Position numbers and translations under genes: made by a program
In this document: piece after piece, positions 1 to 45,199 of the stretch
Layout: each line of letters begins with the position of its first letter
Position numbering within the stretch: the first letter of the stretch is position 1
DNA from: a virus
Reading direction: 5' to 3' (one strand)
IMG/VR virus record: IMGVR_UViG_3300005253_000078
Location: 1 to 45,199 of that record
DNA length: 45,199 bases
The notes under the pieces: model-generated
Databases searched by the model: none
What the model saw: only the letters and a program-made list of their open reading frames with translations
What the model was told of the DNA's origin: nothing

Positions 1-121
1 CACTCAACTGAGTGGCATAGTCCAGGTCGTCCTGTGTCGATACCACTGGCTCAGCAAAAGGCCGTTCAGTCTCGACTACTCGCTCCCGCTTCTGCGGTCG
101 AACGCGGGGCTTGGCTCGTTG
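1..121. repeat. Terminal direct repeat, left copy
   Basis: Identical to 45079-45199. It lies inside the scaffold reading frame, which continues in frame across the join, so the molecule closes into a circle of 45078 bp. The length looks like a k-mer overlap from a short-read assembler rather than a biological terminal repeat; that reading is inference. Confidence 0.95.
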
Positions 122-340
122 TAGCTTCCTAATCTCTTTGGTGGCGTTGGTATGAGCCTCGACCAACTTGTCAATCAACTCCGCTTCAGTGTCGGCCTCA
201 AACTTCTGTACGCCGCTACCGTCGCCGAGGTCAATCTCTTTGACGAACTTCTTAGGTTCGCCAGCAGTAGGCTCCTTCGCAGGGGCTGCCTCTTGTGCTT
301 CAAACACGTCTAATTCAGAACCCAATCCGAAATCTGACAT
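1..340 (-). CDS. Scaffold-like protein, N-terminal part (gene crosses the circle join)
   Basis: The start is ATG at 340-338, behind a strong AGGAGATAAA ribosome-binding site. The frame runs off base 1 and continues at 45078, giving 282 aa in total. This half is acidic, then Lys/Arg-rich (around residues 80-95), with predicted helical, charged sequence. Its position directly upstream of the major capsid gene, the low complexity and the charge pattern fit a capsid assembly scaffold. There is no enzymatic motif. A dedicated promoter at 377-406 precedes it. Confidence 0.75.
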   Translation of the reverse strand, partial: MSDFGLGSELDVFEAQEAAPAKEPTAGEPKKFVKEIDLGDGSGVQKFEADTEAELIDKLVEAHTNATKEIRKLQRAKPRVRPQKRERVVETERPFAEPVVSTQDDLDYATQLS

Positions 341-374
341 TTTATCTCCTTATCAATCCGATAGGTTGCTAGAA

Positions 375-722
375 TCAGTATACCACATCTTTAGGGCCTG
401 TGTCAAGCCCTTCGTCAGCGCCAGGCAGTGGATTCTGAGTGGCGGCCAGGGGGACTTCGCGGGCGACCCTAATTGCTTCGTTTACATCGAGTTGGAAGCG
501 ATGGAAGAAAGCCCGGTAGGCATTGGCTCGCTTCTGGTAGGCCACAATGACCTGCGGGTCGGAGCTGGTGGAGTTGAAAAGGTTGGCCTCTGACTCCGCT
601 ACGATGGACTCCATCATGTCGAGGAGCACGTCCCAGCCCGGCGAGAACGTCAAATCGTAGAGATACTTGCCGCGCTCGAACAGCTTGATTAGTTCTTTAT
701 CCTGCGGGTTGCTCGGTTCCAC
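375..722 (-). CDS. Hypothetical protein between portal and scaffold (115 aa)
   Basis: GTG start at 722-720 after a near-perfect GAGGAGGTAACAG ribosome-binding site, overlapping the portal 3' end by 26 bp. The sequence is mostly helical and charged with no Cys and no recognised domain. Position between portal and scaffold suggests a small head or assembly factor, but this is inference. Its 3' end carries the scaffold promoter. Confidence 0.75.
   Translation of the reverse strand: MEPSNPQDKELIKLFERGKYLYDLTFSPGWDVLLDMMESIVAESEANLFNSTSSDPQVIVAYQKRANAYRAFFHRFQLDVNEAIRVAREVPLAATQNPLPGADEGLDTGPKDVVY
377..406 (-). promoter_or_regulatory. sigma70-type promoter for scaffold/capsid
   Basis: Minus-strand -35 TTGACA (406-401), 18-bp spacer ending in TGTGG, and -10 TATACT (382-377). 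It lies inside the last codons of the upstream 115-aa gene, and the predicted start (about 370) is 30 bp before the scaffold ATG. It should boost scaffold and capsid over portal and terminase. The TGTGG-TA signature is shared with the other promoters of this genome. Confidence 0.75.
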
Positions 723-2712
723 CTGTTACCTCCTCTAGTCTGGCTTTCAGGATGTCCCTGCCAGCCTGCCCTTCGAGTTTCTGCTCGGCCTCCCGGCTCT
801 TCAGCTCAGATTTCTGTGCCGCCAATGCTTGCTGAGCCACAGCAGGATTACTCATTAGCCGTCGCTGTTGCTCCTGTGGGGTCATGGCCACTATCACGTC
901 GGTCTTGTTGGGCCAGCCGCTCACATCAAAGACCATATTGACTAGCTCGGCGAAGTTTACTTTACGTCCCTGCTCAGCCAAGGCATTGATGACCGGCTCG
1001 TTGGTGATGAACTGGAAGAGGAGAGGCAGGGATTGGGCCATGCTGGAGCGCGCCTGGAGCTTGCCAGCCGCTAGTATCTCGAACTCGAACCGGCCATCCA
1101 GAATATCTAGCGCATCTCCCTCGTACTGGAGAGCTAGCTCTTCGTTCAGGATGCGCTGTACTTGGCTGGGCATCAGCCGTGTGCGGTTCATCTCCGTGAA
1201 GGCCCGCAGGATGGGCACATAGACTTGGTCTGCCAGGTTCTCGATGAAGTACTGGATACGAGTACCTGCGCCTGCTGACAGCGCATTAATGCCAGTAGCT
1301 GTCCGTCCGAAGGTCGAGCCACTGGACGGGATAGTGCCTTGCACCACCAACTCGTTGGCCCCAGTGCGGCGCTGGGCTCGCTTGTCACTAGCGTCTACTT
1401 CGGCGAAGGATTCAGGCACGGCAGGCTTACGGTCGATGGGCGTGACGCCATCGGGTTTGTCGCTGTCGATGACTCCGCCTGGGCGAACGCGAATCTGCTG
1501 TGTCGGTGTGTTCGCACCCCGGACACGGATGAACATGCCGTTCACCATCAAAGACAAGTCATCGAGCCGGGCATTGATGACGCCTTGCTGAAGGCGCTGT
1601 TCTGGCCCAATCAGTTGGGTCACACCAATGCCATAGAACTGGTTGGGCACGTCGCTATAGACGGTGGAGACGAATGGGATGACATTGAACTCATTGTGTT
1701 CTGACCGGAGCACTAACTTGCGCTGTAGCACGGTGACTACTCTATCCTTCGACCAATATTCCAGCACCTCTAGGGGATGCTCCAGTGGATTGACTGACGT
1801 GTCCTCTTCGACCTTGGCAGGCTCAAACTCCTTGGTGAAGGAGGCGATGGTACCTCCTGTGGTCTGGCTCGCCAGAGAATGGATGGCTTCCTCCTTGGGC
1901 GGGAAGAAGAAGCTGACTAGCTTGGCTTGGTCTGGAATGTCATAGCCATCTACGTCGCGCAGAGCATCAAGCTGGCGGATGGTCATGTAGGCTTGGTGGA
2001 TGACGTACTTGGCCTTACGAACGTCCGGCAGGCGCAGGCCGGGGTCTACGAAGACGTGGCGGAGGTTAAGAGCCTCGAAGGTAGGGCGGTTGATGACCTC
2101 ATCTTCGACTATGACTTCCAGGTCATCAGTATCCGGCGTCTCGATTTGCTTTAGCTGGCCAGTGATGGGGTCTTCGATGGTGGGCGGCTCAGCCACGCGC
2201 CGGACACGCACCTTGGCCTTGGTCTCGGTGAGCCAGCCCCACTTGCCGATGCCGGTGCCGTAGAGGAGGGCCGACTTGGCCAGCAAGCGTATCTGCTCGC
2301 GGAAGAAGGACTGTTCCAGCTCCCAGCTCAGAACACCATCATTGGCACGGGCGGCCTGCATGCTTGTGCCAGGCCGAGGGCGACTCATGTAAGGAGGGGT
2401 CTGGAGGAAGAGGGTGTTGATGACCTGGGGCAGTAACGACTCGATGTGTTCGTAGACTAGGGGCACACCTAGATGGGCACGGGGGACTGTGGTGCCCTCC
2501 CAGAACGCCATCGGCACCCGGAACAAATAGAGGTCATCGTAGCGGTTGAAGCGCCACATGAACATATTGGCCCACGCCTCGGCCTTCTTCATATCACCCA
2601 CTACTAACCTGAGAGCAGTCAGGGCGGCGGGTTCTTGGCGAGGGAAGAGGCTTTGGGCTTCGGTCGGCTGGAGGTCTCGTAGAGCTTCGGGTTGTTCTTG
2701 CAGGAATGCCAT
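697..2712 (-). CDS. Portal protein (podovirus type, 671 aa)
   Basis: Large head-tail connector forming the ring through which DNA enters and leaves the capsid. ATG at 2712 overlaps the TerL stop (TAATG), so the two are translationally coupled. Length, position directly after TerL, the aromatic-rich N-terminal region (NMFMWRFNRYDDLYLF, about residues 48-63) and a helical Gln/Glu-rich C-terminus match portals of short-tailed phages. No catalytic motifs are expected. Family assignment rests on gene order and overall character rather than a diagnostic motif. Confidence 0.85.
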   Translation of the reverse strand: MAFLQEQPEALRDLQPTEAQSLFPRQEPAALTALRLVVGDMKKAEAWANMFMWRFNRYDDLYLFRVPMAFWEGTTVPRAHLGVPLVYEHIESLLPQVINTLFLQTPPYMSRPRPGTSMQAARANDGVLSWELEQSFFREQIRLLAKSALLYGTGIGKWGWLTETKAKVRVRRVAEPPTIEDPITGQLKQIETPDTDDLEVIVEDEVINRPTFEALNLRHVFVDPGLRLPDVRKAKYVIHQAYMTIRQLDALRDVDGYDIPDQAKLVSFFFPPKEEAIHSLASQTTGGTIASFTKEFEPAKVEEDTSVNPLEHPLEVLEYWSKDRVVTVLQRKLVLRSEHNEFNVIPFVSTVYSDVPNQFYGIGVTQLIGPEQRLQQGVINARLDDLSLMVNGMFIRVRGANTPTQQIRVRPGGVIDSDKPDGVTPIDRKPAVPESFAEVDASDKRAQRRTGANELVVQGTIPSSGSTFGRTATGINALSAGAGTRIQYFIENLADQVYVPILRAFTEMNRTRLMPSQVQRILNEELALQYEGDALDILDGRFEFEILAAGKLQARSSMAQSLPLLFQFITNEPVINALAEQGRKVNFAELVNMVFDVSGWPNKTDVIVAMTPQEQQRRLMSNPAVAQQALAAQKSELKSREAEQKLEGQAGRDILKARLEEVTGGTEQPAG

Positions 2713-4259
2713 TAGCCTATTAGACCTCCACCTAGTTCAGAGCCCAGCTCCCATGAGTAGTGAGGTGCGGTTATGACTTCAACCTCTTCATCAAGGTAGG
2801 GAATATCCACCTTGGAGCGGTAGTTCTCGACCAGCATAGCTATCGCGTCAGGGATGTCGTCGTGGACGAACTTGGGGAAGCGAGCGAACTCCTCGATGAG
2901 GGCGTCCTGGTGCGTCATGCCATTGATGAAGTAGAGCTTGTTCTGGCGGAGCAGACCTTCGAGCGCTCCTATGCGGGCCTCTTTGGAGTTCTTTTTATAG
3001 CTGCCCCTGAACCATTGGAGGGGCAGGTGGATGCGAAGCTCACGGGCTTTGGACTCTAGGGCGGGCAAGAGAAGCCGAGAGCCGCCTGCCTCTTCGATGC
3101 CGATGAAGACGGGCTTGTACTTGCGGGCTGTGGCGATGATGGCGTTGACTAGCTCGTGGGGTAGGTAGCGGCCACGCACGATGTCAAGGATGAAGAGACG
3201 GCCTTCCCAATCGAATGCTCCCACAGCGCCCACGGTGTAGTCAGCACGGATGCCGGTAGAGAAGCCCAAGTCCCAGCAGACGAAGGTACGGAAGTCCAAG
3301 TCCTTGTCTTTGTCGGGCTTGGGCATACCCGCGAAGGGCATGAAGTGGTCACGCATGAGCTTCTCCGGGAACTGGTGCGACTCGCCAGGGATAGGGTTGT
3401 TGAGGTATTGGCAGTTGAACAAGTAGGGGTTTTCCTTCTGGATAGTCTTCAGCTTGTCTAGGGTGAAGCGTTCGGGGAACAGGATGTCATACTCGACCTC
3501 TGCTCCGGTCAGCTTGGTCTTGCGCCAGGCAGGCCGCATGTGGACGCGCCAGGATTCTGGGTCGCTGTCAAGTATGTGGCCGTAGAGGTCGCTGAAGTCG
3601 TAGCGAGTGCCTATCACGTCTCGGTAGCCGTGCGGCTCTAAGATGGGCGTGGTGTAGTGGAAGGCTTGGATAGTCTTCTCTATCTGGTCTTTGGTGGCGA
3701 CGTTGGTCTCGTTCACGAGGTCATCGCACTTGATGATGTCGTAGTGGGAACCGGCCTTGACTGAGTCTATGGTGGAGATGGAGACAGTGGGCTCGCGGAG
3801 GCGAAGGTGGGTGCGTGCTAGGGTAGTCATGCCATCGGCAGTGCCAAAGTCCCCGACTTTCTTCCTTGGGCAGTGCTCAGGGAACAGTTCACGGAAGAGG
3901 TTGTTGTATTGGAAGTGATACTTAATCTCTTTGTTCATCCGCTGAGCCAACTCACGAGTGCCAGACATAACGAGGATACGAGTATTAGGGAAACAAAGAA
4001 TCCACTGAACAATGTCGCAGATGTCGAGGGTAGTCTTGAAGTGTCCTCTAGGGTCAAGTAGCAGTCGCTGCTTGACATCGTCTTGCTCGGCGAAGGGCTT
4101 GGTGGGGTCTTTGTGAACGAAAAGCTCACACACGGGTCGGTGGACATGGGGCACGAGGTCGTATCCCAAAATCTCTTTTGCGAGCCAGTATAAGTCAGTT
4201 TGAGCACGCCTGCGCCATTCCTGTCGCTTCTGTTCAAGTTTAGCCTGCTCGTTCGTCAA
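2712..4259 (-). CDS. terL: Terminase large subunit (515 aa)
   Basis: DNA-packaging motor: an N-terminal ATPase and a C-terminal RNase H-fold nuclease. The Walker A-like stretch is DPRGHFKTT (residues 69-77, with Phe where Gly is usual before Lys), and Walker B is DIIKCDDL. The nuclease acidic clusters are VCWDLGFS, IEEAG and HDDIPDA. The start is probably TTG at 4259-4257, because an in-frame stop lies three codons upstream and a TGAGG ribosome-binding site is well spaced. It overlaps the upstream membrane gene by 20 bp and the portal by TAATG. Confidence 0.95.
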   Translation of the reverse strand: MTNEQAKLEQKRQEWRRRAQTDLYWLAKEILGYDLVPHVHRPVCELFVHKDPTKPFAEQDDVKQRLLLDPRGHFKTTLDICDIVQWILCFPNTRILVMSGTRELAQRMNKEIKYHFQYNNLFRELFPEHCPRKKVGDFGTADGMTTLARTHLRLREPTVSISTIDSVKAGSHYDIIKCDDLVNETNVATKDQIEKTIQAFHYTTPILEPHGYRDVIGTRYDFSDLYGHILDSDPESWRVHMRPAWRKTKLTGAEVEYDILFPERFTLDKLKTIQKENPYLFNCQYLNNPIPGESHQFPEKLMRDHFMPFAGMPKPDKDKDLDFRTFVCWDLGFSTGIRADYTVGAVGAFDWEGRLFILDIVRGRYLPHELVNAIIATARKYKPVFIGIEEAGGSRLLLPALESKARELRIHLPLQWFRGSYKKNSKEARIGALEGLLRQNKLYFINGMTHQDALIEEFARFPKFVHDDIPDAIAMLVENYRSKVDIPYLDEEVEVITAPHYSWELGSELGGGLIG

Positions 4260-4551
4260 AGTGCCTCACGAACCACCGCAGTCCGAGACCTGCAAGTGTC
4301 ATGCTGCCTGCCCATACCAATAAGTCGATGTAGCTCTTGCCGAGCCAGCCCCCGCCAGCCACATCTGAGGGCTCACGTAGGAAGATAGTCAGTAGGGCTA
4401 CCAAGCCAGGCACGACCCAGCGCCACGGCCCTTGCAGCTTCCAGGTGGGCTTGTAGCGGCCTAGGAGCCAGAAGCCATAGATTGATAGGCCGATGGCCCA
4501 CGGAGCCCAACCCAGGTGGAGGAAGGAGCGTTCGAGGATGTGTTCGAGCAC
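4240..4551 (-). CDS. Small multi-span membrane protein, lysis-associated? (103 aa)
   Basis: GTG start overlapping the holin stop by one base. Several hydrophobic stretches (about residues 12-30, 45-60 and 72-92) rich in Trp and Leu predict 2-3 membrane spans. It sits between a 3TM holin-like protein and TerL, a place where short-tailed phages often keep lysis genes. It could be a second holin or antiholin; nothing in the sequence decides. Confidence 0.7.
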   Translation of the reverse strand: MLEHILERSFLHLGWAPWAIGLSIYGFWLLGRYKPTWKLQGPWRWVVPGLVALLTIFLREPSDVAGGGWLGKSYIDLLVWAGSMTLAGLGLRWFVRHFDERAG

Positions 4552-4982
4552 TAGACGTTCTCCTTCTTCTTGAGGGCAGCGACCACCGCAGGCACAACCT
4601 TCTCGGCTGAGCGTCCAATGACGTAGCCGCCTAGGCCAAGTTTGATTAGACCAAAGATGTTGTTGACGAAGTCTTCATCTGGAAGGGGCCAGCCAGCCGC
4701 CTTGCCTACTACGAACCAAACCACGATGCCCAGGAAGGTAAGCATAGTAATGGGACGCCACATCCGGGTGAGGGGGCTCTCACTGGTGGCTTCCTGACCA
4801 ATAATCTTTGCTTTGGCCTCGAATAGTTTGCCTTCATAGTCCAGGGACTTGGAGGCGAACTCGGTCTGGATGCGAGCTAGCTCAGCCTTGATAAGCAGTT
4901 TCTCTTCGGCGCTCGTATGGAGGTCATCGACTATCTTGGAGACAGGCCCCAGGAGGCCACTGATGAAACTCCAGATAGCCAC
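4551..4982 (-). CDS. Holin, GTA-type 3TM family (143 aa)
   Basis: The N-terminal amphipathic/coiled segment (about residues 15-65) is followed by the SESPLTRMWRPITML motif at about 67-81 and hydrophobic spans after it, then a Lys-rich tail. This arrangement is typical of the family known as holin of 3TMs, for gene-transfer release. It would permeabilise the inner membrane at the end of infection. GTG start overlaps the TAG of the upstream basic peptide (TAGTG). Placement between TerS and TerL resembles the lysis/terminase clustering of T7-like phages. Confidence 0.8.
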   Translation of the reverse strand: MAIWSFISGLLGPVSKIVDDLHTSAEEKLLIKAELARIQTEFASKSLDYEGKLFEAKAKIIGQEATSESPLTRMWRPITMLTFLGIVVWFVVGKAAGWPLPDEDFVNNIFGLIKLGLGGYVIGRSAEKVVPAVVAALKKKENV

Positions 4983-5131
4983 TAGCGTCTCCTACGGGCT
5001 AGGCTAAGTGCCCGCGAACGCTTGCGGCGCTTGAATCCGCCCAGCACGCTACGAGACTTGAGACGGGGGGCGCTAAGAATACGACGCACGCCTGCACGCT
5101 TCCTACGTTCACTGACTGTATGGCTAGGCAT
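4982..5131 (-). CDS. Tiny basic protein (49 aa), paralogue of the 78-aa basic protein
   Basis: ATG overlaps the upstream stop (TAATG) and its own stop overlaps the holin start (TAGTG), so it is locked into the operon on both sides. About a third of residues are Arg/Lys. It shares the motif KR-x-GV-[KR]-R-IL-S-x-P (KRAGVRRILSAP) with the C-terminus of the neighbouring 78-aa protein, indicating an old duplication. A nucleic-acid-binding or DNA-condensing role is likely from charge alone. Confidence 0.75.
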   Translation of the reverse strand: MPSHTVSERRKRAGVRRILSAPRLKSRSVLGGFKRRKRSRALSLARRRR

Positions 5132-5367
5132 TAGGGTTTCTTCTTCTTTGGTGTGCTAAGGATTCTCTTCACGCCCTCACGCTTCTTCTTCGCTGCCGCT
5201 TTCTTTGCTCGACGCTTTCGGAGAGCCGCGGCTAGTCCAGCAGGGATGCCTGCACGCGGGCCAATGACAGGCTTGGGCTTGCGCTTCTTACCTTTCAGAA
5301 CTCGTACCGGAGGCTTGGGCTTGGCTAGGCGACGCCGCTGAGCATCCTTAGCTTTCGTCTGTGCCAT
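5131..5367 (-). CDS. Highly basic small protein (78 aa)
   Basis: Lys/Arg/Pro/Ala-rich, with runs such as KKKRKPKP-like blocks and a KKKKP terminus. ATG follows a GGAGAGAG ribosome-binding site and overlaps TerS by 20 bp. The C-terminal REGVKRILSTP motif recurs in the next gene. Composition resembles viral DNA-condensing or packaged core proteins; no folded domain is visible. Function is inference. Confidence 0.75.
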   Translation of the reverse strand: MAQTKAKDAQRRRLAKPKPPVRVLKGKKRKPKPVIGPRAGIPAGLAAALRKRRAKKAAAKKKREGVKRILSTPKKKKP

Positions 5368-5761
5368 TTTCTCTCTCCGCTAATTCTTGTAGGGCTGTTA
5401 TGTCTGCTTTGTCCACGCCGCCATCTCGCTTGTCTATGACGCCTAGCATTTGGGCGGCTAGTTTGGTAGCTTGGAACCGGACACTGCCGGTCTCCTGCAT
5501 ACTCTCACGGATGGCCAGCCATATCTCCGAGATGGTCACTGGCTTGGCACCATCGAACTTGCTGATGACTGCGACGATGGGAGGCCGGGCTAGGTTGCGG
5601 CGGCCTATACTGACGGCTGACTTCTCGTCTTTGCAATCATAGGCGACTGAGGCAGCCTCGATGGGATTACGACCGTTCCCTAGATAGCTGACGAGGAAGA
5701 CCTGTTCCCGCTGCGTGCAGGCTTTGTATTCGGGCTCCTGTCTAAGTTCGTCTAGGGTCAT
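5348..5761 (-). CDS. terS: Terminase small subunit-like (137 aa)
   Basis: DNA-recognition subunit of packaging. The N-terminal helix-turn-helix pattern (CTQREQVFLVSYLGNGRNPIEA, split here at about residues 15-28 and 29-36) followed by AASVAYDC and a SIGRRNLARPP segment is the usual small-terminase layout: Lys/Arg helix, N-x-x-EAA, then a repeat ending in RPP. The start chosen is ATG at 5761; an in-frame ATG 36 bp upstream would overlap the previous gene. Separation from TerL by four small genes is unusual but not unique. Confidence 0.75.
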   Translation of the reverse strand: MTLDELRQEPEYKACTQREQVFLVSYLGNGRNPIEAASVAYDCKDEKSAVSIGRRNLARPPIVAVISKFDGAKPVTISEIWLAIRESMQETGSVRFQATKLAAQMLGVIDKRDGGVDKADITALQELAERENGTDES

Positions 5762-5768
5762 ACATAAC

Positions 5769-6077
5769 TTACCATACGAAGCGGAGGCCAAAACCAATAC
5801 CTACGCTGTGGCCAGCAACAACGGCTGCCTGGGGCACCCACCAATACTTGTAGCCATCCTTGTGCCATCTGTGGCCCAGATAGCTGATGCCGATGGCAAT
5901 GGGGAGGGCTATGGCGTAGGCTCGCTTACGACCTGAGGGCAGCAGCGGGTTGGCTTCGCGGCAGGTGCCTGCATGGATACAGTGCTGGGTCAGCTCGATG
6001 TCGGCTACGGTGGTTGCTATGGTTGTGGCGGTCAGGAGCCAGAAGCCGCTTGCGAGGATGAGGCAGAGTGTGGGCAT
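5769..6077 (-). CDS. Membrane protein (102 aa)
   Basis: ATG overlaps the preceding stop (TAATG). A hydrophobic N-terminus (residues 3-25, signal-anchor like), a short loop with two Cys (C33 and C39 region), then two more hydrophobic stretches (about 53-66 and 80-97). Not recognised. Virion or lysis-associated membrane protein by position. Confidence 0.7.
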   Translation of the reverse strand: MPTLCLILASGFWLLTATTIATTVADIELTQHCIHAGTCREANPLLPSGRKRAYAIALPIAIGISYLGHRWHKDGYKYWWVPQAAVVAGHSVGIGFGLRFVW

Positions 6078-6625
6078 TAGGGCTCCAAAAGAATAGCCAC
6101 TGGAAATCGAATCGTACTTTTGGTAATCGTACCAATCGTTGCAGGCAAGACTCCCGCGCTGGAGGCGTTGCCTGTCCCTGAGCGTGTGTTATTCTTATTG
6201 GCTAAATCCCACACATCAACAACCGCTGAAGCAAGTCCACGCGCTTGCGTCGCAGCATCATCAGTTGTCTGAGCTTGCCAATAGACTCCAGGTTCCAGCG
6301 TGGTAGATGTAACGTTTGTAGAGTTTATGGCTACCGCTTCTGCATCAAGTGCTCCTGTCTCAATAATCAGATTCTTGTCCTTGTCATAGAATCCAACTCC
6401 ATATTTCTTTCCAGAAGCGCCGCCAGTTGTAATCTCGGTGACAATCTCGGTGAATGTAATTCTAACGGGTAGAATGAATTGGAATACCCAAGTAGCATTA
6501 ACCCCGCTGCTAATGAGCATTGTGACAAGGTTGCCCGGCGTTATGATTGGCACCACTACGAATCCTTCCCCCGCCGTATCTATCGAGGCTACGACGCCGG
6601 GGAGTCTAGGGAGACGGCCGGGCAT
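6077..6625 (-). CDS. Virion beta-rich protein, fibre/attachment candidate (182 aa)
   Basis: Coupled to neighbours by TAATG on both sides. The Thr/Val/Gly-rich beta pattern includes a YGVGFYDKDKNLIIETG stretch and a LEPGVYWQAQTTDD stretch, a type seen in phage fibre and tail accessory proteins. The DNA is visibly more AT-rich than the flanking genes, which hints at recent acquisition, as is common for receptor-interaction genes. Exact role unknown. Confidence 0.65.
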   Translation of the reverse strand: MPGRLPRLPGVVASIDTAGEGFVVVPIITPGNLVTMLISSGVNATWVFQFILPVRITFTEIVTEITTGGASGKKYGVGFYDKDKNLIIETGALDAEAVAINSTNVTSTTLEPGVYWQAQTTDDAATQARGLASAVVDVWDLANKNNTRSGTGNASSAGVLPATIGTITKSTIRFPVAILLEP

Positions 6626-6972
6626 TACTGACGCTCCCGCCGGACTTTGGCTGTGATGTTGCCAGTGGACTGGCCACTGACGCGGGTACGGAAGAGTTTG
6701 ATGCCGGACAGGTCAAAGCGGTAGCGGTCGTCCAGGGAGGTGCCCGTGGCTGTGGTGATTAGGGTGCCGTCGCTGATGGTCTCGCCTTGGAGGGAGCCCC
6801 AGGTCGAGCCATCGACGGAGCCCTCAAAGGTCACGGTGCCGTCCCAGCTAGAGGCGGCAGTTAGCTGGACGCCCACAAAGCTGAAGTTCTGGACGTAGAG
6901 TTCGACGCCATTGGTCGTGGCTGAGGCGTCTGCATCGAGTAGGGTAAGTTCGTCTGGATAGATTACTGCCAT
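6625..6972 (-). CDS. Small beta-sandwich virion protein (115 aa)
   Basis: First gene of the late operon. ATG follows AAGGAGAATTAA. The core TVTFEGSVDGSTWGSL pattern and alternating hydrophobic residues match the small Ig-like/beta-sandwich proteins often found in phage virions. No catalytic motif. Decoration or baseplate-accessory role inferred. Confidence 0.7.
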   Translation of the reverse strand: MAVIYPDELTLLDADASATTNGVELYVQNFSFVGVQLTAASSWDGTVTFEGSVDGSTWGSLQGETISDGTLITTATGTSLDDRYRFDLSGIKLFRTRVSGQSTGNITAKVRRERQ

Positions 6973-7168
6973 TTAATTCTCCTTGCTATTCGTCGTACAT
7001 GGAAAGCATGGGCTGCTGCTTGACTACGCTATTTCACCAACGGCTGTCGGCTTACGCATATAGCTGGACGCAGAGAGGAACCACTCACGGGTGGTGTCGT
7101 ACCCAGCGCGGCGCAGTAGGCGGGAGCAACAGCCCAAACTCCGAACACCTAGTCTCGCACCTACTAGC
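6973..7168 (-). promoter_or_regulatory. Late-operon 5' leader
   Basis: About 190 nt between the predicted start site (near 7162) and the first late gene, without an ORF of its own. Right at the 5' end an outer stem AGTAGG/CCTACT (7115-7120 with 7160-7165) encloses an inner CGGGAG/CTCCG stem, so the transcript should begin with a stable hairpin, perhaps protecting the long late mRNA. Nothing else is recognised here. Confidence 0.45.
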
Positions 7169-7198
7169 AGTATAGCACATGGGCAGGGGGGCTGTCAA
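7169..7198 (-). promoter_or_regulatory. Late-operon sigma70-type promoter
   Basis: Minus strand -35 TTGACA (7198-7193), 18-bp spacer ending in TGTGC, and -10 TATACT (7174-7169). Both hexamers are near consensus. It points into the virion genes and is the only strong match upstream of them. It shares the TGTG[G/C]-TA signature with the scaffold promoter. Confidence 0.8.
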
Positions 7199-7249
7199 GG
7201 GGCTCCATGACCAGGTGGAGACCCGGCTGAGACGGCCTTCAAAGAGACC

Positions 7250-7507
7250 CTTTTACATCACCCCCCCTACCCCCCCTCTAAGCGCTTAGCTAAGTGCTCC
7301 CCCCCGTTAGCTAACTGATTCGATGAAACTTAACTGTGGTTAACTTCGCGAGTTAACGCCTGTGAATGCGAAGCACGTCCCCACTAATTGGAATTAGTCT
7401 AAGTCTAAATCTAAATAGCGCGTAAGTGGAATTAGTTTTAGTACAAACCAACTGGTTAGTTAACTATGGAATTGGTCTAATTCTAAATAAGGATTAGACA
7501 AAGGAAA
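7250..7507. other. Candidate replication origin / palindromic intergenic region
   Basis: No gene. It contains three 14-bp iteron-like copies of TGGAATTRGTYTWA at 7389, 7427 and 7467 (38-40 bp apart) in AT-rich DNA. It also has palindromes CTAAGCGCTTAG and GTTAGCTAAC (about 7278-7317), an inverted repeat GTTAACT-5-AGTTAAC (about 7339-7357), and three C-runs (7, 6, 7) around 7260-7306 that give G-runs on the minus strand. Iterons plus AT-rich DNA plus palindromes next to the divergent promoters fit an origin, but no initiator site is proven. Confidence 0.4.
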
Positions 7508-7533
7508 GCCCCCATCTATGCGAGCATGGGGGC
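7508..7533 (-). terminator. Intrinsic terminator of the leftward early operon
   Basis: GCCCCCAT (7508-7515) pairs perfectly with ATGGGGGC (7526-7533) around a 10-nt loop; on the minus strand the stem is followed by TTTCCTTTGT. It lies 7 bp beyond the 61-aa gene and separates that operon from the late promoter. Confidence 0.85.
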
Positions 7534-7539
7534 TAGTAG

Positions 7540-7725
7540 TTAGACTTTGGTAAGGCGTGACATAGCTAACAACTCTATCAAATGCTCACGCGACATCTGA
7601 TGCCGATATTTTCCCGTGAGCTGATTAGTCATTAGCTCTGTACAAATCTGTTCACGCGTCAAACCCTCTTGAATAATTTGGCGCACCATTTCCCGATGCC
7701 TTCCTATTCTCTCCCATTGGTTCAT
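7540..7725 (-). CDS. Small hypothetical early protein (61 aa)
   Basis: ATG after a perfect GAGGAGG ribosome-binding site. Arg/Glu/Gln-rich, helical, with a possible HTH-like repeat (REQICTELMTNQLTGKY, about residues 24-40, and the following SREHLIELL). It is the last gene of the leftward operon and is followed by a terminator. Possibly a small regulator; not recognised. Confidence 0.75.
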   Translation of the reverse strand: MNQWERIGRHREMVRQIIQEGLTREQICTELMTNQLTGKYRHQMSREHLIELLAMSRLTKV

Positions 7726-7742
7726 GTTGCCTCCTCAGTAAG

Positions 7743-7913
7743 TTAGAAGTGTGTTGCTGCTTCCGCCGCTGCTCTCGCTGCCGGGACAGGTTGCATCCTT
7801 GCATCATAAGCTTTGCGGTAATCCCAATCCGGCAACCCATCGGACGAATGACTAGTCAAGCGCATCAGCATAACGTCAACCACTTGCATCCATTGGTCAA
7901 AGGTTAGCGTCAT
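7743..7913 (-). CDS. Small early protein with DLPDWDYR-type motif (56 aa)
   Basis: ATG overlaps the previous stop (ATGA) behind a GGAG site. The sequence includes SDGLPDWDYRKAYDARMQP and ends in an Ala-rich basic helix (PAARAAAEAATHF). The LPDW/Y-x-YR-x-AYD pattern resembles short phage proteins of the DUF5419 type, from memory. Function unknown. Confidence 0.7.
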   Translation of the reverse strand: MTLTFDQWMQVVDVMLMRLTSHSSDGLPDWDYRKAYDARMQPVPAARAAAEAATHF

Positions 7914-8086
7914 GTCGCTTGCTCCGTCAACCGCTGATCAGCCGTGGCTGCACCGCGCCAGCACTTGCACTCCAACCGATATTCGCCCGCATGCTTACCC
8001 TTGACCGCACGCCGCACAACCGTTTGCATACCGTGAACCCAGCATAGCAACCGCAACAACCTAACCCTTGGAGTTTCCATTTCCAT
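7910..8086 (-). CDS. Small hypothetical early protein (58 aa)
   Basis: Start ATG at 8086 behind GAGGTG, coupled to the next gene by ATGA. Basic, with a C-terminal YRLECKCWRG segment containing two Cys. The alternative frame one base over gives a much less protein-like product. Not recognised. Confidence 0.55.
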   Translation of the reverse strand: MEMETPRVRLLRLLCWVHGMQTVVRRAVKGKHAGEYRLECKCWRGAATADQRLTEQAT

Positions 8087-8144
8087 CGCATCACCTCACT
8101 AGCACATCGGCCCGCCCACTCCGCAGAGCAAGCGGGACGCTGAC

Positions 8145-8396
8145 CTAGTCGGCGTCTTTAAACGCCAGCTTGTCACGGTTCACGTCAATGAACTGCTCAA
8201 TGGCCGAACTACTGGCCAACAAACGAGTCCACTGTTGCGCGTACAGCGTGACTGGAAAGCGTGAGTTGAGTCCATACACACTCACGCCGCCCTTAGCCGC
8301 AACCTTGAATCGGATGTTACTCTTGGCGGCTAACTTCGCCCTCAACTTCTCATTCTCCCTTTCCAACTTTTGCATCTTTTGTTCTGCGTTCGTCAT
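8145..8396 (-). CDS. Early protein with coiled-coil N-terminus (83 aa)
   Basis: First gene of the leftward operon. ATG at 8396 has a GGAGAG ribosome-binding site; an in-frame ATG at 8411 does not. Residues 1-25 form a Lys/Glu heptad-like coiled coil, and the rest carries an IRFKVAAKGGVSVYGLNSRF-like block followed by PVTLYAQQW and a helix. I have seen this KV-x-KG-x-VSVYGL ... FPVTLY layout in small phage early proteins; function unknown. Transcribed from the promoter at 8434-8461. Confidence 0.8.
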   Translation of the reverse strand: MTNAEQKMQKLERENEKLRAKLAAKSNIRFKVAAKGGVSVYGLNSRFPVTLYAQQWTRLLASSSAIEQFIDVNRDKLAFKDAD

Positions 8397-8433
8397 TGTG
8401 TCACTCTCCATTTGATAGACTCTTCACAACCCT

Positions 8434-8461
8434 AGCCTACCACAAAACTTGTGTATGTCAA
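8434..8461 (-). promoter_or_regulatory. Leftward early promoter
   Basis: Minus-strand TTGACA (8461-8456), 16-bp spacer ending TTTTGTGG, and -10 TAGGCT (8439-8434). The promoter facing the other way at 8682-8709 has the same architecture (TTGACA-16-TARGCT with TTTTGTGG), so the pair forms a divergent switch about 220 bp apart. Confidence 0.75.
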
Positions 8462-8551
8462 GTATAATCGTATGAGTCATTTAACCCACCCCATATGGCC
8501 CATGACGTGCTGCGCATACATTTTGCTTGCCATCCGAGTATGGCACTTGAC

Positions 8552-8654
8552 TTGCTTGGCCTTGCATCTGCCATGCCGAACCGCAAACGGCCATCAAATT
8601 GCTTGCCTAAGCATTTGCCATACCAAACACGGAACGGCCATTGAATTGCTTGCG
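8552..8654. repeat. Degenerate 47-bp tandem repeats between the divergent promoters
   Basis: Units start at 8552, 8599 and 8646 (the third partial), each opening with TTGCTTG. The best-conserved block, AACGGCCAT-YR-AATTGCTTGC, occurs at 8586-8606 and 8633-8653 with only two differences. A weaker earlier unit may begin near 8505. Placement between two promoters suggests operator or regulator-binding sites. Confidence 0.65.
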
Positions 8655-8681
8655 CTGCACGTTGATGGCCAAAGAAAACAC

Positions 8682-8709
8682 TTGACAAAGAAAAATTTTG
8701 TGGTAAGCT
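8682..8709 (+). promoter_or_regulatory. Rightward early promoter
   Basis: TTGACA (8682-8687), 16-bp spacer ending TTTTGTGG, and -10 TAAGCT (8704-8709). Mirror partner of the leftward promoter. Predicted start near 8716 opens the long non-coding region at 8710-9568 and then the replication operon. Confidence 0.75.
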
Positions 8710-9568
8710 GGCGACGGTTGCGAGAGAAAACGCAATCAGCGAGACAGGGCCATAACCGGAAACATCTGGTAGGTGCGGCGAGTGATAGCTGACCCCCATA
8801 AGCTAGGCTAGTGACCTAGCTGTACTGCCACAGACACCGGCACGGTAGAGTCGTACTCTTAGTGAGGCAATCTACCTACCCTGCTCCAACAAGCTAAGCT
8901 AGTGTGATGGTAGCGTTAGTGCATAGGGACACTGACCGGACGAGCCAGCTTGCTATAGTGAGACAGCTCCATCCTCCTTTAGTGCACTCTACATGTACCC
9001 CAAAGGACAGGACACATGCTCACTCTGGCCCCAACCTGACCCCACCTAATTCACCATGTCTAACTTAGCTCACCACAAGACGGACTAGCTGAGTATAGCA
9101 TCCCGAATGCAGAGAACCTGGCAAGCACGCCTTAGTAGAGCACTCCCATTGAAGCTGATGGAGTAGGCGAACTAACTAAGGCAAGAGCAGGGATAAGCAG
9201 GCGTCAGTGAAGAAACGCTCTTAGAGCCACTGAGTACGCCTTATGAGTCAAGGCTAGTGAATACTGTGGGTTAAGTGACGGGGTAAACGGATAAGCTCAC
9301 CTTAGTCACTGAATTTAGAGAGTATGAGAGAGTATACCTGCGTATACGGGGCGGCCAGCGCAGGATGCAAACGTCCGCCGTCTGCATTAGGTCGCGCTCA
9401 TGCTCTCACCTTTTAGAGAGGTTGGCCTTCGTGAGCCTCTACGTTAGTGGGGCCTTAGACATAACTGGTAGGCATACCAGTAGTCCTTTGCTAGGACGGG
9501 TCAACCTCTTACTATCTCCTCACCATCGAGTGAGGACGCAGGACTATACCAACGAGAGGAGACCACCA
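8710..9568 (+). ncRNA. Long hairpin-dense non-coding leader or structured RNA candidate
   Basis: About 850 bp right after a strong promoter with no plausible gene. It contains many short perfect hairpins: AGCTAGG/CCTAGCT (8801-8821), AGAGT/ACTCT (about 8847-8859), GCCTT/AAGGC (about 9237-9253), AGTGAC/GTCACT (about 9274-9310), GTATAC/GTATAC (about 9333-9348), ACTGGTA/TACCAGT (9464-9481), GTCCT/AGGAC (9483-9497) and TCCTCAC/GTGAGGA (9517-9536). The word TAGTG recurs, and AAGCTARGCTAGTG occurs twice (8800, 8891). Size and setting recall large phage ncRNAs such as GOLLD or ROOL, but I cannot test homology. It may instead be a structured mRNA leader. Confidence 0.45.
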
Positions 9569-9718
9569 ATGTTAGGAGTACTTAGCATAGCAGCAGCGTG
9601 CGGGATGATTGTTATGGCATATGTTGCCGCCGGATGCAAACAGACCGGCTGGAAGTGGACATTCATCACGTTTGCAGTCCTAAATTTCGTTAATGGTATA
9701 GGATATTTTATCCTATAA
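9569..9718 (+). CDS. Two-span membrane peptide (49 aa)
   Basis: First gene of the rightward operon. ATG after GAGAGGAGACCACCA. Hydrophobic residues 3-21 and 29-47 flank a short Cys/Lys turn. It shares the pattern W-K-W-x3-[TY]-F-A-[VI]-x-NF with the next gene, so the two are tandem duplicates. Early inner-membrane peptide, role unknown (superinfection exclusion is one guess). Confidence 0.7.
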   Translation: MLGVLSIAAACGMIVMAYVAAGCKQTGWKWTFITFAVLNFVNGIGYFIL

Positions 9719-9729
9719 GGAGACAGACG

Positions 9730-9873
9730 ATGATGGTAGTTATGAATACGGTGCTCGGTTGTATGATGGTTCTTTGTCTTATCTTCGTCAGCAAGACATG
9801 GCCCTGGAAGGTAAGCTATGCAGTCTTCGCAATAGCTAACTTTTCTATAGCCTATCTCGACTTCATCAACTAA
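9730..9873 (+). CDS. Two-span membrane peptide, paralogue of the previous gene (47 aa)
   Basis: ATG behind AAGGAGACAGACG. Hydrophobic residues 2-19 and 27-45. PWKVSYAVFAIANFSIAY aligns with GWKWTFITFAVLNFVNGIGY of the preceding peptide. Not recognised. Confidence 0.7.
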   Translation: MMVVMNTVLGCMMVLCLIFVSKTWPWKVSYAVFAIANFSIAYLDFIN

Positions 9874-9883
9874 GGAGACAGAC

Positions 9884-10039
9884 ATGGCACTTGACTTCGA
9901 GGGCATGCTACAACGTGAGCTGGACAGGCAGCGTCGCCTAGCTGCGGAGCTAGATGATGAGCTGCTATTCCAAGCTCACTACAAGACAGACCAAGAGTTT
10001 CTACGTCAATGCGGCATCGCATGGCCGCTAAGGAGCTAA
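9884..10039 (+). CDS. Small helical charged protein (51 aa)
   Basis: ATG behind AAGGAGACAGAC. Leu/Glu/Arg-rich helix (residues 5-35), soluble. Ends with the ribosome-binding site (AAGGAG) of the next gene. Not recognised. Confidence 0.65.
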   Translation: MALDFEGMLQRELDRQRRLAAELDDELLFQAHYKTDQEFLRQCGIAWPLRS

Positions 10040-10041
10040 TC

Positions 10042-10224
10042 ATGGAGGGGATAGGATTAATAGCTGTATTGGCAGTAGCGTGGTGTCTTGGCTATTGGGC
10101 GGCACACATCAGACTCACTAGCAAGAGGAACGCTATACTCTTCATACTCTCTGAGGCGAGAGCCATACTTGCCAAGCTGGAGTCTGACCGGAGCAGAGAG
10201 GCGTGGAGGCGTAGGTATGGGTGA
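10042..10224 (+). CDS. Single-span membrane protein (60 aa)
   Basis: The ATG chosen is at 10042, two bases after the previous stop and just after AAGGAG. One N-terminal membrane span (residues 4-21), then a basic helical cytoplasmic tail ending RRRYG. N-anchor with basic tail suggests a membrane-tethered early factor; not recognised. Confidence 0.65.
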   Translation: MEGIGLIAVLAVAWCLGYWAAHIRLTSKRNAILFILSEARAILAKLESDRSREAWRRRYG

Positions 10225-10330
10225 TGTGGTACGCACCGTACTACGCCGCGTGGTAGTAACCGTTGGACTTGCCGTTGCTATACTAGGATGGGTGTGGATG
10301 ATAGTCTTCGTCATGGCCTATGGCAACTAG
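10217..10330 (+). CDS. Membrane peptide (37 aa)
   Basis: ATG overlaps the previous gene by 8 bp (ATGGGTGA). Short basic N-terminus, then one membrane span (residues 11-34) rich in Val and Trp. Not recognised. Confidence 0.55.
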   Translation: MGDVVRTVLRRVVVTVGLAVAILGWVWMIVFVMAYGN

Positions 10331-10574
10331 AGACTACAACCCGCGAGTCAGGCATAGGCACCGCAAGCGCCGACCAACTGGTGGCTCAGCCCAAGAGAAC
10401 ACACATACCCGCATATGGCGTGACCTCACCGAAGGTCTATTCACTTGGTCTGACAGGCTAAGGCTGGCCAAGCTCTACGGCAGCGAGTCGCCTGAGTTCA
10501 AGCGTATCCAGGCATGGAACCACAAACACCCTTACAAGAAGGGCATACCAGGCAAGCGCCTGATGAGGAGATAA
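10320..10574 (+). CDS. Basic hypothetical protein (84 aa)
   Basis: Overlaps the previous gene by 11 bp. The Arg/His/Lys-rich N-terminus (residues 7-20) suggests nucleic-acid binding; the rest is helical. Ends just before the next ribosome-binding site (GAGGAGATAACG). Not recognised. Confidence 0.65.
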   Translation: MATRDYNPRVRHRHRKRRPTGGSAQENTHTRIWRDLTEGLFTWSDRLRLAKLYGSESPEFKRIQAWNHKHPYKKGIPGKRLMRR

Positions 10575-10576
10575 CG

Positions 10577-10756
10577 GTGATTACAATACGTGAGTTGACA
10601 GCCAAATGCAGCGTCCATGGCACACCACTCTCAAGCAAGCCGGTCACAGGCACAGATGGACGGATGAATGGTCGGCCATTTAGGCGGATGATAGGCAGGC
10701 TGATGTGGTGCCCCTTGTGTGACCACGCAGCGAAGGACATCAACTACTCACGCTGA
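10577..10756 (+). CDS. Small putative zinc-binding protein (59 aa)
   Basis: GTG start after GAGGAGATAACG. CSVHG near residue 11 and CPLCDHAAKD near residue 46 form two knuckles (C-x2-H and C-x2-C). The layout resembles the LW family downstream, but it lacks the terminal Trp and may be an outgroup. Function unknown. Confidence 0.6.
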   Translation: MITIRELTAKCSVHGTPLSSKPVTGTDGRMNGRPFRRMIGRLMWCPLCDHAAKDINYSR

Positions 10757-10859
10757 CTGCTCCGGTCAGCTAACCTCGTTTAACTTGTGCCTTTTAATCC
10801 AATTACAGTTGGCGCACAATAGTTGGTAGCCTATAGGGTCTGTCAAGAGGAGAAGGAAA

Positions 10860-10964
10860 ATGAATAAAGGAATATCGGTAGCAGTAGTGCTATTTGTCAT
10901 CACTTTATTCGGGCTAACAGTGCTCTATCTCGCTCGTCTAGCTGCGTTGGCCTCTAACTTTTAG
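10860..10964 (+). CDS. Membrane peptide (34 aa)
   Basis: ATG behind AGGAGAAGGAAA, preceded by about 100 bp without a gene. One membrane span (residues 5-32). Lies immediately before the LW gene cluster. Not recognised. Confidence 0.6.
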   Translation: MNKGISVAVVLFVITLFGLTVLYLARLAALASNF

Positions 10965-10966
10965 CC

Positions 10967-11197
10967 ATGTCTATTCGAGTAGGTGAGAAGAAACTAACCA
11001 GCCAGTACCACCATAAGGGGGGACACAATAAGAGCATGTGCTATGGAGCTAGGAGTTGGTATAAGGCCGACGGACAACCTATAAGTATGCACAGCTATAT
11101 GGTGATGGGAGTGCCACAGTCCGAGAGAGGCCGAAACACCAATGAGGATGGATGGTGGTGTGAGAACTGCTGTAGGGAGCGAGGCTGGCTGTGGTAA
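10967..11197 (+). CDS. LW1: small zinc-finger-like protein with C-terminal Trp (76 aa)
   Basis: Founding member here of the LW family. These are short Cys-rich proteins whose end is nearly always C-x2-[C/H]-x7-W-COOH, usually with an earlier CxxC, resembling a treble-clef or zinc-ribbon layout. In LW1 the terminal knuckle is C65-x2-C68 (plus C69) before RERGWLW, and the N-terminal ligands look like His15/16/20 with C25. LW1-LW3 form a subfamily with a Y-[HP]-x-K-x-G-C element. The stop overlaps LW2's GTG by 7 nt. I do not recognise the family; function unknown. Confidence 0.8.
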   Translation: MSIRVGEKKLTSQYHHKGGHNKSMCYGARSWYKADGQPISMHSYMVMGVPQSERGRNTNEDGWWCENCCRERGWLW

Positions 11198-11385
11198 AGT
11201 TCGCCTGGGTATATGGTGCACGAGTCTACCACACTAAGGGTCAGTGTTGGCATAGTAAGGCATACAGGGATGATGAGACCTATCTCATTAGTGGAAAGCG
11301 AGCTTATTACTACGACTGCCCCGCTGCGTCGGGCAATATGCTCTACTGCGAGGATTGCTTACGAGAGATGGGCGTACTATGGTAA
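11191..11385 (+). CDS. LW2: small zinc-finger-like protein with C-terminal Trp (64 aa)
   Basis: GTG start inside the Trp-stop of LW1 (GTGGTAA). C19-W-H21 and C43 in the N-terminal half, then C53-x2-C56 and LREMGVLW. YHTKGQ-C aligns with LW1 and LW3, supporting tandem duplication. Stop overlaps LW3 by 7 nt (ATGGTAA). Confidence 0.75.
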   Translation: MVKFAWVYGARVYHTKGQCWHSKAYRDDETYLISGKRAYYYDCPAASGNMLYCEDCLREMGVLW

Positions 11386-11594
11386 GTGAGAGACTTAGAT
11401 TCTATCGCTATCCCTGGGGATGGCCGCACTACCCTCACAAAGATGGGGCTTGTCATGGAGGTTATCTTTCTAAGAAGGGGGGCTTCATTAAGTCAGACCG
11501 TGCCTATCATGTGCCAAGCAGTATAAGTGGGAGTAGATACAACAACATCGTTTACTGTGAGGAGTGTTGCTATGAGAACGGCTGGCTCTGGTAG
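11379..11594 (+). CDS. LW3: small zinc-finger-like protein with C-terminal Trp (71 aa)
   Basis: ATG at 11379 in the ATGGTAA junction. C25-H26 after YPHKDGA, then C60-x2-C63 (and C64) with YENGWLW. Its Trp codon is preceded by C (CTCTGG), so no start codon is formed at the end, yet the Trp is kept. Aromatic-rich N-terminus. Confidence 0.75.
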   Translation: MVSERLRFYRYPWGWPHYPHKDGACHGGYLSKKGGFIKSDRAYHVPSSISGSRYNNIVYCEECCYENGWLW

Positions 11595-11642
11595 CCAAGT
11601 AGGAGCGCCCCCAAAGGCGCGGTGTCGAGAGACAAGGGAGCT

Positions 11643-11834
11643 ATGATAAGACTAGCGGAGTCTACTCACCAGAAGATACGAGAGTCTATAGCAACTAATG
11701 GTTTCTGTTACCAAGAAACTCATAAATCTTTTGACTGTCACGTCTGTAATGGTAGTGTTCGTACTGTACTCAAGCTAGGTGTAAACTGGTGTCTCTGCGA
11801 CCACCATAAGCGAGAGGTGGGTGTACTGTGGTGA
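11643..11834 (+). CDS. LW4: small zinc-finger-like protein with C-terminal Trp (63 aa)
   Basis: ATG at 11643 is chosen because the following M-I-R-L-x-E-S-T aligns with the start of LW5; a GTG 21 bp upstream is possible. C32-x2-C35 and C52-x2-H55, then KREVGVLW. Shares its terminal REVGVLW exactly with LW5. 7-nt overlap with LW5 (GTGGTGA). Confidence 0.75.
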   Translation: MIRLAESTHQKIRESIATNGFCYQETHKSFDCHVCNGSVRTVLKLGVNWCLCDHHKREVGVLW

Positions 11835-12019
11835 GACTGGAGGAATCCACTTATGCTAGTATTCGCAAAAGCCTTGAGATGGGGGGTGAGCTACATATTG
11901 GGGGTGGTACGGGGTGTGATATCTGTCTCCAAATTACAACATATGTACTCTATTCCTCGGCTTCCCATGACTGGTACCTGTGCGAGCACCATGCGAGAGA
12001 GGTTGGGGTGCTATGGTAA
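11828..12019 (+). CDS. LW5: small zinc-finger-like protein with C-terminal Trp (63 aa)
   Basis: GTG start within the LW4 stop. C30-x2-C33 and C52-x2-H55 with AREVGVLW. Same length and ligand spacing as LW4: a clear tandem duplicate with diverged middle. Followed by the hairpin region at 12041-12081. Confidence 0.75.
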   Translation: MVRLEESTYASIRKSLEMGGELHIGGGTGCDICLQITTYVLYSSASHDWYLCEHHAREVGVLW

Positions 12020-12040
12020 ATACCCCACAGCTATCGCCTT

Positions 12041-12081
12041 CTTACCCTTTGGTGGGTAAGATGCTTTCTATCACCCAAAGG
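12041..12081 (+). promoter_or_regulatory. Alternative hairpins between LW5 and the next gene (attenuator-like)
   Basis: CTTACCC (12041-12047) pairs with GGGTAAG (12054-12060) around a 6-nt loop. Overlapping it, CCTTTGGTG (12046-12054) pairs with CACCCAAAGG (12072-12081, one bulge). The two stems exclude each other, the usual arrangement of an attenuator, but there is no clear U-tract. The rest of the 116-bp gap is empty. Confidence 0.4.
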
Positions 12082-12135
12082 TTGCCTACTTTCCAAGTTT
12101 ATTTTACTGCTTACTGATTCTAAAGGAGTTAACCC

Positions 12136-12261
12136 ATGCTTATCAAGATGCTATTCGTTGGCCTCGCTGTTCTCTTCCTGTTGGATGAGTCGAAACGCTG
12201 CAAGGTAGCGGGCTGTCTCATCCTAATCATGCTCGGAGCAGCTCTTTATCTTGGCGTCTAA
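12136..12261 (+). CDS. Two-span membrane peptide (41 aa)
   Basis: ATG behind AAAGGAGTTAACCC. Hydrophobic segments (residues 4-16 and 25-41) around a charged DESKRCK turn. Early membrane peptide; not recognised. Confidence 0.6.
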   Translation: MLIKMLFVGLAVLFLLDESKRCKVAGCLILIMLGAALYLGV

Positions 12262-12273
12262 AGGAGTTAGCTA

Positions 12274-12336
12274 GTGTGTCCCATTGAACTGCTACTCTTG
12301 ATGTGGTTGTTGTCCAAACTTAGGAGACGAACATGA
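12274..12336 (+). CDS. Very short peptide (20 aa)
   Basis: GTG behind AAAGGAGTTAGCTA, ending in ATGA overlap with the next gene. A hydrophobic Leu stretch then KLRRRT. Its 3' end supplies the next ribosome-binding site (TTAGGAGACG), so it may be a leader peptide. Weakly supported. Confidence 0.35.
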   Translation: MCPIELLLLMWLLSKLRRRT

Positions 12337-12497
12337 ATCACGATTGGTTGTTGTTCCTCATCATGGCACAATTATTGCTTAGTGAGAGTGAGCGCAAGCT
12401 GAAGCGGGGAGAGTGGATGGCCGGTGTTGATGCCTTCTTTGCTCTCGCCTCTCTGATAGTTGGTGTGCTCCATGTCTTTGGGGTGGTACATGACTGA
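12333..12497 (+). CDS. Membrane protein (54 aa)
   Basis: ATG behind AGGAGACGAAC. Hydrophobic residues 4-15 and 30-50 with a Ser/Glu/Lys-rich middle. Overlaps the next gene by 8 bp (ATGACTGA). Not recognised. Confidence 0.6.
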   Translation: MNHDWLLFLIMAQLLLSESERKLKRGEWMAGVDAFFALASLIVGVLHVFGVVHD

Positions 12498-12699
12498 CTG
12501 CGCCATGCCCACCTGCTTCACTCCTGCCGTACCCCGCTCTCAGTGGTGCTCAACCCACTCCCTTCAAGTCCAACGGGTACGTGGCTACATGAGTGAGGCC
12601 GAGAGTGATATGGCAAGCAAGCCGTCGTACACACCCATTGACTCCCACATCCATATCCTATCCACTCCACGTGAGCGGCACCAGCGTGCCTGCCGATGA
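12490..12699 (+). CDS. Small Cys/His protein (69 aa)
   Basis: ATG in the ATGACTGA overlap. C4-x4-C9 and WC-x2-H near residues 20-24 form a compact N-terminal Cys/His cluster; the C-terminal half is Ser/Glu/His-rich and probably unstructured. Lacks the LW ending. Coupled to LW6 by ATGA. Confidence 0.6.
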   Translation: MTDCAMPTCFTPAVPRSQWCSTHSLQVQRVRGYMSEAESDMASKPSYTPIDSHIHILSTPRERHQRACR

Positions 12700-12908
12700 C
12701 TGCCGCTCATAAGGAGCTAATGCTCCGATACATTAAACAGTGTTCCGGGCGGGTGGAGTTTAACGGTGACTGTGACATATGTTGGGTCGAGCGTCCTAAC
12801 GTCAACCTGACGTTGGAATCCTATATTGACGATGGAGAGGGTGGTATCACTACCATGCTCCCCAACCTATGCCTTGCCCACGCCATGGAGCTAGATGTGG
12901 TGTGGTAA
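12696..12908 (+). CDS. LW6: small zinc-finger-like protein with C-terminal Trp (70 aa)
   Basis: ATGA-coupled start. C26-D-I-C29 and C59-x2-H62, then AMELDVVW. The N-terminal L-R-[YF]-[IL]-K-Q helix and the T-L-x-S-Y-I segment match LW7, marking a tandem pair. Stop and LW7 start overlap as TAATG. Confidence 0.75.
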   Translation: MTAAHKELMLRYIKQCSGRVEFNGDCDICWVERPNVNLTLESYIDDGEGGITTMLPNLCLAHAMELDVVW

Positions 12909-13150
12909 TGCACAAGACTCAACGCCGAGTGATGCTCAGGTTCCTCAAACAGCATGCTGGGAAGTGGGTCGTGGCTATGGCCCCGCGAGATTGTGATATT
13001 TGTTATTGCTTAGAGCGTGCTAAGGAGGAATCTCATGTCACACTAGTAAGTTATATAGCTAAGAGGGCATGGGATGATAAAGGGCCATACTCAGGTAGTC
13101 CACCCCTGCTCTGTGCCTCCCATGCACAAGAGTTAGGCTTATTATGGTAA
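12908..13150 (+). CDS. LW7: small zinc-finger-like protein with C-terminal Trp (80 aa)
   Basis: ATG at 12908 (TAATG). C29-D-I-C32 (plus C34), C69-x2-H72, ending AQELGLLW. Closest relative is LW6 (LRFLKQHAGK, VTLVSYIA). Twenty-two bases separate it from LW8. Confidence 0.75.
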   Translation: MHKTQRRVMLRFLKQHAGKWVVAMAPRDCDICYCLERAKEESHVTLVSYIAKRAWDDKGPYSGSPPLLCASHAQELGLLW

Positions 13151-13171
13151 CACATCACAAGGAGAGGTGAT

Positions 13172-13408
13172 ATGATAAGGATACTACGTGTCCATAGGAA
13201 GGGCTGTGTTATTTTAGGTCATTGTGGAGCACCATTTACCACCGATTCAGTCTCTATTGGCATGGGTTGTGGCCAGGAAATAAAAGGGGACATACATTCC
13301 TTGCTGATTACTGATGCTCCGAAAGATGGATTCGGCAATCTGAATCTCCTATGCACGGCATGTGCCGCCAAGCAAGGCTTGAAGTGGAAGGTAGAGGACG
13401 CATACTAA
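13172..13408 (+). CDS. LW8: divergent LW-family protein with tail after the Trp (78 aa)
   Basis: ATG behind AAGGAGAGGTGAT. Four candidate ligands, C18, C33, C61-x2-C64, followed by AAKQGLKW and then six more residues (KVEDAY). It is the only member where Trp is not the last residue, so it shows what the family looks like once the terminal Trp is buried. Ends 17 bp before the MoxR-type ATPase. Confidence 0.7.
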   Translation: MIRILRVHRKGCVILGHCGAPFTTDSVSIGMGCGQEIKGDIHSLLITDAPKDGFGNLNLLCTACAAKQGLKWKVEDAY

Positions 13409-13425
13409 AGGAGGGGTGACGAACT

Positions 13426-14514
13426 ATGGCAACGAAGAAGAAGGAGCAGCAAGAAGCACTAAGCACACACAACCTGTATCAGACCACAGTCTCTGGCTAC
13501 AAGGACATACTCAAGCGGATGATTAGCAATCTGCCGCCTGACAAATGCCCTGCCATGATTGGTATTGGTGCGGTGGGCATCGGCAAGACAGAGAGTGAGA
13601 CCTCTTTGTTCCGTGAACTTCTAGAGGCGGGTGTCGTCAAGTCCAACATCATCAGGCACTTGAGTCAGGTACACCCACTTGACACGGGTGGTGTCGGCAT
13701 TGACCCTGCCACTCGCACCATGTACTTCGCCAAGCCTCCCCTAGTAGATGAGGTGATGAACCTGCCTGGCCCGCGCATCCTGTTCCTCGATGAGATTGAC
13801 CGCATCCAGCCCATCGCACAGTCAGGCATGCTTCAGGTACTTAGTGAGAAGAAGCTCAATGGCTTCGACTTGGAGGATACCTATGTGATAGGCGCAGGCA
13901 ACGCATGGCACGCACAGTACACCTTCGAGATGGACAAAGCCTTCGCCTCTCGTCCTATCATCATGCACATCGAAACGTCTGTCCGTTCCTGGTTGGAGTG
14001 GGCACTCTCACGTGGAGTGCATGAGTCCGTAATCACAGCCATCCAACTGGCTCCTGACATCTTGAACCAGCATGATGACTTCAAAGACACTGACCTGCTC
14101 AAGGTGGCTGACCCCCGTGCATGGACAAACTTCTCCCATGCCCTCAACCACAAGGCTGCTGGGCCAGACGAGGCAGCCATGTTCGTCGGCGAGAACGCAG
14201 GCCGTAAGTACCAGCGCTACTATCAGTTCCGCAACGACTATAGTGAGTTGATTGAGCAGCTACTCGATGGTAAGCCCGTCAATACGGAAGACTCCAACCT
14301 CCTGCTCGCTGTCTACCTCACCACCGCTGGCCAAATCACCAAGATACCCCAAGCCTACAAGTTCCTCACCTTAGCCAAGAAGCAGATAGGCGATGAGAAG
14401 AGCTACATCGTTGGCCGCCTGCTCACCTATCGCATCCCTACAGTAGAGTTGCTCAAAGACGAAAAGATAAAGAGACTTCATCACTTGTTTCTGGAAAAGT
14501 ACAAAGGTGAGTAG
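13426..14514 (+). CDS. MoxR-type AAA+ ATPase (362 aa)
   Basis: ATP-driven remodelling chaperone of the MoxR/VWA type. Walker A GAVGIGKT (residues 48-55), Walker B RILFLDEID (117-125), followed by a sensor-like VIGAGNA segment (154-160). ATG behind AAAGGAGGGGTGACG. It is followed by a protein with HExxH and a VWA-like DNSGS motif, the standard MoxR partner. In hosts such pairs insert metals or remodel complexes; the phage target is unknown. Confidence 0.85.
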   Translation: MATKKKEQQEALSTHNLYQTTVSGYKDILKRMISNLPPDKCPAMIGIGAVGIGKTESETSLFRELLEAGVVKSNIIRHLSQVHPLDTGGVGIDPATRTMYFAKPPLVDEVMNLPGPRILFLDEIDRIQPIAQSGMLQVLSEKKLNGFDLEDTYVIGAGNAWHAQYTFEMDKAFASRPIIMHIETSVRSWLEWALSRGVHESVITAIQLAPDILNQHDDFKDTDLLKVADPRAWTNFSHALNHKAAGPDEAAMFVGENAGRKYQRYYQFRNDYSELIEQLLDGKPVNTEDSNLLLAVYLTTAGQITKIPQAYKFLTLAKKQIGDEKSYIVGRLLTYRIPTVELLKDEKIKRLHHLFLEKYKGE

Positions 14515-14659
14515 GGAGCTATGTAAGGCTGACCCTCCTCTTGGCCCCAACTACAATAAGCCTCATGTGCCAGTCGATGGCAGCTACGATGGGAAGCCCC
14601 GCCTTAGTTGTCTCTACTGTGGACGATGGTTAGACAAGGAGCCTATCAATGCAATATGA
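14507..14659 (+). CDS. Small CxxC protein between ATPase and VWA partner (50 aa)
   Basis: GTG start overlapping the ATPase stop by 8 bp and ending 11 bp inside the next gene, so it fills the only gap between them. C6 and CLYC (residues 35-38) suggest a zinc site; Pro/Asn-rich middle. Its codons also contain the ribosome-binding site of the next gene (AAGGAG). Moderately supported. Confidence 0.5.
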   Translation: MSRELCKADPPLGPNYNKPHVPVDGSYDGKPRLSCLYCGRWLDKEPINAI

Positions 14660-15839
14660 CCTGATGGAACAGATTAAGAAGTGGCGCAGAGGTGTATGCA
14701 AGGCCATCCCTGCATTCGATGCCATCCTCTATGCAGCTACCTACGAAGAGGACAAGTCAATCCAGACTCTTGGAATTAACAATGAGACTCTCAAGATTAA
14801 GGTGAATCCAGAGTTCGTTGCCAAGCAGACTGAGGCCGACATAACTTTCATCCTGGCGCACGAAGCTGCCCACTTCCTATGCGACCACCTTCGACGCCGC
14901 CAAGCTATGGCGCGCCAAGAAGGAGACGACTATCGCCATGACCTCGCCACTGGTGCTCAAGAGTACGCCGTCAACACCCTGGTCGAGAGCCTGTCTGGTT
15001 GGAACACCCCGAAGGGCACTGAGTACCAGCCGGTAGAGAAGTGGAAGATGCTCGCTTGGGAAGAGATATACAAAGAGATGAAGAAAGACCCCGCCAATAA
15101 GCTGCCTCCAGTCCTATGCTTATGCGGTGGGGATGGCAAGGATGGTGATGGCAAACCACAGACAGGCGTGGCACAGATGATAGCGGAACAGGCACGTGAG
15201 GCCACCACCAAGACTCTTCAACAGGGCATCAGTGGCCAGCCCCCTGGCGACCAAGTAGGTGAGCTACGACAGCTCCTACTTGATAGGCTTGGCTTGCTCA
15301 AGCCTCCCGATTGGCGTCGCCAACTGGCTCGCTACTTGACCGCACTCGACACCAACTGCAAGCACTTCGACCCCCGCTCCATCTACCGCCGTGCCATGTG
15401 TGATGGACGCTACATGGTACTGCCCAACCTAGCCAGCGAACCCATAGCTCGCCGCTTCGCCCTCTCTCTTGACAACAGCGGCTCCGTATGTGACGAGATG
15501 TTCACTCAGATACTAGGCACCGTCCACTCTGCCACCCAACAGCTAGGCTTCAAGGAACTCTATGTCTACCACTTCACCTGCGCCATCATCAAGCGTCTCC
15601 GCCTGACCACGGCCAGTCAAATCAAGAAGATAGCCCGTGAGGGCAGCGGCGGCACCGACATCCACGAGGTAGATATGCAGGCCAAGAAGGATGCTTGTAT
15701 GTTCAACATCATCGTCACCGATGGCTACGTCGAGTGGCTGACCAGCTATGCCGTGCCTACCCTGGTGGTACTGACCGTCGAGGATGTGCAGCCACCACCT
15801 AAAGTCCACAACCTGGTCGGTACTGTCTATGTCTCGTGA
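14649..15839 (+). CDS. VWA-like metallopeptidase-type protein, MoxR partner (396 aa)
   Basis: N-terminal zinc-protease-like domain with HEAAH (residues 71-75) and a likely third ligand in the GAQEYAVNTL helix (about 102-111). A Gly/Asp-rich linker (about 159-205) leads to a C-terminal VWA-like domain with the MIDAS-type DNSGS (275-279) and a GGTD element (about 338). This matches the DUF2201-type putative metallopeptidase that pairs with MoxR ATPases. Translation is linked to the ATPase through the 50-aa gene. Confidence 0.85.
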   Translation: MQYDLMEQIKKWRRGVCKAIPAFDAILYAATYEEDKSIQTLGINNETLKIKVNPEFVAKQTEADITFILAHEAAHFLCDHLRRRQAMARQEGDDYRHDLATGAQEYAVNTLVESLSGWNTPKGTEYQPVEKWKMLAWEEIYKEMKKDPANKLPPVLCLCGGDGKDGDGKPQTGVAQMIAEQAREATTKTLQQGISGQPPGDQVGELRQLLLDRLGLLKPPDWRRQLARYLTALDTNCKHFDPRSIYRRAMCDGRYMVLPNLASEPIARRFALSLDNSGSVCDEMFTQILGTVHSATQQLGFKELYVYHFTCAIIKRLRLTTASQIKKIAREGSGGTDIHEVDMQAKKDACMFNIIVTDGYVEWLTSYAVPTLVVLTVEDVQPPPKVHNLVGTVYVS

Positions 15840-15858
15840 TGTGGGGTGGGTGGTTGGG

Positions 15859-16053
15859 ATGGTTGAAACAGTAGAGAAGGCTTGGTTCAACAATCCTAAG
15901 AAAACAATCGAGCCTTATCCTGAGTGCAACTGGTGCGACACGGAACTGTCCAATCCTGATACCCTGTTGGTGATGCTGACTCAGGTAGGTGCCAGCTCCC
16001 CAATGGGTTGGGTGTGTGAGTCATGCGCCAGAGAGAGGAACTTGATATGGTAA
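15859..16053 (+). CDS. LW9: small zinc-finger-like protein with C-terminal Trp (64 aa)
   Basis: Start uncertain: ATG 15859 gives the usual M-V opening, GTG 15841 is possible. C23-x2-C26, C53-x2-C56 with ARERNLIW. 7-nt overlap with LW10 (ATGGTAA). Confidence 0.7.
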   Translation: MVETVEKAWFNNPKKTIEPYPECNWCDTELSNPDTLLVMLTQVGASSPMGWVCESCARERNLIW

Positions 16054-16244
16054 TCAAGGTGCACCACGTCAAGGCTGACCCCTTATGGTTAGGCCACGAG
16101 GAAAGGGATGCGAGATTTGGTTGGACTTGTCCAGAGTGTAAAGTCCAATACTACTGGAGTCAATCGTGGAGCTATGCGGGGCCAATAGAGGACGGCGGTT
16201 ATATATGTCTCGACTGTGCCCATCGGCTAGGCTTGCTATGGTAG
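16047..16244 (+). CDS. LW10: small zinc-finger-like protein with C-terminal Trp (65 aa)
   Basis: ATG within the LW9 stop. C28-P-E-C31 and C54-x2-C57, then AHRLGLLW. Aromatic middle (YYWSQSWSY). Its stop is one base from the -35 of the promoter at 16246. Confidence 0.75.
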   Translation: MVIKVHHVKADPLWLGHEERDARFGWTCPECKVQYYWSQSWSYAGPIEDGGYICLDCAHRLGLLW

Positions 16245-16245
16245 C

Positions 16246-16274
16246 TTGACTTCCCTTTCATAGTGTGCTATACT
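16246..16274 (+). promoter_or_regulatory. Internal sigma70-type promoter (leaderless for the nuclease gene)
   Basis: TTGACT (16246-16251), 17-bp spacer ending TGTGC, TATACT (16269-16274). The ATG of the nuclease at 16282 coincides with the predicted start site and has no ribosome-binding site, implying a leaderless mRNA. Starts one base after the LW10 stop. Confidence 0.8.
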
Positions 16275-16281
16275 AGGCACT

Positions 16282-17088
16282 ATGAATCTCGACTTCTCCA
16301 GGTATGATGCCTTCCACCGCAACATGGAGAAGTATAGGCTGCACTACCTTCTCAATCTTACGCCAGCCACACCGAACTACTACTTACAGCGGGGAATTTC
16401 TTTCCATCTTATGCTTGAGCATCATAGCAAGGGTAGGAGTGGAGCAGAAATTGAACTCCTGGTGAAGAGAGAGGTGCAAGACCTCAAGGCTATCGCTGCT
16501 GCCAAGCGCATGTTCGCACACTGGCTCCAACGCTATAACCCAAGCGGCCCCATCATACTAGCTGCCGAGCCGGAGTTCCTCCAACAACTGCCCAACTCAC
16601 CTCACTCCATCTGTGGCAAGATAGACCAGATACTGGAGATAGATGGTCGCCAATGGGTGGGCGAGGTCAAGACTACCAACTCACGTAACACCTTCGCTAA
16701 GATAAGCACTCAGTGGCAGACGCGTAAGCAGGCAGAGTTCGAGCTGATAGGCGCGCAGGCTCTCGGCTACAAGCCGCTTGGTCTACTGGTACGCACGGTA
16801 GTTGAGTCCTCACCGCCCGTCATATGGGAGCTGGTAGTCAAGCGTACCGAGTACCAACTAGAGTTGATGCGGCTGGCTATCCACCAAACGTGTGAGATGA
16901 TAGAGTTCATGCGCCGTACCTTCGGCATAGACCAGCCGTGGCCCCACTCTGAGAACTCATGGCCCTGCATGAACAAGGAGAAGTGCGAGTATGGTAAAAT
17001 CTGTGGCATCAGCAGACCGGAGCAAGACACGTCGGGCTTTAAGCAACGAGAGGAGCACCTGGCCATCCTTCGTCCAGCTCCGCACTAA
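16282..17088 (+). CDS. PD-(D/E)XK nuclease, RecB/Cas4-like (268 aa)
   Basis: Predicted DNA exonuclease for recombination or processing. H42 in the RGISFHLMLE segment, D115 in GKID, E128-V-K130 in GEVKTT, then Gln-rich QWQTRKQ motif: the order H...D...ExK...Q of RecB-type nucleases. The C-terminal C-x5-C-x5-C (CMNKEKCEYGKIC) recalls the Fe-S cysteines of Cas4/AddB, although the fourth N-terminal Cys is not obvious. Probably works with the Sak4-like ATPase next in line. Confidence 0.85.
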   Translation: MNLDFSRYDAFHRNMEKYRLHYLLNLTPATPNYYLQRGISFHLMLEHHSKGRSGAEIELLVKREVQDLKAIAAAKRMFAHWLQRYNPSGPIILAAEPEFLQQLPNSPHSICGKIDQILEIDGRQWVGEVKTTNSRNTFAKISTQWQTRKQAEFELIGAQALGYKPLGLLVRTVVESSPPVIWELVVKRTEYQLELMRLAIHQTCEMIEFMRRTFGIDQPWPHSENSWPCMNKEKCEYGKICGISRPEQDTSGFKQREEHLAILRPAPH

Positions 17089-17098
17089 AGTGGGTTGG

Positions 17099-17254
17099 AT
17101 GAAGCTCGGCTCTTGGATTCCCGACTGTTGTGGAAGAGAAATTTCCTACCCATTTGATTACCTTGAGTTTGCTGGAGCCTACAGAGGCTCGAAAGGTTTT
17201 ATGACTAGCCATATGTGTGAGGACTGTGCTCGCAAGCATGGCCTGATATGGTAA
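17099..17254 (+). CDS. LW11: small zinc-finger-like protein with C-terminal Trp (51 aa)
   Basis: ATG 17099 (GTG 17090 also possible). The first knuckle is C10-C11 rather than CxxC; C40-x2-C43 then ARKHGLIW. 7-nt overlap with LW12. Confidence 0.7.
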   Translation: MKLGSWIPDCCGREISYPFDYLEFAGAYRGSKGFMTSHMCEDCARKHGLIW

Positions 17255-17481
17255 AAGATACTCGCTACCCACGCAAAAGAAACCCCACAATAGACCGAAC
17301 TTCCCGTCGGTTTCGGTCGGTCGCTGCGGATTTCCCAACCTACCGATGCACCTCATGCGGCAAGCCGTTGAGGTTCGCAGCCGAAGCCTATGAGTTGGAG
17401 GAACGGCGCTTTCTCAAAGGAGAAGGACACCATTGGGCTTGTGAAGAATGTGTGTATGGTAAGCTAGGGCTGCTATGGTGA
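17248..17481 (+). CDS. LW12: small zinc-finger-like protein with C-terminal Trp (77 aa)
   Basis: Starts in LW11's ATGGTAA. Arg-rich N-terminus (residues 5-23), C34-x2-C37, C65-x2-C68, VYGKLGLLW. It has one residue more than the others between the last Cys and Trp. The basic arm suggests nucleic-acid contact. Confidence 0.75.
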   Translation: MVKDTRYPRKRNPTIDRTSRRFRSVAADFPTYRCTSCGKPLRFAAEAYELEERRFLKGEGHHWACEECVYGKLGLLW

Positions 17482-17484
17482 CTT

Positions 17485-17688
17485 ATGATGAATATAGATA
17501 AATGGCTCGCGTGGGTTCAGGAGGTTGGAGTCACACAGACGACAGATGCTCTGATGGCTTGTGACGTTTGTGAGAAAGAAAACCTTACAAATAAGTGGTT
17601 AAATCACAAGTGGCTAAACGCTTATGGGAGGCAGGGAATACCTAGAGTTTGTCTCAAACATGGCCAGGAACTTAACTTATTATGGTGA
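17485..17688 (+). CDS. LW13: small zinc-finger-like protein with C-terminal Trp (67 aa)
   Basis: ATG 17485 lies after the LW12 stop; the ATG formed in the ATGGTGA junction leads only to a stop after eight codons. C26-D-V-C29, C56-x2-H59, GQELNLLW. Visibly AT-richer than the enzyme genes. Its stop abuts the promoter at 17690. Confidence 0.75.
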   Translation: MMNIDKWLAWVQEVGVTQTTDALMACDVCEKENLTNKWLNHKWLNAYGRQGIPRVCLKHGQELNLLW

Positions 17689-17689
17689 C

Positions 17690-17718
17690 TTGACTTTCAC
17701 TCTCAACTGTGGTACAAT
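17690..17718 (+). promoter_or_regulatory. Internal sigma70-type promoter before the Sak4-like gene
   Basis: TTGACT (17690-17695), 17-bp spacer ending TGTGG, TACAAT (17713-17718). The transcript carries an AAGGAG site before the ATG at 17742. Begins directly after LW13. Confidence 0.8.
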
Positions 17719-17741
17719 GGCTGTGAATTCAAGGAGACTTT

Positions 17742-18479
17742 ATGTCACAGCTAATCATGCCACAAGCCAGCGGTGCGGTGGGTGTCAAGCTCAACCTCGC
17801 CATCAAGAACACACGTGAGCTAGACCAGGCACACGCTCATATCCTCTTGTTCGGAGAGACTAAGAGCGGCAAGACCACCTGCGCCACCAGCATCGTCGAG
17901 CCTGCCCTCATCCGAGTGGTCAGCACCCAACCCGAAGAGCAGCTAGCCCACCTTAAGAAGTTAGGCATAGACTACGTGAGAGTGAGGACGGCGAGAGAGG
18001 TAGACCATGTGCTCGATGCCCCTCGTCAGTTCTTCTCCGGCGAGTGGAACACTCTAGTCATTGATGACTACACAGAACTCATCAACTTCTATGAGACACG
18101 CTTCCGTAACGAGATAAAGGATGGCCGTCAAGTATACAAGGCTATCAAAGACCACGCTCGCAACTCTCTTGAGGCCCTGCTCGAAGGTGACTATCACCTG
18201 ATAGTGACCGCACTAGAGAGGTCGCTCGAAGATGACTTCAAGCTGCCGTGGATTAAGCCCGACCTCCCCCCCTCCACCATGTCCCTGATAACAAGCAAGT
18301 TCTCATTCATCTTCTACTGTCTCGGCTCGCCCAACTTCAAGCTCCGCACTCGTAGGGATGTATCCCGCCGTATCTTTGCCGGAAATCGTTTGCCTAAGGG
18401 GAACGCCAATGCCTTCTCAGACGAAGAAACCTCTGACCTCAAGCAGCTCTGGGCCAAGTACCAGCAAGCCATACGTTAA
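17742..18479 (+). CDS. Sak4-like / AAA_24 recombination ATPase (245 aa)
   Basis: RecA-fold single-strand annealing or recombination ATPase. Walker A GETKSGKTT (residues 38-46), Walker B NTLVIDDYTEL (about 103-113), and a sensor-like LIVTALERSLED segment. Length and layout fit phage nucleotide-binding proteins of the Sak4 group, which usually sit beside a ssDNA-binding protein and an exonuclease, as here. Has its own promoter. Confidence 0.8.
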   Translation: MSQLIMPQASGAVGVKLNLAIKNTRELDQAHAHILLFGETKSGKTTCATSIVEPALIRVVSTQPEEQLAHLKKLGIDYVRVRTAREVDHVLDAPRQFFSGEWNTLVIDDYTELINFYETRFRNEIKDGRQVYKAIKDHARNSLEALLEGDYHLIVTALERSLEDDFKLPWIKPDLPPSTMSLITSKFSFIFYCLGSPNFKLRTRRDVSRRIFAGNRLPKGNANAFSDEETSDLKQLWAKYQQAIR

Positions 18480-18669
18480 GATACTCCGCCGCTTTGAGTA
18501 TGACCCGACACAATGTTTCTTCTGTCATAAGTTAAGGGTTCTTTGTCACTGGATTACTCATGACGCCACGATTGACCTCGATAGTATGCGGATATCTGCC
18601 CTTCGAGGACGAGGTAATTGTGAGAGAGCATGTGATGAGTGCATGCGAGAGTTGGGGCTGCTATGGTAA
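18409..18669 (+). CDS. LW14: small zinc-finger-like protein with C-terminal Trp (86 aa)
   Basis: The conserved part begins near 18475 but the only standard start in frame is ATG 18409, which overlaps the ATPase gene by 71 bp; a non-standard start near its stop is possible. C36-x2-C39, C75-x2-C78, MRELGLLW. 7-nt overlap with LW15. Confidence 0.65.
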   Translation: MPSQTKKPLTSSSSGPSTSKPYVKILRRFEYDPTQCFFCHKLRVLCHWITHDATIDLDSMRISALRGRGNCERACDECMRELGLLW

Positions 18670-18854
18670 AGTCGGTTGTCCGCTTCACGAAGATAAGCTG
18701 GAACTCTAACACTCTATGTGGTGCTATAGGTGGTGCGGCTACAGTACCAGATGGGTGTAATAAATCTCGCGCCGAGTATGACATAGAATTCACGAACCTC
18801 ATCACACAGTGGTACTGTCACCATTGTGCCGCAGAGTTGGTGGCTATATGGTAA
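18663..18854 (+). CDS. LW15: divergent LW-family protein (63 aa)
   Basis: ATG in the ATGGTAA junction. First pair is widely spaced (C19, C32) with a Gly/Ala loop between; C52-x2-C55 then AAELVAIW, a rare loss of the Gly. Its stop overlaps the RlpA-like start. Confidence 0.7.
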   Translation: MVKSVVRFTKISWNSNTLCGAIGGAATVPDGCNKSRAEYDIEFTNLITQWYCHHCAAELVAIW

Positions 18855-19273
18855 GATGGTTGGTACTGCTGCTCATGCTACTGCCTCACACTGGCGGCAC
18901 ACTACCGCCTATCGAAGAACTTAAGTGGAAGGAGATAGAACATGGCTTGGCTTCGTGGTATGGCGGTCACTATATTGGTCGTCGGACTGCTAGCGGTAGT
19001 GTCTACACCGGCAGGGACAGCACGGTTGCACATCGTCAGTTACCTTTCGGGACTCTTATTCGTTTGGTTCGTCGTGGAGTTGGTGGTAGATATTCGACAG
19101 GAGTGGTAGCGATAGTAACTGACCGAGGCCCCTACTGTGAGTACGTCGGCTCTTACTTCTACTCATGTAGGCAGCGCCGTATCGTGGACGTGAGCGAGAG
19201 GGTAGCAGAGGAGTTAGGATTCAAAAAGAGAGGTGTAGCTTATGTATCACTTGAGATACTTGACCTTGATTAG
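18848..19273 (+). CDS. RlpA-like double-psi beta-barrel cell-wall enzyme (141 aa)
   Basis: Secreted peptidoglycan enzyme candidate. Start in the ATGGTAA of LW15, followed by a signal peptide (residues 1-17, MVRWLVLLLMLLPHTGG). ASWYGGHYIGRRTASG (35-50), AHRQLPFG (61-68) and TDRGPY (91-96) are the RlpA core; H62 and D92 occupy the catalytic positions, so activity is plausible. There is no lipobox Cys and no SPOR domain, unlike host RlpA. RlpA proteins cleave denuded septal glycan; here it may serve lysis or envelope weakening. Confidence 0.85.
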   Translation: MVRWLVLLLMLLPHTGGTLPPIEELKWKEIEHGLASWYGGHYIGRRTASGSVYTGRDSTVAHRQLPFGTLIRLVRRGVGGRYSTGVVAIVTDRGPYCEYVGSYFYSCRQRRIVDVSERVAEELGFKKRGVAYVSLEILDLD

Positions 19274-19646
19274 CTGTCTTGTCCTGGCTATGGGTGTGGC
19301 GGCACAGCAACCGGAGGAGAGCCACATGCAGGACAGTGGCAAGAGCAACAAGAAGTGGGTGCCCTTCAACATGGTACTGAAGGACATCTCTGTCTGGCGC
19401 GACGATGGCGTCCATGAGTATGCCTGTCAGATACTAGACTGGAACATCATGGCCAATCCGCATCCTGTCCTGAAGATTATGATTCCTCCCTCCAACATCT
19501 TCAGTCCCATTCGCATAGCCTTCAAGCTCTCATGGAAAGAGGAACGCCCTACCTACTGGATGGGCATCAATGGAGTGAGTAAATACACATGCAAATTTCG
19601 AGTCAAGCAGGGAGTAGTGCAGATACGCCTACAGGTCTACGAATAA
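19242..19646 (+). CDS. Secreted/periplasmic hypothetical protein (134 aa)
   Basis: ATG behind AGAGGTG, overlapping the RlpA-like gene by 32 bp. Signal peptide (residues 5-22, ending GVAAQQ), then a beta-rich domain with two Cys (about residues 62 and 116), which could form a disulphide. Likely acts in the periplasm with the RlpA-like enzyme, perhaps as a spanin-like or accessory lysis factor. Not recognised. Confidence 0.7.
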   Translation: MYHLRYLTLISCLVLAMGVAAQQPEESHMQDSGKSNKKWVPFNMVLKDISVWRDDGVHEYACQILDWNIMANPHPVLKIMIPPSNIFSPIRIAFKLSWKEERPTYWMGINGVSKYTCKFRVKQGVVQIRLQVYE

Positions 19647-19660
19647 GGGGTCGCCTTGAA

Positions 19661-19795
19661 TTGAGGGCCCTGGGCTGCGACCGCTGCCGAGTGGTGCATG
19701 ATGAGCCTCGCTGGTGGATTGTAGGCGAAAACATAGGAGCGCCAGGCGTTGCTTGGTGTCGTGAGTGTTGCCAACGTGAGGGCCTGCTATGGTGA
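19661..19795 (+). CDS. LW16: small zinc-finger-like protein with C-terminal Trp (about 44 aa)
   Basis: The start is unclear; TTG 19661 behind AAGGGG is the best option and makes it the shortest member. C6-x2-C9, C33-x2-C36 (plus C37), QREGLLW. It shows the minimal family core: two knuckles about 24 residues apart and the Trp end. 7-nt overlap with LW17. Confidence 0.65.
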   Translation: MRALGCDRCRVVHDEPRWWIVGENIGAPGVAWCRECCQREGLLW

Positions 19796-19965
19796 CAGCA
19801 GTACGAGTCGCGCCAGATTGGGTGGGAGACTGGGATTGTACGAGGTGTGGAGGAGAAATTAAGAAGGGCATGCCACGCTTCCAACGGGACGAAAAGATAC
19901 CTGGGGCTAAAGGTTACTGGTACTGCTGTCTAAACTGTGCAAGGGAGCTAGGATTACTATGGTGA
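19789..19965 (+). CDS. LW17: small zinc-finger-like protein with C-terminal Trp (58 aa)
   Basis: Begins and ends in ATGGTGA junctions. C17-T-R-C20, C47-x2-C50, ARELGLLW, a typical ending. Trp-rich N-terminus. Confidence 0.75.
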   Translation: MVTAVRVAPDWVGDWDCTRCGGEIKKGMPRFQRDEKIPGAKGYWYCCLNCARELGLLW

Positions 19966-20180
19966 GACCAATCTTCTTCATAAGAAAGAAACTGCTATAT
20001 ACAGTTGACTGTAATAGATGTAATGATGCTGATGACAAAGGCTACTACAAGGTGGCGTCCAAGGTTAAGAGAAAAGGTGTCTCAATGAAGTCGTCAGAGG
20101 AATTTGCAAAAGACGGTAAGCCATACTACGTAGGCTTCTGGTGCGTAGATTGTATGCAGGCGGCGAATCTATTATGGTAA
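19959..20180 (+). CDS. LW18: small zinc-finger-like protein with C-terminal Trp (73 aa)
   Basis: C18-N-R-C21, basic middle (KVKRKG), C62-x2-C65, then MQAANLLW, where the Gly is replaced by Asn. Its stop overlaps the next, unrelated gene by 7 nt. Confidence 0.75.
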   Translation: MVRPIFFIRKKLLYTVDCNRCNDADDKGYYKVASKVKRKGVSMKSSEEFAKDGKPYYVGFWCVDCMQAANLLW

Positions 20181-20431
20181 AGTACCGAGAGCTGCAACCA
20201 GGCGACAGAGTTCGTCTGCTTTGGATAGACTCCGATAGCACATCAGAGTGGCAGAACTCCACAGAGTTTGACAAGATGGGCGAGCGTCCTCTAGTCACCA
20301 TCGAGGCCACCATCTACAAACGCATCAAGAATGGCGTCCTCATCTACAATGCCAAGTCCGAGGATGGTGAGCAGTACGGCGGCTGTTGGTTCATTCCCCG
20401 CGTCTGTATCAAGCGCATCGAGAGGCTATGA
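20174..20431 (+). CDS. Hypothetical SH3-like beta protein (85 aa)
   Basis: Starts in the ATGGTAA of LW18. LQPGDRVRLLWIDSD (residues 7-21), then beta strands ending WFIPRVCIKRIERL. Pattern resembles small SH3-like barrels seen in phage genomes. Not a LW member. ATGA overlap with LW19. Confidence 0.65.
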   Translation: MVKYRELQPGDRVRLLWIDSDSTSEWQNSTEFDKMGERPLVTIEATIYKRIKNGVLIYNAKSEDGEQYGGCWFIPRVCIKRIERL

Positions 20432-20628
20432 CGAAGAAACAAGAAACAGGGATACGGGCCTATATTAGTTCATGCAATACTAAGTGGGTGGCTCCTCCAG
20501 AAAAGTATAATGTGTGCGATGTATGTGATTTCGCCCGGCAGCGCAAAAACTTTAAAAGATGGGTGATGAGTGACCAGCCGCCCTTCTTGTGTGATGAGCA
20601 TGCTTGTGAGCTAGGACTTTTATGGTAA
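20428..20628 (+). CDS. LW19: small zinc-finger-like protein with C-terminal Trp (66 aa)
   Basis: ATGA start. C30-D-V-C33, basic middle (RQRKNFKRW), C55-x2-H58, ACELGLLW. The N-terminal helix TGIRAYISSC resembles LW6/LW7 openings. Confidence 0.75.
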   Translation: MTKKQETGIRAYISSCNTKWVAPPEKYNVCDVCDFARQRKNFKRWVMSDQPPFLCDEHACELGLLW

Positions 20629-20641
20629 ATGAAAGGTTCTT

Positions 20642-20806
20642 ATGCTAACGCCTGGTTATAGTAAAGTAGATAATGACTTTACGTGTCCGGGTTGTCTGCT
20701 CTTAGTAGTAGCAGGCCGACCATTCTGGTGGGCAAGGAAGCAGATTTGCAGAGGACGCCATTACTGTTGTCTATCTTGTGCAAGTCAGCTCGGTTTAATT
20801 TGGTAA
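20642..20806 (+). CDS. LW20: small zinc-finger-like protein with C-terminal Trp (54 aa)
   Basis: ATG after AAAGGTTCTT. C15-P-G-C18, C43-x2-C46, ASQLGLIW. The Trp codon is preceded by T (ATTTGG), so no start codon is formed, but Trp is retained. Followed by the promoter at 20817. Confidence 0.7.
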   Translation: MLTPGYSKVDNDFTCPGCLLLVVAGRPFWWARKQICRGRHYCCLSCASQLGLIW

Positions 20807-20816
20807 ATGAAAACCC

Positions 20817-20845
20817 TTGACTTTTGCTGACGCGTGTGGTAAAAT
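20817..20845 (+). promoter_or_regulatory. Internal sigma70-type promoter before the SSB-like gene
   Basis: TTGACT (20817-20822), 17-bp spacer ending TGTGG, TAAAAT (20840-20845). Leader with a GAGGAG site before ATG 20886. A strong separate promoter fits an abundantly needed protein. Confidence 0.8.
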
Positions 20846-20885
20846 ACCCTCGTAAGTCGAAAACAAAACGAGGAGACAATAACAC

Positions 20886-21314
20886 ATGAACACGCTAGTC
20901 AGCAATATCAAAGTCGAGGATGTACCCAAGCCGGAAGCCTTTGCATTCAAGGCCATCGGTCGCATAGGCGAGGTCGAGTCACGCGAAGTCCGTAATGGTT
21001 ACACTCAAGTGACCATCCCTCTAGCTTACCGCTTGAAGGAGACTGACCAGTCCGACCGCACCTTCTATGCTCGCATCAACCTGAAACAAGAGTGGCTCCA
21101 GCCTGGCTTCACCGCCACCACAACCAACGAACAGATTAGCTTCAACATCAACGTGAAGAAGTTGATGCGTGGCCTGTTCACTGGCGCTGGTATCACCGAA
21201 GGCAACATGGACTTCAACCAGCTACAGGGCCTGACGGTAGGCTTCGGCACGAAGCTCCAGAAGGATGACACATCACGGCTCGAAGTCAGTTACTTCTTCA
21301 CTCCCAAGGTCTAA
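20886..21314 (+). CDS. Candidate single-stranded-DNA-binding protein (142 aa)
   Basis: Beta-rich, no Cys, with alternating strands (GYTQVTIPLAYRL, TFYARINLKQEWL, GLTVGFGTKLQ) consistent with an OB-like barrel. The C-terminus is not acidic (FFTPKV), unlike bacterial SSB. Assignment rests on its own strong promoter and its place after a Sak4-like ATPase and before nuclease and polymerase genes. Confidence 0.45.
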   Translation: MNTLVSNIKVEDVPKPEAFAFKAIGRIGEVESREVRNGYTQVTIPLAYRLKETDQSDRTFYARINLKQEWLQPGFTATTTNEQISFNINVKKLMRGLFTGAGITEGNMDFNQLQGLTVGFGTKLQKDDTSRLEVSYFFTPKV

Positions 21315-21528
21315 CTACACTCTTGACTGAGGCAGTATAGACTGAGGGATTGCAGGTCAGAACTCATCTTTAGTGGTGAGTGTACGTCCTGCTTCGGCCC
21401 CTGTCAGTGACCTGAGAGCAGGCAGGGGCTTGCAATTATAGATATGGCGGGGCTCTAGAGAGCATGCTAATCTATTGTAATGGGGTTCAAAGCCCCGCCC
21501 GCCTCCAGTTTGAGAGAGAGGATGTAGA
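21315..21528 (+). other. Structured non-coding gap with tRNA-like element
   Basis: No gene in 214 bp. GCCCCTG (21397-21403) pairs with CAGGGGC (21423-21429), with an inner TCAG/CTGA stem and a 7-nt bulge; an overlapping CCTGCT/AGCAGG pairing (21388-21393 with 21417-21422) competes. At 21446-21507 GGCGGG pairs with CCCGCC and a GGGG-TTCAAAG-CCCC arm plus CCA resemble a tRNA acceptor and T arm, but only about 60 nt are present and no anticodon stem forms. Possibly a decayed tRNA or a small regulatory RNA. Confidence 0.4.
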
Positions 21529-21780
21529 GTGGCAGGTAATGAACAAAGACTGTGGCTGGTAGTGCTGTTGGATAGTCTCGCGCATCTCCATGAGCCTGAC
21601 CGGAGCACGTGGATTAAGTCGCGGGACTTCCAGAACATCAGTCGTTGGTCAGGCGTAAGGCCCCAAGTGGCAGCCCAACTGACTGCGAGGCGAGCCAAGT
21701 CAGCCCTCCGCATCCTCCGCTCTCATCAGAACTTGGACAAGATACTTGGTCAGCTAGAAGGAGACGAGGATGACACCTGA
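21529..21780 (+). CDS. Hypothetical protein (83 aa)
   Basis: GTG behind GAGAGAGAGG. Helical; the middle (SRDFQNISRWSGVRPQVAAQ) resembles a helix-turn-helix, and the C-terminus is acidic (EGDEDDT). Possible DNA-binding regulator. Overlaps the next gene. Confidence 0.6.
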   Translation: MAGNEQRLWLVVLLDSLAHLHEPDRSTWIKSRDFQNISRWSGVRPQVAAQLTARRAKSALRILRSHQNLDKILGQLEGDEDDT

Positions 21781-21952
21781 TATTTCTGAGTTTGACGTGT
21801 CGCAGATGACAGCTAATGAGGCGATGGCGGTTGCTAAGAGACTTCGTTACGATAAGACTCCAGTAACTACTATCGAAATAGGCATCGCGGCGGCAGTAAT
21901 CTACAGACTACTAGAGCTGTTAGAAGAGGAACAGAGAGGAGACAATGGCTAA
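21770..21952 (+). CDS. Hypothetical helical protein (60 aa)
   Basis: ATG behind AAGGAGACGAGG. Acidic, helical, no Cys; 8-bp overlap with the next gene (ATGGCTAA). Not recognised. Confidence 0.6.
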   Translation: MTPDISEFDVSQMTANEAMAVAKRLRYDKTPVTTIEIGIAAAVIYRLLELLEEEQRGDNG

Positions 21953-22094
21953 ACCACTGACACTGCTGGAGTCCGTACTCGTACAGATTCTCATTCACAA
22001 CATAGACAGTGACCTCTCAAACGATTACGTAGTGAAGGTGTTGATGCGTACAGGTTTAACTAAGCAGCAAGCAAACAAAGCAGTAGGGAGATAG
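21945..22094 (+). CDS. Hypothetical protein (49 aa)
   Basis: ATG behind AGAGGAGACA. Helical; the C-terminal VLMRTGLTKQQANKAVGR looks like a small HTH or helical hairpin. Not recognised. Confidence 0.55.
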   Translation: MAKPLTLLESVLVQILIHNIDSDLSNDYVVKVLMRTGLTKQQANKAVGR

Positions 22095-22097
22095 CAC

Positions 22098-22421
22098 ATG
22101 ATTAGACTTACACAAAAATTGGTAGAAGAGTTTTTGTCTCTTTTGCATGGGAGTGAGATTAGATTCTGTGAGAAAGGGGGACTACATGACATCCAACCAT
22201 TTGCCGATGACTGCTTCCGCTTAGGGTCGATTCACCCCTGCTCAAAATGCCCTCGTCTATTTCTTGGTGTGGGGGCCGACATGATGGGGATGGATATAGG
22301 CTTTGAGGATATAACTGATGAGTGTCTGAAAGTCCGGCCTCTTGAAGGAGCTTCAAATGGGCACTGTTGGACAGGAGGCCCTGATGGGCACTGCCATTGG
22401 TGTGGCAAGAGCGTAATCTAA
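22098..22421 (+). CDS. Cys-rich hypothetical protein (107 aa)
   Basis: ATG behind GGGAGATAGCAC. CSKC (about residues 48-51) and a C-terminal C-x8-C-x2-C (CWTGGPDGHCHWC, about 90-102) suggest a zinc ribbon. Not of the LW type; the final knuckle is followed by GKSVI. Confidence 0.65.
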   Translation: MIRLTQKLVEEFLSLLHGSEIRFCEKGGLHDIQPFADDCFRLGSIHPCSKCPRLFLGVGADMMGMDIGFEDITDECLKVRPLEGASNGHCWTGGPDGHCHWCGKSVI

Positions 22422-22431
22422 AGGAGATAAC

Positions 22432-23034
22432 ATGGCAAAGCGACAGCAAGAAGAAGTAATCTCTATAATTACCTTTGACATAGAGACGAGTAACTTGAGT
22501 GCTGACTTCGGTCGAGTGCTCTGTGCGGTGGTGAAGCAGGTAGGTAAGAAGCCCATCATCTTCCGGGGTGACAACTACGCCGCGTGGAAGAAGGGCAACA
22601 AATATGATGACTCCATGCTGGTGCTGGACATCATCGAGGAGCTGAACAAGCATGACGTGCTGATAGCGCACAACGGCATGAAGTTCGACCGGCCCTTCCT
22701 CAACACTCGCGCCTACAGCGGGCTATCAGGTGGAACAGGCGGGCTGATAGTCAACCCGCGCTCGAAGATGATTGACCCGGTGCTCATAGCGCGTAAGCAC
22801 CTGCGCTTCTCATACAACAGCCTCGCCCGCATCCTTCAGCACTTCGGCCTCGGCTCAAAGTCCAGCGTCGAAGGACATATGTGGTTGCGTGCTCTGCTGG
22901 CCACGGGCAAGGAGCAGCGTCAGGCGATGGACGAGGTAGTAGAGCACTGCATCGTAGACGTAGTGAAGCTTGAGCAGTTGGTCGGTAAGCTACGCAAGTT
23001 CATCCCACGCATCGACGAGTATGGCTCTAAGTAA
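22432..23034 (+). CDS. DEDD-family 3'-5' exonuclease (200 aa)
   Basis: RNase H-fold exonuclease. ExoI FDIETSN (residues 15-21), ExoII LIAHNGMKFDRPF (about 76-88), ExoIII EHCIVDVVKLEQL (about 171-183). It resembles the stand-alone proofreading-type nucleases related to the PolB exonuclease domain. The polymerase downstream carries its own exonuclease domain, so this one probably serves recombination or processing. Confidence 0.85.
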   Translation: MAKRQQEEVISIITFDIETSNLSADFGRVLCAVVKQVGKKPIIFRGDNYAAWKKGNKYDDSMLVLDIIEELNKHDVLIAHNGMKFDRPFLNTRAYSGLSGGTGGLIVNPRSKMIDPVLIARKHLRFSYNSLARILQHFGLGSKSSVEGHMWLRALLATGKEQRQAMDEVVEHCIVDVVKLEQLVGKLRKFIPRIDEYGSK

Positions 23035-23203
23035 AACAGAGGTAGACAAAGCACTCAGGCTAGTGGGTGGGCAGTGGCGATTAAGAGTCCCCAATTGGTG
23101 TGACCTTTGTGGAAAATATATGTATACGCAAGCCGAGCTCAAACAGGGGCTTATACCGTGGGTGTGCGAGGAACACGCAAGAGAGTTAGGATTAATGTGG
23201 TAA
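23024..23203 (+). CDS. LW21: small zinc-finger-like protein with C-terminal Trp (59 aa)
   Basis: ATG overlaps the exonuclease end by 11 bp. C27-D-L-C30, C48-x2-H51, ARELGLMW. Short helix then knuckle, the compact form of the family. Confidence 0.75.
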   Translation, partial: ALSKTEVDKALRLVGGQWRLRVPNWCDLCGKYMYTQAELKQGLIPWVCEEHARELGLMW

Positions 23204-23215
23204 GGAGAGACTAAC

Positions 23216-23440
23216 ATGGCATTGAAGAGATGGTTAGAGTTGGCATGTAATATCTGCACGACCAAGAAGATGGTGGAGCTGACTGGTGAGGAGCAGGAGG
23301 TCAAGCAGGAGATGGTAGGATGGTACAACATCGTCACTGATACGGAGCAGGGGCCGGAGACTTACCTGGTGTGCTCTGGCAAGTGCTTGAAGGAAGTAGG
23401 CGACATAGCTATGAAGGCTACCATCGAGAGGAAAGGCTAG
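23216..23440 (+). CDS. Cys-rich hypothetical protein (74 aa)
   Basis: ATG behind AAGGAGAGACTAAC. CNIC (residues 11-14) and C-x3-C (CSGKC, about 53-57) form a possible zinc site. Similar in plan to the LW proteins but without the terminal Trp; ends in a basic helix. Confidence 0.6.
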   Translation: MALKRWLELACNICTTKKMVELTGEEQEVKQEMVGWYNIVTDTEQGPETYLVCSGKCLKEVGDIAMKATIERKG

Positions 23441-23456
23441 TGTATAGGAGATTTCT

Positions 23457-23576
23457 ATGCTGGAGTTCTTTTTCCTCTGTATGATAGGTGGCTTAACGCT
23501 TGTTGTGTGGGGTTTGCTGATCTATCTATGGGGGTTAATCTTAGGCTGGTGGAGTGAATATCATGAAGGAGGCTAG
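23457..23576 (+). CDS. Membrane peptide (39 aa)
   Basis: ATG behind ATAGGAG. Almost wholly hydrophobic (residues 2-32), ending SEYHEGG. Its 3' end contains the AGGAGG site of the cell-wall peptidase gene, and it ends one base before that start. A small holin-like partner is possible but unproven. Confidence 0.6.
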   Translation: MLEFFFLCMIGGLTLVVWGLLIYLWGLILGWWSEYHEGG

Positions 23577-23577
23577 A

Positions 23578-23901
23578 GTGTGGAGAGCTAAGAGCGAACG
23601 AGTAAATATAGGGGAGCTGCACCCACAACTGCGGTTGGCGTTGGAGAAGGCGGGTGTGTTGCACGACCTGTTGTTCGGCAAGCCTCTCATCGTGACGAGT
23701 GGTAACGACGGCAGGCACAGTCGCACCAGTAGGCACTATCGCAACATGGCCATCGACATACGCTCGTGGGACAAGTCAGAGCTAGGGCAGTTGACGTTCC
23801 ATGTGATACTAGCGCAGTTGGCAAAGGAGTATGACCTTGCAATCTTCGACGAAAGGAATCGAGATAAAGCTCCCCACTGGCACCTTGAAATCGCAGACTA
23901 A
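23578..23901 (+). CDS. M15-type peptidoglycan peptidase, endolysin candidate (107 aa)
   Basis: Zinc D,D- or L,D-peptidase fold: SRHYRNMAIDIR (residues 51-62, ligands H53 and D60) and HWH (100-102) give the H-x6-D ... HxH signature of M15/VanY-type enzymes. GTG 23578 is chosen for its perfect AGGAGG spacing; GTG 23554 or ATG 23563 would lengthen it slightly. No signal peptide, so export through the holin is expected. It is the best endolysin candidate although far from the holin gene. Confidence 0.8.
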   Translation: MWRAKSERVNIGELHPQLRLALEKAGVLHDLLFGKPLIVTSGNDGRHSRTSRHYRNMAIDIRSWDKSELGQLTFHVILAQLAKEYDLAIFDERNRDKAPHWHLEIAD

Positions 23902-24025
23902 GCAACTCGAAATAGTTGACCCCCTTAACTGTGACGTGTGCCAATGGCAAGGGCTTCCGTCGTACAATCACTTTGATATGTGGCTATGCATAGAGCATGC
24001 TCAGGAGCATGGCCTGATATGGTAA
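23831..24025 (+). CDS. LW22: small zinc-finger-like protein with C-terminal Trp (64 aa)
   Basis: The start at 23831 overlaps the peptidase by 71 bp; TTG 23885 would shorten it. C34-D-V-C37, C53-x2-H56, AQEHGLIW. Confidence 0.65.
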   Translation: MTLQSSTKGIEIKLPTGTLKSQTKQLEIVDPLNCDVCQWQGLPSYNHFDMWLCIEHAQEHGLIW

Positions 24026-24035
24026 GGAGACAGAC

Positions 24036-24362
24036 ATGGCAGTAGCGTGGCATGACCGCATGAAGGAGTGGGAAGCTCTAGGTGATAAAGCATGTAAGGA
24101 GCAAGGGCGTATCCTGCTCGTGAACAACCTGATGACAGGCGAGCGTATCATTGCCGACGAGCAGTCAGGTGACTTTGTCAAAGACATGAAACTCATCATC
24201 GAGATGCAAGGAGCTGACCACTACCATGAGGTTATTGGTGAGATGATGTATCCTATGAACTGCCTGAATGACACTCCACATCATGCGCTGTGGGACGCTC
24301 GTAAGGTGGAGCATGTGCGGCTGTGCATTGACCACGCACGCAAGGATGGCTGGCTATGGTAA
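24036..24362 (+). CDS. LW23: long LW-family protein (108 aa)
   Basis: ATG behind AAGGAGACAGAC. A larger charged N-terminal domain without CxxC (single C20 and C76), then C97-x2-H100 and ARKDGWLW. Longest member; the first knuckle seems degenerate or built from His residues (HYHE, PHH). 7-nt overlap with LW24. Confidence 0.7.
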   Translation: MAVAWHDRMKEWEALGDKACKEQGRILLVNNLMTGERIIADEQSGDFVKDMKLIIEMQGADHYHEVIGEMMYPMNCLNDTPHHALWDARKVEHVRLCIDHARKDGWLW

Positions 24363-24598
24363 AGCTAGGCAAGCGAAGAAAAGCTGCTTTACTAGAAAGT
24401 CTCAAGAAGTGGCACGCCGAAGCCTCCACCGTCGCTAACAACGGCTATTGGGATGTAGGTGAGTGTGATGTCTGTGAAGAAATGGTTGAGGAGAGACTTT
24501 CGAGCTTAGAGCAGTGGTTTCCCAATGGGGCAGTGGCTTCCGACCCCCCTTGGCTATTCTGTGAGGAACATGCTCGTGAGTTGGGGGTCATATGGTAG
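24356..24598 (+). CDS. LW24: small zinc-finger-like protein with C-terminal Trp (80 aa)
   Basis: Begins in ATGGTAA. Basic N-terminal helix (residues 3-20), C37-D-V-C40, C69-x2-H72, ARELGVIW. Its stop overlaps the next gene (ATGGTAG). Confidence 0.75.
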   Translation: MVKLGKRRKAALLESLKKWHAEASTVANNGYWDVGECDVCEEMVEERLSSLEQWFPNGAVASDPPWLFCEEHARELGVIW

Positions 24599-24822
24599 AA
24601 TCAGTCACGCTCAAGCTGGCGCGTCATCTGCATGATAGGCATCACCCCGTTCAGGCATGGGACTCCTGCGTCCAGGGCTGTCGAGACTTCTACTCTCTGA
24701 TGGCTGACTCTGCCATCCTGTACTTGAAGGAGCATGACCATATGAAGCAGACATTAGGCGACCAGCTAAGGCAGCGTAAGTTGGACGAGAAGTTGGCCGC
24801 TCAAATGGAAGGAGGCGAATAG
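24592..24822 (+). CDS. Hypothetical helical protein (76 aa)
   Basis: Starts in the ATGGTAG of LW24. His-rich N-terminal helix, C-x3-C (CVQGC, about 26-30), then a long charged helix. No LW ending. Its stop shares a base with the next GTG (TAGTG). Confidence 0.65.
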   Translation: MVESVTLKLARHLHDRHHPVQAWDSCVQGCRDFYSLMADSAILYLKEHDHMKQTLGDQLRQRKLDEKLAAQMEGGE

Positions 24823-25262
24823 TGGTTATTTATCTAGCTGGCTTGATTAGCACCGACCGTCCAGAGTCCTTGACCTGGCGTGATGAGGCTGCGTTCCGGC
24901 TCGTTGAGGGCTGGGGCCTCGACGTTCTGTCGCCAGTCCGAGGCAAAGACATGGCTACTAGCACAGACGGTGGCCTATCTACGCCTAAGCAGACCAACAA
25001 GTCCATCATACTGCGGGACTACAACGACATCCAGCAGGCCGACATGCTGCTGGTCAACCTCAACCTGTGGGGCAGCACCCGTCCACTAGTAGGCACCCTG
25101 ATGGAGCTAGCATGGGCCTGGGAGATGAAGATGCCCGTCGTAGCCATATGCTCCAAGAGCGACAGGCTGATGCGCGACCACCCCTTCATCCAAGAGTGCG
25201 TGTCGCACTACTGCGAGACAGTAGGGGAAGCAATAGACTTCATTGGAAGGTATCATGCGTAG
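24822..25262 (+). CDS. Nucleoside 2-deoxyribosyltransferase-like protein (146 aa)
   Basis: Rossmann-like NDT fold: VIYLAGLIS at the N-terminus, RDYNDIQQADMLLVNL (about residues 67-82) and GTLMELAWAWEMKMPVVAI (about 91-109, with the family's catalytic-region Glu). Such enzymes swap or hydrolyse the base of deoxynucleosides or nucleotides, so a role in pool editing or base modification is likely. GTG start from the TAGTG overlap. Confidence 0.75.
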   Translation: MVIYLAGLISTDRPESLTWRDEAAFRLVEGWGLDVLSPVRGKDMATSTDGGLSTPKQTNKSIILRDYNDIQQADMLLVNLNLWGSTRPLVGTLMELAWAWEMKMPVVAICSKSDRLMRDHPFIQECVSHYCETVGEAIDFIGRYHA

Positions 25263-25464
25263 AGTCACATACATGGTAAAGCTACATTATGCCGACCCCG
25301 TGCCGGGTTTCGTAGACTTCAAGATTACATATAGACCGATGCAACGCACTGAATACTACATGCCATGGGGCGTAGTGACAGTTGACGAACTACACAAAAT
25401 GGAGTATACTGAACGTGCTGACTGGTGGAATGACCCTGACTACGAGTATATGGACTCAGAGTGA
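25255..25464 (+). CDS. Hypothetical protein (69 aa)
   Basis: ATG overlaps the previous stop by 8 bp (ATGCGTAG); ATG 25273 is an alternative. Tyr/Trp/Asp-rich, acidic C-terminus. GTGA overlap with the next gene. Not recognised. Confidence 0.6.
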   Translation: MRRVTYMVKLHYADPVPGFVDFKITYRPMQRTEYYMPWGVVTVDELHKMEYTERADWWNDPDYEYMDSE

Positions 25465-25793
25465 GTGGAACCAAACATGATACTGGCAAAGCTCGCTTTG
25501 ACCTGCTGCCTGTCAAGCCGCTGTTCAAGGTGGTTGAGGTCTATACGATAGGGGCCAAGAAGTACAGCGACAGAAATTGGGAGAACGGTCTCAAGTGGGG
25601 CCGTGTCTTCGCCGCAATGATGCGCCACGGATGGGACTGGTGGCGCGGTGAGAAGCTAGACCCCAAAGATGGGCAGCACCACCTAGCCAGTGTAGCCTGG
25701 TGTGCCCTGACTCTCATGGAGTATGAAGAGACACACCCGGAATTTGATGACCGACCTAAAGGAGACGAGAATGCCAAGGTACAAACGCCGTAG
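25461..25793 (+). CDS. dATP/dGTP diphosphohydrolase-like protein, DUF5664 type (110 aa)
   Basis: All-alpha NTP pyrophosphatase-like. HDTGKARFDLLPVKPL (residues 6-21), GAKKYSDRNWENGLKWGR (about 31-48), RHGWDWWRGEKLDPKDGQHH (about 55-74) match the family known from phage dATP/dGTP diphosphohydrolases such as MazZ. In Z-genome phages this enzyme works with PurZ, which is absent here. Likely adjusts dNTP pools. GTG start. Confidence 0.8.
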   Translation: MSGTKHDTGKARFDLLPVKPLFKVVEVYTIGAKKYSDRNWENGLKWGRVFAAMMRHGWDWWRGEKLDPKDGQHHLASVAWCALTLMEYEETHPEFDDRPKGDENAKVQTP

Positions 25794-26352
25794 TAGGAAG
25801 CCCCACCAATCTAGCGCGCCCATTCACGAGCTAATAGACCGTTCGGCCATGGCCCGCCGCGAAGTCTACGTCACCGGGATTATCAACTCTGAAGCCCATT
25901 ATTATCTGACGCGCATCCTCACCTATTTGGCAGAGGACTCTAAGAAGCCTATCAGCATCATCCTCAATACTCCGGGAGGCTTGGTGGCTGATGGCTTAGC
26001 TATCTATGATTTGCTTACGACCATCGGGCGGCGAGCGCCCATCAACATTGTTGCCACCGGCCAGTGCATGAGCATGGGGGCCATCATACTACAGGCAGCC
26101 AACAAACGCTGGGCCACCCGCCACTGTGCCATCGGCCTTCATGAGCTACATGCCGAGAGCATCGGCACTTACTCGAAGTTGGAGGAGAATCAAGTAGAGA
26201 TTCGCAAGACACAATCCCTCCTCGATGACATCATCACCAACCGCACAGGCATGACACGCAAGAAGTTGAAAGGGCTCATCAAACGCAGAGAGACAGTGCT
26301 CACGCCTGACGAAGCCCTTGAGCTGAATCTTATCGACGGAGTAATAGAGTAA
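25771..26352 (+). CDS. ClpP-like serine protease (193 aa)
   Basis: Crotonase-fold ClpP core: LNTPGGLVADGLAIYD (residues 65-80), nucleophile S101 in GQCMSMGA, general base H124 in AIGLHELH. The triad Asp position aligns with E174 (RRETVLTP, where ClpP has RDNFMS), so activity may be altered. ATG 25771 behind AAAGGAGACGAG; overlaps the previous gene. Phage ClpP homologues often act as head proteases, but this one is in the replication operon, far from capsid genes. Confidence 0.8.
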   Translation: MPRYKRRSRKPHQSSAPIHELIDRSAMARREVYVTGIINSEAHYYLTRILTYLAEDSKKPISIILNTPGGLVADGLAIYDLLTTIGRRAPINIVATGQCMSMGAIILQAANKRWATRHCAIGLHELHAESIGTYSKLEENQVEIRKTQSLLDDIITNRTGMTRKKLKGLIKRRETVLTPDEALELNLIDGVIE

Positions 26353-26606
26353 TGGCTGGCAACGGTAGTAACGTGGCAGGGTCAGGGAGTTTGCCCGCCG
26401 GAGATCTTGGCCAATTCTTTCCTGCCCAACCTAGTACATGGCCTGACCCCAAGACAGAGTTTCGTAAGTCCACCAATGAGATAGAAGGAAAGGAGTGGTT
26501 CGAGATGGATGTCTCGCAGGCCGATACCATCGTCATTATCCACGAAGGCAAGCGAGTGGAGATGGATAAGAAGGACTTTCTCCAAAGGATAGGTCTCGAA
26601 TGGTAA
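26352..26606 (+). CDS. Hypothetical protein ending in Trp (84 aa)
   Basis: TAATG coupling to the protease. Gly/Ser/Pro-rich N-terminus (residues 1-40, probably disordered), then a small alpha/beta part ending QRIGLEW. No Cys, yet it ends in GLEW with the same ATGGTAA overlap into LW25: it has the LW tail without the zinc site. Confidence 0.65.
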   Translation: MAGNGSNVAGSGSLPAGDLGQFFPAQPSTWPDPKTEFRKSTNEIEGKEWFEMDVSQADTIVIIHEGKRVEMDKKDFLQRIGLEW

Positions 26607-26818
26607 GCTCCGAACACGATAAACTCATACGCAAATATGTGGCGAATTTTGCTGGGGTCTATGAACTCAAAATGTGCAAGACCAGTTGTGATAGATGTAG
26701 TGAAGCCCATAGCGAGTACTATGTAGAATCTATTCTGAATTGGATGCACCCTGGCTATGGAGGTGCTCCGCCCTATCTCTGCATTGACTGCGCCCGTCAC
26801 TATGGATTAGTCTGGTAA
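26600..26818 (+). CDS. LW25: small zinc-finger-like protein with C-terminal Trp (72 aa)
   Basis: C26 and C30-D-R-C33, C61-x2-C64, ARHYGLVW. The Trp codon follows GTC, so no start codon arises; the next gene uses its own GTG two bases later. Confidence 0.75.
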   Translation: MVSSEHDKLIRKYVANFAGVYELKMCKTSCDRCSEAHSEYYVESILNWMHPGYGGAPPYLCIDCARHYGLVW

Positions 26819-26820
26819 TC

Positions 26821-27564
26821 GTGGCGACGGTCTTCAAGTCGTTCATCACCCAGGTCATCAAGCCCGGCTACTTTTACATCAAGCCGCTCCTGCCCCGCAA
26901 GGGCAAACTCTTATTGGCTGCTGACCCCAAAGCCTTCAAGTCCATGTTAGCCCTCAACATTGCGTACTCTCTCTGCGAGGGCTCGTTGGTCATGGACACG
27001 TTCCCCGTCAGTGGGCCTAAGCGAGTACTCCTCATTGAGCAAGAGGTCGGGCCTGAACGCCTCGTCCAGCGCCTCACTGACATACATGGGGAGCGCAAAG
27101 GCACGAAAGTGCTCGACAACTTCTGGATTACCAGCCGTGACCTGGATTGCAGGCTCGATACTAAGAGTGGGCGAGGGCTCATCGCTAGCCACATCGAGGA
27201 GGCCAAGCCGCACGTGGTCATCTTCGACCCGCTCGCCAACTTCCACCACATAGACGAGAACTCCAACTCAGAGATGAAAGTCCTACTGTCGGAGTTGACG
27301 CAGATGCAAGAGACCTATGACTTCGCCTCCATTATCATCCACCACATGGGCAAAACCTCAGAGCACCGCACGCTCTCGTCACCCGAACGCCTACGAGGGG
27401 CTGGTGTGCTGTTCGCTGACGTTGACACACTGGCTGTGATATGGAAGCCGGACTTCCGTCAGCGCAATAACATCTCCATACGATTCGCCACCCGCTCACC
27501 CATAGACCAGGACTTTCTGAAGCTGGAATTCCAAGAGAAGGAAGGTACATTCAAACGTGTCTGA
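26821..27564 (+). CDS. RepA-like AAA_25 ATPase, candidate replicative helicase (247 aa)
   Basis: RecA-fold hexameric ATPase. Walker A-like AADPKAFKSML (residues 33-43, Phe replacing the Gly before Lys, as in some RepA-type members), Walker B VVIFDPLANF (about 133-142), and IIIHHMGK (about 175-182), the HH-x-GK sensor of RepA helicases. No primase or DnaB is visible elsewhere, so this may be the replicative helicase. GTG start. Confidence 0.75.
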   Translation: MATVFKSFITQVIKPGYFYIKPLLPRKGKLLLAADPKAFKSMLALNIAYSLCEGSLVMDTFPVSGPKRVLLIEQEVGPERLVQRLTDIHGERKGTKVLDNFWITSRDLDCRLDTKSGRGLIASHIEEAKPHVVIFDPLANFHHIDENSNSEMKVLLSELTQMQETYDFASIIIHHMGKTSEHRTLSSPERLRGAGVLFADVDTLAVIWKPDFRQRNNISIRFATRSPIDQDFLKLEFQEKEGTFKRV

Positions 27565-27739
27565 AGTTATAAATACGTTTAAGGAAGCCTGTCTCCAGTT
27601 GCATGAATTGAGAGACTATTGGTGTGGCATCTGTCAAAGTTTCGCTGAGCGAGGCTGTCGCAACTATGAGGGATGCAAGGACTATCACCACTTCAATATC
27701 TGCGAGGACTGCGCCCGTAAGGAAGGCTATCTATGGTAG
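27557..27739 (+). CDS. LW26: small zinc-finger-like protein with C-terminal Trp (60 aa)
   Basis: GTG start in an 8-bp overlap with the helicase. C23-G-I-C26, extra C34 and C40, C49-x2-C52, ARKEGYLW. 7-nt overlap with LW27. Confidence 0.75.
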   Translation: MSEVINTFKEACLQLHELRDYWCGICQSFAERGCRNYEGCKDYHHFNICEDCARKEGYLW

Positions 27740-27912
27740 AGATTGTGCGAGTTCTGACCATCTATTGTGATAAGTGCGGCCCCAAGTACGGTGATGTAGA
27801 CATGCGCAAACGGAGGACAATTATTGGTTGGGCTCATCACCCCACGCCCCCTTATAAAGGGCTAAAGTGGTATTGCGAAGACTGCTCTCAGGAGCTAGGC
27901 CTCCTATGGTAG
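27733..27912 (+). CDS. LW27: small zinc-finger-like protein with C-terminal Trp (59 aa)
   Basis: Starts and stops in ATGGTAG junctions. C12-D-K-C15, basic middle (RKRRT), C48-x2-C51, SQELGLLW. Its stop contains the polymerase start, so polymerase translation is probably coupled to it. Confidence 0.75.
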   Translation: MVEIVRVLTIYCDKCGPKYGDVDMRKRRTIIGWAHHPTPPYKGLKWYCEDCSQELGLLW

Positions 27913-30119
27913 CTCTGGTCATGCCGCTGGCCACCAAAGCAGGCAGCACTGGCCAACCATCCACGTGCAAGGGCTGCCCGCTGTATGGTGTCGGCAAGGG
28001 CTTTGTACTAGAGCCTGCTCCGGTCTGGTCGAAGATAAAGATGGCCATCATAGGCGAGGCCCCTGGCACCAATGAGGTGTTGCAAGGCAAGCCGTTCGTC
28101 GGTAAGGCTGGCTGGTGGCTCTTGAAGAACATTCTAAATCCTGCTGGACTCAGCAGAAAGGACGTGTATCTTGACAATACTCTGCGATGTTTGCCCCCTA
28201 AGAATAAGCAAGGTGAAGCGTACCCTGTGGGAACTGATAAGCTACAGGCTGAGATGCATTGCCGCCAATATGACAAGTTGGTACCGTCGAACGTGCCTAT
28301 CATGCTGGTTGGAGGCAAGGCGCTTGGACAAAAACTCGGACTAACTGGCATTTCGGATTGGCATGGGCACGTCACCCTCCAGGCCGGACAACTGGTTGGT
28401 TGTACGTTTCACCCATCGGCGGTGATGCGTCAGCCCAATCTGCTGCCCGTTGCCATACGTGAGCACTACAACCTGCTCACCGCCCATGCCAATCCATCCA
28501 TCTTGAAGCACCCCACGGTGGTCAAAGGCATGTTGTCTGACCAGGCTGGGCCAATGGTGTTCGACCTAGAGTGGGACATCAAATCTAAAGAGATTACCTG
28601 TATAGGAGTAGCTTATGAAGCCGACAAAGCATACTCAACCTACGACGTGGTTGCTAGTAAAGAGTTATTGGTTTCCCGTCTTACTGCCTCTCGCCTGGTT
28701 ATTGGTCATAACGTTATCGATGCCGATTTCAATGTTATGGGCCACCATCCCACTAACTATTCTCCTTCTTGTATTTTCGATACTAAGGTGGTCGCTCACC
28801 TTATCCACGCACATTTGGCCAACTTGGGTCTGTTGGGTCTTCGAGCTACAGTCAGTTATTACCGGCCCACTACCGGCTGGAAAGAGGATAAGGAAGACTT
28901 ACTGGAGTATAATGGGCGAGACTGTGCCTACAACTACTACCTCTACGAGCAGCTCTGCGCCGACCTCGACACCACCAATCAGTGGCACCTAGTCGAGAAG
29001 CAACAGCGCCTAGCTAGGCTGGCCGTGCTGATGAGGGAGCGAGGAGTTGACATCGACCTGAGAGCAGTCAGGCGGTATCACCGTGAGTGGCAGGGCAATA
29101 AGCAGTTGCTGAAGGATGACTTCCCGTTCAATCCCAACAGCCCTAAGCAGGTCATAGCGTTTTTCAAGGAGGAGGGGATTACGCTGCGGGACACCAAGGA
29201 AGTGACCATCAAGCGGCAGGCTGACCGGCACCCGCTGATGGAGCAGTTGGCAGACTACAAGGAGCTGGGGGTCAAGCCCATCACCACGTGGTTCCCACTA
29301 GGCAAGAGCAAGGTACATCCCACGTTCAATGTGACGGGCACGGATGTGGCGCGCTTCTCGTCTAGTGAGCCGAACTTCCAGAACATCCCACCGTCACTGC
29401 GCCGCATGATAGTGGCTCCGGAGGGCATGGTCATTGTGGGGCTGGACTTCTCACAGATTGAGAACAGATGTGTGGCGTGGCTGGCTGGAGACAAGCAGAT
29501 GCTGGCTGACTTCGCTTCGGGCATGGACTTTCACCGGCTCTCAGCGAGCCGAATCTACAACAAGAGGTATGATGATGTCACAGACTGGCAGCGATATGAA
29601 GGGAAGAAAACCATTCATTCAACTAATTACGGAGAGACTGCTGCAAGCCTTGCTGAGCGAGTGTTTGGAAGCCGCCGCCAAGGAGCCGTCGCTGATGCAG
29701 TCGCTCTCCAAGAAGCATATTTCGGTGCGTATCCGGCTATACGAACATGGCAGCGGCAAGTCTCAGACAATTTCGAGAGGGGAGACATTACCTTAGTCAA
29801 CCCCTTTGGAAGAGTGAGGTATATCTATGGACAAGATGCTCATACGAGGAAGAAGAAGGGCTGTCACTACTACGGGTGCTCTAGTGCTGCTGACATTGTC
29901 AATCAGCGGGCTCTGGATATATGGGAGGCGGAAGGGCTGGTTCCCATCCTCATCGTCCATGATGAGCTTGTCTATTGCCTACCTGTTGGTACGGCAACAG
30001 CTACAATCGCACGTCTCAAAGATATTATGACGCAGCCAGTCAAGGAGATGGGTGGGTTGGTGGTGCCTGTCACGGCAAAGGTGGGTGCAGACTATGGTAA
30101 CTTACGAATTCCTGAGTAG
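27906..30119 (+). CDS. Uracil-DNA glycosylase (family 4-like) fused to family A DNA polymerase (737 aa)
   Basis: Replicative polymerase with three parts. Residues 1-195: Fe-S uracil glycosylase type, with C21-x2-C24, C95, C119, GEAPGTNE (50-57) and HPSAV (169-173). Residues 215-350: DEDDy exonuclease, FDLEWD (219-224), VIGHNVIDADF (265-275), YNGRD (335-339). Residues 370-737: PolA palm/fingers, DFSQIENR (514-521, motif A), R563...K568...NYG (motif B), HDE (685-687, motif C). ATG 27906 from the ATGGTAG of LW27; an upstream in-frame start would overlap LW27. SPO1-type phage polymerases also carry a glycosylase-like domain. Confidence 0.92.
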   Translation: MVALVMPLATKAGSTGQPSTCKGCPLYGVGKGFVLEPAPVWSKIKMAIIGEAPGTNEVLQGKPFVGKAGWWLLKNILNPAGLSRKDVYLDNTLRCLPPKNKQGEAYPVGTDKLQAEMHCRQYDKLVPSNVPIMLVGGKALGQKLGLTGISDWHGHVTLQAGQLVGCTFHPSAVMRQPNLLPVAIREHYNLLTAHANPSILKHPTVVKGMLSDQAGPMVFDLEWDIKSKEITCIGVAYEADKAYSTYDVVASKELLVSRLTASRLVIGHNVIDADFNVMGHHPTNYSPSCIFDTKVVAHLIHAHLANLGLLGLRATVSYYRPTTGWKEDKEDLLEYNGRDCAYNYYLYEQLCADLDTTNQWHLVEKQQRLARLAVLMRERGVDIDLRAVRRYHREWQGNKQLLKDDFPFNPNSPKQVIAFFKEEGITLRDTKEVTIKRQADRHPLMEQLADYKELGVKPITTWFPLGKSKVHPTFNVTGTDVARFSSSEPNFQNIPPSLRRMIVAPEGMVIVGLDFSQIENRCVAWLAGDKQMLADFASGMDFHRLSASRIYNKRYDDVTDWQRYEGKKTIHSTNYGETAASLAERVFGSRRQGAVADAVALQEAYFGAYPAIRTWQRQVSDNFERGDITLVNPFGRVRYIYGQDAHTRKKKGCHYYGCSSAADIVNQRALDIWEAEGLVPILIVHDELVYCLPVGTATATIARLKDIMTQPVKEMGGLVVPVTAKVGADYGNLRIPE

Positions 30120-30288
30120 CAAAGGGCCTTGTGAGTCTTGTATATTCTGCGAGTGGTGTGGGCCATCATATCCAGACCAGAGTCACAAGCCAGGAACCTG
30201 TTACCATCTTCGCCAGAGCACTAAGGCTGGATTCTCTGATATAGTGGTTTGTGCAGACTGTCTTAGGGAGAAGGGTTTGATTTGGTGA
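30094..30288 (+). CDS. LW28: Cys-rich LW-family protein (64 aa)
   Basis: ATGGTAA start inside the last codons of the polymerase (26-bp overlap). Richest in Cys: C13, C16, C19, C22, C36 then C53-x2-C56, LREKGLIW, perhaps two zinc sites. Last gene of the operon; its 3' end overlaps the convergent late operon by 26 bp, and Trp is kept although nothing starts there. Confidence 0.75.
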   Translation: MVTYEFLSSKGPCESCIFCEWCGPSYPDQSHKPGTCYHLRQSTKAGFSDIVVCADCLREKGLIW

Positions 30289-30475
30289 TGTGGTTGATGA
30301 TGAATTCGCGCAGCGCGCTTATCTCAGACCGGATGCTGTGGAGGTCGTTCTCTATCACGTGGTTGAGCAAGACTTCTACTTTGGTGAAGCGGGCAGAGAG
30401 CTTCATGGCTACGCCTACTACGGTGATGATGTTGACGGCGACTGCCGTGCCGATGACTATGGTTTCGACGGTCAT
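30263..30475 (-). CDS. Small membrane-anchored coiled-coil protein (70 aa)
   Basis: Last gene of the late operon, ATGA-coupled to the large internal protein. One N-terminal membrane span (residues 4-22) then a heptad-patterned helix (28-65). Size and layout resemble phage lysis accessory or XhlA-like proteins; could be a pinholin or spanin-like factor. Not assigned. Confidence 0.65.
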   Translation of the reverse strand: MTVETIVIGTAVAVNIITVVGVAMKLSARFTKVEVLLNHVIENDLHSIRSEISALREFIINHITKSNPSP

Positions 30476-33400
30476 TCTCTGATGGCTCCTACGGCGGTCA
30501 GGGTAGTGGCGAACTGGTGCTCGGTGTCCACCTTGGCCATGCTGGTGGCATAGGAGAGGCGGGTATTGACCCACTGTTCGAGGGCGCGTGGTACTAGGGC
30601 GCGCACGAAGGGGTCTTTGTCTCTGCCTACCACCTGGTCTGAGAAGTAGGCGTTGCGGCGGCGGACGAAGAACCGCTTGACGGTATCATCGAGGTTGCCC
30701 GCGTCAACCTCTAGTCCTCTCTGCGTCCTTAATTTCACATTTGGGAATCTGGTCAACTGTAACTTGGTGCCTGTTTTGCGGCGCACAAAGTCGCTGAAGA
30801 GTTCGGTATCGTTAAGCTCTTTCTCAGTCAGTAGAGAGCCGAGGGAACGAGGCACTTGGATGTCCGTGCCTTTGATGGGTAGGAAGGAGGGCTCGTCGCC
30901 GCCTCCGGCCCTTATGCGTGGGCGGCCAGTGAGGAAGGGGAGTGTGGTAGCGCCTGGCAGTGGGAAGCCGCTCTCAGTGAAGGGTTCCTCCTGGAAGTCC
31001 GTGAAGATATTGTTGAACATGCGGAGAGTAGCCTTACCAACAAAGAGGCTGCCAACTAGCCTATCCATGTCATTCCAAATCCGTTCGAGAGGCACGCTGC
31101 CTGGGTCGGACAGGCCCGTCAGGAGGCCCCCGGCGAGCCCTCCACCAAGGAAAGTTAAGCCGCTGCCTTGGAGTGCTCCGGCGAATTTCTCTCCGTCCCC
31201 CCGGATTGACGCTAGGATAGCTACCCCGTCAGTCATCGGAGAGGGGAGGTTCCGCTCGCGGCCAGTGTCTCTGTCCACATACTTGAGTCCGAAGGGGGTG
31301 GGGATGAGTTCATCATAGATGCGGTCGAGGAAGTCTAGGAAGCCCGCCCCCGCCAATTGCTTGGTGACTGCGTCAGTCATAGCCTCGAAGGGCAGCTTGC
31401 CATCAGAGAGAGCCCGCTTAAAAGAGAAGGGAGCGCCAATGATGGGGACATACTCTGCTGTGAACTCCAGCCAGGCCCGCCCGAAGCGAGCGAAGGGGGA
31501 GATGAGGATTTGAGTCCAAGGACTGTCAACGAAGCGGGTGAAGCCCACGCCGCGCGGGACAACGAAGGCTCCTCGGTTAGCATTACGGATGATACGAGCT
31601 TGCACAAGGCCGGGCAACTCTTCTTGCAGGCCGCCTCGAATGAAGTTGTCTACGAATAGCCTACGCTCCAGGCCCTTGACACCGGCTTGGGAGGCTGCTT
31701 TGTATGCCTCGTCCATGATGTTCACGCGGGCGAATAGGCGTCGGGTCTGTCTGTCGGCAAAGCCTTTTAATTCCAGAGGCCCGAACAGGACTGCCTCAGC
31801 TACCTTTTCACCACGGGATAGGGCGGCAAACTCACCAATCTCTTCGCCGGCTGCCGTGCTGGCCTTGAAGTTCTTGAGAATAAAACGCTTTGCTGCTTTA
31901 CGATTGCGAATGGTGTTGACTACGGCACCAAGGCGGTTGCCTCTTGCTGCGTTACCGAGCAGCACGTCTGTTAGGTCGGCCACTCCCCGCGTCGCAGCAT
32001 TCCCGGCAATCTGTTGAGCATTGCCGAGGCTGTCCCACCCAACGGAGAACCAGGAGAAAAGGCTGTTTCGTACTGTGATGGTGGTTGCTTTGAAAGCATC
32101 CTCCATCTGCTCTTCTCCCTTGATGACTCGTTTAATAGTACGTGGATTGGTTAGACTCTTGAGGGCGGTCTGTAAAGGGCTGGGTGAGTTGAGATTTTGT
32201 ACTGCTACGATGGATTGCTTGGCAAACTCGTCTATGTTGCGGACTAGGCTAGTGAGGTGATTGATGGTATCGCCTTTGAACTTGCCTGTGCTGATGGCAA
32301 AGAGGAGTCGATTGGCTTCCTGGTTCATAGAGCGAAGCGTCTCTAAGTTGAAGCCTTGCTGGAACTCTCGCTTCAAGGTCTTCTTGTTCTTCCGCATCAG
32401 CTTTGATACGACGCCGTTGACGAGCTGTATCTCTTCGATGGCCACGCTCTTGAACTGCTCAAGAACCTCTTGGCTAGTCTCCTTTAGGGCCTTGTTGAAC
32501 TGGATAGAGCGGAGTCCCACATTGATAGGTTTAAGGCCGAGACCAGCTCGTTCGGCTGCCACCACAGCCATCTTAGCACCAGCTTTCGTATAGATGTCTT
32601 CGGCCAGTGCGCCCAGAGCGTCAAAGGATACAGTCATGCGCTCGACGGCACGGGGCAGGGTGTTGCGGAGGAGCTGGCCCGCGTTGAGCTTCTGTAGGCC
32701 CTTGTCTATCTCGGCGAGGAGCTTCTTCTTCTGCCTTCGTACCAGCTTATCACCGACTACCCCCGCTATCGGTTCGAGAACAGCTCCGAATGCCGCGAAC
32801 GTAGCGGCCTGCTCGGCCCTGGCTGCTAGGCTAGTATCTTCCTTTCCCACGAACACAGGACTCAAGCCAAGACCAGCGCCACGGAGAGCAGCGGCTGCCA
32901 CAGCCCGCTTGGTGAAGAAGCCCGCTGCTTTGTCCTGCACCAGACGGGCTCCGACAGTCGTTGCTACTTGGCCACCGACCCGCCTTGCTAGTCCGCCTAG
33001 CCCAAAGCCTAGCACCTGGCTGGCAGAGTCAACCGCACTCTCAAACGCCTTCGCTTGGAACACATCAGGGTTGCTAGCATCTTCGAGGAGCGAAGCCTTT
33101 TCTTTCTCGACTTCTTCCTCAGTCCGCTCGACGCCTACTCCGAATTGAGGCACGCCAAACTGACTGGCTTCCCTAGCTGGAGCGACACGCGCAGTGGAGA
33201 GTGTTGCCAGGCTGAGAGCCTCTGCATTCTCTTTACTACGCTGGGCGAAGTCGATAGTGGCGTCGATGAGGGACTTGCCGAACTCGGCAAAGCCTTTGAT
33301 GGTGCGCTCTAGGAAGCCGGGCTGTCCTGCCTCCAACACATCAATCAAGTCTTCAGCACTGATTAGCCCCCCCCTCTTGCTCCGGTCAAGTGCGGGGGAA

Positions 33401-33498
33401 GCGACGAGAGCTAGAGCTTGCTCTTGAGTAAGGGCAGAGGGTTGTGGCTGGAGGAGTTTGATTAGTGCGTCGGCACTGATGGATTTGGGTTCGGGCAC
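30472..33498 (-). CDS. Large internal virion / ejection protein (1008 aa)
   Basis: The largest gene, at the end of the tail/internal-protein cassette. Ala/Gly-rich helical stretches, Lys/Arg-rich coils (about 375-400), and hydrophobic segments such as LTFLGGGLAGGLL (about 780) fit proteins that enter the cell envelope with the DNA in short-tailed phages. No enzymatic motif seen. GTG start in a TAGTG overlap. Confidence 0.7.
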   Translation of the reverse strand: MPEPKSISADALIKLLQPQPSALTQEQALALVASPALDRSKRGGLISAEDLIDVLEAGQPGFLERTIKGFAEFGKSLIDATIDFAQRSKENAEALSLATLSTARVAPAREASQFGVPQFGVGVERTEEEVEKEKASLLEDASNPDVFQAKAFESAVDSASQVLGFGLGGLARRVGGQVATTVGARLVQDKAAGFFTKRAVAAAALRGAGLGLSPVFVGKEDTSLAARAEQAATFAAFGAVLEPIAGVVGDKLVRRQKKKLLAEIDKGLQKLNAGQLLRNTLPRAVERMTVSFDALGALAEDIYTKAGAKMAVVAAERAGLGLKPINVGLRSIQFNKALKETSQEVLEQFKSVAIEEIQLVNGVVSKLMRKNKKTLKREFQQGFNLETLRSMNQEANRLLFAISTGKFKGDTINHLTSLVRNIDEFAKQSIVAVQNLNSPSPLQTALKSLTNPRTIKRVIKGEEQMEDAFKATTITVRNSLFSWFSVGWDSLGNAQQIAGNAATRGVADLTDVLLGNAARGNRLGAVVNTIRNRKAAKRFILKNFKASTAAGEEIGEFAALSRGEKVAEAVLFGPLELKGFADRQTRRLFARVNIMDEAYKAASQAGVKGLERRLFVDNFIRGGLQEELPGLVQARIIRNANRGAFVVPRGVGFTRFVDSPWTQILISPFARFGRAWLEFTAEYVPIIGAPFSFKRALSDGKLPFEAMTDAVTKQLAGAGFLDFLDRIYDELIPTPFGLKYVDRDTGRERNLPSPMTDGVAILASIRGDGEKFAGALQGSGLTFLGGGLAGGLLTGLSDPGSVPLERIWNDMDRLVGSLFVGKATLRMFNNIFTDFQEEPFTESGFPLPGATTLPFLTGRPRIRAGGGDEPSFLPIKGTDIQVPRSLGSLLTEKELNDTELFSDFVRRKTGTKLQLTRFPNVKLRTQRGLEVDAGNLDDTVKRFFVRRRNAYFSDQVVGRDKDPFVRALVPRALEQWVNTRLSYATSMAKVDTEHQFATTLTAVGAIRE

Positions 33499-34721
33499 TA
33501 TTCTATCGTGATGCCACTGGTGAGGAGCAATTTGCGGATGGTCTCTAGGGCCTCCTCAGAGAGAGGGCCTTGAATGTTTATCTTACCCTTGCCGGGGTTG
33601 TTGGGGTCGAGCTGGATGTGGTCGGCCAAGGCGCTGTTATCCTGCCGTAACTTGGCGAGGTTCCCTTCTGTGAGTCCTCCCAATGCTAGGCCCTGTTGGC
33701 CACGAACTATGTCGCTCTTGTCTTGGTCTGAGGGGGGAAGGTCTCTTGGTGCCGTGAGAGCTTCGGGTGTTTGACTGGCTGTGATGCCTGTGAATAGACC
33801 ATTCAGTGCGTTCTGAGCGGCAGCACGGGTCTCGCCATTGTATCCACGCTTCGCCCCTTCCTCAATGAGCAGACGCTGGGCCTTTGGTGCGAAGGTTACC
33901 CCGTTGATTTTAGCACGGGGGTCATCTATTACGTCGAAGGCCAGGTCTTTACCGAGGTCTGTGGCATCTTGACCTTTTGCATTTTGTATGGTGAGTTTAG
34001 AGCTAGTGTCTAAGTGGTCTAGGAGAATTGCGTGTTGCTGGTCTGGTCTCGCTGTAGGAAGAGTGAACTTCCCTCCAAGCAAGTCTATCTCTTGGGAAGG
34101 CAGGATGGCTTTCAGGTCTTTAGGGAATAGGACTTTGCCGCCGGGCAGGGGGAAGAACGCCTTTTTTCCGAACTGAGCCTGCTGCGTGGGGTTGAAATTC
34201 TTGACCTCTTCGGCTGTGAAGACATCGCCAGGCACGTTTCTGAGGAACTGGCCTACTGCCTGTAAGACATCAGCGTCATGTTTGTCAGGAGCGAACGCGA
34301 TGCGCTGGATAGTCTCGGTGCTCTGTAGGAAGGTAGCGAGTTCGGCTCGTCGGCCTCCCTTCTCTAGCTCAGTGACTCGGCGGCCTTCTAAGTCAAGCCG
34401 TGTCTGTGCTTGCCCTCGGCGCTCCTCCTCTGCTTCTTCCTCTCGCTGTCTAGCGCGCTGCTGGAGTTGGAACTGAAGTGGAGCCAGCCCGCCAGCAGCC
34501 AAGGCTCCTCCTGCGCTACGGGCTTGAGACCCTGCTCCTAGTCCTAGCAGACCAGCCAGCAGGACGTTGGCAAGCAGGCCGCGTTCGGGCAGTAACTTGC
34601 CGCCGAAGACGCCTGGCTGTTGGGCGGGAAGAGTACGACTTCCTAGAGCGGCAGGGGCTTGCTGATTGAGGGTGTCGGCTCCAGACAGAGGCACTTGAGC
34701 TAGGGGGAACTGGTCGGGCAT
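33498..34721 (-). CDS. Internal virion protein candidate (407 aa)
   Basis: N-terminal Pro/Gln/Ala-rich region, a hydrophobic Gly/Leu stretch (about residues 48-65), then a charged coiled coil (about 85-130) and a mixed C-terminal domain. Composition and position match ejected core proteins. Not recognised by motif. Confidence 0.65.
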   Translation of the reverse strand: MPDQFPLAQVPLSGADTLNQQAPAALGSRTLPAQQPGVFGGKLLPERGLLANVLLAGLLGLGAGSQARSAGGALAAGGLAPLQFQLQQRARQREEEAEEERRGQAQTRLDLEGRRVTELEKGGRRAELATFLQSTETIQRIAFAPDKHDADVLQAVGQFLRNVPGDVFTAEEVKNFNPTQQAQFGKKAFFPLPGGKVLFPKDLKAILPSQEIDLLGGKFTLPTARPDQQHAILLDHLDTSSKLTIQNAKGQDATDLGKDLAFDVIDDPRAKINGVTFAPKAQRLLIEEGAKRGYNGETRAAAQNALNGLFTGITASQTPEALTAPRDLPPSDQDKSDIVRGQQGLALGGLTEGNLAKLRQDNSALADHIQLDPNNPGKGKINIQGPLSEEALETIRKLLLTSGITIE

Positions 34722-34722
34722 A

Positions 34723-35097
34723 TTAGGACTCCATGAAGAAACTTAGGATACTGGTCTCTGTGGTCTCGTCGTCGGGCAGGGCTTGGCGGAGGAATTTCAC
34801 TAGGAAACCTGCCATTGTGGGAGGGAACTGGTAAGCAAGCATAAGGTCAAGTAGTGTGCTGTCACCAGAGAGATGATAGCGAGACTTACCCAGAGCCTTG
34901 ATTTTGAGGTCAAACAGAAGCGCCTGATAACCGTCAATGTGACTATCGAACACACGAACCCCGCTGTCAGTGCGCGGGTGCCGAACTGACCATGCTTTGA
35001 GCAAGCCTGGATTACGTGTCTGATATGCTTCACTGTCTGGACTATGATAGCCCGTGTACTTAGCGATGGCGTCTGCTAGTGCCTCTAGTCGGCGCAT
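34723..35097 (-). CDS. Virion-associated muralytic-like protein? (124 aa)
   Basis: Starts with a short helix and Y-H-S-x-D-S-x-A-Y-x-RNPG-L-L-K-A (residues about 17-36), a variant of the RN-NPG-NL pattern of phage lytic transglycosylase-like proteins, then VFDSHIDGYQALLFDL and TLLDLM. Lies among internal proteins, where a particle-borne cell-wall enzyme is expected. No catalytic residue can be fixed by eye. Confidence 0.5.
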   Translation of the reverse strand: MRRLEALADAIAKYTGYHSPDSEAYQTRNPGLLKAWSVRHPRTDSGVRVFDSHIDGYQALLFDLKIKALGKSRYHLSGDSTLLDLMLAYQFPPTMAGFLVKFLRQALPDDETTETSILSFFMES

Positions 35098-35100
35098 AAT

Positions 35101-35832
35101 CTACTCTCGTAGGGTGTCGAACATCTGGCGCAGCAGGATGTGCGCGAGGAAAGAATGGTGAATCATAGACGCCCACTCCCGTCCCTCCCTCTGGTAGATA
35201 GCCGCGAATTGAGGATGCTGGTGCAAGTGAGTCTGAATGTAGCGTGCGGTGTGGTTGTCATAGAGGGTGTAGGCGACCCAACAGGCAATGATGGCTGACG
35301 CGCCTATGCCTGCTCCAGCCCCAATGAGAGAGTTGAGGAGACCACTATCTCCGCCGCCCACGAAACCGGATAGGCCACCAATGGCTTGGCCACTGAAGGC
35401 GGCGGGATTTAAGAGAGCAGCATTACCCTGAAGGATGGAACCGGCATTGAAGATACTGGCTAGTCTACGTTGGCCACCCTCGATACTAATCTGCCGTTGG
35501 GCACCAGCGAGAGACTCCGCCTCTGCGGCCTCAACTCCACCAAGCAGGGCGATGGTTGCTCCGCCTGGGAGTTGGCGTCCACCAAGTATGGCGGCGCGAG
35601 ATTGAATCTGTTGACGAGCTACGTCGAAGCGGCCTGTGGTTTCCTCGAAGGCTTGGGTGCGAAGGGCGGCCTCTTCGCCTGGTAGGAACCCAGTGAAAGA
35701 TGGGTCGAATACGAATGCGAGTTTCTGCCTAAGAAAGCCTAGTAACTCAGTTTGGCCAGCTAACTGTTGCTGCATAATGCCGAAGAGCTGCTTCGAGAGA
35801 GCTTCAAGTGCTTTGCGTGCTGATTTACCCAT
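35101..35832 (-). CDS. Internal virion protein, Gly/Ala-rich (243 aa)
   Basis: Gln/Ala-rich helices (residues 1-125), a Gly-rich membrane-active stretch (about 148-185, GLSGFVGGGDSGLL then IGAGAGIGASAII), and a His/Trp C-terminal domain. The glycine-zipper-like segment suggests membrane insertion during DNA ejection. Role inferred. Confidence 0.65.
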   Translation of the reverse strand: MGKSARKALEALSKQLFGIMQQQLAGQTELLGFLRQKLAFVFDPSFTGFLPGEEAALRTQAFEETTGRFDVARQQIQSRAAILGGRQLPGGATIALLGGVEAAEAESLAGAQRQISIEGGQRRLASIFNAGSILQGNAALLNPAAFSGQAIGGLSGFVGGGDSGLLNSLIGAGAGIGASAIIACWVAYTLYDNHTARYIQTHLHQHPQFAAIYQREGREWASMIHHSFLAHILLRQMFDTLRE

Positions 35833-35841
35833 AGTTTGTCC

Positions 35842-36651
35842 TTATAGTGGTGGTGCCTTCAAGTTGTGCGAGAGTATGCCATTGGCCCAATAGAGGTGGC
35901 CTCGCGGCATAATGACCTGCCACTTTGTTCCCGCCTCTTCCACGTAGTCGTTCGCCACGACTTCGACTAGGCCAACGTCAGTGATGAGGAGGCTTCCGAT
36001 TCCGACAGTCGAGAGGCTGACTTTCCCACGCTCAGTGTAGACGGGATGATTCCTGGTGCCCCGAAGTTTGCGTCCGTCCTTCAAATGAATCTCCGACCAG
36101 TAGGTCTCGGCCAGTTCCTGTCGAAGGAAGGGCTGGGCTCCTAGAGTAACTATGGCAGTGTCAACTAGAATACACCCGGCTTCGTCCCCACCACCTCCAC
36201 CCCCACCACCACTCGTATCTACGCCGCCGTCTGCGGGAGTTGTGACCGTCCCAAGAAAGAGGCGGCCTGGAGCCTGAAACAGCTCCTCTGTGTTGGTCGT
36301 CACGAATAAACAAACATCTGGCACCCCATCTCTATCGACATCATCGAGATAGACCCCATACTTAGTTGAGAATGACAGGTTGCCAATCGTTTGGCTCGCA
36401 TATGTGACCTTTGGAATGTCGGGCCAATGCGCCACAAAGGAAGCTATATCAATTCGTGCAACCGACCCATCATCTGCTCCGGTCAGTATGTTCAAGGGCT
36501 CGATATAGTAGGAGCGGTCGGCGACCACTGTGGTTACTACGGCGTCTAAGACCTGCTGGAAGTTCGAGGTCGGGAACTCTCCTCTTCCGTCGGGCGTTGC
36601 AAAGTCTCCCACAGAGGCTAGCTCCCTCACGAACGTCAGGTCTCTTGGCAT
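35842..36651 (-). CDS. Virion protein with C-terminal Hint (intein-like) domain (269 aa)
   Basis: Residues 1-140 are a beta-rich tail-type domain; 148-155 is a run of eight Gly; then a Hint domain begins at C160 and ends at HN (262-263). The block-B-like TRNH (199-202) and the terminal LYWANGILSHN (253-263) are characteristic. The residue after Asn is Leu, not Cys/Ser/Thr, and only six residues follow, so this looks like a bacterial-intein-like (BIL) module that may cleave or attach rather than splice. Confidence 0.8.
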   Translation of the reverse strand: MPRDLTFVRELASVGDFATPDGRGEFPTSNFQQVLDAVVTTVVADRSYYIEPLNILTGADDGSVARIDIASFVAHWPDIPKVTYASQTIGNLSFSTKYGVYLDDVDRDGVPDVCLFVTTNTEELFQAPGRLFLGTVTTPADGGVDTSGGGGGGGGDEAGCILVDTAIVTLGAQPFLRQELAETYWSEIHLKDGRKLRGTRNHPVYTERGKVSLSTVGIGSLLITDVGLVEVVANDYVEEAGTKWQVIMPRGHLYWANGILSHNLKAPPL

Positions 36652-36652
36652 T

Positions 36653-38431
36653 TTACTTCACCACCAGGGTTAACGAATAGAGTTGAGTCCCATTGTCCTC
36701 TGCTGGTAGGCTGAGTTGTACCTGAAGATGCCGGGCCATCTGCCTGACGAAGTATCGCAGAGACCGGGCAGTCTCTGAAGAGCCAAGCAGCGGCGGGTCA
36801 TCTACTTTGTCCAGTAGGAGCTTGTACTCCAAGCCGACCTCATTGAGACGAACGCCTACTGAGTAGTCTGTGTTGCCAGAACTCCGTTCCAGAATGATTA
36901 GTTCAATCTCACGTAGCTGAGCAGGCGGTGCAATGACGAAGGAGCCAAAACTCATGTTCATGGCATAGGCGGTGCCGTTGTCAGTGAATACTGTGGTGGA
37001 GCGTTTCAATATAGTAGTGGCTCGACCAAGCAGCAGGTCGAAGTTACCCGCCGATGTTTCGACAGAACCAAGAGTCCTGAGGCCGCCGATGATGTTGGCT
37101 CGTGGACTCCATACCTCGTCCACTAAAGCCATCTTGTAGAAGAAACTATTGCCATCACTCACGTAGAGATTGTTGTCTGTGGCTTCATCCCGATGCAAAG
37201 TGAGTTCCACAGAAGAAGGCGCGATGGCTGCCAGTCTATCGGAGATGGGCAGTCCTACCTCCCGTATCTCTTCTGGCGCAATAGATAACAGTTCCCGCTC
37301 TGTTGTGAAGATGAACGCCCTGTCTTCTGTCCCAGCTATGGCGCGGTTACTGCCGATGCCCAGCCGCTTCTGCCAGGGCATAGCGAAGAACGAGGTCTGG
37401 TCAATACCACGAATTACGAACAAGTCACTCTCGGTAAATACTAGAAGCCCCACGGCGAAAGGGAATAGAGCAGTCACCTTGCCTGGAAAGTTGAAGAAGT
37501 TGAGGGCTGACCATGCCTCTTCTGGCACACCATTGAGTATCTCGCCGCCCCCACTGTAGTAGACGATGTTGTCTACTGAACCCCACATTCGACCCACATG
37601 GAATACGACGTTGTCGATAGCGTCAGTGGGCGGGTCATTAAGCCCTGCCAAGGGAGCCTTCAACGTGCCAAGTGCGGAGTCTTCAATTTGGTCTACAAAA
37701 TCCCACGTCCCGCTGCCTGGGTTAGTGACTGTTCCTAACTTGAAGAATATACCTCCGCCGTCCGCATTGCGATACACTTCAATCTGGTCTACCTGTCCAT
37801 CGGAACCGAAGTTGCCGGTCACTGTAATCGTCTTACTAGTGAAAGGATTAGTACACGCCGATGCCGTGGAGGCTGTACTGATGTGGCCAGTGCTAGTGTT
37901 CTTGTAGACGAAGCGATATTCATAACCGCGAGCAGCCGTTAGGGTGCCAGCAGTCTGGGCTGTGGTGGGTGTGTCCGTGGGTGCTACGATGCCCCACCGT
38001 GTCTGGTTTGTGCCGTCCCACTTCTGCTCCTCGCCCGTCTTGCCATTGGCAAAGTAGAGCATGCTTCCAACTGGAGCGAATGAGAAGGGCGTGCTAGCCG
38101 TGGACGGAGTGTAAAAAGTTGTGATGGTTTCGGCTGCTATATCAATGGCCTTCAGGGTGTTTGTGGCATCGACCACAAGTCTCAGGACATCGTCCAACTG
38201 ACGGAAAGAAAAAAATCGTTGTGCGACTTCACCACCCGACAGTGTGGCCGTGAGAAGTGAATTGTAACCAGCCCGCCTTTTAATAGTGTGCTGCGGCGTT
38301 ATCTCACAGTTGAGGCCGTCCAGCAGCGCCGAGGGATTGCCGCCTGGCAGCGAAAAGGGTGAGCGATTCGACCACAACCCAATAGAGAAGTTGCTGATGT
38401 AGATGGGCTCAGTAGGGATTGTCGGAGGCAC
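36653..38431 (-). CDS. Tail stabilisation / tubular-B-like protein (592 aa)
   Basis: GTG start directly after the spike gene. FSIGLWSNRSPFSLPGG then ALLDGLNCEIT at the N-terminus, a propeller-like repeat region, a fibronectin-like segment around 150-210 (GYEYRFVYKNTSTGHIST), and PGKVTALFPFAVGLLVFTE near 310. This is typical of the large tail hub/stabilisation proteins in short-tailed phages. No enzyme motif. Confidence 0.7.
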   Translation of the reverse strand: MPPTIPTEPIYISNFSIGLWSNRSPFSLPGGNPSALLDGLNCEITPQHTIKRRAGYNSLLTATLSGGEVAQRFFSFRQLDDVLRLVVDATNTLKAIDIAAETITTFYTPSTASTPFSFAPVGSMLYFANGKTGEEQKWDGTNQTRWGIVAPTDTPTTAQTAGTLTAARGYEYRFVYKNTSTGHISTASTASACTNPFTSKTITVTGNFGSDGQVDQIEVYRNADGGGIFFKLGTVTNPGSGTWDFVDQIEDSALGTLKAPLAGLNDPPTDAIDNVVFHVGRMWGSVDNIVYYSGGGEILNGVPEEAWSALNFFNFPGKVTALFPFAVGLLVFTESDLFVIRGIDQTSFFAMPWQKRLGIGSNRAIAGTEDRAFIFTTERELLSIAPEEIREVGLPISDRLAAIAPSSVELTLHRDEATDNNLYVSDGNSFFYKMALVDEVWSPRANIIGGLRTLGSVETSAGNFDLLLGRATTILKRSTTVFTDNGTAYAMNMSFGSFVIAPPAQLREIELIILERSSGNTDYSVGVRLNEVGLEYKLLLDKVDDPPLLGSSETARSLRYFVRQMARHLQVQLSLPAEDNGTQLYSLTLVVK

Positions 38432-40285
38432 TTAGTTGGCCTCTAATGTGCTATTCCCAAATGGACGCGAAACAAGAGCGTAGATTCTCGCCCGGCCTGC
38501 CGTGGCGTTCACGTGGTTGTCGCCGGTCAAGTCCATTTGTATCTCAATGGTTGTGGCAGATGTAATAAAGTGAGGAGCAAACTTGTCAGTAGCATCGAAG
38601 AGCAGTGTGCCCTTGCCCCCATTGGCGGTAGCATCGTGCAGCTCATACCGAGCACCAGTACCAAAGAAGTTATCGTCCAATGTTAAGTCGTTGGCTGCGC
38701 CACCATTGGTTCCAACTGAAGCGACTGCTGCCGAGATAGAACCTCCAGCCCAAGCAGTTACAACTGTGCCCACGATGTCGTGAATCATAGTGTTGGTGGG
38801 TAATGACCAGAGCGTGAAGGTATCGGCGGTGGCCGCAGCAGTCATGTCGCCGAAGTCCACCTGCTTCATAATCCAGTGAGGCACATTAGATGCCTGGGCC
38901 TCAAGGGGCGCAACCACGTAGGGGTGGTTGAAAACTTCTGTTCTATTCGATGTACGAGTTTGGTCACTAGGACGCCAAACATGAGCGTCTCCCGCACCAG
39001 TGCCGGTTTGTGTCAGACCGCCGTGGGTTTCTATGACGATGAACTGGCCAGTTCCCAAATTGCTGACAATGTCAATCGACCCAAAGAGGGCGGATTTCAT
39101 ATAGACTGTGAAGGGTTCAGTCGAATCGTCGGGAGCAAACCGTATCGTAGAGCCGGAGCCAGTCTTAAAGGCATCAACACCGAAGAAAGTTATGCCGTCC
39201 CCACTAACATGGACAATGGCGAATCCATCGTCCACTTCGGCACGGAAGTCATAGAACTTAATTTGTGTTATGCCATTAGGGTCAGAATCGGCGGTTCCTC
39301 TAATACCTAGACCATTGGCTGCGTTGTCTCCTGCGGCGTTGCGCGCCCACACCTGAACCTTGTGGAACGAAGAATGCCCGCAAGCTCCCTCTGTAGGGGG
39401 AGTCGCTAGTTGGTCTAGTGTAATCCCTTCTACTACAGGACGGAAACACGAAATCCGTTCAAAGTACATGTGCTGGAATTCGGTGATGTGTAAGCAGCGG
39501 TCGGCTATATCTGCTGCATCCAACTCAAGATTTATCGCGCCTCCGCCAGCAATACGGTCGGCGGACACGTTCCCCCACCGTATCATATCTGAGCCGGAGG
39601 CACCTGTCCATTGGATGCGCGTAGGAGCATGGGTTGGCGATTGAATGTTCTCTAAACCCGAACCTACACCGACGAGGAAGACATTATGTTTTACAATCGT
39701 AATAGTCGCGGCCACTGAATAGGTCGCTTCAGGGAGAAAGACTGTCCCACCAGCCGCTGGCAAGTCATCAATGGCTGCTTGAATACCGACGCCTGTCTGC
39801 GCGAATTTAGTTCCGTCCACCACCCGAACCTTATTCCATAGTCCAACTGTCTCAGTATCTATGGTGAGCGGTGCAGTTGAGGTGGTCGTCAAACCAAAGC
39901 CCGTGATTGTCTGTGCAGCAGATGGGTCTTGAAGAACCGGATTGGCAAAGGCGGGGTCTATAATGGTGGGCGTCAGAGTATCAAGGTCAATAGGCGTCGC
40001 ACCACTGAATACCCAACGCTCTGGCCCAAACACCCTTGCTCCATTGGAGTCGAACACCGTGGTTAGATAGAACGTCCCACTGGGGGTGAGTTCATCATTA
40101 GCGAGGATGGTGAACGCAGAGGGCATGTCTCCACTAGAGTCTAGTGTTGCAGTAACTCGCGTAGGAGCCACCTGCCCGCCCGCAATTATCATAGCGTCAT
40201 GCGACAGCACGAACTCAATCGTACCAGCATTGACGACCGTACCTACGGCGTCCTGGAAGGAGCCATTCTCTAGGGTCTTACTCAC
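38432..40285 (-). CDS. Tail spike/fibre with pectate-lyase-type beta-helix (617 aa)
   Basis: GTG start. After an N-terminal virion-attachment region (1-150), GVGIQAAIDDLPAAGGTVFLPEATY (split at about 168-179 and 180-192) opens a right-handed beta-helix of the pectate-lyase-like kind used by receptor-binding spikes and depolymerases. The C-terminal part (about 490-617) is a beta-domain that may trimerise. Substrate unknown; main host-range determinant candidate. Confidence 0.8.
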   Translation of the reverse strand: MSKTLENGSFQDAVGTVVNAGTIEFVLSHDAMIIAGGQVAPTRVTATLDSSGDMPSAFTILANDELTPSGTFYLTTVFDSNGARVFGPERWVFSGATPIDLDTLTPTIIDPAFANPVLQDPSAAQTITGFGLTTTSTAPLTIDTETVGLWNKVRVVDGTKFAQTGVGIQAAIDDLPAAGGTVFLPEATYSVAATITIVKHNVFLVGVGSGLENIQSPTHAPTRIQWTGASGSDMIRWGNVSADRIAGGGAINLELDAADIADRCLHITEFQHMYFERISCFRPVVEGITLDQLATPPTEGACGHSSFHKVQVWARNAAGDNAANGLGIRGTADSDPNGITQIKFYDFRAEVDDGFAIVHVSGDGITFFGVDAFKTGSGSTIRFAPDDSTEPFTVYMKSALFGSIDIVSNLGTGQFIVIETHGGLTQTGTGAGDAHVWRPSDQTRTSNRTEVFNHPYVVAPLEAQASNVPHWIMKQVDFGDMTAAATADTFTLWSLPTNTMIHDIVGTVVTAWAGGSISAAVASVGTNGGAANDLTLDDNFFGTGARYELHDATANGGKGTLLFDATDKFAPHFITSATTIEIQMDLTGDNHVNATAGRARIYALVSRPFGNSTLEAN

Positions 40286-40415
40286 GCTTAGCTTTCCTCA
40301 TTCTCTCTTGCTTCTCATGTTCCCACTTCATATTCTCATAACCGTCCCGTAGAACCGCTAGGATGAACAGCACCCAAAGTCCCAAGAGAGTGAAAAGCAT
40401 AATTTGAAAGAACAT
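40278..40415 (-). CDS. Small single-span membrane protein (45 aa)
   Basis: ATG behind AAAGGATGTCACT. A membrane span (residues 2-21) then a strongly charged helix (EHEKQERMRKAKRE). Overlaps the spike start by 8 bp. Resembles small lysis accessory proteins; not assigned. Confidence 0.65.
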   Translation of the reverse strand: MFFQIMLFTLLGLWVLFILAVLRDGYENMKWEHEKQERMRKAKRE

Positions 40416-40426
40416 AGTGACATCCT

Positions 40427-41116
40427 TTAGCCTATCATTATGGGACGGCCAGGGAAGAAACCTTCATGCTGTAACTCGGCCTCGTCCTTGGCAGTGGCCC
40501 GTCCTATATCTCTGAGGAACTTCCTGTACTCTGTCTCAGCTCGTGTATCATCTGCCATCTTGTAGGCCATCGCCAGGAAGCCTTGCTGATAGACCCATGC
40601 GAGGTCATCAGGTATAGGCGACCAATCAGCCGTCAGTGCCGTCTTGATGACTGCCTTCTTCTGGTAGACCACATAGGCCCGCCACACCGTAGTGCTTGGC
40701 ACCTTCCAGAAGCGGAGCGTAGTAGTAGTAGTCGCTTCCTTCAGGATACAGACTTTATCTGGGTTGTCGCGGATACTCTCTTTAGGTAGGTCTTGGACAG
40801 CCTCAATCTCTCTAGTAGGCTTGAGTTGCGGAGACGTAGAGGTATTGTCTTCATCCTCCAACACGCACGATTCTAGCCATGACATATCTGTGACAGTCTC
40901 GGCATAGTCTTGGGTGCCGTCTATTGTGATGAAGGAGGTAAGTTCGGCGCGGTTGAACTTCCACTTATGGGGTGGGGACAGTATCTCCTGAATGACACTG
41001 TTGCAGATAGTCAGGGCAGGCTCATTGGAGAACCCACCTATCCCAACGATAGGGACGAGCTTAGTGAACGTCCGCGCCCAATCCACCGTCTCCTGTAGGG
41101 TCTTGGTAGTCGCCAT
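40427..41116 (-). CDS. Tail adaptor / tubular-A-like protein (229 aa)
   Basis: Helical N-terminus then a beta part and a helical C-terminus (LAWVYQQGFLAMAYKMADD). Length, position between head and tail genes and character match the gatekeeper/adaptor ring (T7 gp11-like) that joins portal to tail. Diagnostic motif not available by eye. Confidence 0.65.
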   Translation of the reverse strand: MATTKTLQETVDWARTFTKLVPIVGIGGFSNEPALTICNSVIQEILSPPHKWKFNRAELTSFITIDGTQDYAETVTDMSWLESCVLEDEDNTSTSPQLKPTREIEAVQDLPKESIRDNPDKVCILKEATTTTTLRFWKVPSTTVWRAYVVYQKKAVIKTALTADWSPIPDDLAWVYQQGFLAMAYKMADDTRAETEYRKFLRDIGRATAKDEAELQHEGFFPGRPIMIG

Positions 41117-41126
41117 CGACTACCCC

Positions 41127-41468
41127 TTACCCTATGATGTGGGGTGCACGGGTGGGAATGCGAATGAGGCGGTCGTACTCTTTGTGGTCGGGCGCACAGG
41201 TCATGCCACAGAACTGGCACACCCCTCGGCGTACACCATCACTATTAGTCATCCACGCAATGCGACTGGTGTTGTCCTCACGCAGATGGCCACACGCCGC
41301 ATACTTTGCTTCGTCATTACGGCGCTTCTTCGCAACCTTCTCGCGGAGGCGCAGGCGGGATTGTTCTTTCGACCTGAGAGCAGCCTCGTCCACGATAGGT
41401 GCGCGAGCTGCCTTCACCAGCGATTCAAGCTGGTCGGGGGTCATTACAACGGCGTGTTCATCAGCCAT
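41127..41468 (-). CDS. Hypothetical protein with zinc-finger-like C-terminus (113 aa)
   Basis: TAATG coupling to the 66-aa gene. Coiled, basic N-terminal half (about 30-58), then CGH (59-61), CQFC (84-87), C91 and H95, which look like a zinc knuckle. The phage uses Cys pairs outside the LW cluster too. Role in head/tail joining unknown. Confidence 0.65.
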   Translation of the reverse strand: MADEHAVVMTPDQLESLVKAARAPIVDEAALRSKEQSRLRLREKVAKKRRNDEAKYAACGHLREDNTSRIAWMTNSDGVRRGVCQFCGMTCAPDHKEYDRLIRIPTRAPHIIG

Positions 41469-41668
41469 TAGTTCTCCTTTGGTTCTTGGGGTTCGACTAC
41501 TTTGGGAGCGACGATTTCAAGCATGGGAGGTTCGCCAGGATACGGGAACTGGCCCCCGGCGAGTAGGTCGGAGAGGATGTCGAGGACAGCCTTTACTTCA
41601 AGACCGCCTAATTCGCATCTCTCGACTCCGAGAGTATAGCCGTCTGTTGAGATTACCAACTGACGCAT
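41468..41668 (-). CDS. Hypothetical protein (66 aa)
   Basis: ATG behind AAAAGGAGACTAAA. N-terminal beta strand, helix (EVKAVLDILSDLL), Pro-rich C-terminus. Small virion or assembly factor by position. Confidence 0.65.
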   Translation of the reverse strand: MRQLVISTDGYTLGVERCELGGLEVKAVLDILSDLLAGGQFPYPGEPPMLEIVAPKVVEPQEPKEN

Positions 41669-41680
41669 TTTAGTCTCCTT

Positions 41681-42442
41681 TTAGCGAATCGCTAGCGCGT
41701 CACCATCGCTGGCAACGACCGCGTGTGCAGTCCCGTCTTTATCCTTGTAGTAAATCAGAACGTTGTCGTCGGTAGTAAGTGAGACGCTGAACAAGGCAGC
41801 GCCATTGATTCGACAATCAGTCGCGTCGATGAGACAGCTATTGACTGTGGTAACAGTGGTGCTCTCGCAGCGGATAAATGCTTTGAGTGGTTTGGCAGCC
41901 GCAAGCGCAGACTCCGAGTCGTTGACGATTTGCAGCCCCCACGGGCCATTGGTCACGGTGCCCGCACCAATCACACGGAGCCGGATACCGACTTGAGTGG
42001 TCAGGGTGCCGGTGCCTTCCGTGTTGTCTGAGATAATCTCGACCCCACGTATGGTGCCGATGGTCTTACCTTTGGCGAGCGCCTGGATAGTGGCTCCCAT
42101 GAGGGTTCCACTAGACGAGTCTTCACGGTTGGCGGCGCGAGCATCGAAGCCCTGGACAGTGCCAGTCATTGACGCTACGCCATTCTCGCCACTGGCTCTG
42201 AGGGCAGTGTTCGTGCCGGTCAGTACGTTGGTGGTCTGCTTACAGGTAACGTCCATCGTGCGAGCACCACCCGCGAGCGAGCGAGTGTTGTCGTCTACTC
42301 GGACGAGGTTATTGGCGATACTAGACTTGTGGCCTTTGACGTACAGGACTTTCTGAGCCCCGAACGCCCCGGTGAGATAAACACCGAAAGCCGGTTTCTC
42401 GAACTTAAAGTGCCTGCCTTTACTTGTAGATGCTACGGACAT
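41681..42442 (-). CDS. Virion decoration-like protein (253 aa)
   Basis: ATG behind TATAGGAGTATCTCA. Thr/Gly/Val-rich beta pattern with repeats of VTGTxxx-like strands; no Trp-rich core, no catalytic motif. It follows the capsid genes and resembles capsid-surface or fibre-head proteins. Role inferred. Confidence 0.6.
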   Translation of the reverse strand: MSVASTSKGRHFKFEKPAFGVYLTGAFGAQKVLYVKGHKSSIANNLVRVDDNTRSLAGGARTMDVTCKQTTNVLTGTNTALRASGENGVASMTGTVQGFDARAANREDSSSGTLMGATIQALAKGKTIGTIRGVEIISDNTEGTGTLTTQVGIRLRVIGAGTVTNGPWGLQIVNDSESALAAAKPLKAFIRCESTTVTTVNSCLIDATDCRINGAALFSVSLTTDDNVLIYYKDKDGTAHAVVASDGDALAIR

Positions 42443-42457
42443 TGAGATACTCCTATA

Positions 42458-42477
42458 GGGTCAGAGTCGTCCGACCC
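42458..42477 (-). promoter_or_regulatory. Intercistronic hairpin
   Basis: GGGTCAGA pairs with TCCGACCC (one G-U) around a 4-nt loop, just upstream of the ribosome-binding site of the 253-aa gene. There is no U-tract, so it is more likely an mRNA-processing or expression-tuning element than a full terminator. Confidence 0.5.
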
Positions 42478-42498
42478 AGGTAGTTAGTTAGATTTGTA

Positions 42499-43035
42499 CT
42501 ACAGTGCTTCTGCTTCAAAGTAATCGCAAACGGCGTTCTGGTCGGCGTCTCCGGTTTCCTCGAAATTGCCGACTACGGTGAAGGCAATCTCGGCAGCCGG
42601 GTCAACGCTTGTAGCGATGTTATCTACGAGGGCTTCGGCATCAAGCAACGAGTTGATAATGCTCCAGCCCTTACCGTGCAAGTCCTGCTCGTCGGCATCG
42701 GTCTGAAGGACGGCTTCGATGTACCAGGCAGCGTCTCCTGTTGCCACTTCACGAGCCGTGCTGGCCTCGATGATGGTGTTGGAGCCGATGGTGGATGAGT
42801 CGCCGTGGTAGAGGGTAACGAGGAAAGTCCCCGCAGCCGCACCAGTTTCCACTCGCCCGCCAGCCTTGACTCTAAAGAGCCTACTTCCAGAGGTGGAGCC
42901 AGGAGGCAGCCTTAGACGTAGGCGGACTGCGGTAGACTGACCGTCAGCGAACTGAAAGTCGGCCCCCGATGACGCGCCCTGGCCGGAGTTGCCCCCGAAC
43001 TGCGGCGCAACTGCAAATGTATTAGCATTAGGCAT
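42499..43035 (-). CDS. Virion protein, decoration candidate (178 aa)
   Basis: ATG behind TAGGAGAAATAAGAA. N-terminal Gly/Ser/Asn-rich tract then a beta-sandwich-like pattern (TAVRLRLRLPPG, GTFLVTLYHGDSS, EIAFTVVGNFEETG). Close to the capsid gene; capsid decoration or head fibre likely. Confidence 0.6.
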   Translation of the reverse strand: MPNANTFAVAPQFGGNSGQGASSGADFQFADGQSTAVRLRLRLPPGSTSGSRLFRVKAGGRVETGAAAGTFLVTLYHGDSSTIGSNTIIEASTAREVATGDAAWYIEAVLQTDADEQDLHGKGWSIINSLLDAEALVDNIATSVDPAAEIAFTVVGNFEETGDADQNAVCDYFEAEAL

Positions 43036-43047
43036 TTCTTATTTCTC

Positions 43048-43548
43048 CTATTTGAAGTCTGACACATGATAGTGCCAATACTTGTTCCAGTCAGCCGGTG
43101 TGTAGCCGTAGTGTGTACGGACTATCTCACTGACTTGACTAAAGGTAATGGCCTTCCGCTTCAACAGATGCAGAAGAACCGTGCGCCAACCGCGACGCTC
43201 CTTGGTGGGGAGGTCGGCTCGGTCGGTTGTGATGATGCTCCACTCCGGCAAGAACCCGGTATTGAATGCCACCAGGTAGCGTTTGCCGCGAGTGTCGTGT
43301 GAATAGAAGCCAGCTACAGCAGGGTCATTGAAGCTGGTCTCCATGACCACACTATGGATGTATTTGCGGACGTAATTGAAAAGAGTCACGTGCGTCATGC
43401 CACGACCCAGGCGGCGTTCGCACTCTTTCCAATCGTCCTGCTGCGGTAGGCGGTGCTGAGCAAGCTGGCGGTCAGTGTCCTCAAAACTCCTTGCGAGAGC
43501 TTCGCGGCCAGCGATTCGCTTAACTTGCTCAGTCGTGCCTACGAGCAT
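43048..43548 (-). CDS. Hypothetical protein following the capsid gene (166 aa)
   Basis: Six bases after the capsid stop. Mixed alpha/beta with a His/Tyr/Trp-rich C-terminus (THYGYTPADWNKYWHYHVSDFK split about 144-165). No recognised motif. Placement suggests head completion. Confidence 0.65.
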   Translation of the reverse strand: MLVGTTEQVKRIAGREALARSFEDTDRQLAQHRLPQQDDWKECERRLGRGMTHVTLFNYVRKYIHSVVMETSFNDPAVAGFYSHDTRGKRYLVAFNTGFLPEWSIITTDRADLPTKERRGWRTVLLHLLKRKAITFSQVSEIVRTHYGYTPADWNKYWHYHVSDFK

Positions 43549-43554
43549 GGCGAA

Positions 43555-44535
43555 CTAGGTGATGCTGGTTTCGGAGCGAATCTGCCGCAGACGGTTGACC
43601 GCACCAGGCGCTCTAAGAGCGGCGAAGCGGAAGTTGTATGCGACGGTTGCGCCGATGACACCAGCAGGGTCAGACACGGAACGACTCCACCTATCGACGG
43701 ACAGACGGAAGTTCCGGTCTTGCGGAATCTCAGTCGAGCCGAGCGAAACGGTGAAGATTGCGTCCATGCCGATGACGTAGGTATGGTAGCCGACCTTGGC
43801 CCCGGAGGGGAAGGCTGCGGTTGAGCCAGTGGTGTTGGTCTCGATGAAACGTACACCAGCGAACTCGGCCACGCGGAAACCCTGAATGCCTCGTTGGAGT
43901 TCACCCGCACCCGACTCACTGCGCTTCAACACGTCTGAGACACCACCAGCGGTGTTGTCATTCAGAAGGTCGAAGGCTGTGAAGGGATGGATGATTCCAA
44001 AGAAGAGCCCACCAGCGCCGGGACGAACTTCATCCGAGCGCAAGTCCATCTCGGCCTGTCTGACGATTGAGCCAGACATGAACTCGTTGTCGGACAAGTC
44101 GATGCGACCATCAGTGGCCGCGCCGGATGTCTCGAACTCTGACCGAGCCAGGGTATTGGCCGTGAGAGCGGCACGATAGCCCATCTCGGCAGCCGAGTTC
44201 TCCACGATGGGGTCGATGGCAGTCTCGTCCAGAATGTCCGAGAAGGACATAAAGTCAAAGTACTGTTCGACCGTCGCAGACCGATTGACGGTGGTAGGAG
44301 CGATTCCCACTCCGACGGTGCCTTCAGAACCAGGCGTAGTATTGGCAGCCAACAGACTGTATGAGAACATCTGGATGGTCTTGCCGCTGCGGCTAGGCAG
44401 CTTACGCCGGGAGGTGGCGGCAACGAAGGGCAGGTTAGCCTTCAGGTTTTCAACTGCGACTTTGTCATACCATACCGTAGCCAGATGAGTCAGGCTAGCA
44501 GTACCAGTTTGAACAGAAGCAGGCTGATAAGCCAT
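43555..44535 (-). CDS. Major capsid protein, N4 gp56-like (326 aa)
   Basis: HK97-fold capsid protein of the N4 gp56 family: FVAATSRRKLPSRSGKTIQMF (N-arm/E-loop, about residues 37-57), TPGSEGTVGVG, VEQYFDFMSFSDILDETAIDP (about 89-109), FFGIIHPFTAFDLLND (about 176-191). It follows the scaffold gene and is the first structural shell gene, with the scaffold promoter upstream. Confidence 0.85.
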   Translation of the reverse strand: MAYQPASVQTGTASLTHLATVWYDKVAVENLKANLPFVAATSRRKLPSRSGKTIQMFSYSLLAANTTPGSEGTVGVGIAPTTVNRSATVEQYFDFMSFSDILDETAIDPIVENSAAEMGYRAALTANTLARSEFETSGAATDGRIDLSDNEFMSGSIVRQAEMDLRSDEVRPGAGGLFFGIIHPFTAFDLLNDNTAGGVSDVLKRSESGAGELQRGIQGFRVAEFAGVRFIETNTTGSTAAFPSGAKVGYHTYVIGMDAIFTVSLGSTEIPQDRNFRLSVDRWSRSVSDPAGVIGATVAYNFRFAALRAPGAVNRLRQIRSETSIT

Positions 44536-44569
44536 AGGTTAAACCTCTATGATAGAGTAATAGCTAGGT

Positions 44570-45199
44570 TTAAGCGGCGGGTTGGCGTTGGCGATGCATC
44601 TCGCGGACAATACGTTCACGAGCATCCTCCAAATTGCCTTCAAGCAACTTATTCACGTCAGGCAACGCACCCGCTTGCTCAGCCGCCGGTACAGGCTTTT
44701 GACCTGTATCCGCAGCCGACAATGCGGTCTGTGTGCGTTTCACCTTAGTAACCGTCCCCTCAGCTTTCGGCTTAGGTTCCGGCTTGAGGGGGGCAGCAGG
44801 CAGTTCGAGCAATGCGCCATCCATTGCCTGCTGATATGCGTAGGAGAGGTTCTGCTGGGTGACCGGCAGTTCCTCATCTTCCAAAATTCCTAATAGAATA
44901 TCTGAGTTCTTCTTGCCCGGCAAGAACTCTGGTGTGGCAGTCACGAACGCCTGAGCATTCGACTGCTCTTCCATCTGCGAGACCATCTCACCAACCTGCT
45001 CCTTGGTTGCTCTCAGGTCAGCGAGTTTGATTCCTGTGCTGGCCTCGAACAAGCGACCAAACACCTTGCTGGGATTAACACTCAACTGAGTGGCATAGTC
45101 CAGGTCGTCCTGTGTCGATACCACTGGCTCAGCAAAAGGCCGTTCAGTCTCGACTACTCGCTCCCGCTTCTGCGGTCGAACGCGGGGCTTGGCTCGTTG
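44570..45199 (-). CDS. Scaffold-like protein, C-terminal part (continues from 1-340)
   Basis: Same gene as the feature at 1-340; only 44570-45078 is unique. The sequence is Glu/Gln-rich with a Pro/Lys linker, and the basic C-terminus (RIVREMHRQRQPAA) resembles the basic helical tail with which many scaffold proteins touch the capsid protein. It ends 34 bp before the major capsid start. The role is inferred from context; no protease domain is visible. Confidence 0.75.
   Translation of the reverse strand, partial: QRAKPRVRPQKRERVVETERPFAEPVVSTQDDLDYATQLSVNPSKVFGRLFEASTGIKLADLRATKEQVGEMVSQMEEQSNAQAFVTATPEFLPGKKNSDILLGILEDEELPVTQQNLSYAYQQAMDGALLELPAAPLKPEPKPKAEGTVTKVKRTQTALSAADTGQKPVPAAEQAGALPDVNKLLEGNLEDARERIVREMHRQRQPAA
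45079..45199. repeat. Terminal direct repeat, right copy
   Basis: Exact copy of 1-121. Circular closure implies a circularly permuted or otherwise circularised genome. The sequence does not reveal the physical ends. Confidence 0.95.

Follow-up and report, generated by a model that had tools for sequence, protein, structure and literature searches.

Free-standing homing endonucleases of T4-like phages are multicopy genes inserted between phage genes. In T-even phages, the small, diverse internal proteins (IPI and relatives) have in common just one short constant stretch, a conserved N-terminal capsid-targeting sequence for packaging into the head, and IPI* inhibits a host restriction enzyme (PMC3012670). 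In T4, the small counter-defence gene tifA is multiplied through short-repeat recombination under host pressure, giving tandem copies of one gene in the laboratory (PMC9391042). Archaeal genomes encode many small CPxCG-related zinc-finger proteins, which have fewer than 100 aa and two Cx2C/H knuckles and are divergent elsewhere (PMC2253796). In termination-reinitiation gene pairs, stop and start codons overlap, typically by 4, 1 or 8 nt (PMC6728339, PMC10666635); the 7-nt overlap phase is several-fold rarer among long overlaps (PMC10666635).

The window, the whole 45,199-nt stretch of viral DNA analysed here, contains a family of genes termed LW. Like the T-even internal proteins, the LW proteins are a small, diverse phage set with only a short constant segment. 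However, they lack a shared N-terminal segment, their constant part is the C-terminus, and their genes, part of the replication operon, are on the other strand from the structural genes. Multiplication of a small gene recalls tifA, but the LWs are old copies that have diverged and are scattered among about 12 slots. The LWs resemble the archaeal proteins in size, knuckles, divergence and number, but they are phage cassette genes, the available part of the report on the archaeal proteins mentions no terminal Trp rule, and a CPxCG-like pattern is seen by eye in a minority (e.g., LW10, LW12, LW17, LW20, LW21 and LW27) and is absent from most. LW junctions overlap as in termination-reinitiation pairs, except that the last codon of one family supplies the 7-nt overlap. 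Multicopy intergenic insertion is shared with homing endonucleases, but LWs are too small for such enzymes and 98 members gave no consistent HNH or GIY-YIG match, only isolated weak matches to HNH/endonuclease VII profiles. The reading favored here, with a probability of roughly 0.6, is that LWs are lineage-specific, fast-diversifying and probably zinc-binding mini-protein accessories, spread through the replication operon as exchangeable, translation-coupled cassettes.

The LW family in the window and in related phages

A six-frame scan of the window revealed 28 ORFs (LW1–LW28; Table 1), all on the plus strand, with a C-x2-[C/H]-x7-W ending. The strict pattern followed by a stop codon is present in 26; LW12 has x8 spacing, and in LW8 the Trp is followed by KVEDAY, such that all LWs carry a Trp at or just before the C-terminus. 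Cys serves as the second ligand in 18 members and His in 10; 21 also contain a CxxC further upstream. The same counts and exceptions had been given in the preliminary description of this DNA; of its length range, 44–108 aa, the upper limit stands but the lower is 53 aa here, values that shift with start choice. The minus strand of the window yielded one loose 25-aa match, which lacks a start codon. LW genes account for 31% of the stretch 10967–30288 and 13% of the genome. As was also noted previously for the enzymes, they are interleaved throughout, separating nearly all gene pairs of the operon; the moxR/VWA pair is a gap without an LW. An LW protein has a variable body and usually a first Cx2C knuckle; its second knuckle, C-x2-[C/H], lies where the last helix begins. 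The helix ends in Gly or Asn, two hydrophobic residues and the invariant Trp, in the conserved context G-[LVW]-[LIV]-W.

Table 1. Positions in the window of LW genes (from the six-frame scan) and of neighboring genes
Feature	Position	Strand	Remarks
LW1	10967..11197	+	Cys type; stop TAA overlaps LW2 GTG start by 7 nt
LW2	11191..11385	+	stop overlaps ATG start of LW3
LW3	11379..11594	+	MV start in Trp-stop of LW2
LW4	11643..11834	+	His type; stop overlaps LW5 start
LW5	11828..12019	+	His type; AlphaFold model pLDDT 87.7, pTM 0.70
LW6	12696..12908	+	His type
LW7	12902..13150	+	His type; start either GTG (-7) or ATG (-1), counted from LW6 stop
LW8	13172..13408	+	slow-evolving; Trp then KVEDAY; G001 copy 87% identical
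LW9	15784..16053	+	final 12 codons almost the same as in G005, body different
LW10	16047..16244	+	MV start in Trp-stop of LW9
LW11	16991..17254	+	overlaps end of PD-(D/E)XK nuclease gene
LW12	17248..17481	+	x8 spacing; cassette absent from G004 and G005
LW13	17485..17688	+	His type
LW14	18409..18669	+	longest ORF from 18358
LW15	18663..18854	+	cassette between LW14 and RlpA-like gene; absent from G005
LW16	19589..19795	+	kept in G001, G003, G004, G005; best-match identities to window copy 64-66%
LW17	19789..19965	+	among 0-2 cassettes separating LW16 from p20174
LW18	19959..20180	+	stop overlaps p20174 start
LW19	20428..20628	+	His type; longest ORF from 20386
LW20	20642..20806	+	six-frame scan
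LW21	23021..23203	+	His type; longest ORF from 22970; slot empty in G001, G003, G004
LW22	23831..24025	+	His type
LW23	24036..24362	+	His type; 72-78% identity to related phages
LW24	24356..24598	+	His type; cassette absent from G004, whose LW23 adjoins p24592 with same 7-nt overlap
LW25	26600..26818	+	Cys type; start in Trp-stop of p26352
LW26	27557..27739	+	stop overlaps LW27 start
LW27	27733..27912	+	stop overlaps DNA polymerase gene start
LW28	30094..30288	+	ATGGTA start; longest ORF from 30052
DNA polymerase A gene (polA)	27906..30119	+	MV start in Trp-stop of LW27
RlpA/DPBB-like gene	18848..19273	+	start in Trp-stop of LW15
p20174, backbone gene	20174..20431	+	start in Trp-stop of LW18
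p24592, backbone gene	24592..24822	+	start in Trp-stop of LW24
p26352, Cys-free backbone protein	26352..26606	+	LW-like end QRIGLEW; overlaps LW25 start by 7 nt

Five related phage records, beyond the near-copy G002, also carry the family. Nearly complete related phages have about 20–25 LWs each, and the family amounts to 102 distinct members. Backbone synteny is rigid among these uncultured phages, which are few and in several cases from one sample, and most backbone proteins are 85–97% identical, with a few faster ones at 54–80%.

An HMM lacking the last 4 residues, run on 4,583 ORFs, gave 108 matches that end in W. All of its matches better than E = 0.016 end in W; the two best-scoring exceptions, LW8 and its orthologue, have the W followed by a tail. 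When each slot was left out in turn, 99 of the 102 members outscored all 20 shuffles, each of which holds every Cys and His at its position. The HMM and the shuffles rule out chance or composition as the source of the pattern and support one family, contrary to the possibility, raised in the preliminary description, that the members are unrelated; the LWs are a real family. Omission of the tail reduced the number that pass to 59/102 (His type 27/36, Cys type 32/66), and because of this fall the LW bodies are considered strongly divergent, in line with the divergence outside the knuckles described earlier.

As the preliminary description supposed, the LWs match no described family. Pfam, PHROGs and NCBIfam gave only scattered weak matches, each to 1–3 of 98 members. 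A PDB profile search gave PRDM9/ZNF matches that track Cys spacing in C2H2 arrays, and these proteins were dismissed as relatives. Foldseek with the LW5 model found nothing under E 0.8 in PDB or BFVD, and literature searches did not find such a phage family. The results support the view that the LWs form one diversified family, that its members are probably zinc mini-proteins sharing an invariant terminal Trp, and that it matches no described family.

A wide distribution was rejected. Relaxed DNA patterns applied to 2.9 million viral contigs recovered the known clade and other loci that score no better than an LW profile E of 0.049, and outside the clade the motif gave only chance matches among these contigs and 85,000 genomes. 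A GTDB motif search gave three chance matches; the match in an Acidobacteria MAG (L052) falls in a 20-codon ORF located just past a different gene. No LW genes occur in distant polymerase and terminase relatives, although L030 and its near-copies encode, upstream of polA, a zinc-ribbon-like protein without the Trp (LW profile E about 1e-4 to 5e-4).

The Trp-stop junction and the gain and loss of cassettes

The preliminary description recognized the terminal Trp, which is invariant, but overlooked that the Trp codon and stop serve, in about half the members, as a start codon and that they are the cassette breakpoint. The base before the Trp codon, TGG and the stop together read [A/G]TG GTR in another frame. 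The next ORF, counted when at least 40 aa long and starting at -7, begins inside the Trp-stop in 48 of 100 LW ends, which thus have the overlapping stop and start of coupled gene pairs. The codon before Trp ends in A or G in 48/48 overlapping versus 37/52 non-overlapping LWs (P = 2e-5), and is CTA in 26/48 versus 5/52 (P = 1e-6), where both P values are nominal since the sequences are related. The CTA excess is absent from Leu two codons before the Trp, and purine-rich (Shine-Dalgarno-like) context before overlapping starts did not differ significantly (P = 0.07). The -7 start of four backbone genes (RlpA, p20174, p24592 and polA) persists in every one of the 16 phage-gene combinations inspected, in most of them with a different cassette ahead of it; that of polA is present in G003, G004 and G005, behind poorly matching LWs (21–33% identity). 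In about half of LWs the Trp-stop doubles as DNA code for the start of the next gene. In polA, a conserved ATG five codons inside competes with the -7 start.

The frequency of the overlap and the strong codon bias would be expected if the terminal Trp were a mere by-product of overlapping starts ([A/G]TGGTRR), with the residue itself unselected. However, none of the 52 LWs whose end is not overlapped by an ORF of ≥40 aa lacks the Trp, and in 15 of them the preceding codon ends in T or C; LW8 keeps an internal Trp ahead of a conserved 6-residue tail. Because all 52 retain the Trp, it is kept at the protein level too, and a pure by-product is largely refuted and highly improbable.

Comparable slots contain 0–4 cassettes, and 4–8 are found upstream of moxR. 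The gains and losses inspected map exactly onto the Trp-stop junction. In G005, the initial 22 bp of polA occur in duplicate; next come about 13 bp that match the end of recA, and then a second LW. This 22-bp duplication is the scar of an unequal crossover. Direct repeats or recent duplicates were not found inside the window. LWs evolve fast: their pN is about 0.2–0.5 for most pairs, compared to 0.02–0.18 for the backbone, at pS of about 0.3–0.7, and LW pN/pS is under 1, a rough guide only given the high pS. Some slots (LW16 and LW23) hold the same LW across phages.

If LWs are exchangeable, translation-coupled cassettes, a ribosome finishing one LW could start the next gene at the [A/G]TG GTR junction. 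A cassette could be added or removed there with its neighbors undisturbed and the operon unbroken, because the Trp and stop hold the start of the next gene. Arrays would grow through unequal recombination between phages and later diverge. Selfish cassettes, with ends that fit operon junctions and keep downstream essential genes translated but with little function of their own, would also have exact junctions, variable copy number and high divergence, and four backbone genes do start within the junction. Such selfishness is quite unlikely, since the conserved knuckles and Trp and a pN/pS below 1 imply protein-level selection, devoting 31% of a compact operon to LWs is costly, and the LW16 and LW23 slots hold on to their LW from phage to phage.

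The predicted fold, the Trp and possible functions

LWs are probably treble-clef-like and zinc-binding. A simple rule found an upstream CxxC in 65 of 102 members and a near pair in 13 more; 24 lack an obvious upstream pair by this rule, although a few have a CxxC that the rule missed. Two ligand pairs, as in treble-clef and zinc-ribbon folds, are seen in the 65 and 13 members, and the LW5 model has the second at a helix start. AlphaFold gave a good model for the His-type LW5 (pLDDT 87.7) and a pLDDT of 70 for the Cys type. In the LW5 model, which covers the protein alone, C51 and H54 are at the start of helix 52–58, the Trp follows this treble-clef-like helix, and confidence in the last residues equals that in the core.

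The invariance of the Trp and its conserved context could instead reflect a free C-terminal docking signal, in which ...GLLW-COOH binds a common partner (such as a replisome protein, phage ClpP or a host factor), with each body contributing a different function. In favor of a tail, the Cys-free p26352 ends similarly, in QRIGLEW or QKVGLEW (window, G001, G003 and G005), but this Trp may stem from the DNA junction because p26352 has a 7-nt overlap with the next gene. A docking signal is rather unlikely: the confident placement of the last residues in the one good model is unlike a flexible tail, LW8 has KVEDAY after the Trp, and Gly or Asn at -3 is an ordinary helix cap. Comparison by eye also rejected a beta-clamp or PCNA-binding tail and a ClpP-docking IGF loop, as Gly/Asn/Asp at -3 is consistent with helix capping. 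The model suggests that the Trp acts as a structural cap no less than as a docking tail, and it may cap the zinc-helix core. Thus, the set of zinc mini-proteins with a docking tail proposed earlier holds as a family, but the LW5 model and the LW8 tail leave the free tail unestablished.

The zinc-finger-like pattern and the adjoining replication genes raise the possibility that LWs are nucleic-acid-binding regulators of transcription or replication in the phage itself, similar to haloarchaeal small zinc-finger regulators, of which Brz controls its neighbor in Halobacterium (PMC2253796). Sigma70-like promoter matches follow several LW runs, but are no more frequent than in shuffles. The average LW charge is close to neutral (median -0.3, range -7 to +7), and regulators that act in cis on conserved genes do not usually turn over fast, making this role unlikely. 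As translation-coupled accessories, LWs may instead be host-takeover or counter-defence factors expressed alongside replication genes, and a host-takeover role is plausible. A more specific proposal has odds slightly short of even: LWs would be a self-fitting cassette system that works without an integrase, stacked, swapped and lost at Trp-stop junctions, and would provide a zinc-mini-protein arsenal against the host, with the Trp in dual use.

One motif appears to solve the insertion of genes into tightly packed, translationally coupled phage operons. The 102 related, undescribed mini-proteins are a compact and directly screenable set that is likely enriched for host-directed functions. Should selection act on the Trp both as a residue and as a junction, few examples of a single codon at work in two genes would be as clear.

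Membership and the conserved tail

Twenty-eight ORFs with the end C-x2-[C/H]-x7-W are interspersed among the replication operon genes. An ORF scan of the window reproduced the counts of the preliminary description for this family of small, probably zinc-binding proteins (LW1–LW28): 26 ends are strict, LW12 has one extra residue and LW8 has a tail. The ligand counts also agreed, with a second ligand of Cys in 18 and His in 10, and an upstream CxxC in 21 of 28. Among near-complete related records, G004 has 20 LW genes and G005 has 25, and a third related phage has 19 within a 32-kb fragment; G003 and L024 are shorter records. Removal of identical copies left 102 members.

A tail-less profile, with the last four residues cut, recovered 108 members from 4,583 ORFs, all ending in W. 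Non-members began at E = 0.016 and were headed by LW8 and its orthologue, in which W is followed by KVEDAY. With a leave-one-slot-out profile (a slot is a gap between backbone genes holding LW cassettes), 99/102 members scored above Cys/His-preserving shuffles. These results uphold the proposal of one diversified family with a genuine Trp. Without the tail, 59/102 members remained above shuffles, indicating that the bodies have diverged strongly and that the tail (consensus C-E-D-[C/H]-A-R-E-x-[G/N]-[L/V/W]-[L/I/V]-W) is the constant part.

AlphaFold with the family alignment gave a confident model of LW5 (pLDDT 87.7, pTM 0.70), in which the second ligand pair is predicted to lie where the last helix begins. 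The last two residues average 86, the same level as the core, and a flexible tail would be less consistent with this than a Trp packed on the core. Fold searches that used this model returned no relatives; the Cys-type model was weak (pLDDT 70). Alternatively, the tails may dock on a common partner. The best clue is the Cys-free backbone protein p26352, whose LW-like tail, QRIGLEW, is present also in G001, G003 and G005. However, its Trp-stop too overlaps the next gene, at the LW25 start, by 7 nt. The docking tail of the preliminary description thus has one observation in its favor, p26352, and the core-like end of LW5 argues against it.

Genome setting and distribution

The window, a 45.2-kb record with a direct repeat at both ends (127 bp in G004), probably represents a complete genome. 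Portal, terminase and major head protein are encoded on the minus strand and the replication operon on the plus strand, at ~11 to 30 kb.

Features of the window and of the distantly related phage L030
Feature	Position	Strand	Remark
Terminal direct repeat	1-121 and 45079-45199		identical 121-bp copies
AAA ATPase (MoxR-like), then VWA/DUF2201 metallopeptidase-like protein	13426-15839 (replication operon)		
PD-(D/E)XK nuclease	replication operon	plus	
AAA_24 ATPase	replication operon	plus	
SSB-like protein	replication operon	plus	guess from position; without family match
RNase H-type exonuclease	replication operon	plus	
RecA-like AAA_25 ATPase	replication operon	plus	
DNA polymerase A	replication operon	plus	
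Nucleoside deoxyribosyltransferase and dATP/dGTP diphosphohydrolase	24822-25793 (replication operon)	plus	near each other
ClpP protease, phage-encoded	25723-26352 (replication operon)		Pfam E 6e-30
p26352	26352-26606		Cys-free backbone protein ending QRIGLEW
Conserved backbone protein CxxC...CxxxC-LKEVG	23216-23440		without Trp
Protein with end CILVDT...NHPVYTERG...LSHN	35842-36651	minus	no Pfam match
Sigma70-like matches	16246-16274, 17690-17718, 20817-20845		TTGACT, 17 nt, TATACT/TACAAT/TAAAAT
CxxC...CxxCGRE protein, upstream of polA	L030:9174-9572	plus	LW profile; without terminal Trp

The deoxyribosyltransferase and diphosphohydrolase possibly serve modified or shifted nucleotide pools. 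By eye, the C-terminal end of the minus-strand protein resembles a Hint/intein-type domain. Each of the three sigma70-like matches lies directly after an LW run and before a backbone gene, with TG preceding the second hexamer; the total number of such matches in the window was not above shuffles.

In 2.9 million viral contigs, LW patterns matched in the LW clade, and the extra matches of a relaxed pattern did not score as LW. In GTDB genomes, the stricter pattern found none and the relaxed pattern three matches, all by chance. Phages sharing only a distant polymerase (21-27% identity) or a distant terminase (24-47%) had no LW. The L030 protein, a possible outgroup, scores E about 1e-4 to 5e-4 against the LW profile; the 23216-23440 protein is weakly LW-like (E about 1-9). 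The top-scoring cultured terminase among the matches listed, from a phage of Tunturiibacter (28%), hints weakly at an Acidobacteriota host.

The Trp-stop junction and cassette exchange

A or G followed by TGG and a stop reads in another frame as [A/G]TG GTR, a start codon plus Val. With predicted LW start sites, an ORF 40 aa or longer begins at the Trp-stop in 48 of 100 LW ends, overlapping by 7 nt; 32 of these ORFs belong to the LW family and 16 to the backbone. Gene overlaps of 4, 1 and 8 nt are by far the commonest in a published survey, whereas the LW overlap is 7 nt, a length whose phase is several-fold rarer among long overlaps (PMC10666635). The codon before Trp ends in A or G in 48/48 overlapping ends (CTA in 26); at the 52 non-overlapping ends, 15 such codons end in T or C and 5 are CTA. 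P values are nominal given the related sequences, and identical copies were excluded from the counts. Leu two codons before Trp, unable to form a start, showed no CTA excess. Together with the codon bias at overlapping ends, this indicates that the next gene constrains the base ahead of Trp. Trp is kept in 52/52 ends without overlap, so the residue is selected at the protein level too. The LW genes at 16991, 18409, 19589 and 23831 seem to start ~60-100 nt inside the backbone gene before them, where their N-termini, in another frame, appear overprinted on conserved coding sequence.

Among the few phages compared, several from one sample, backbone gene order is fixed, and LW genes number 0 to 4 per comparable slot; the slot upstream of moxR has 4 to 8. 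The slot between the MoxR-like ATPase and VWA/DUF2201 genes has no LW in any of them. The -7 start was kept by the RlpA-like gene, the backbone genes p20174 and p24592, and polA in 16/16 cases (four phages per gene), and the LW proteins preceding it mostly match poorly (21-33% identity before polA, 11-36% in most other pairs). Extra cassettes lie between LW16 and p20174 (two in the window, one in G005, none in G001 or G004) and between LW14 and RlpA (one each in the window and G004, none in G001 or G005). G004 is without LW12 and LW24, and the flanking genes meet there at the same codon. Among the joins inspected for these slots, the cassette border is TGG-stop.

Between recA and polA, G005 has two LW genes. 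Behind the first of them, the initial 22 bp of polA recur exactly, and next comes CAAGAGGGCCTAATGG, matching the recA end of G004 (CAAGAGGGTCTAATGG). As read from the sequence, this duplicated start and remnant would be expected if two recA-LW-polA arrangements had undergone unequal crossover. After polA, G005 also carries 46 bp repeated from the 3' end of an LW gene. Best between-phage LW matches fell in the same slot in 210/321 cases vs 44 expected; the rest are related LW genes occupying different slots.

Divergence and possible roles

Backbone pN is 0.02-0.18 at pS 0.3-0.7, and most LW pairs have pN of 0.2-0.5, LW23 and LW8 being slower. Because LW pS is often > 0.6, the claim drawn from these sequence comparisons is restricted to fast divergence and does not extend to positive selection. 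Rival readings are that the LW genes are near-neutral cassettes, or that their products are nucleic-acid regulators or dock on a common partner. The reading we favor, at a probability of roughly 40-50%, is that LW proteins serve host takeover or counter-defence, since many small, fast-evolving, slot-variable proteins that are encoded beside replication genes and vary in their bodies but not at their end resemble known counter-host repertoires. The comparison is with the T-even internal proteins (PMC3012670) and with T4 tifA and its amplification (PMC9391042).
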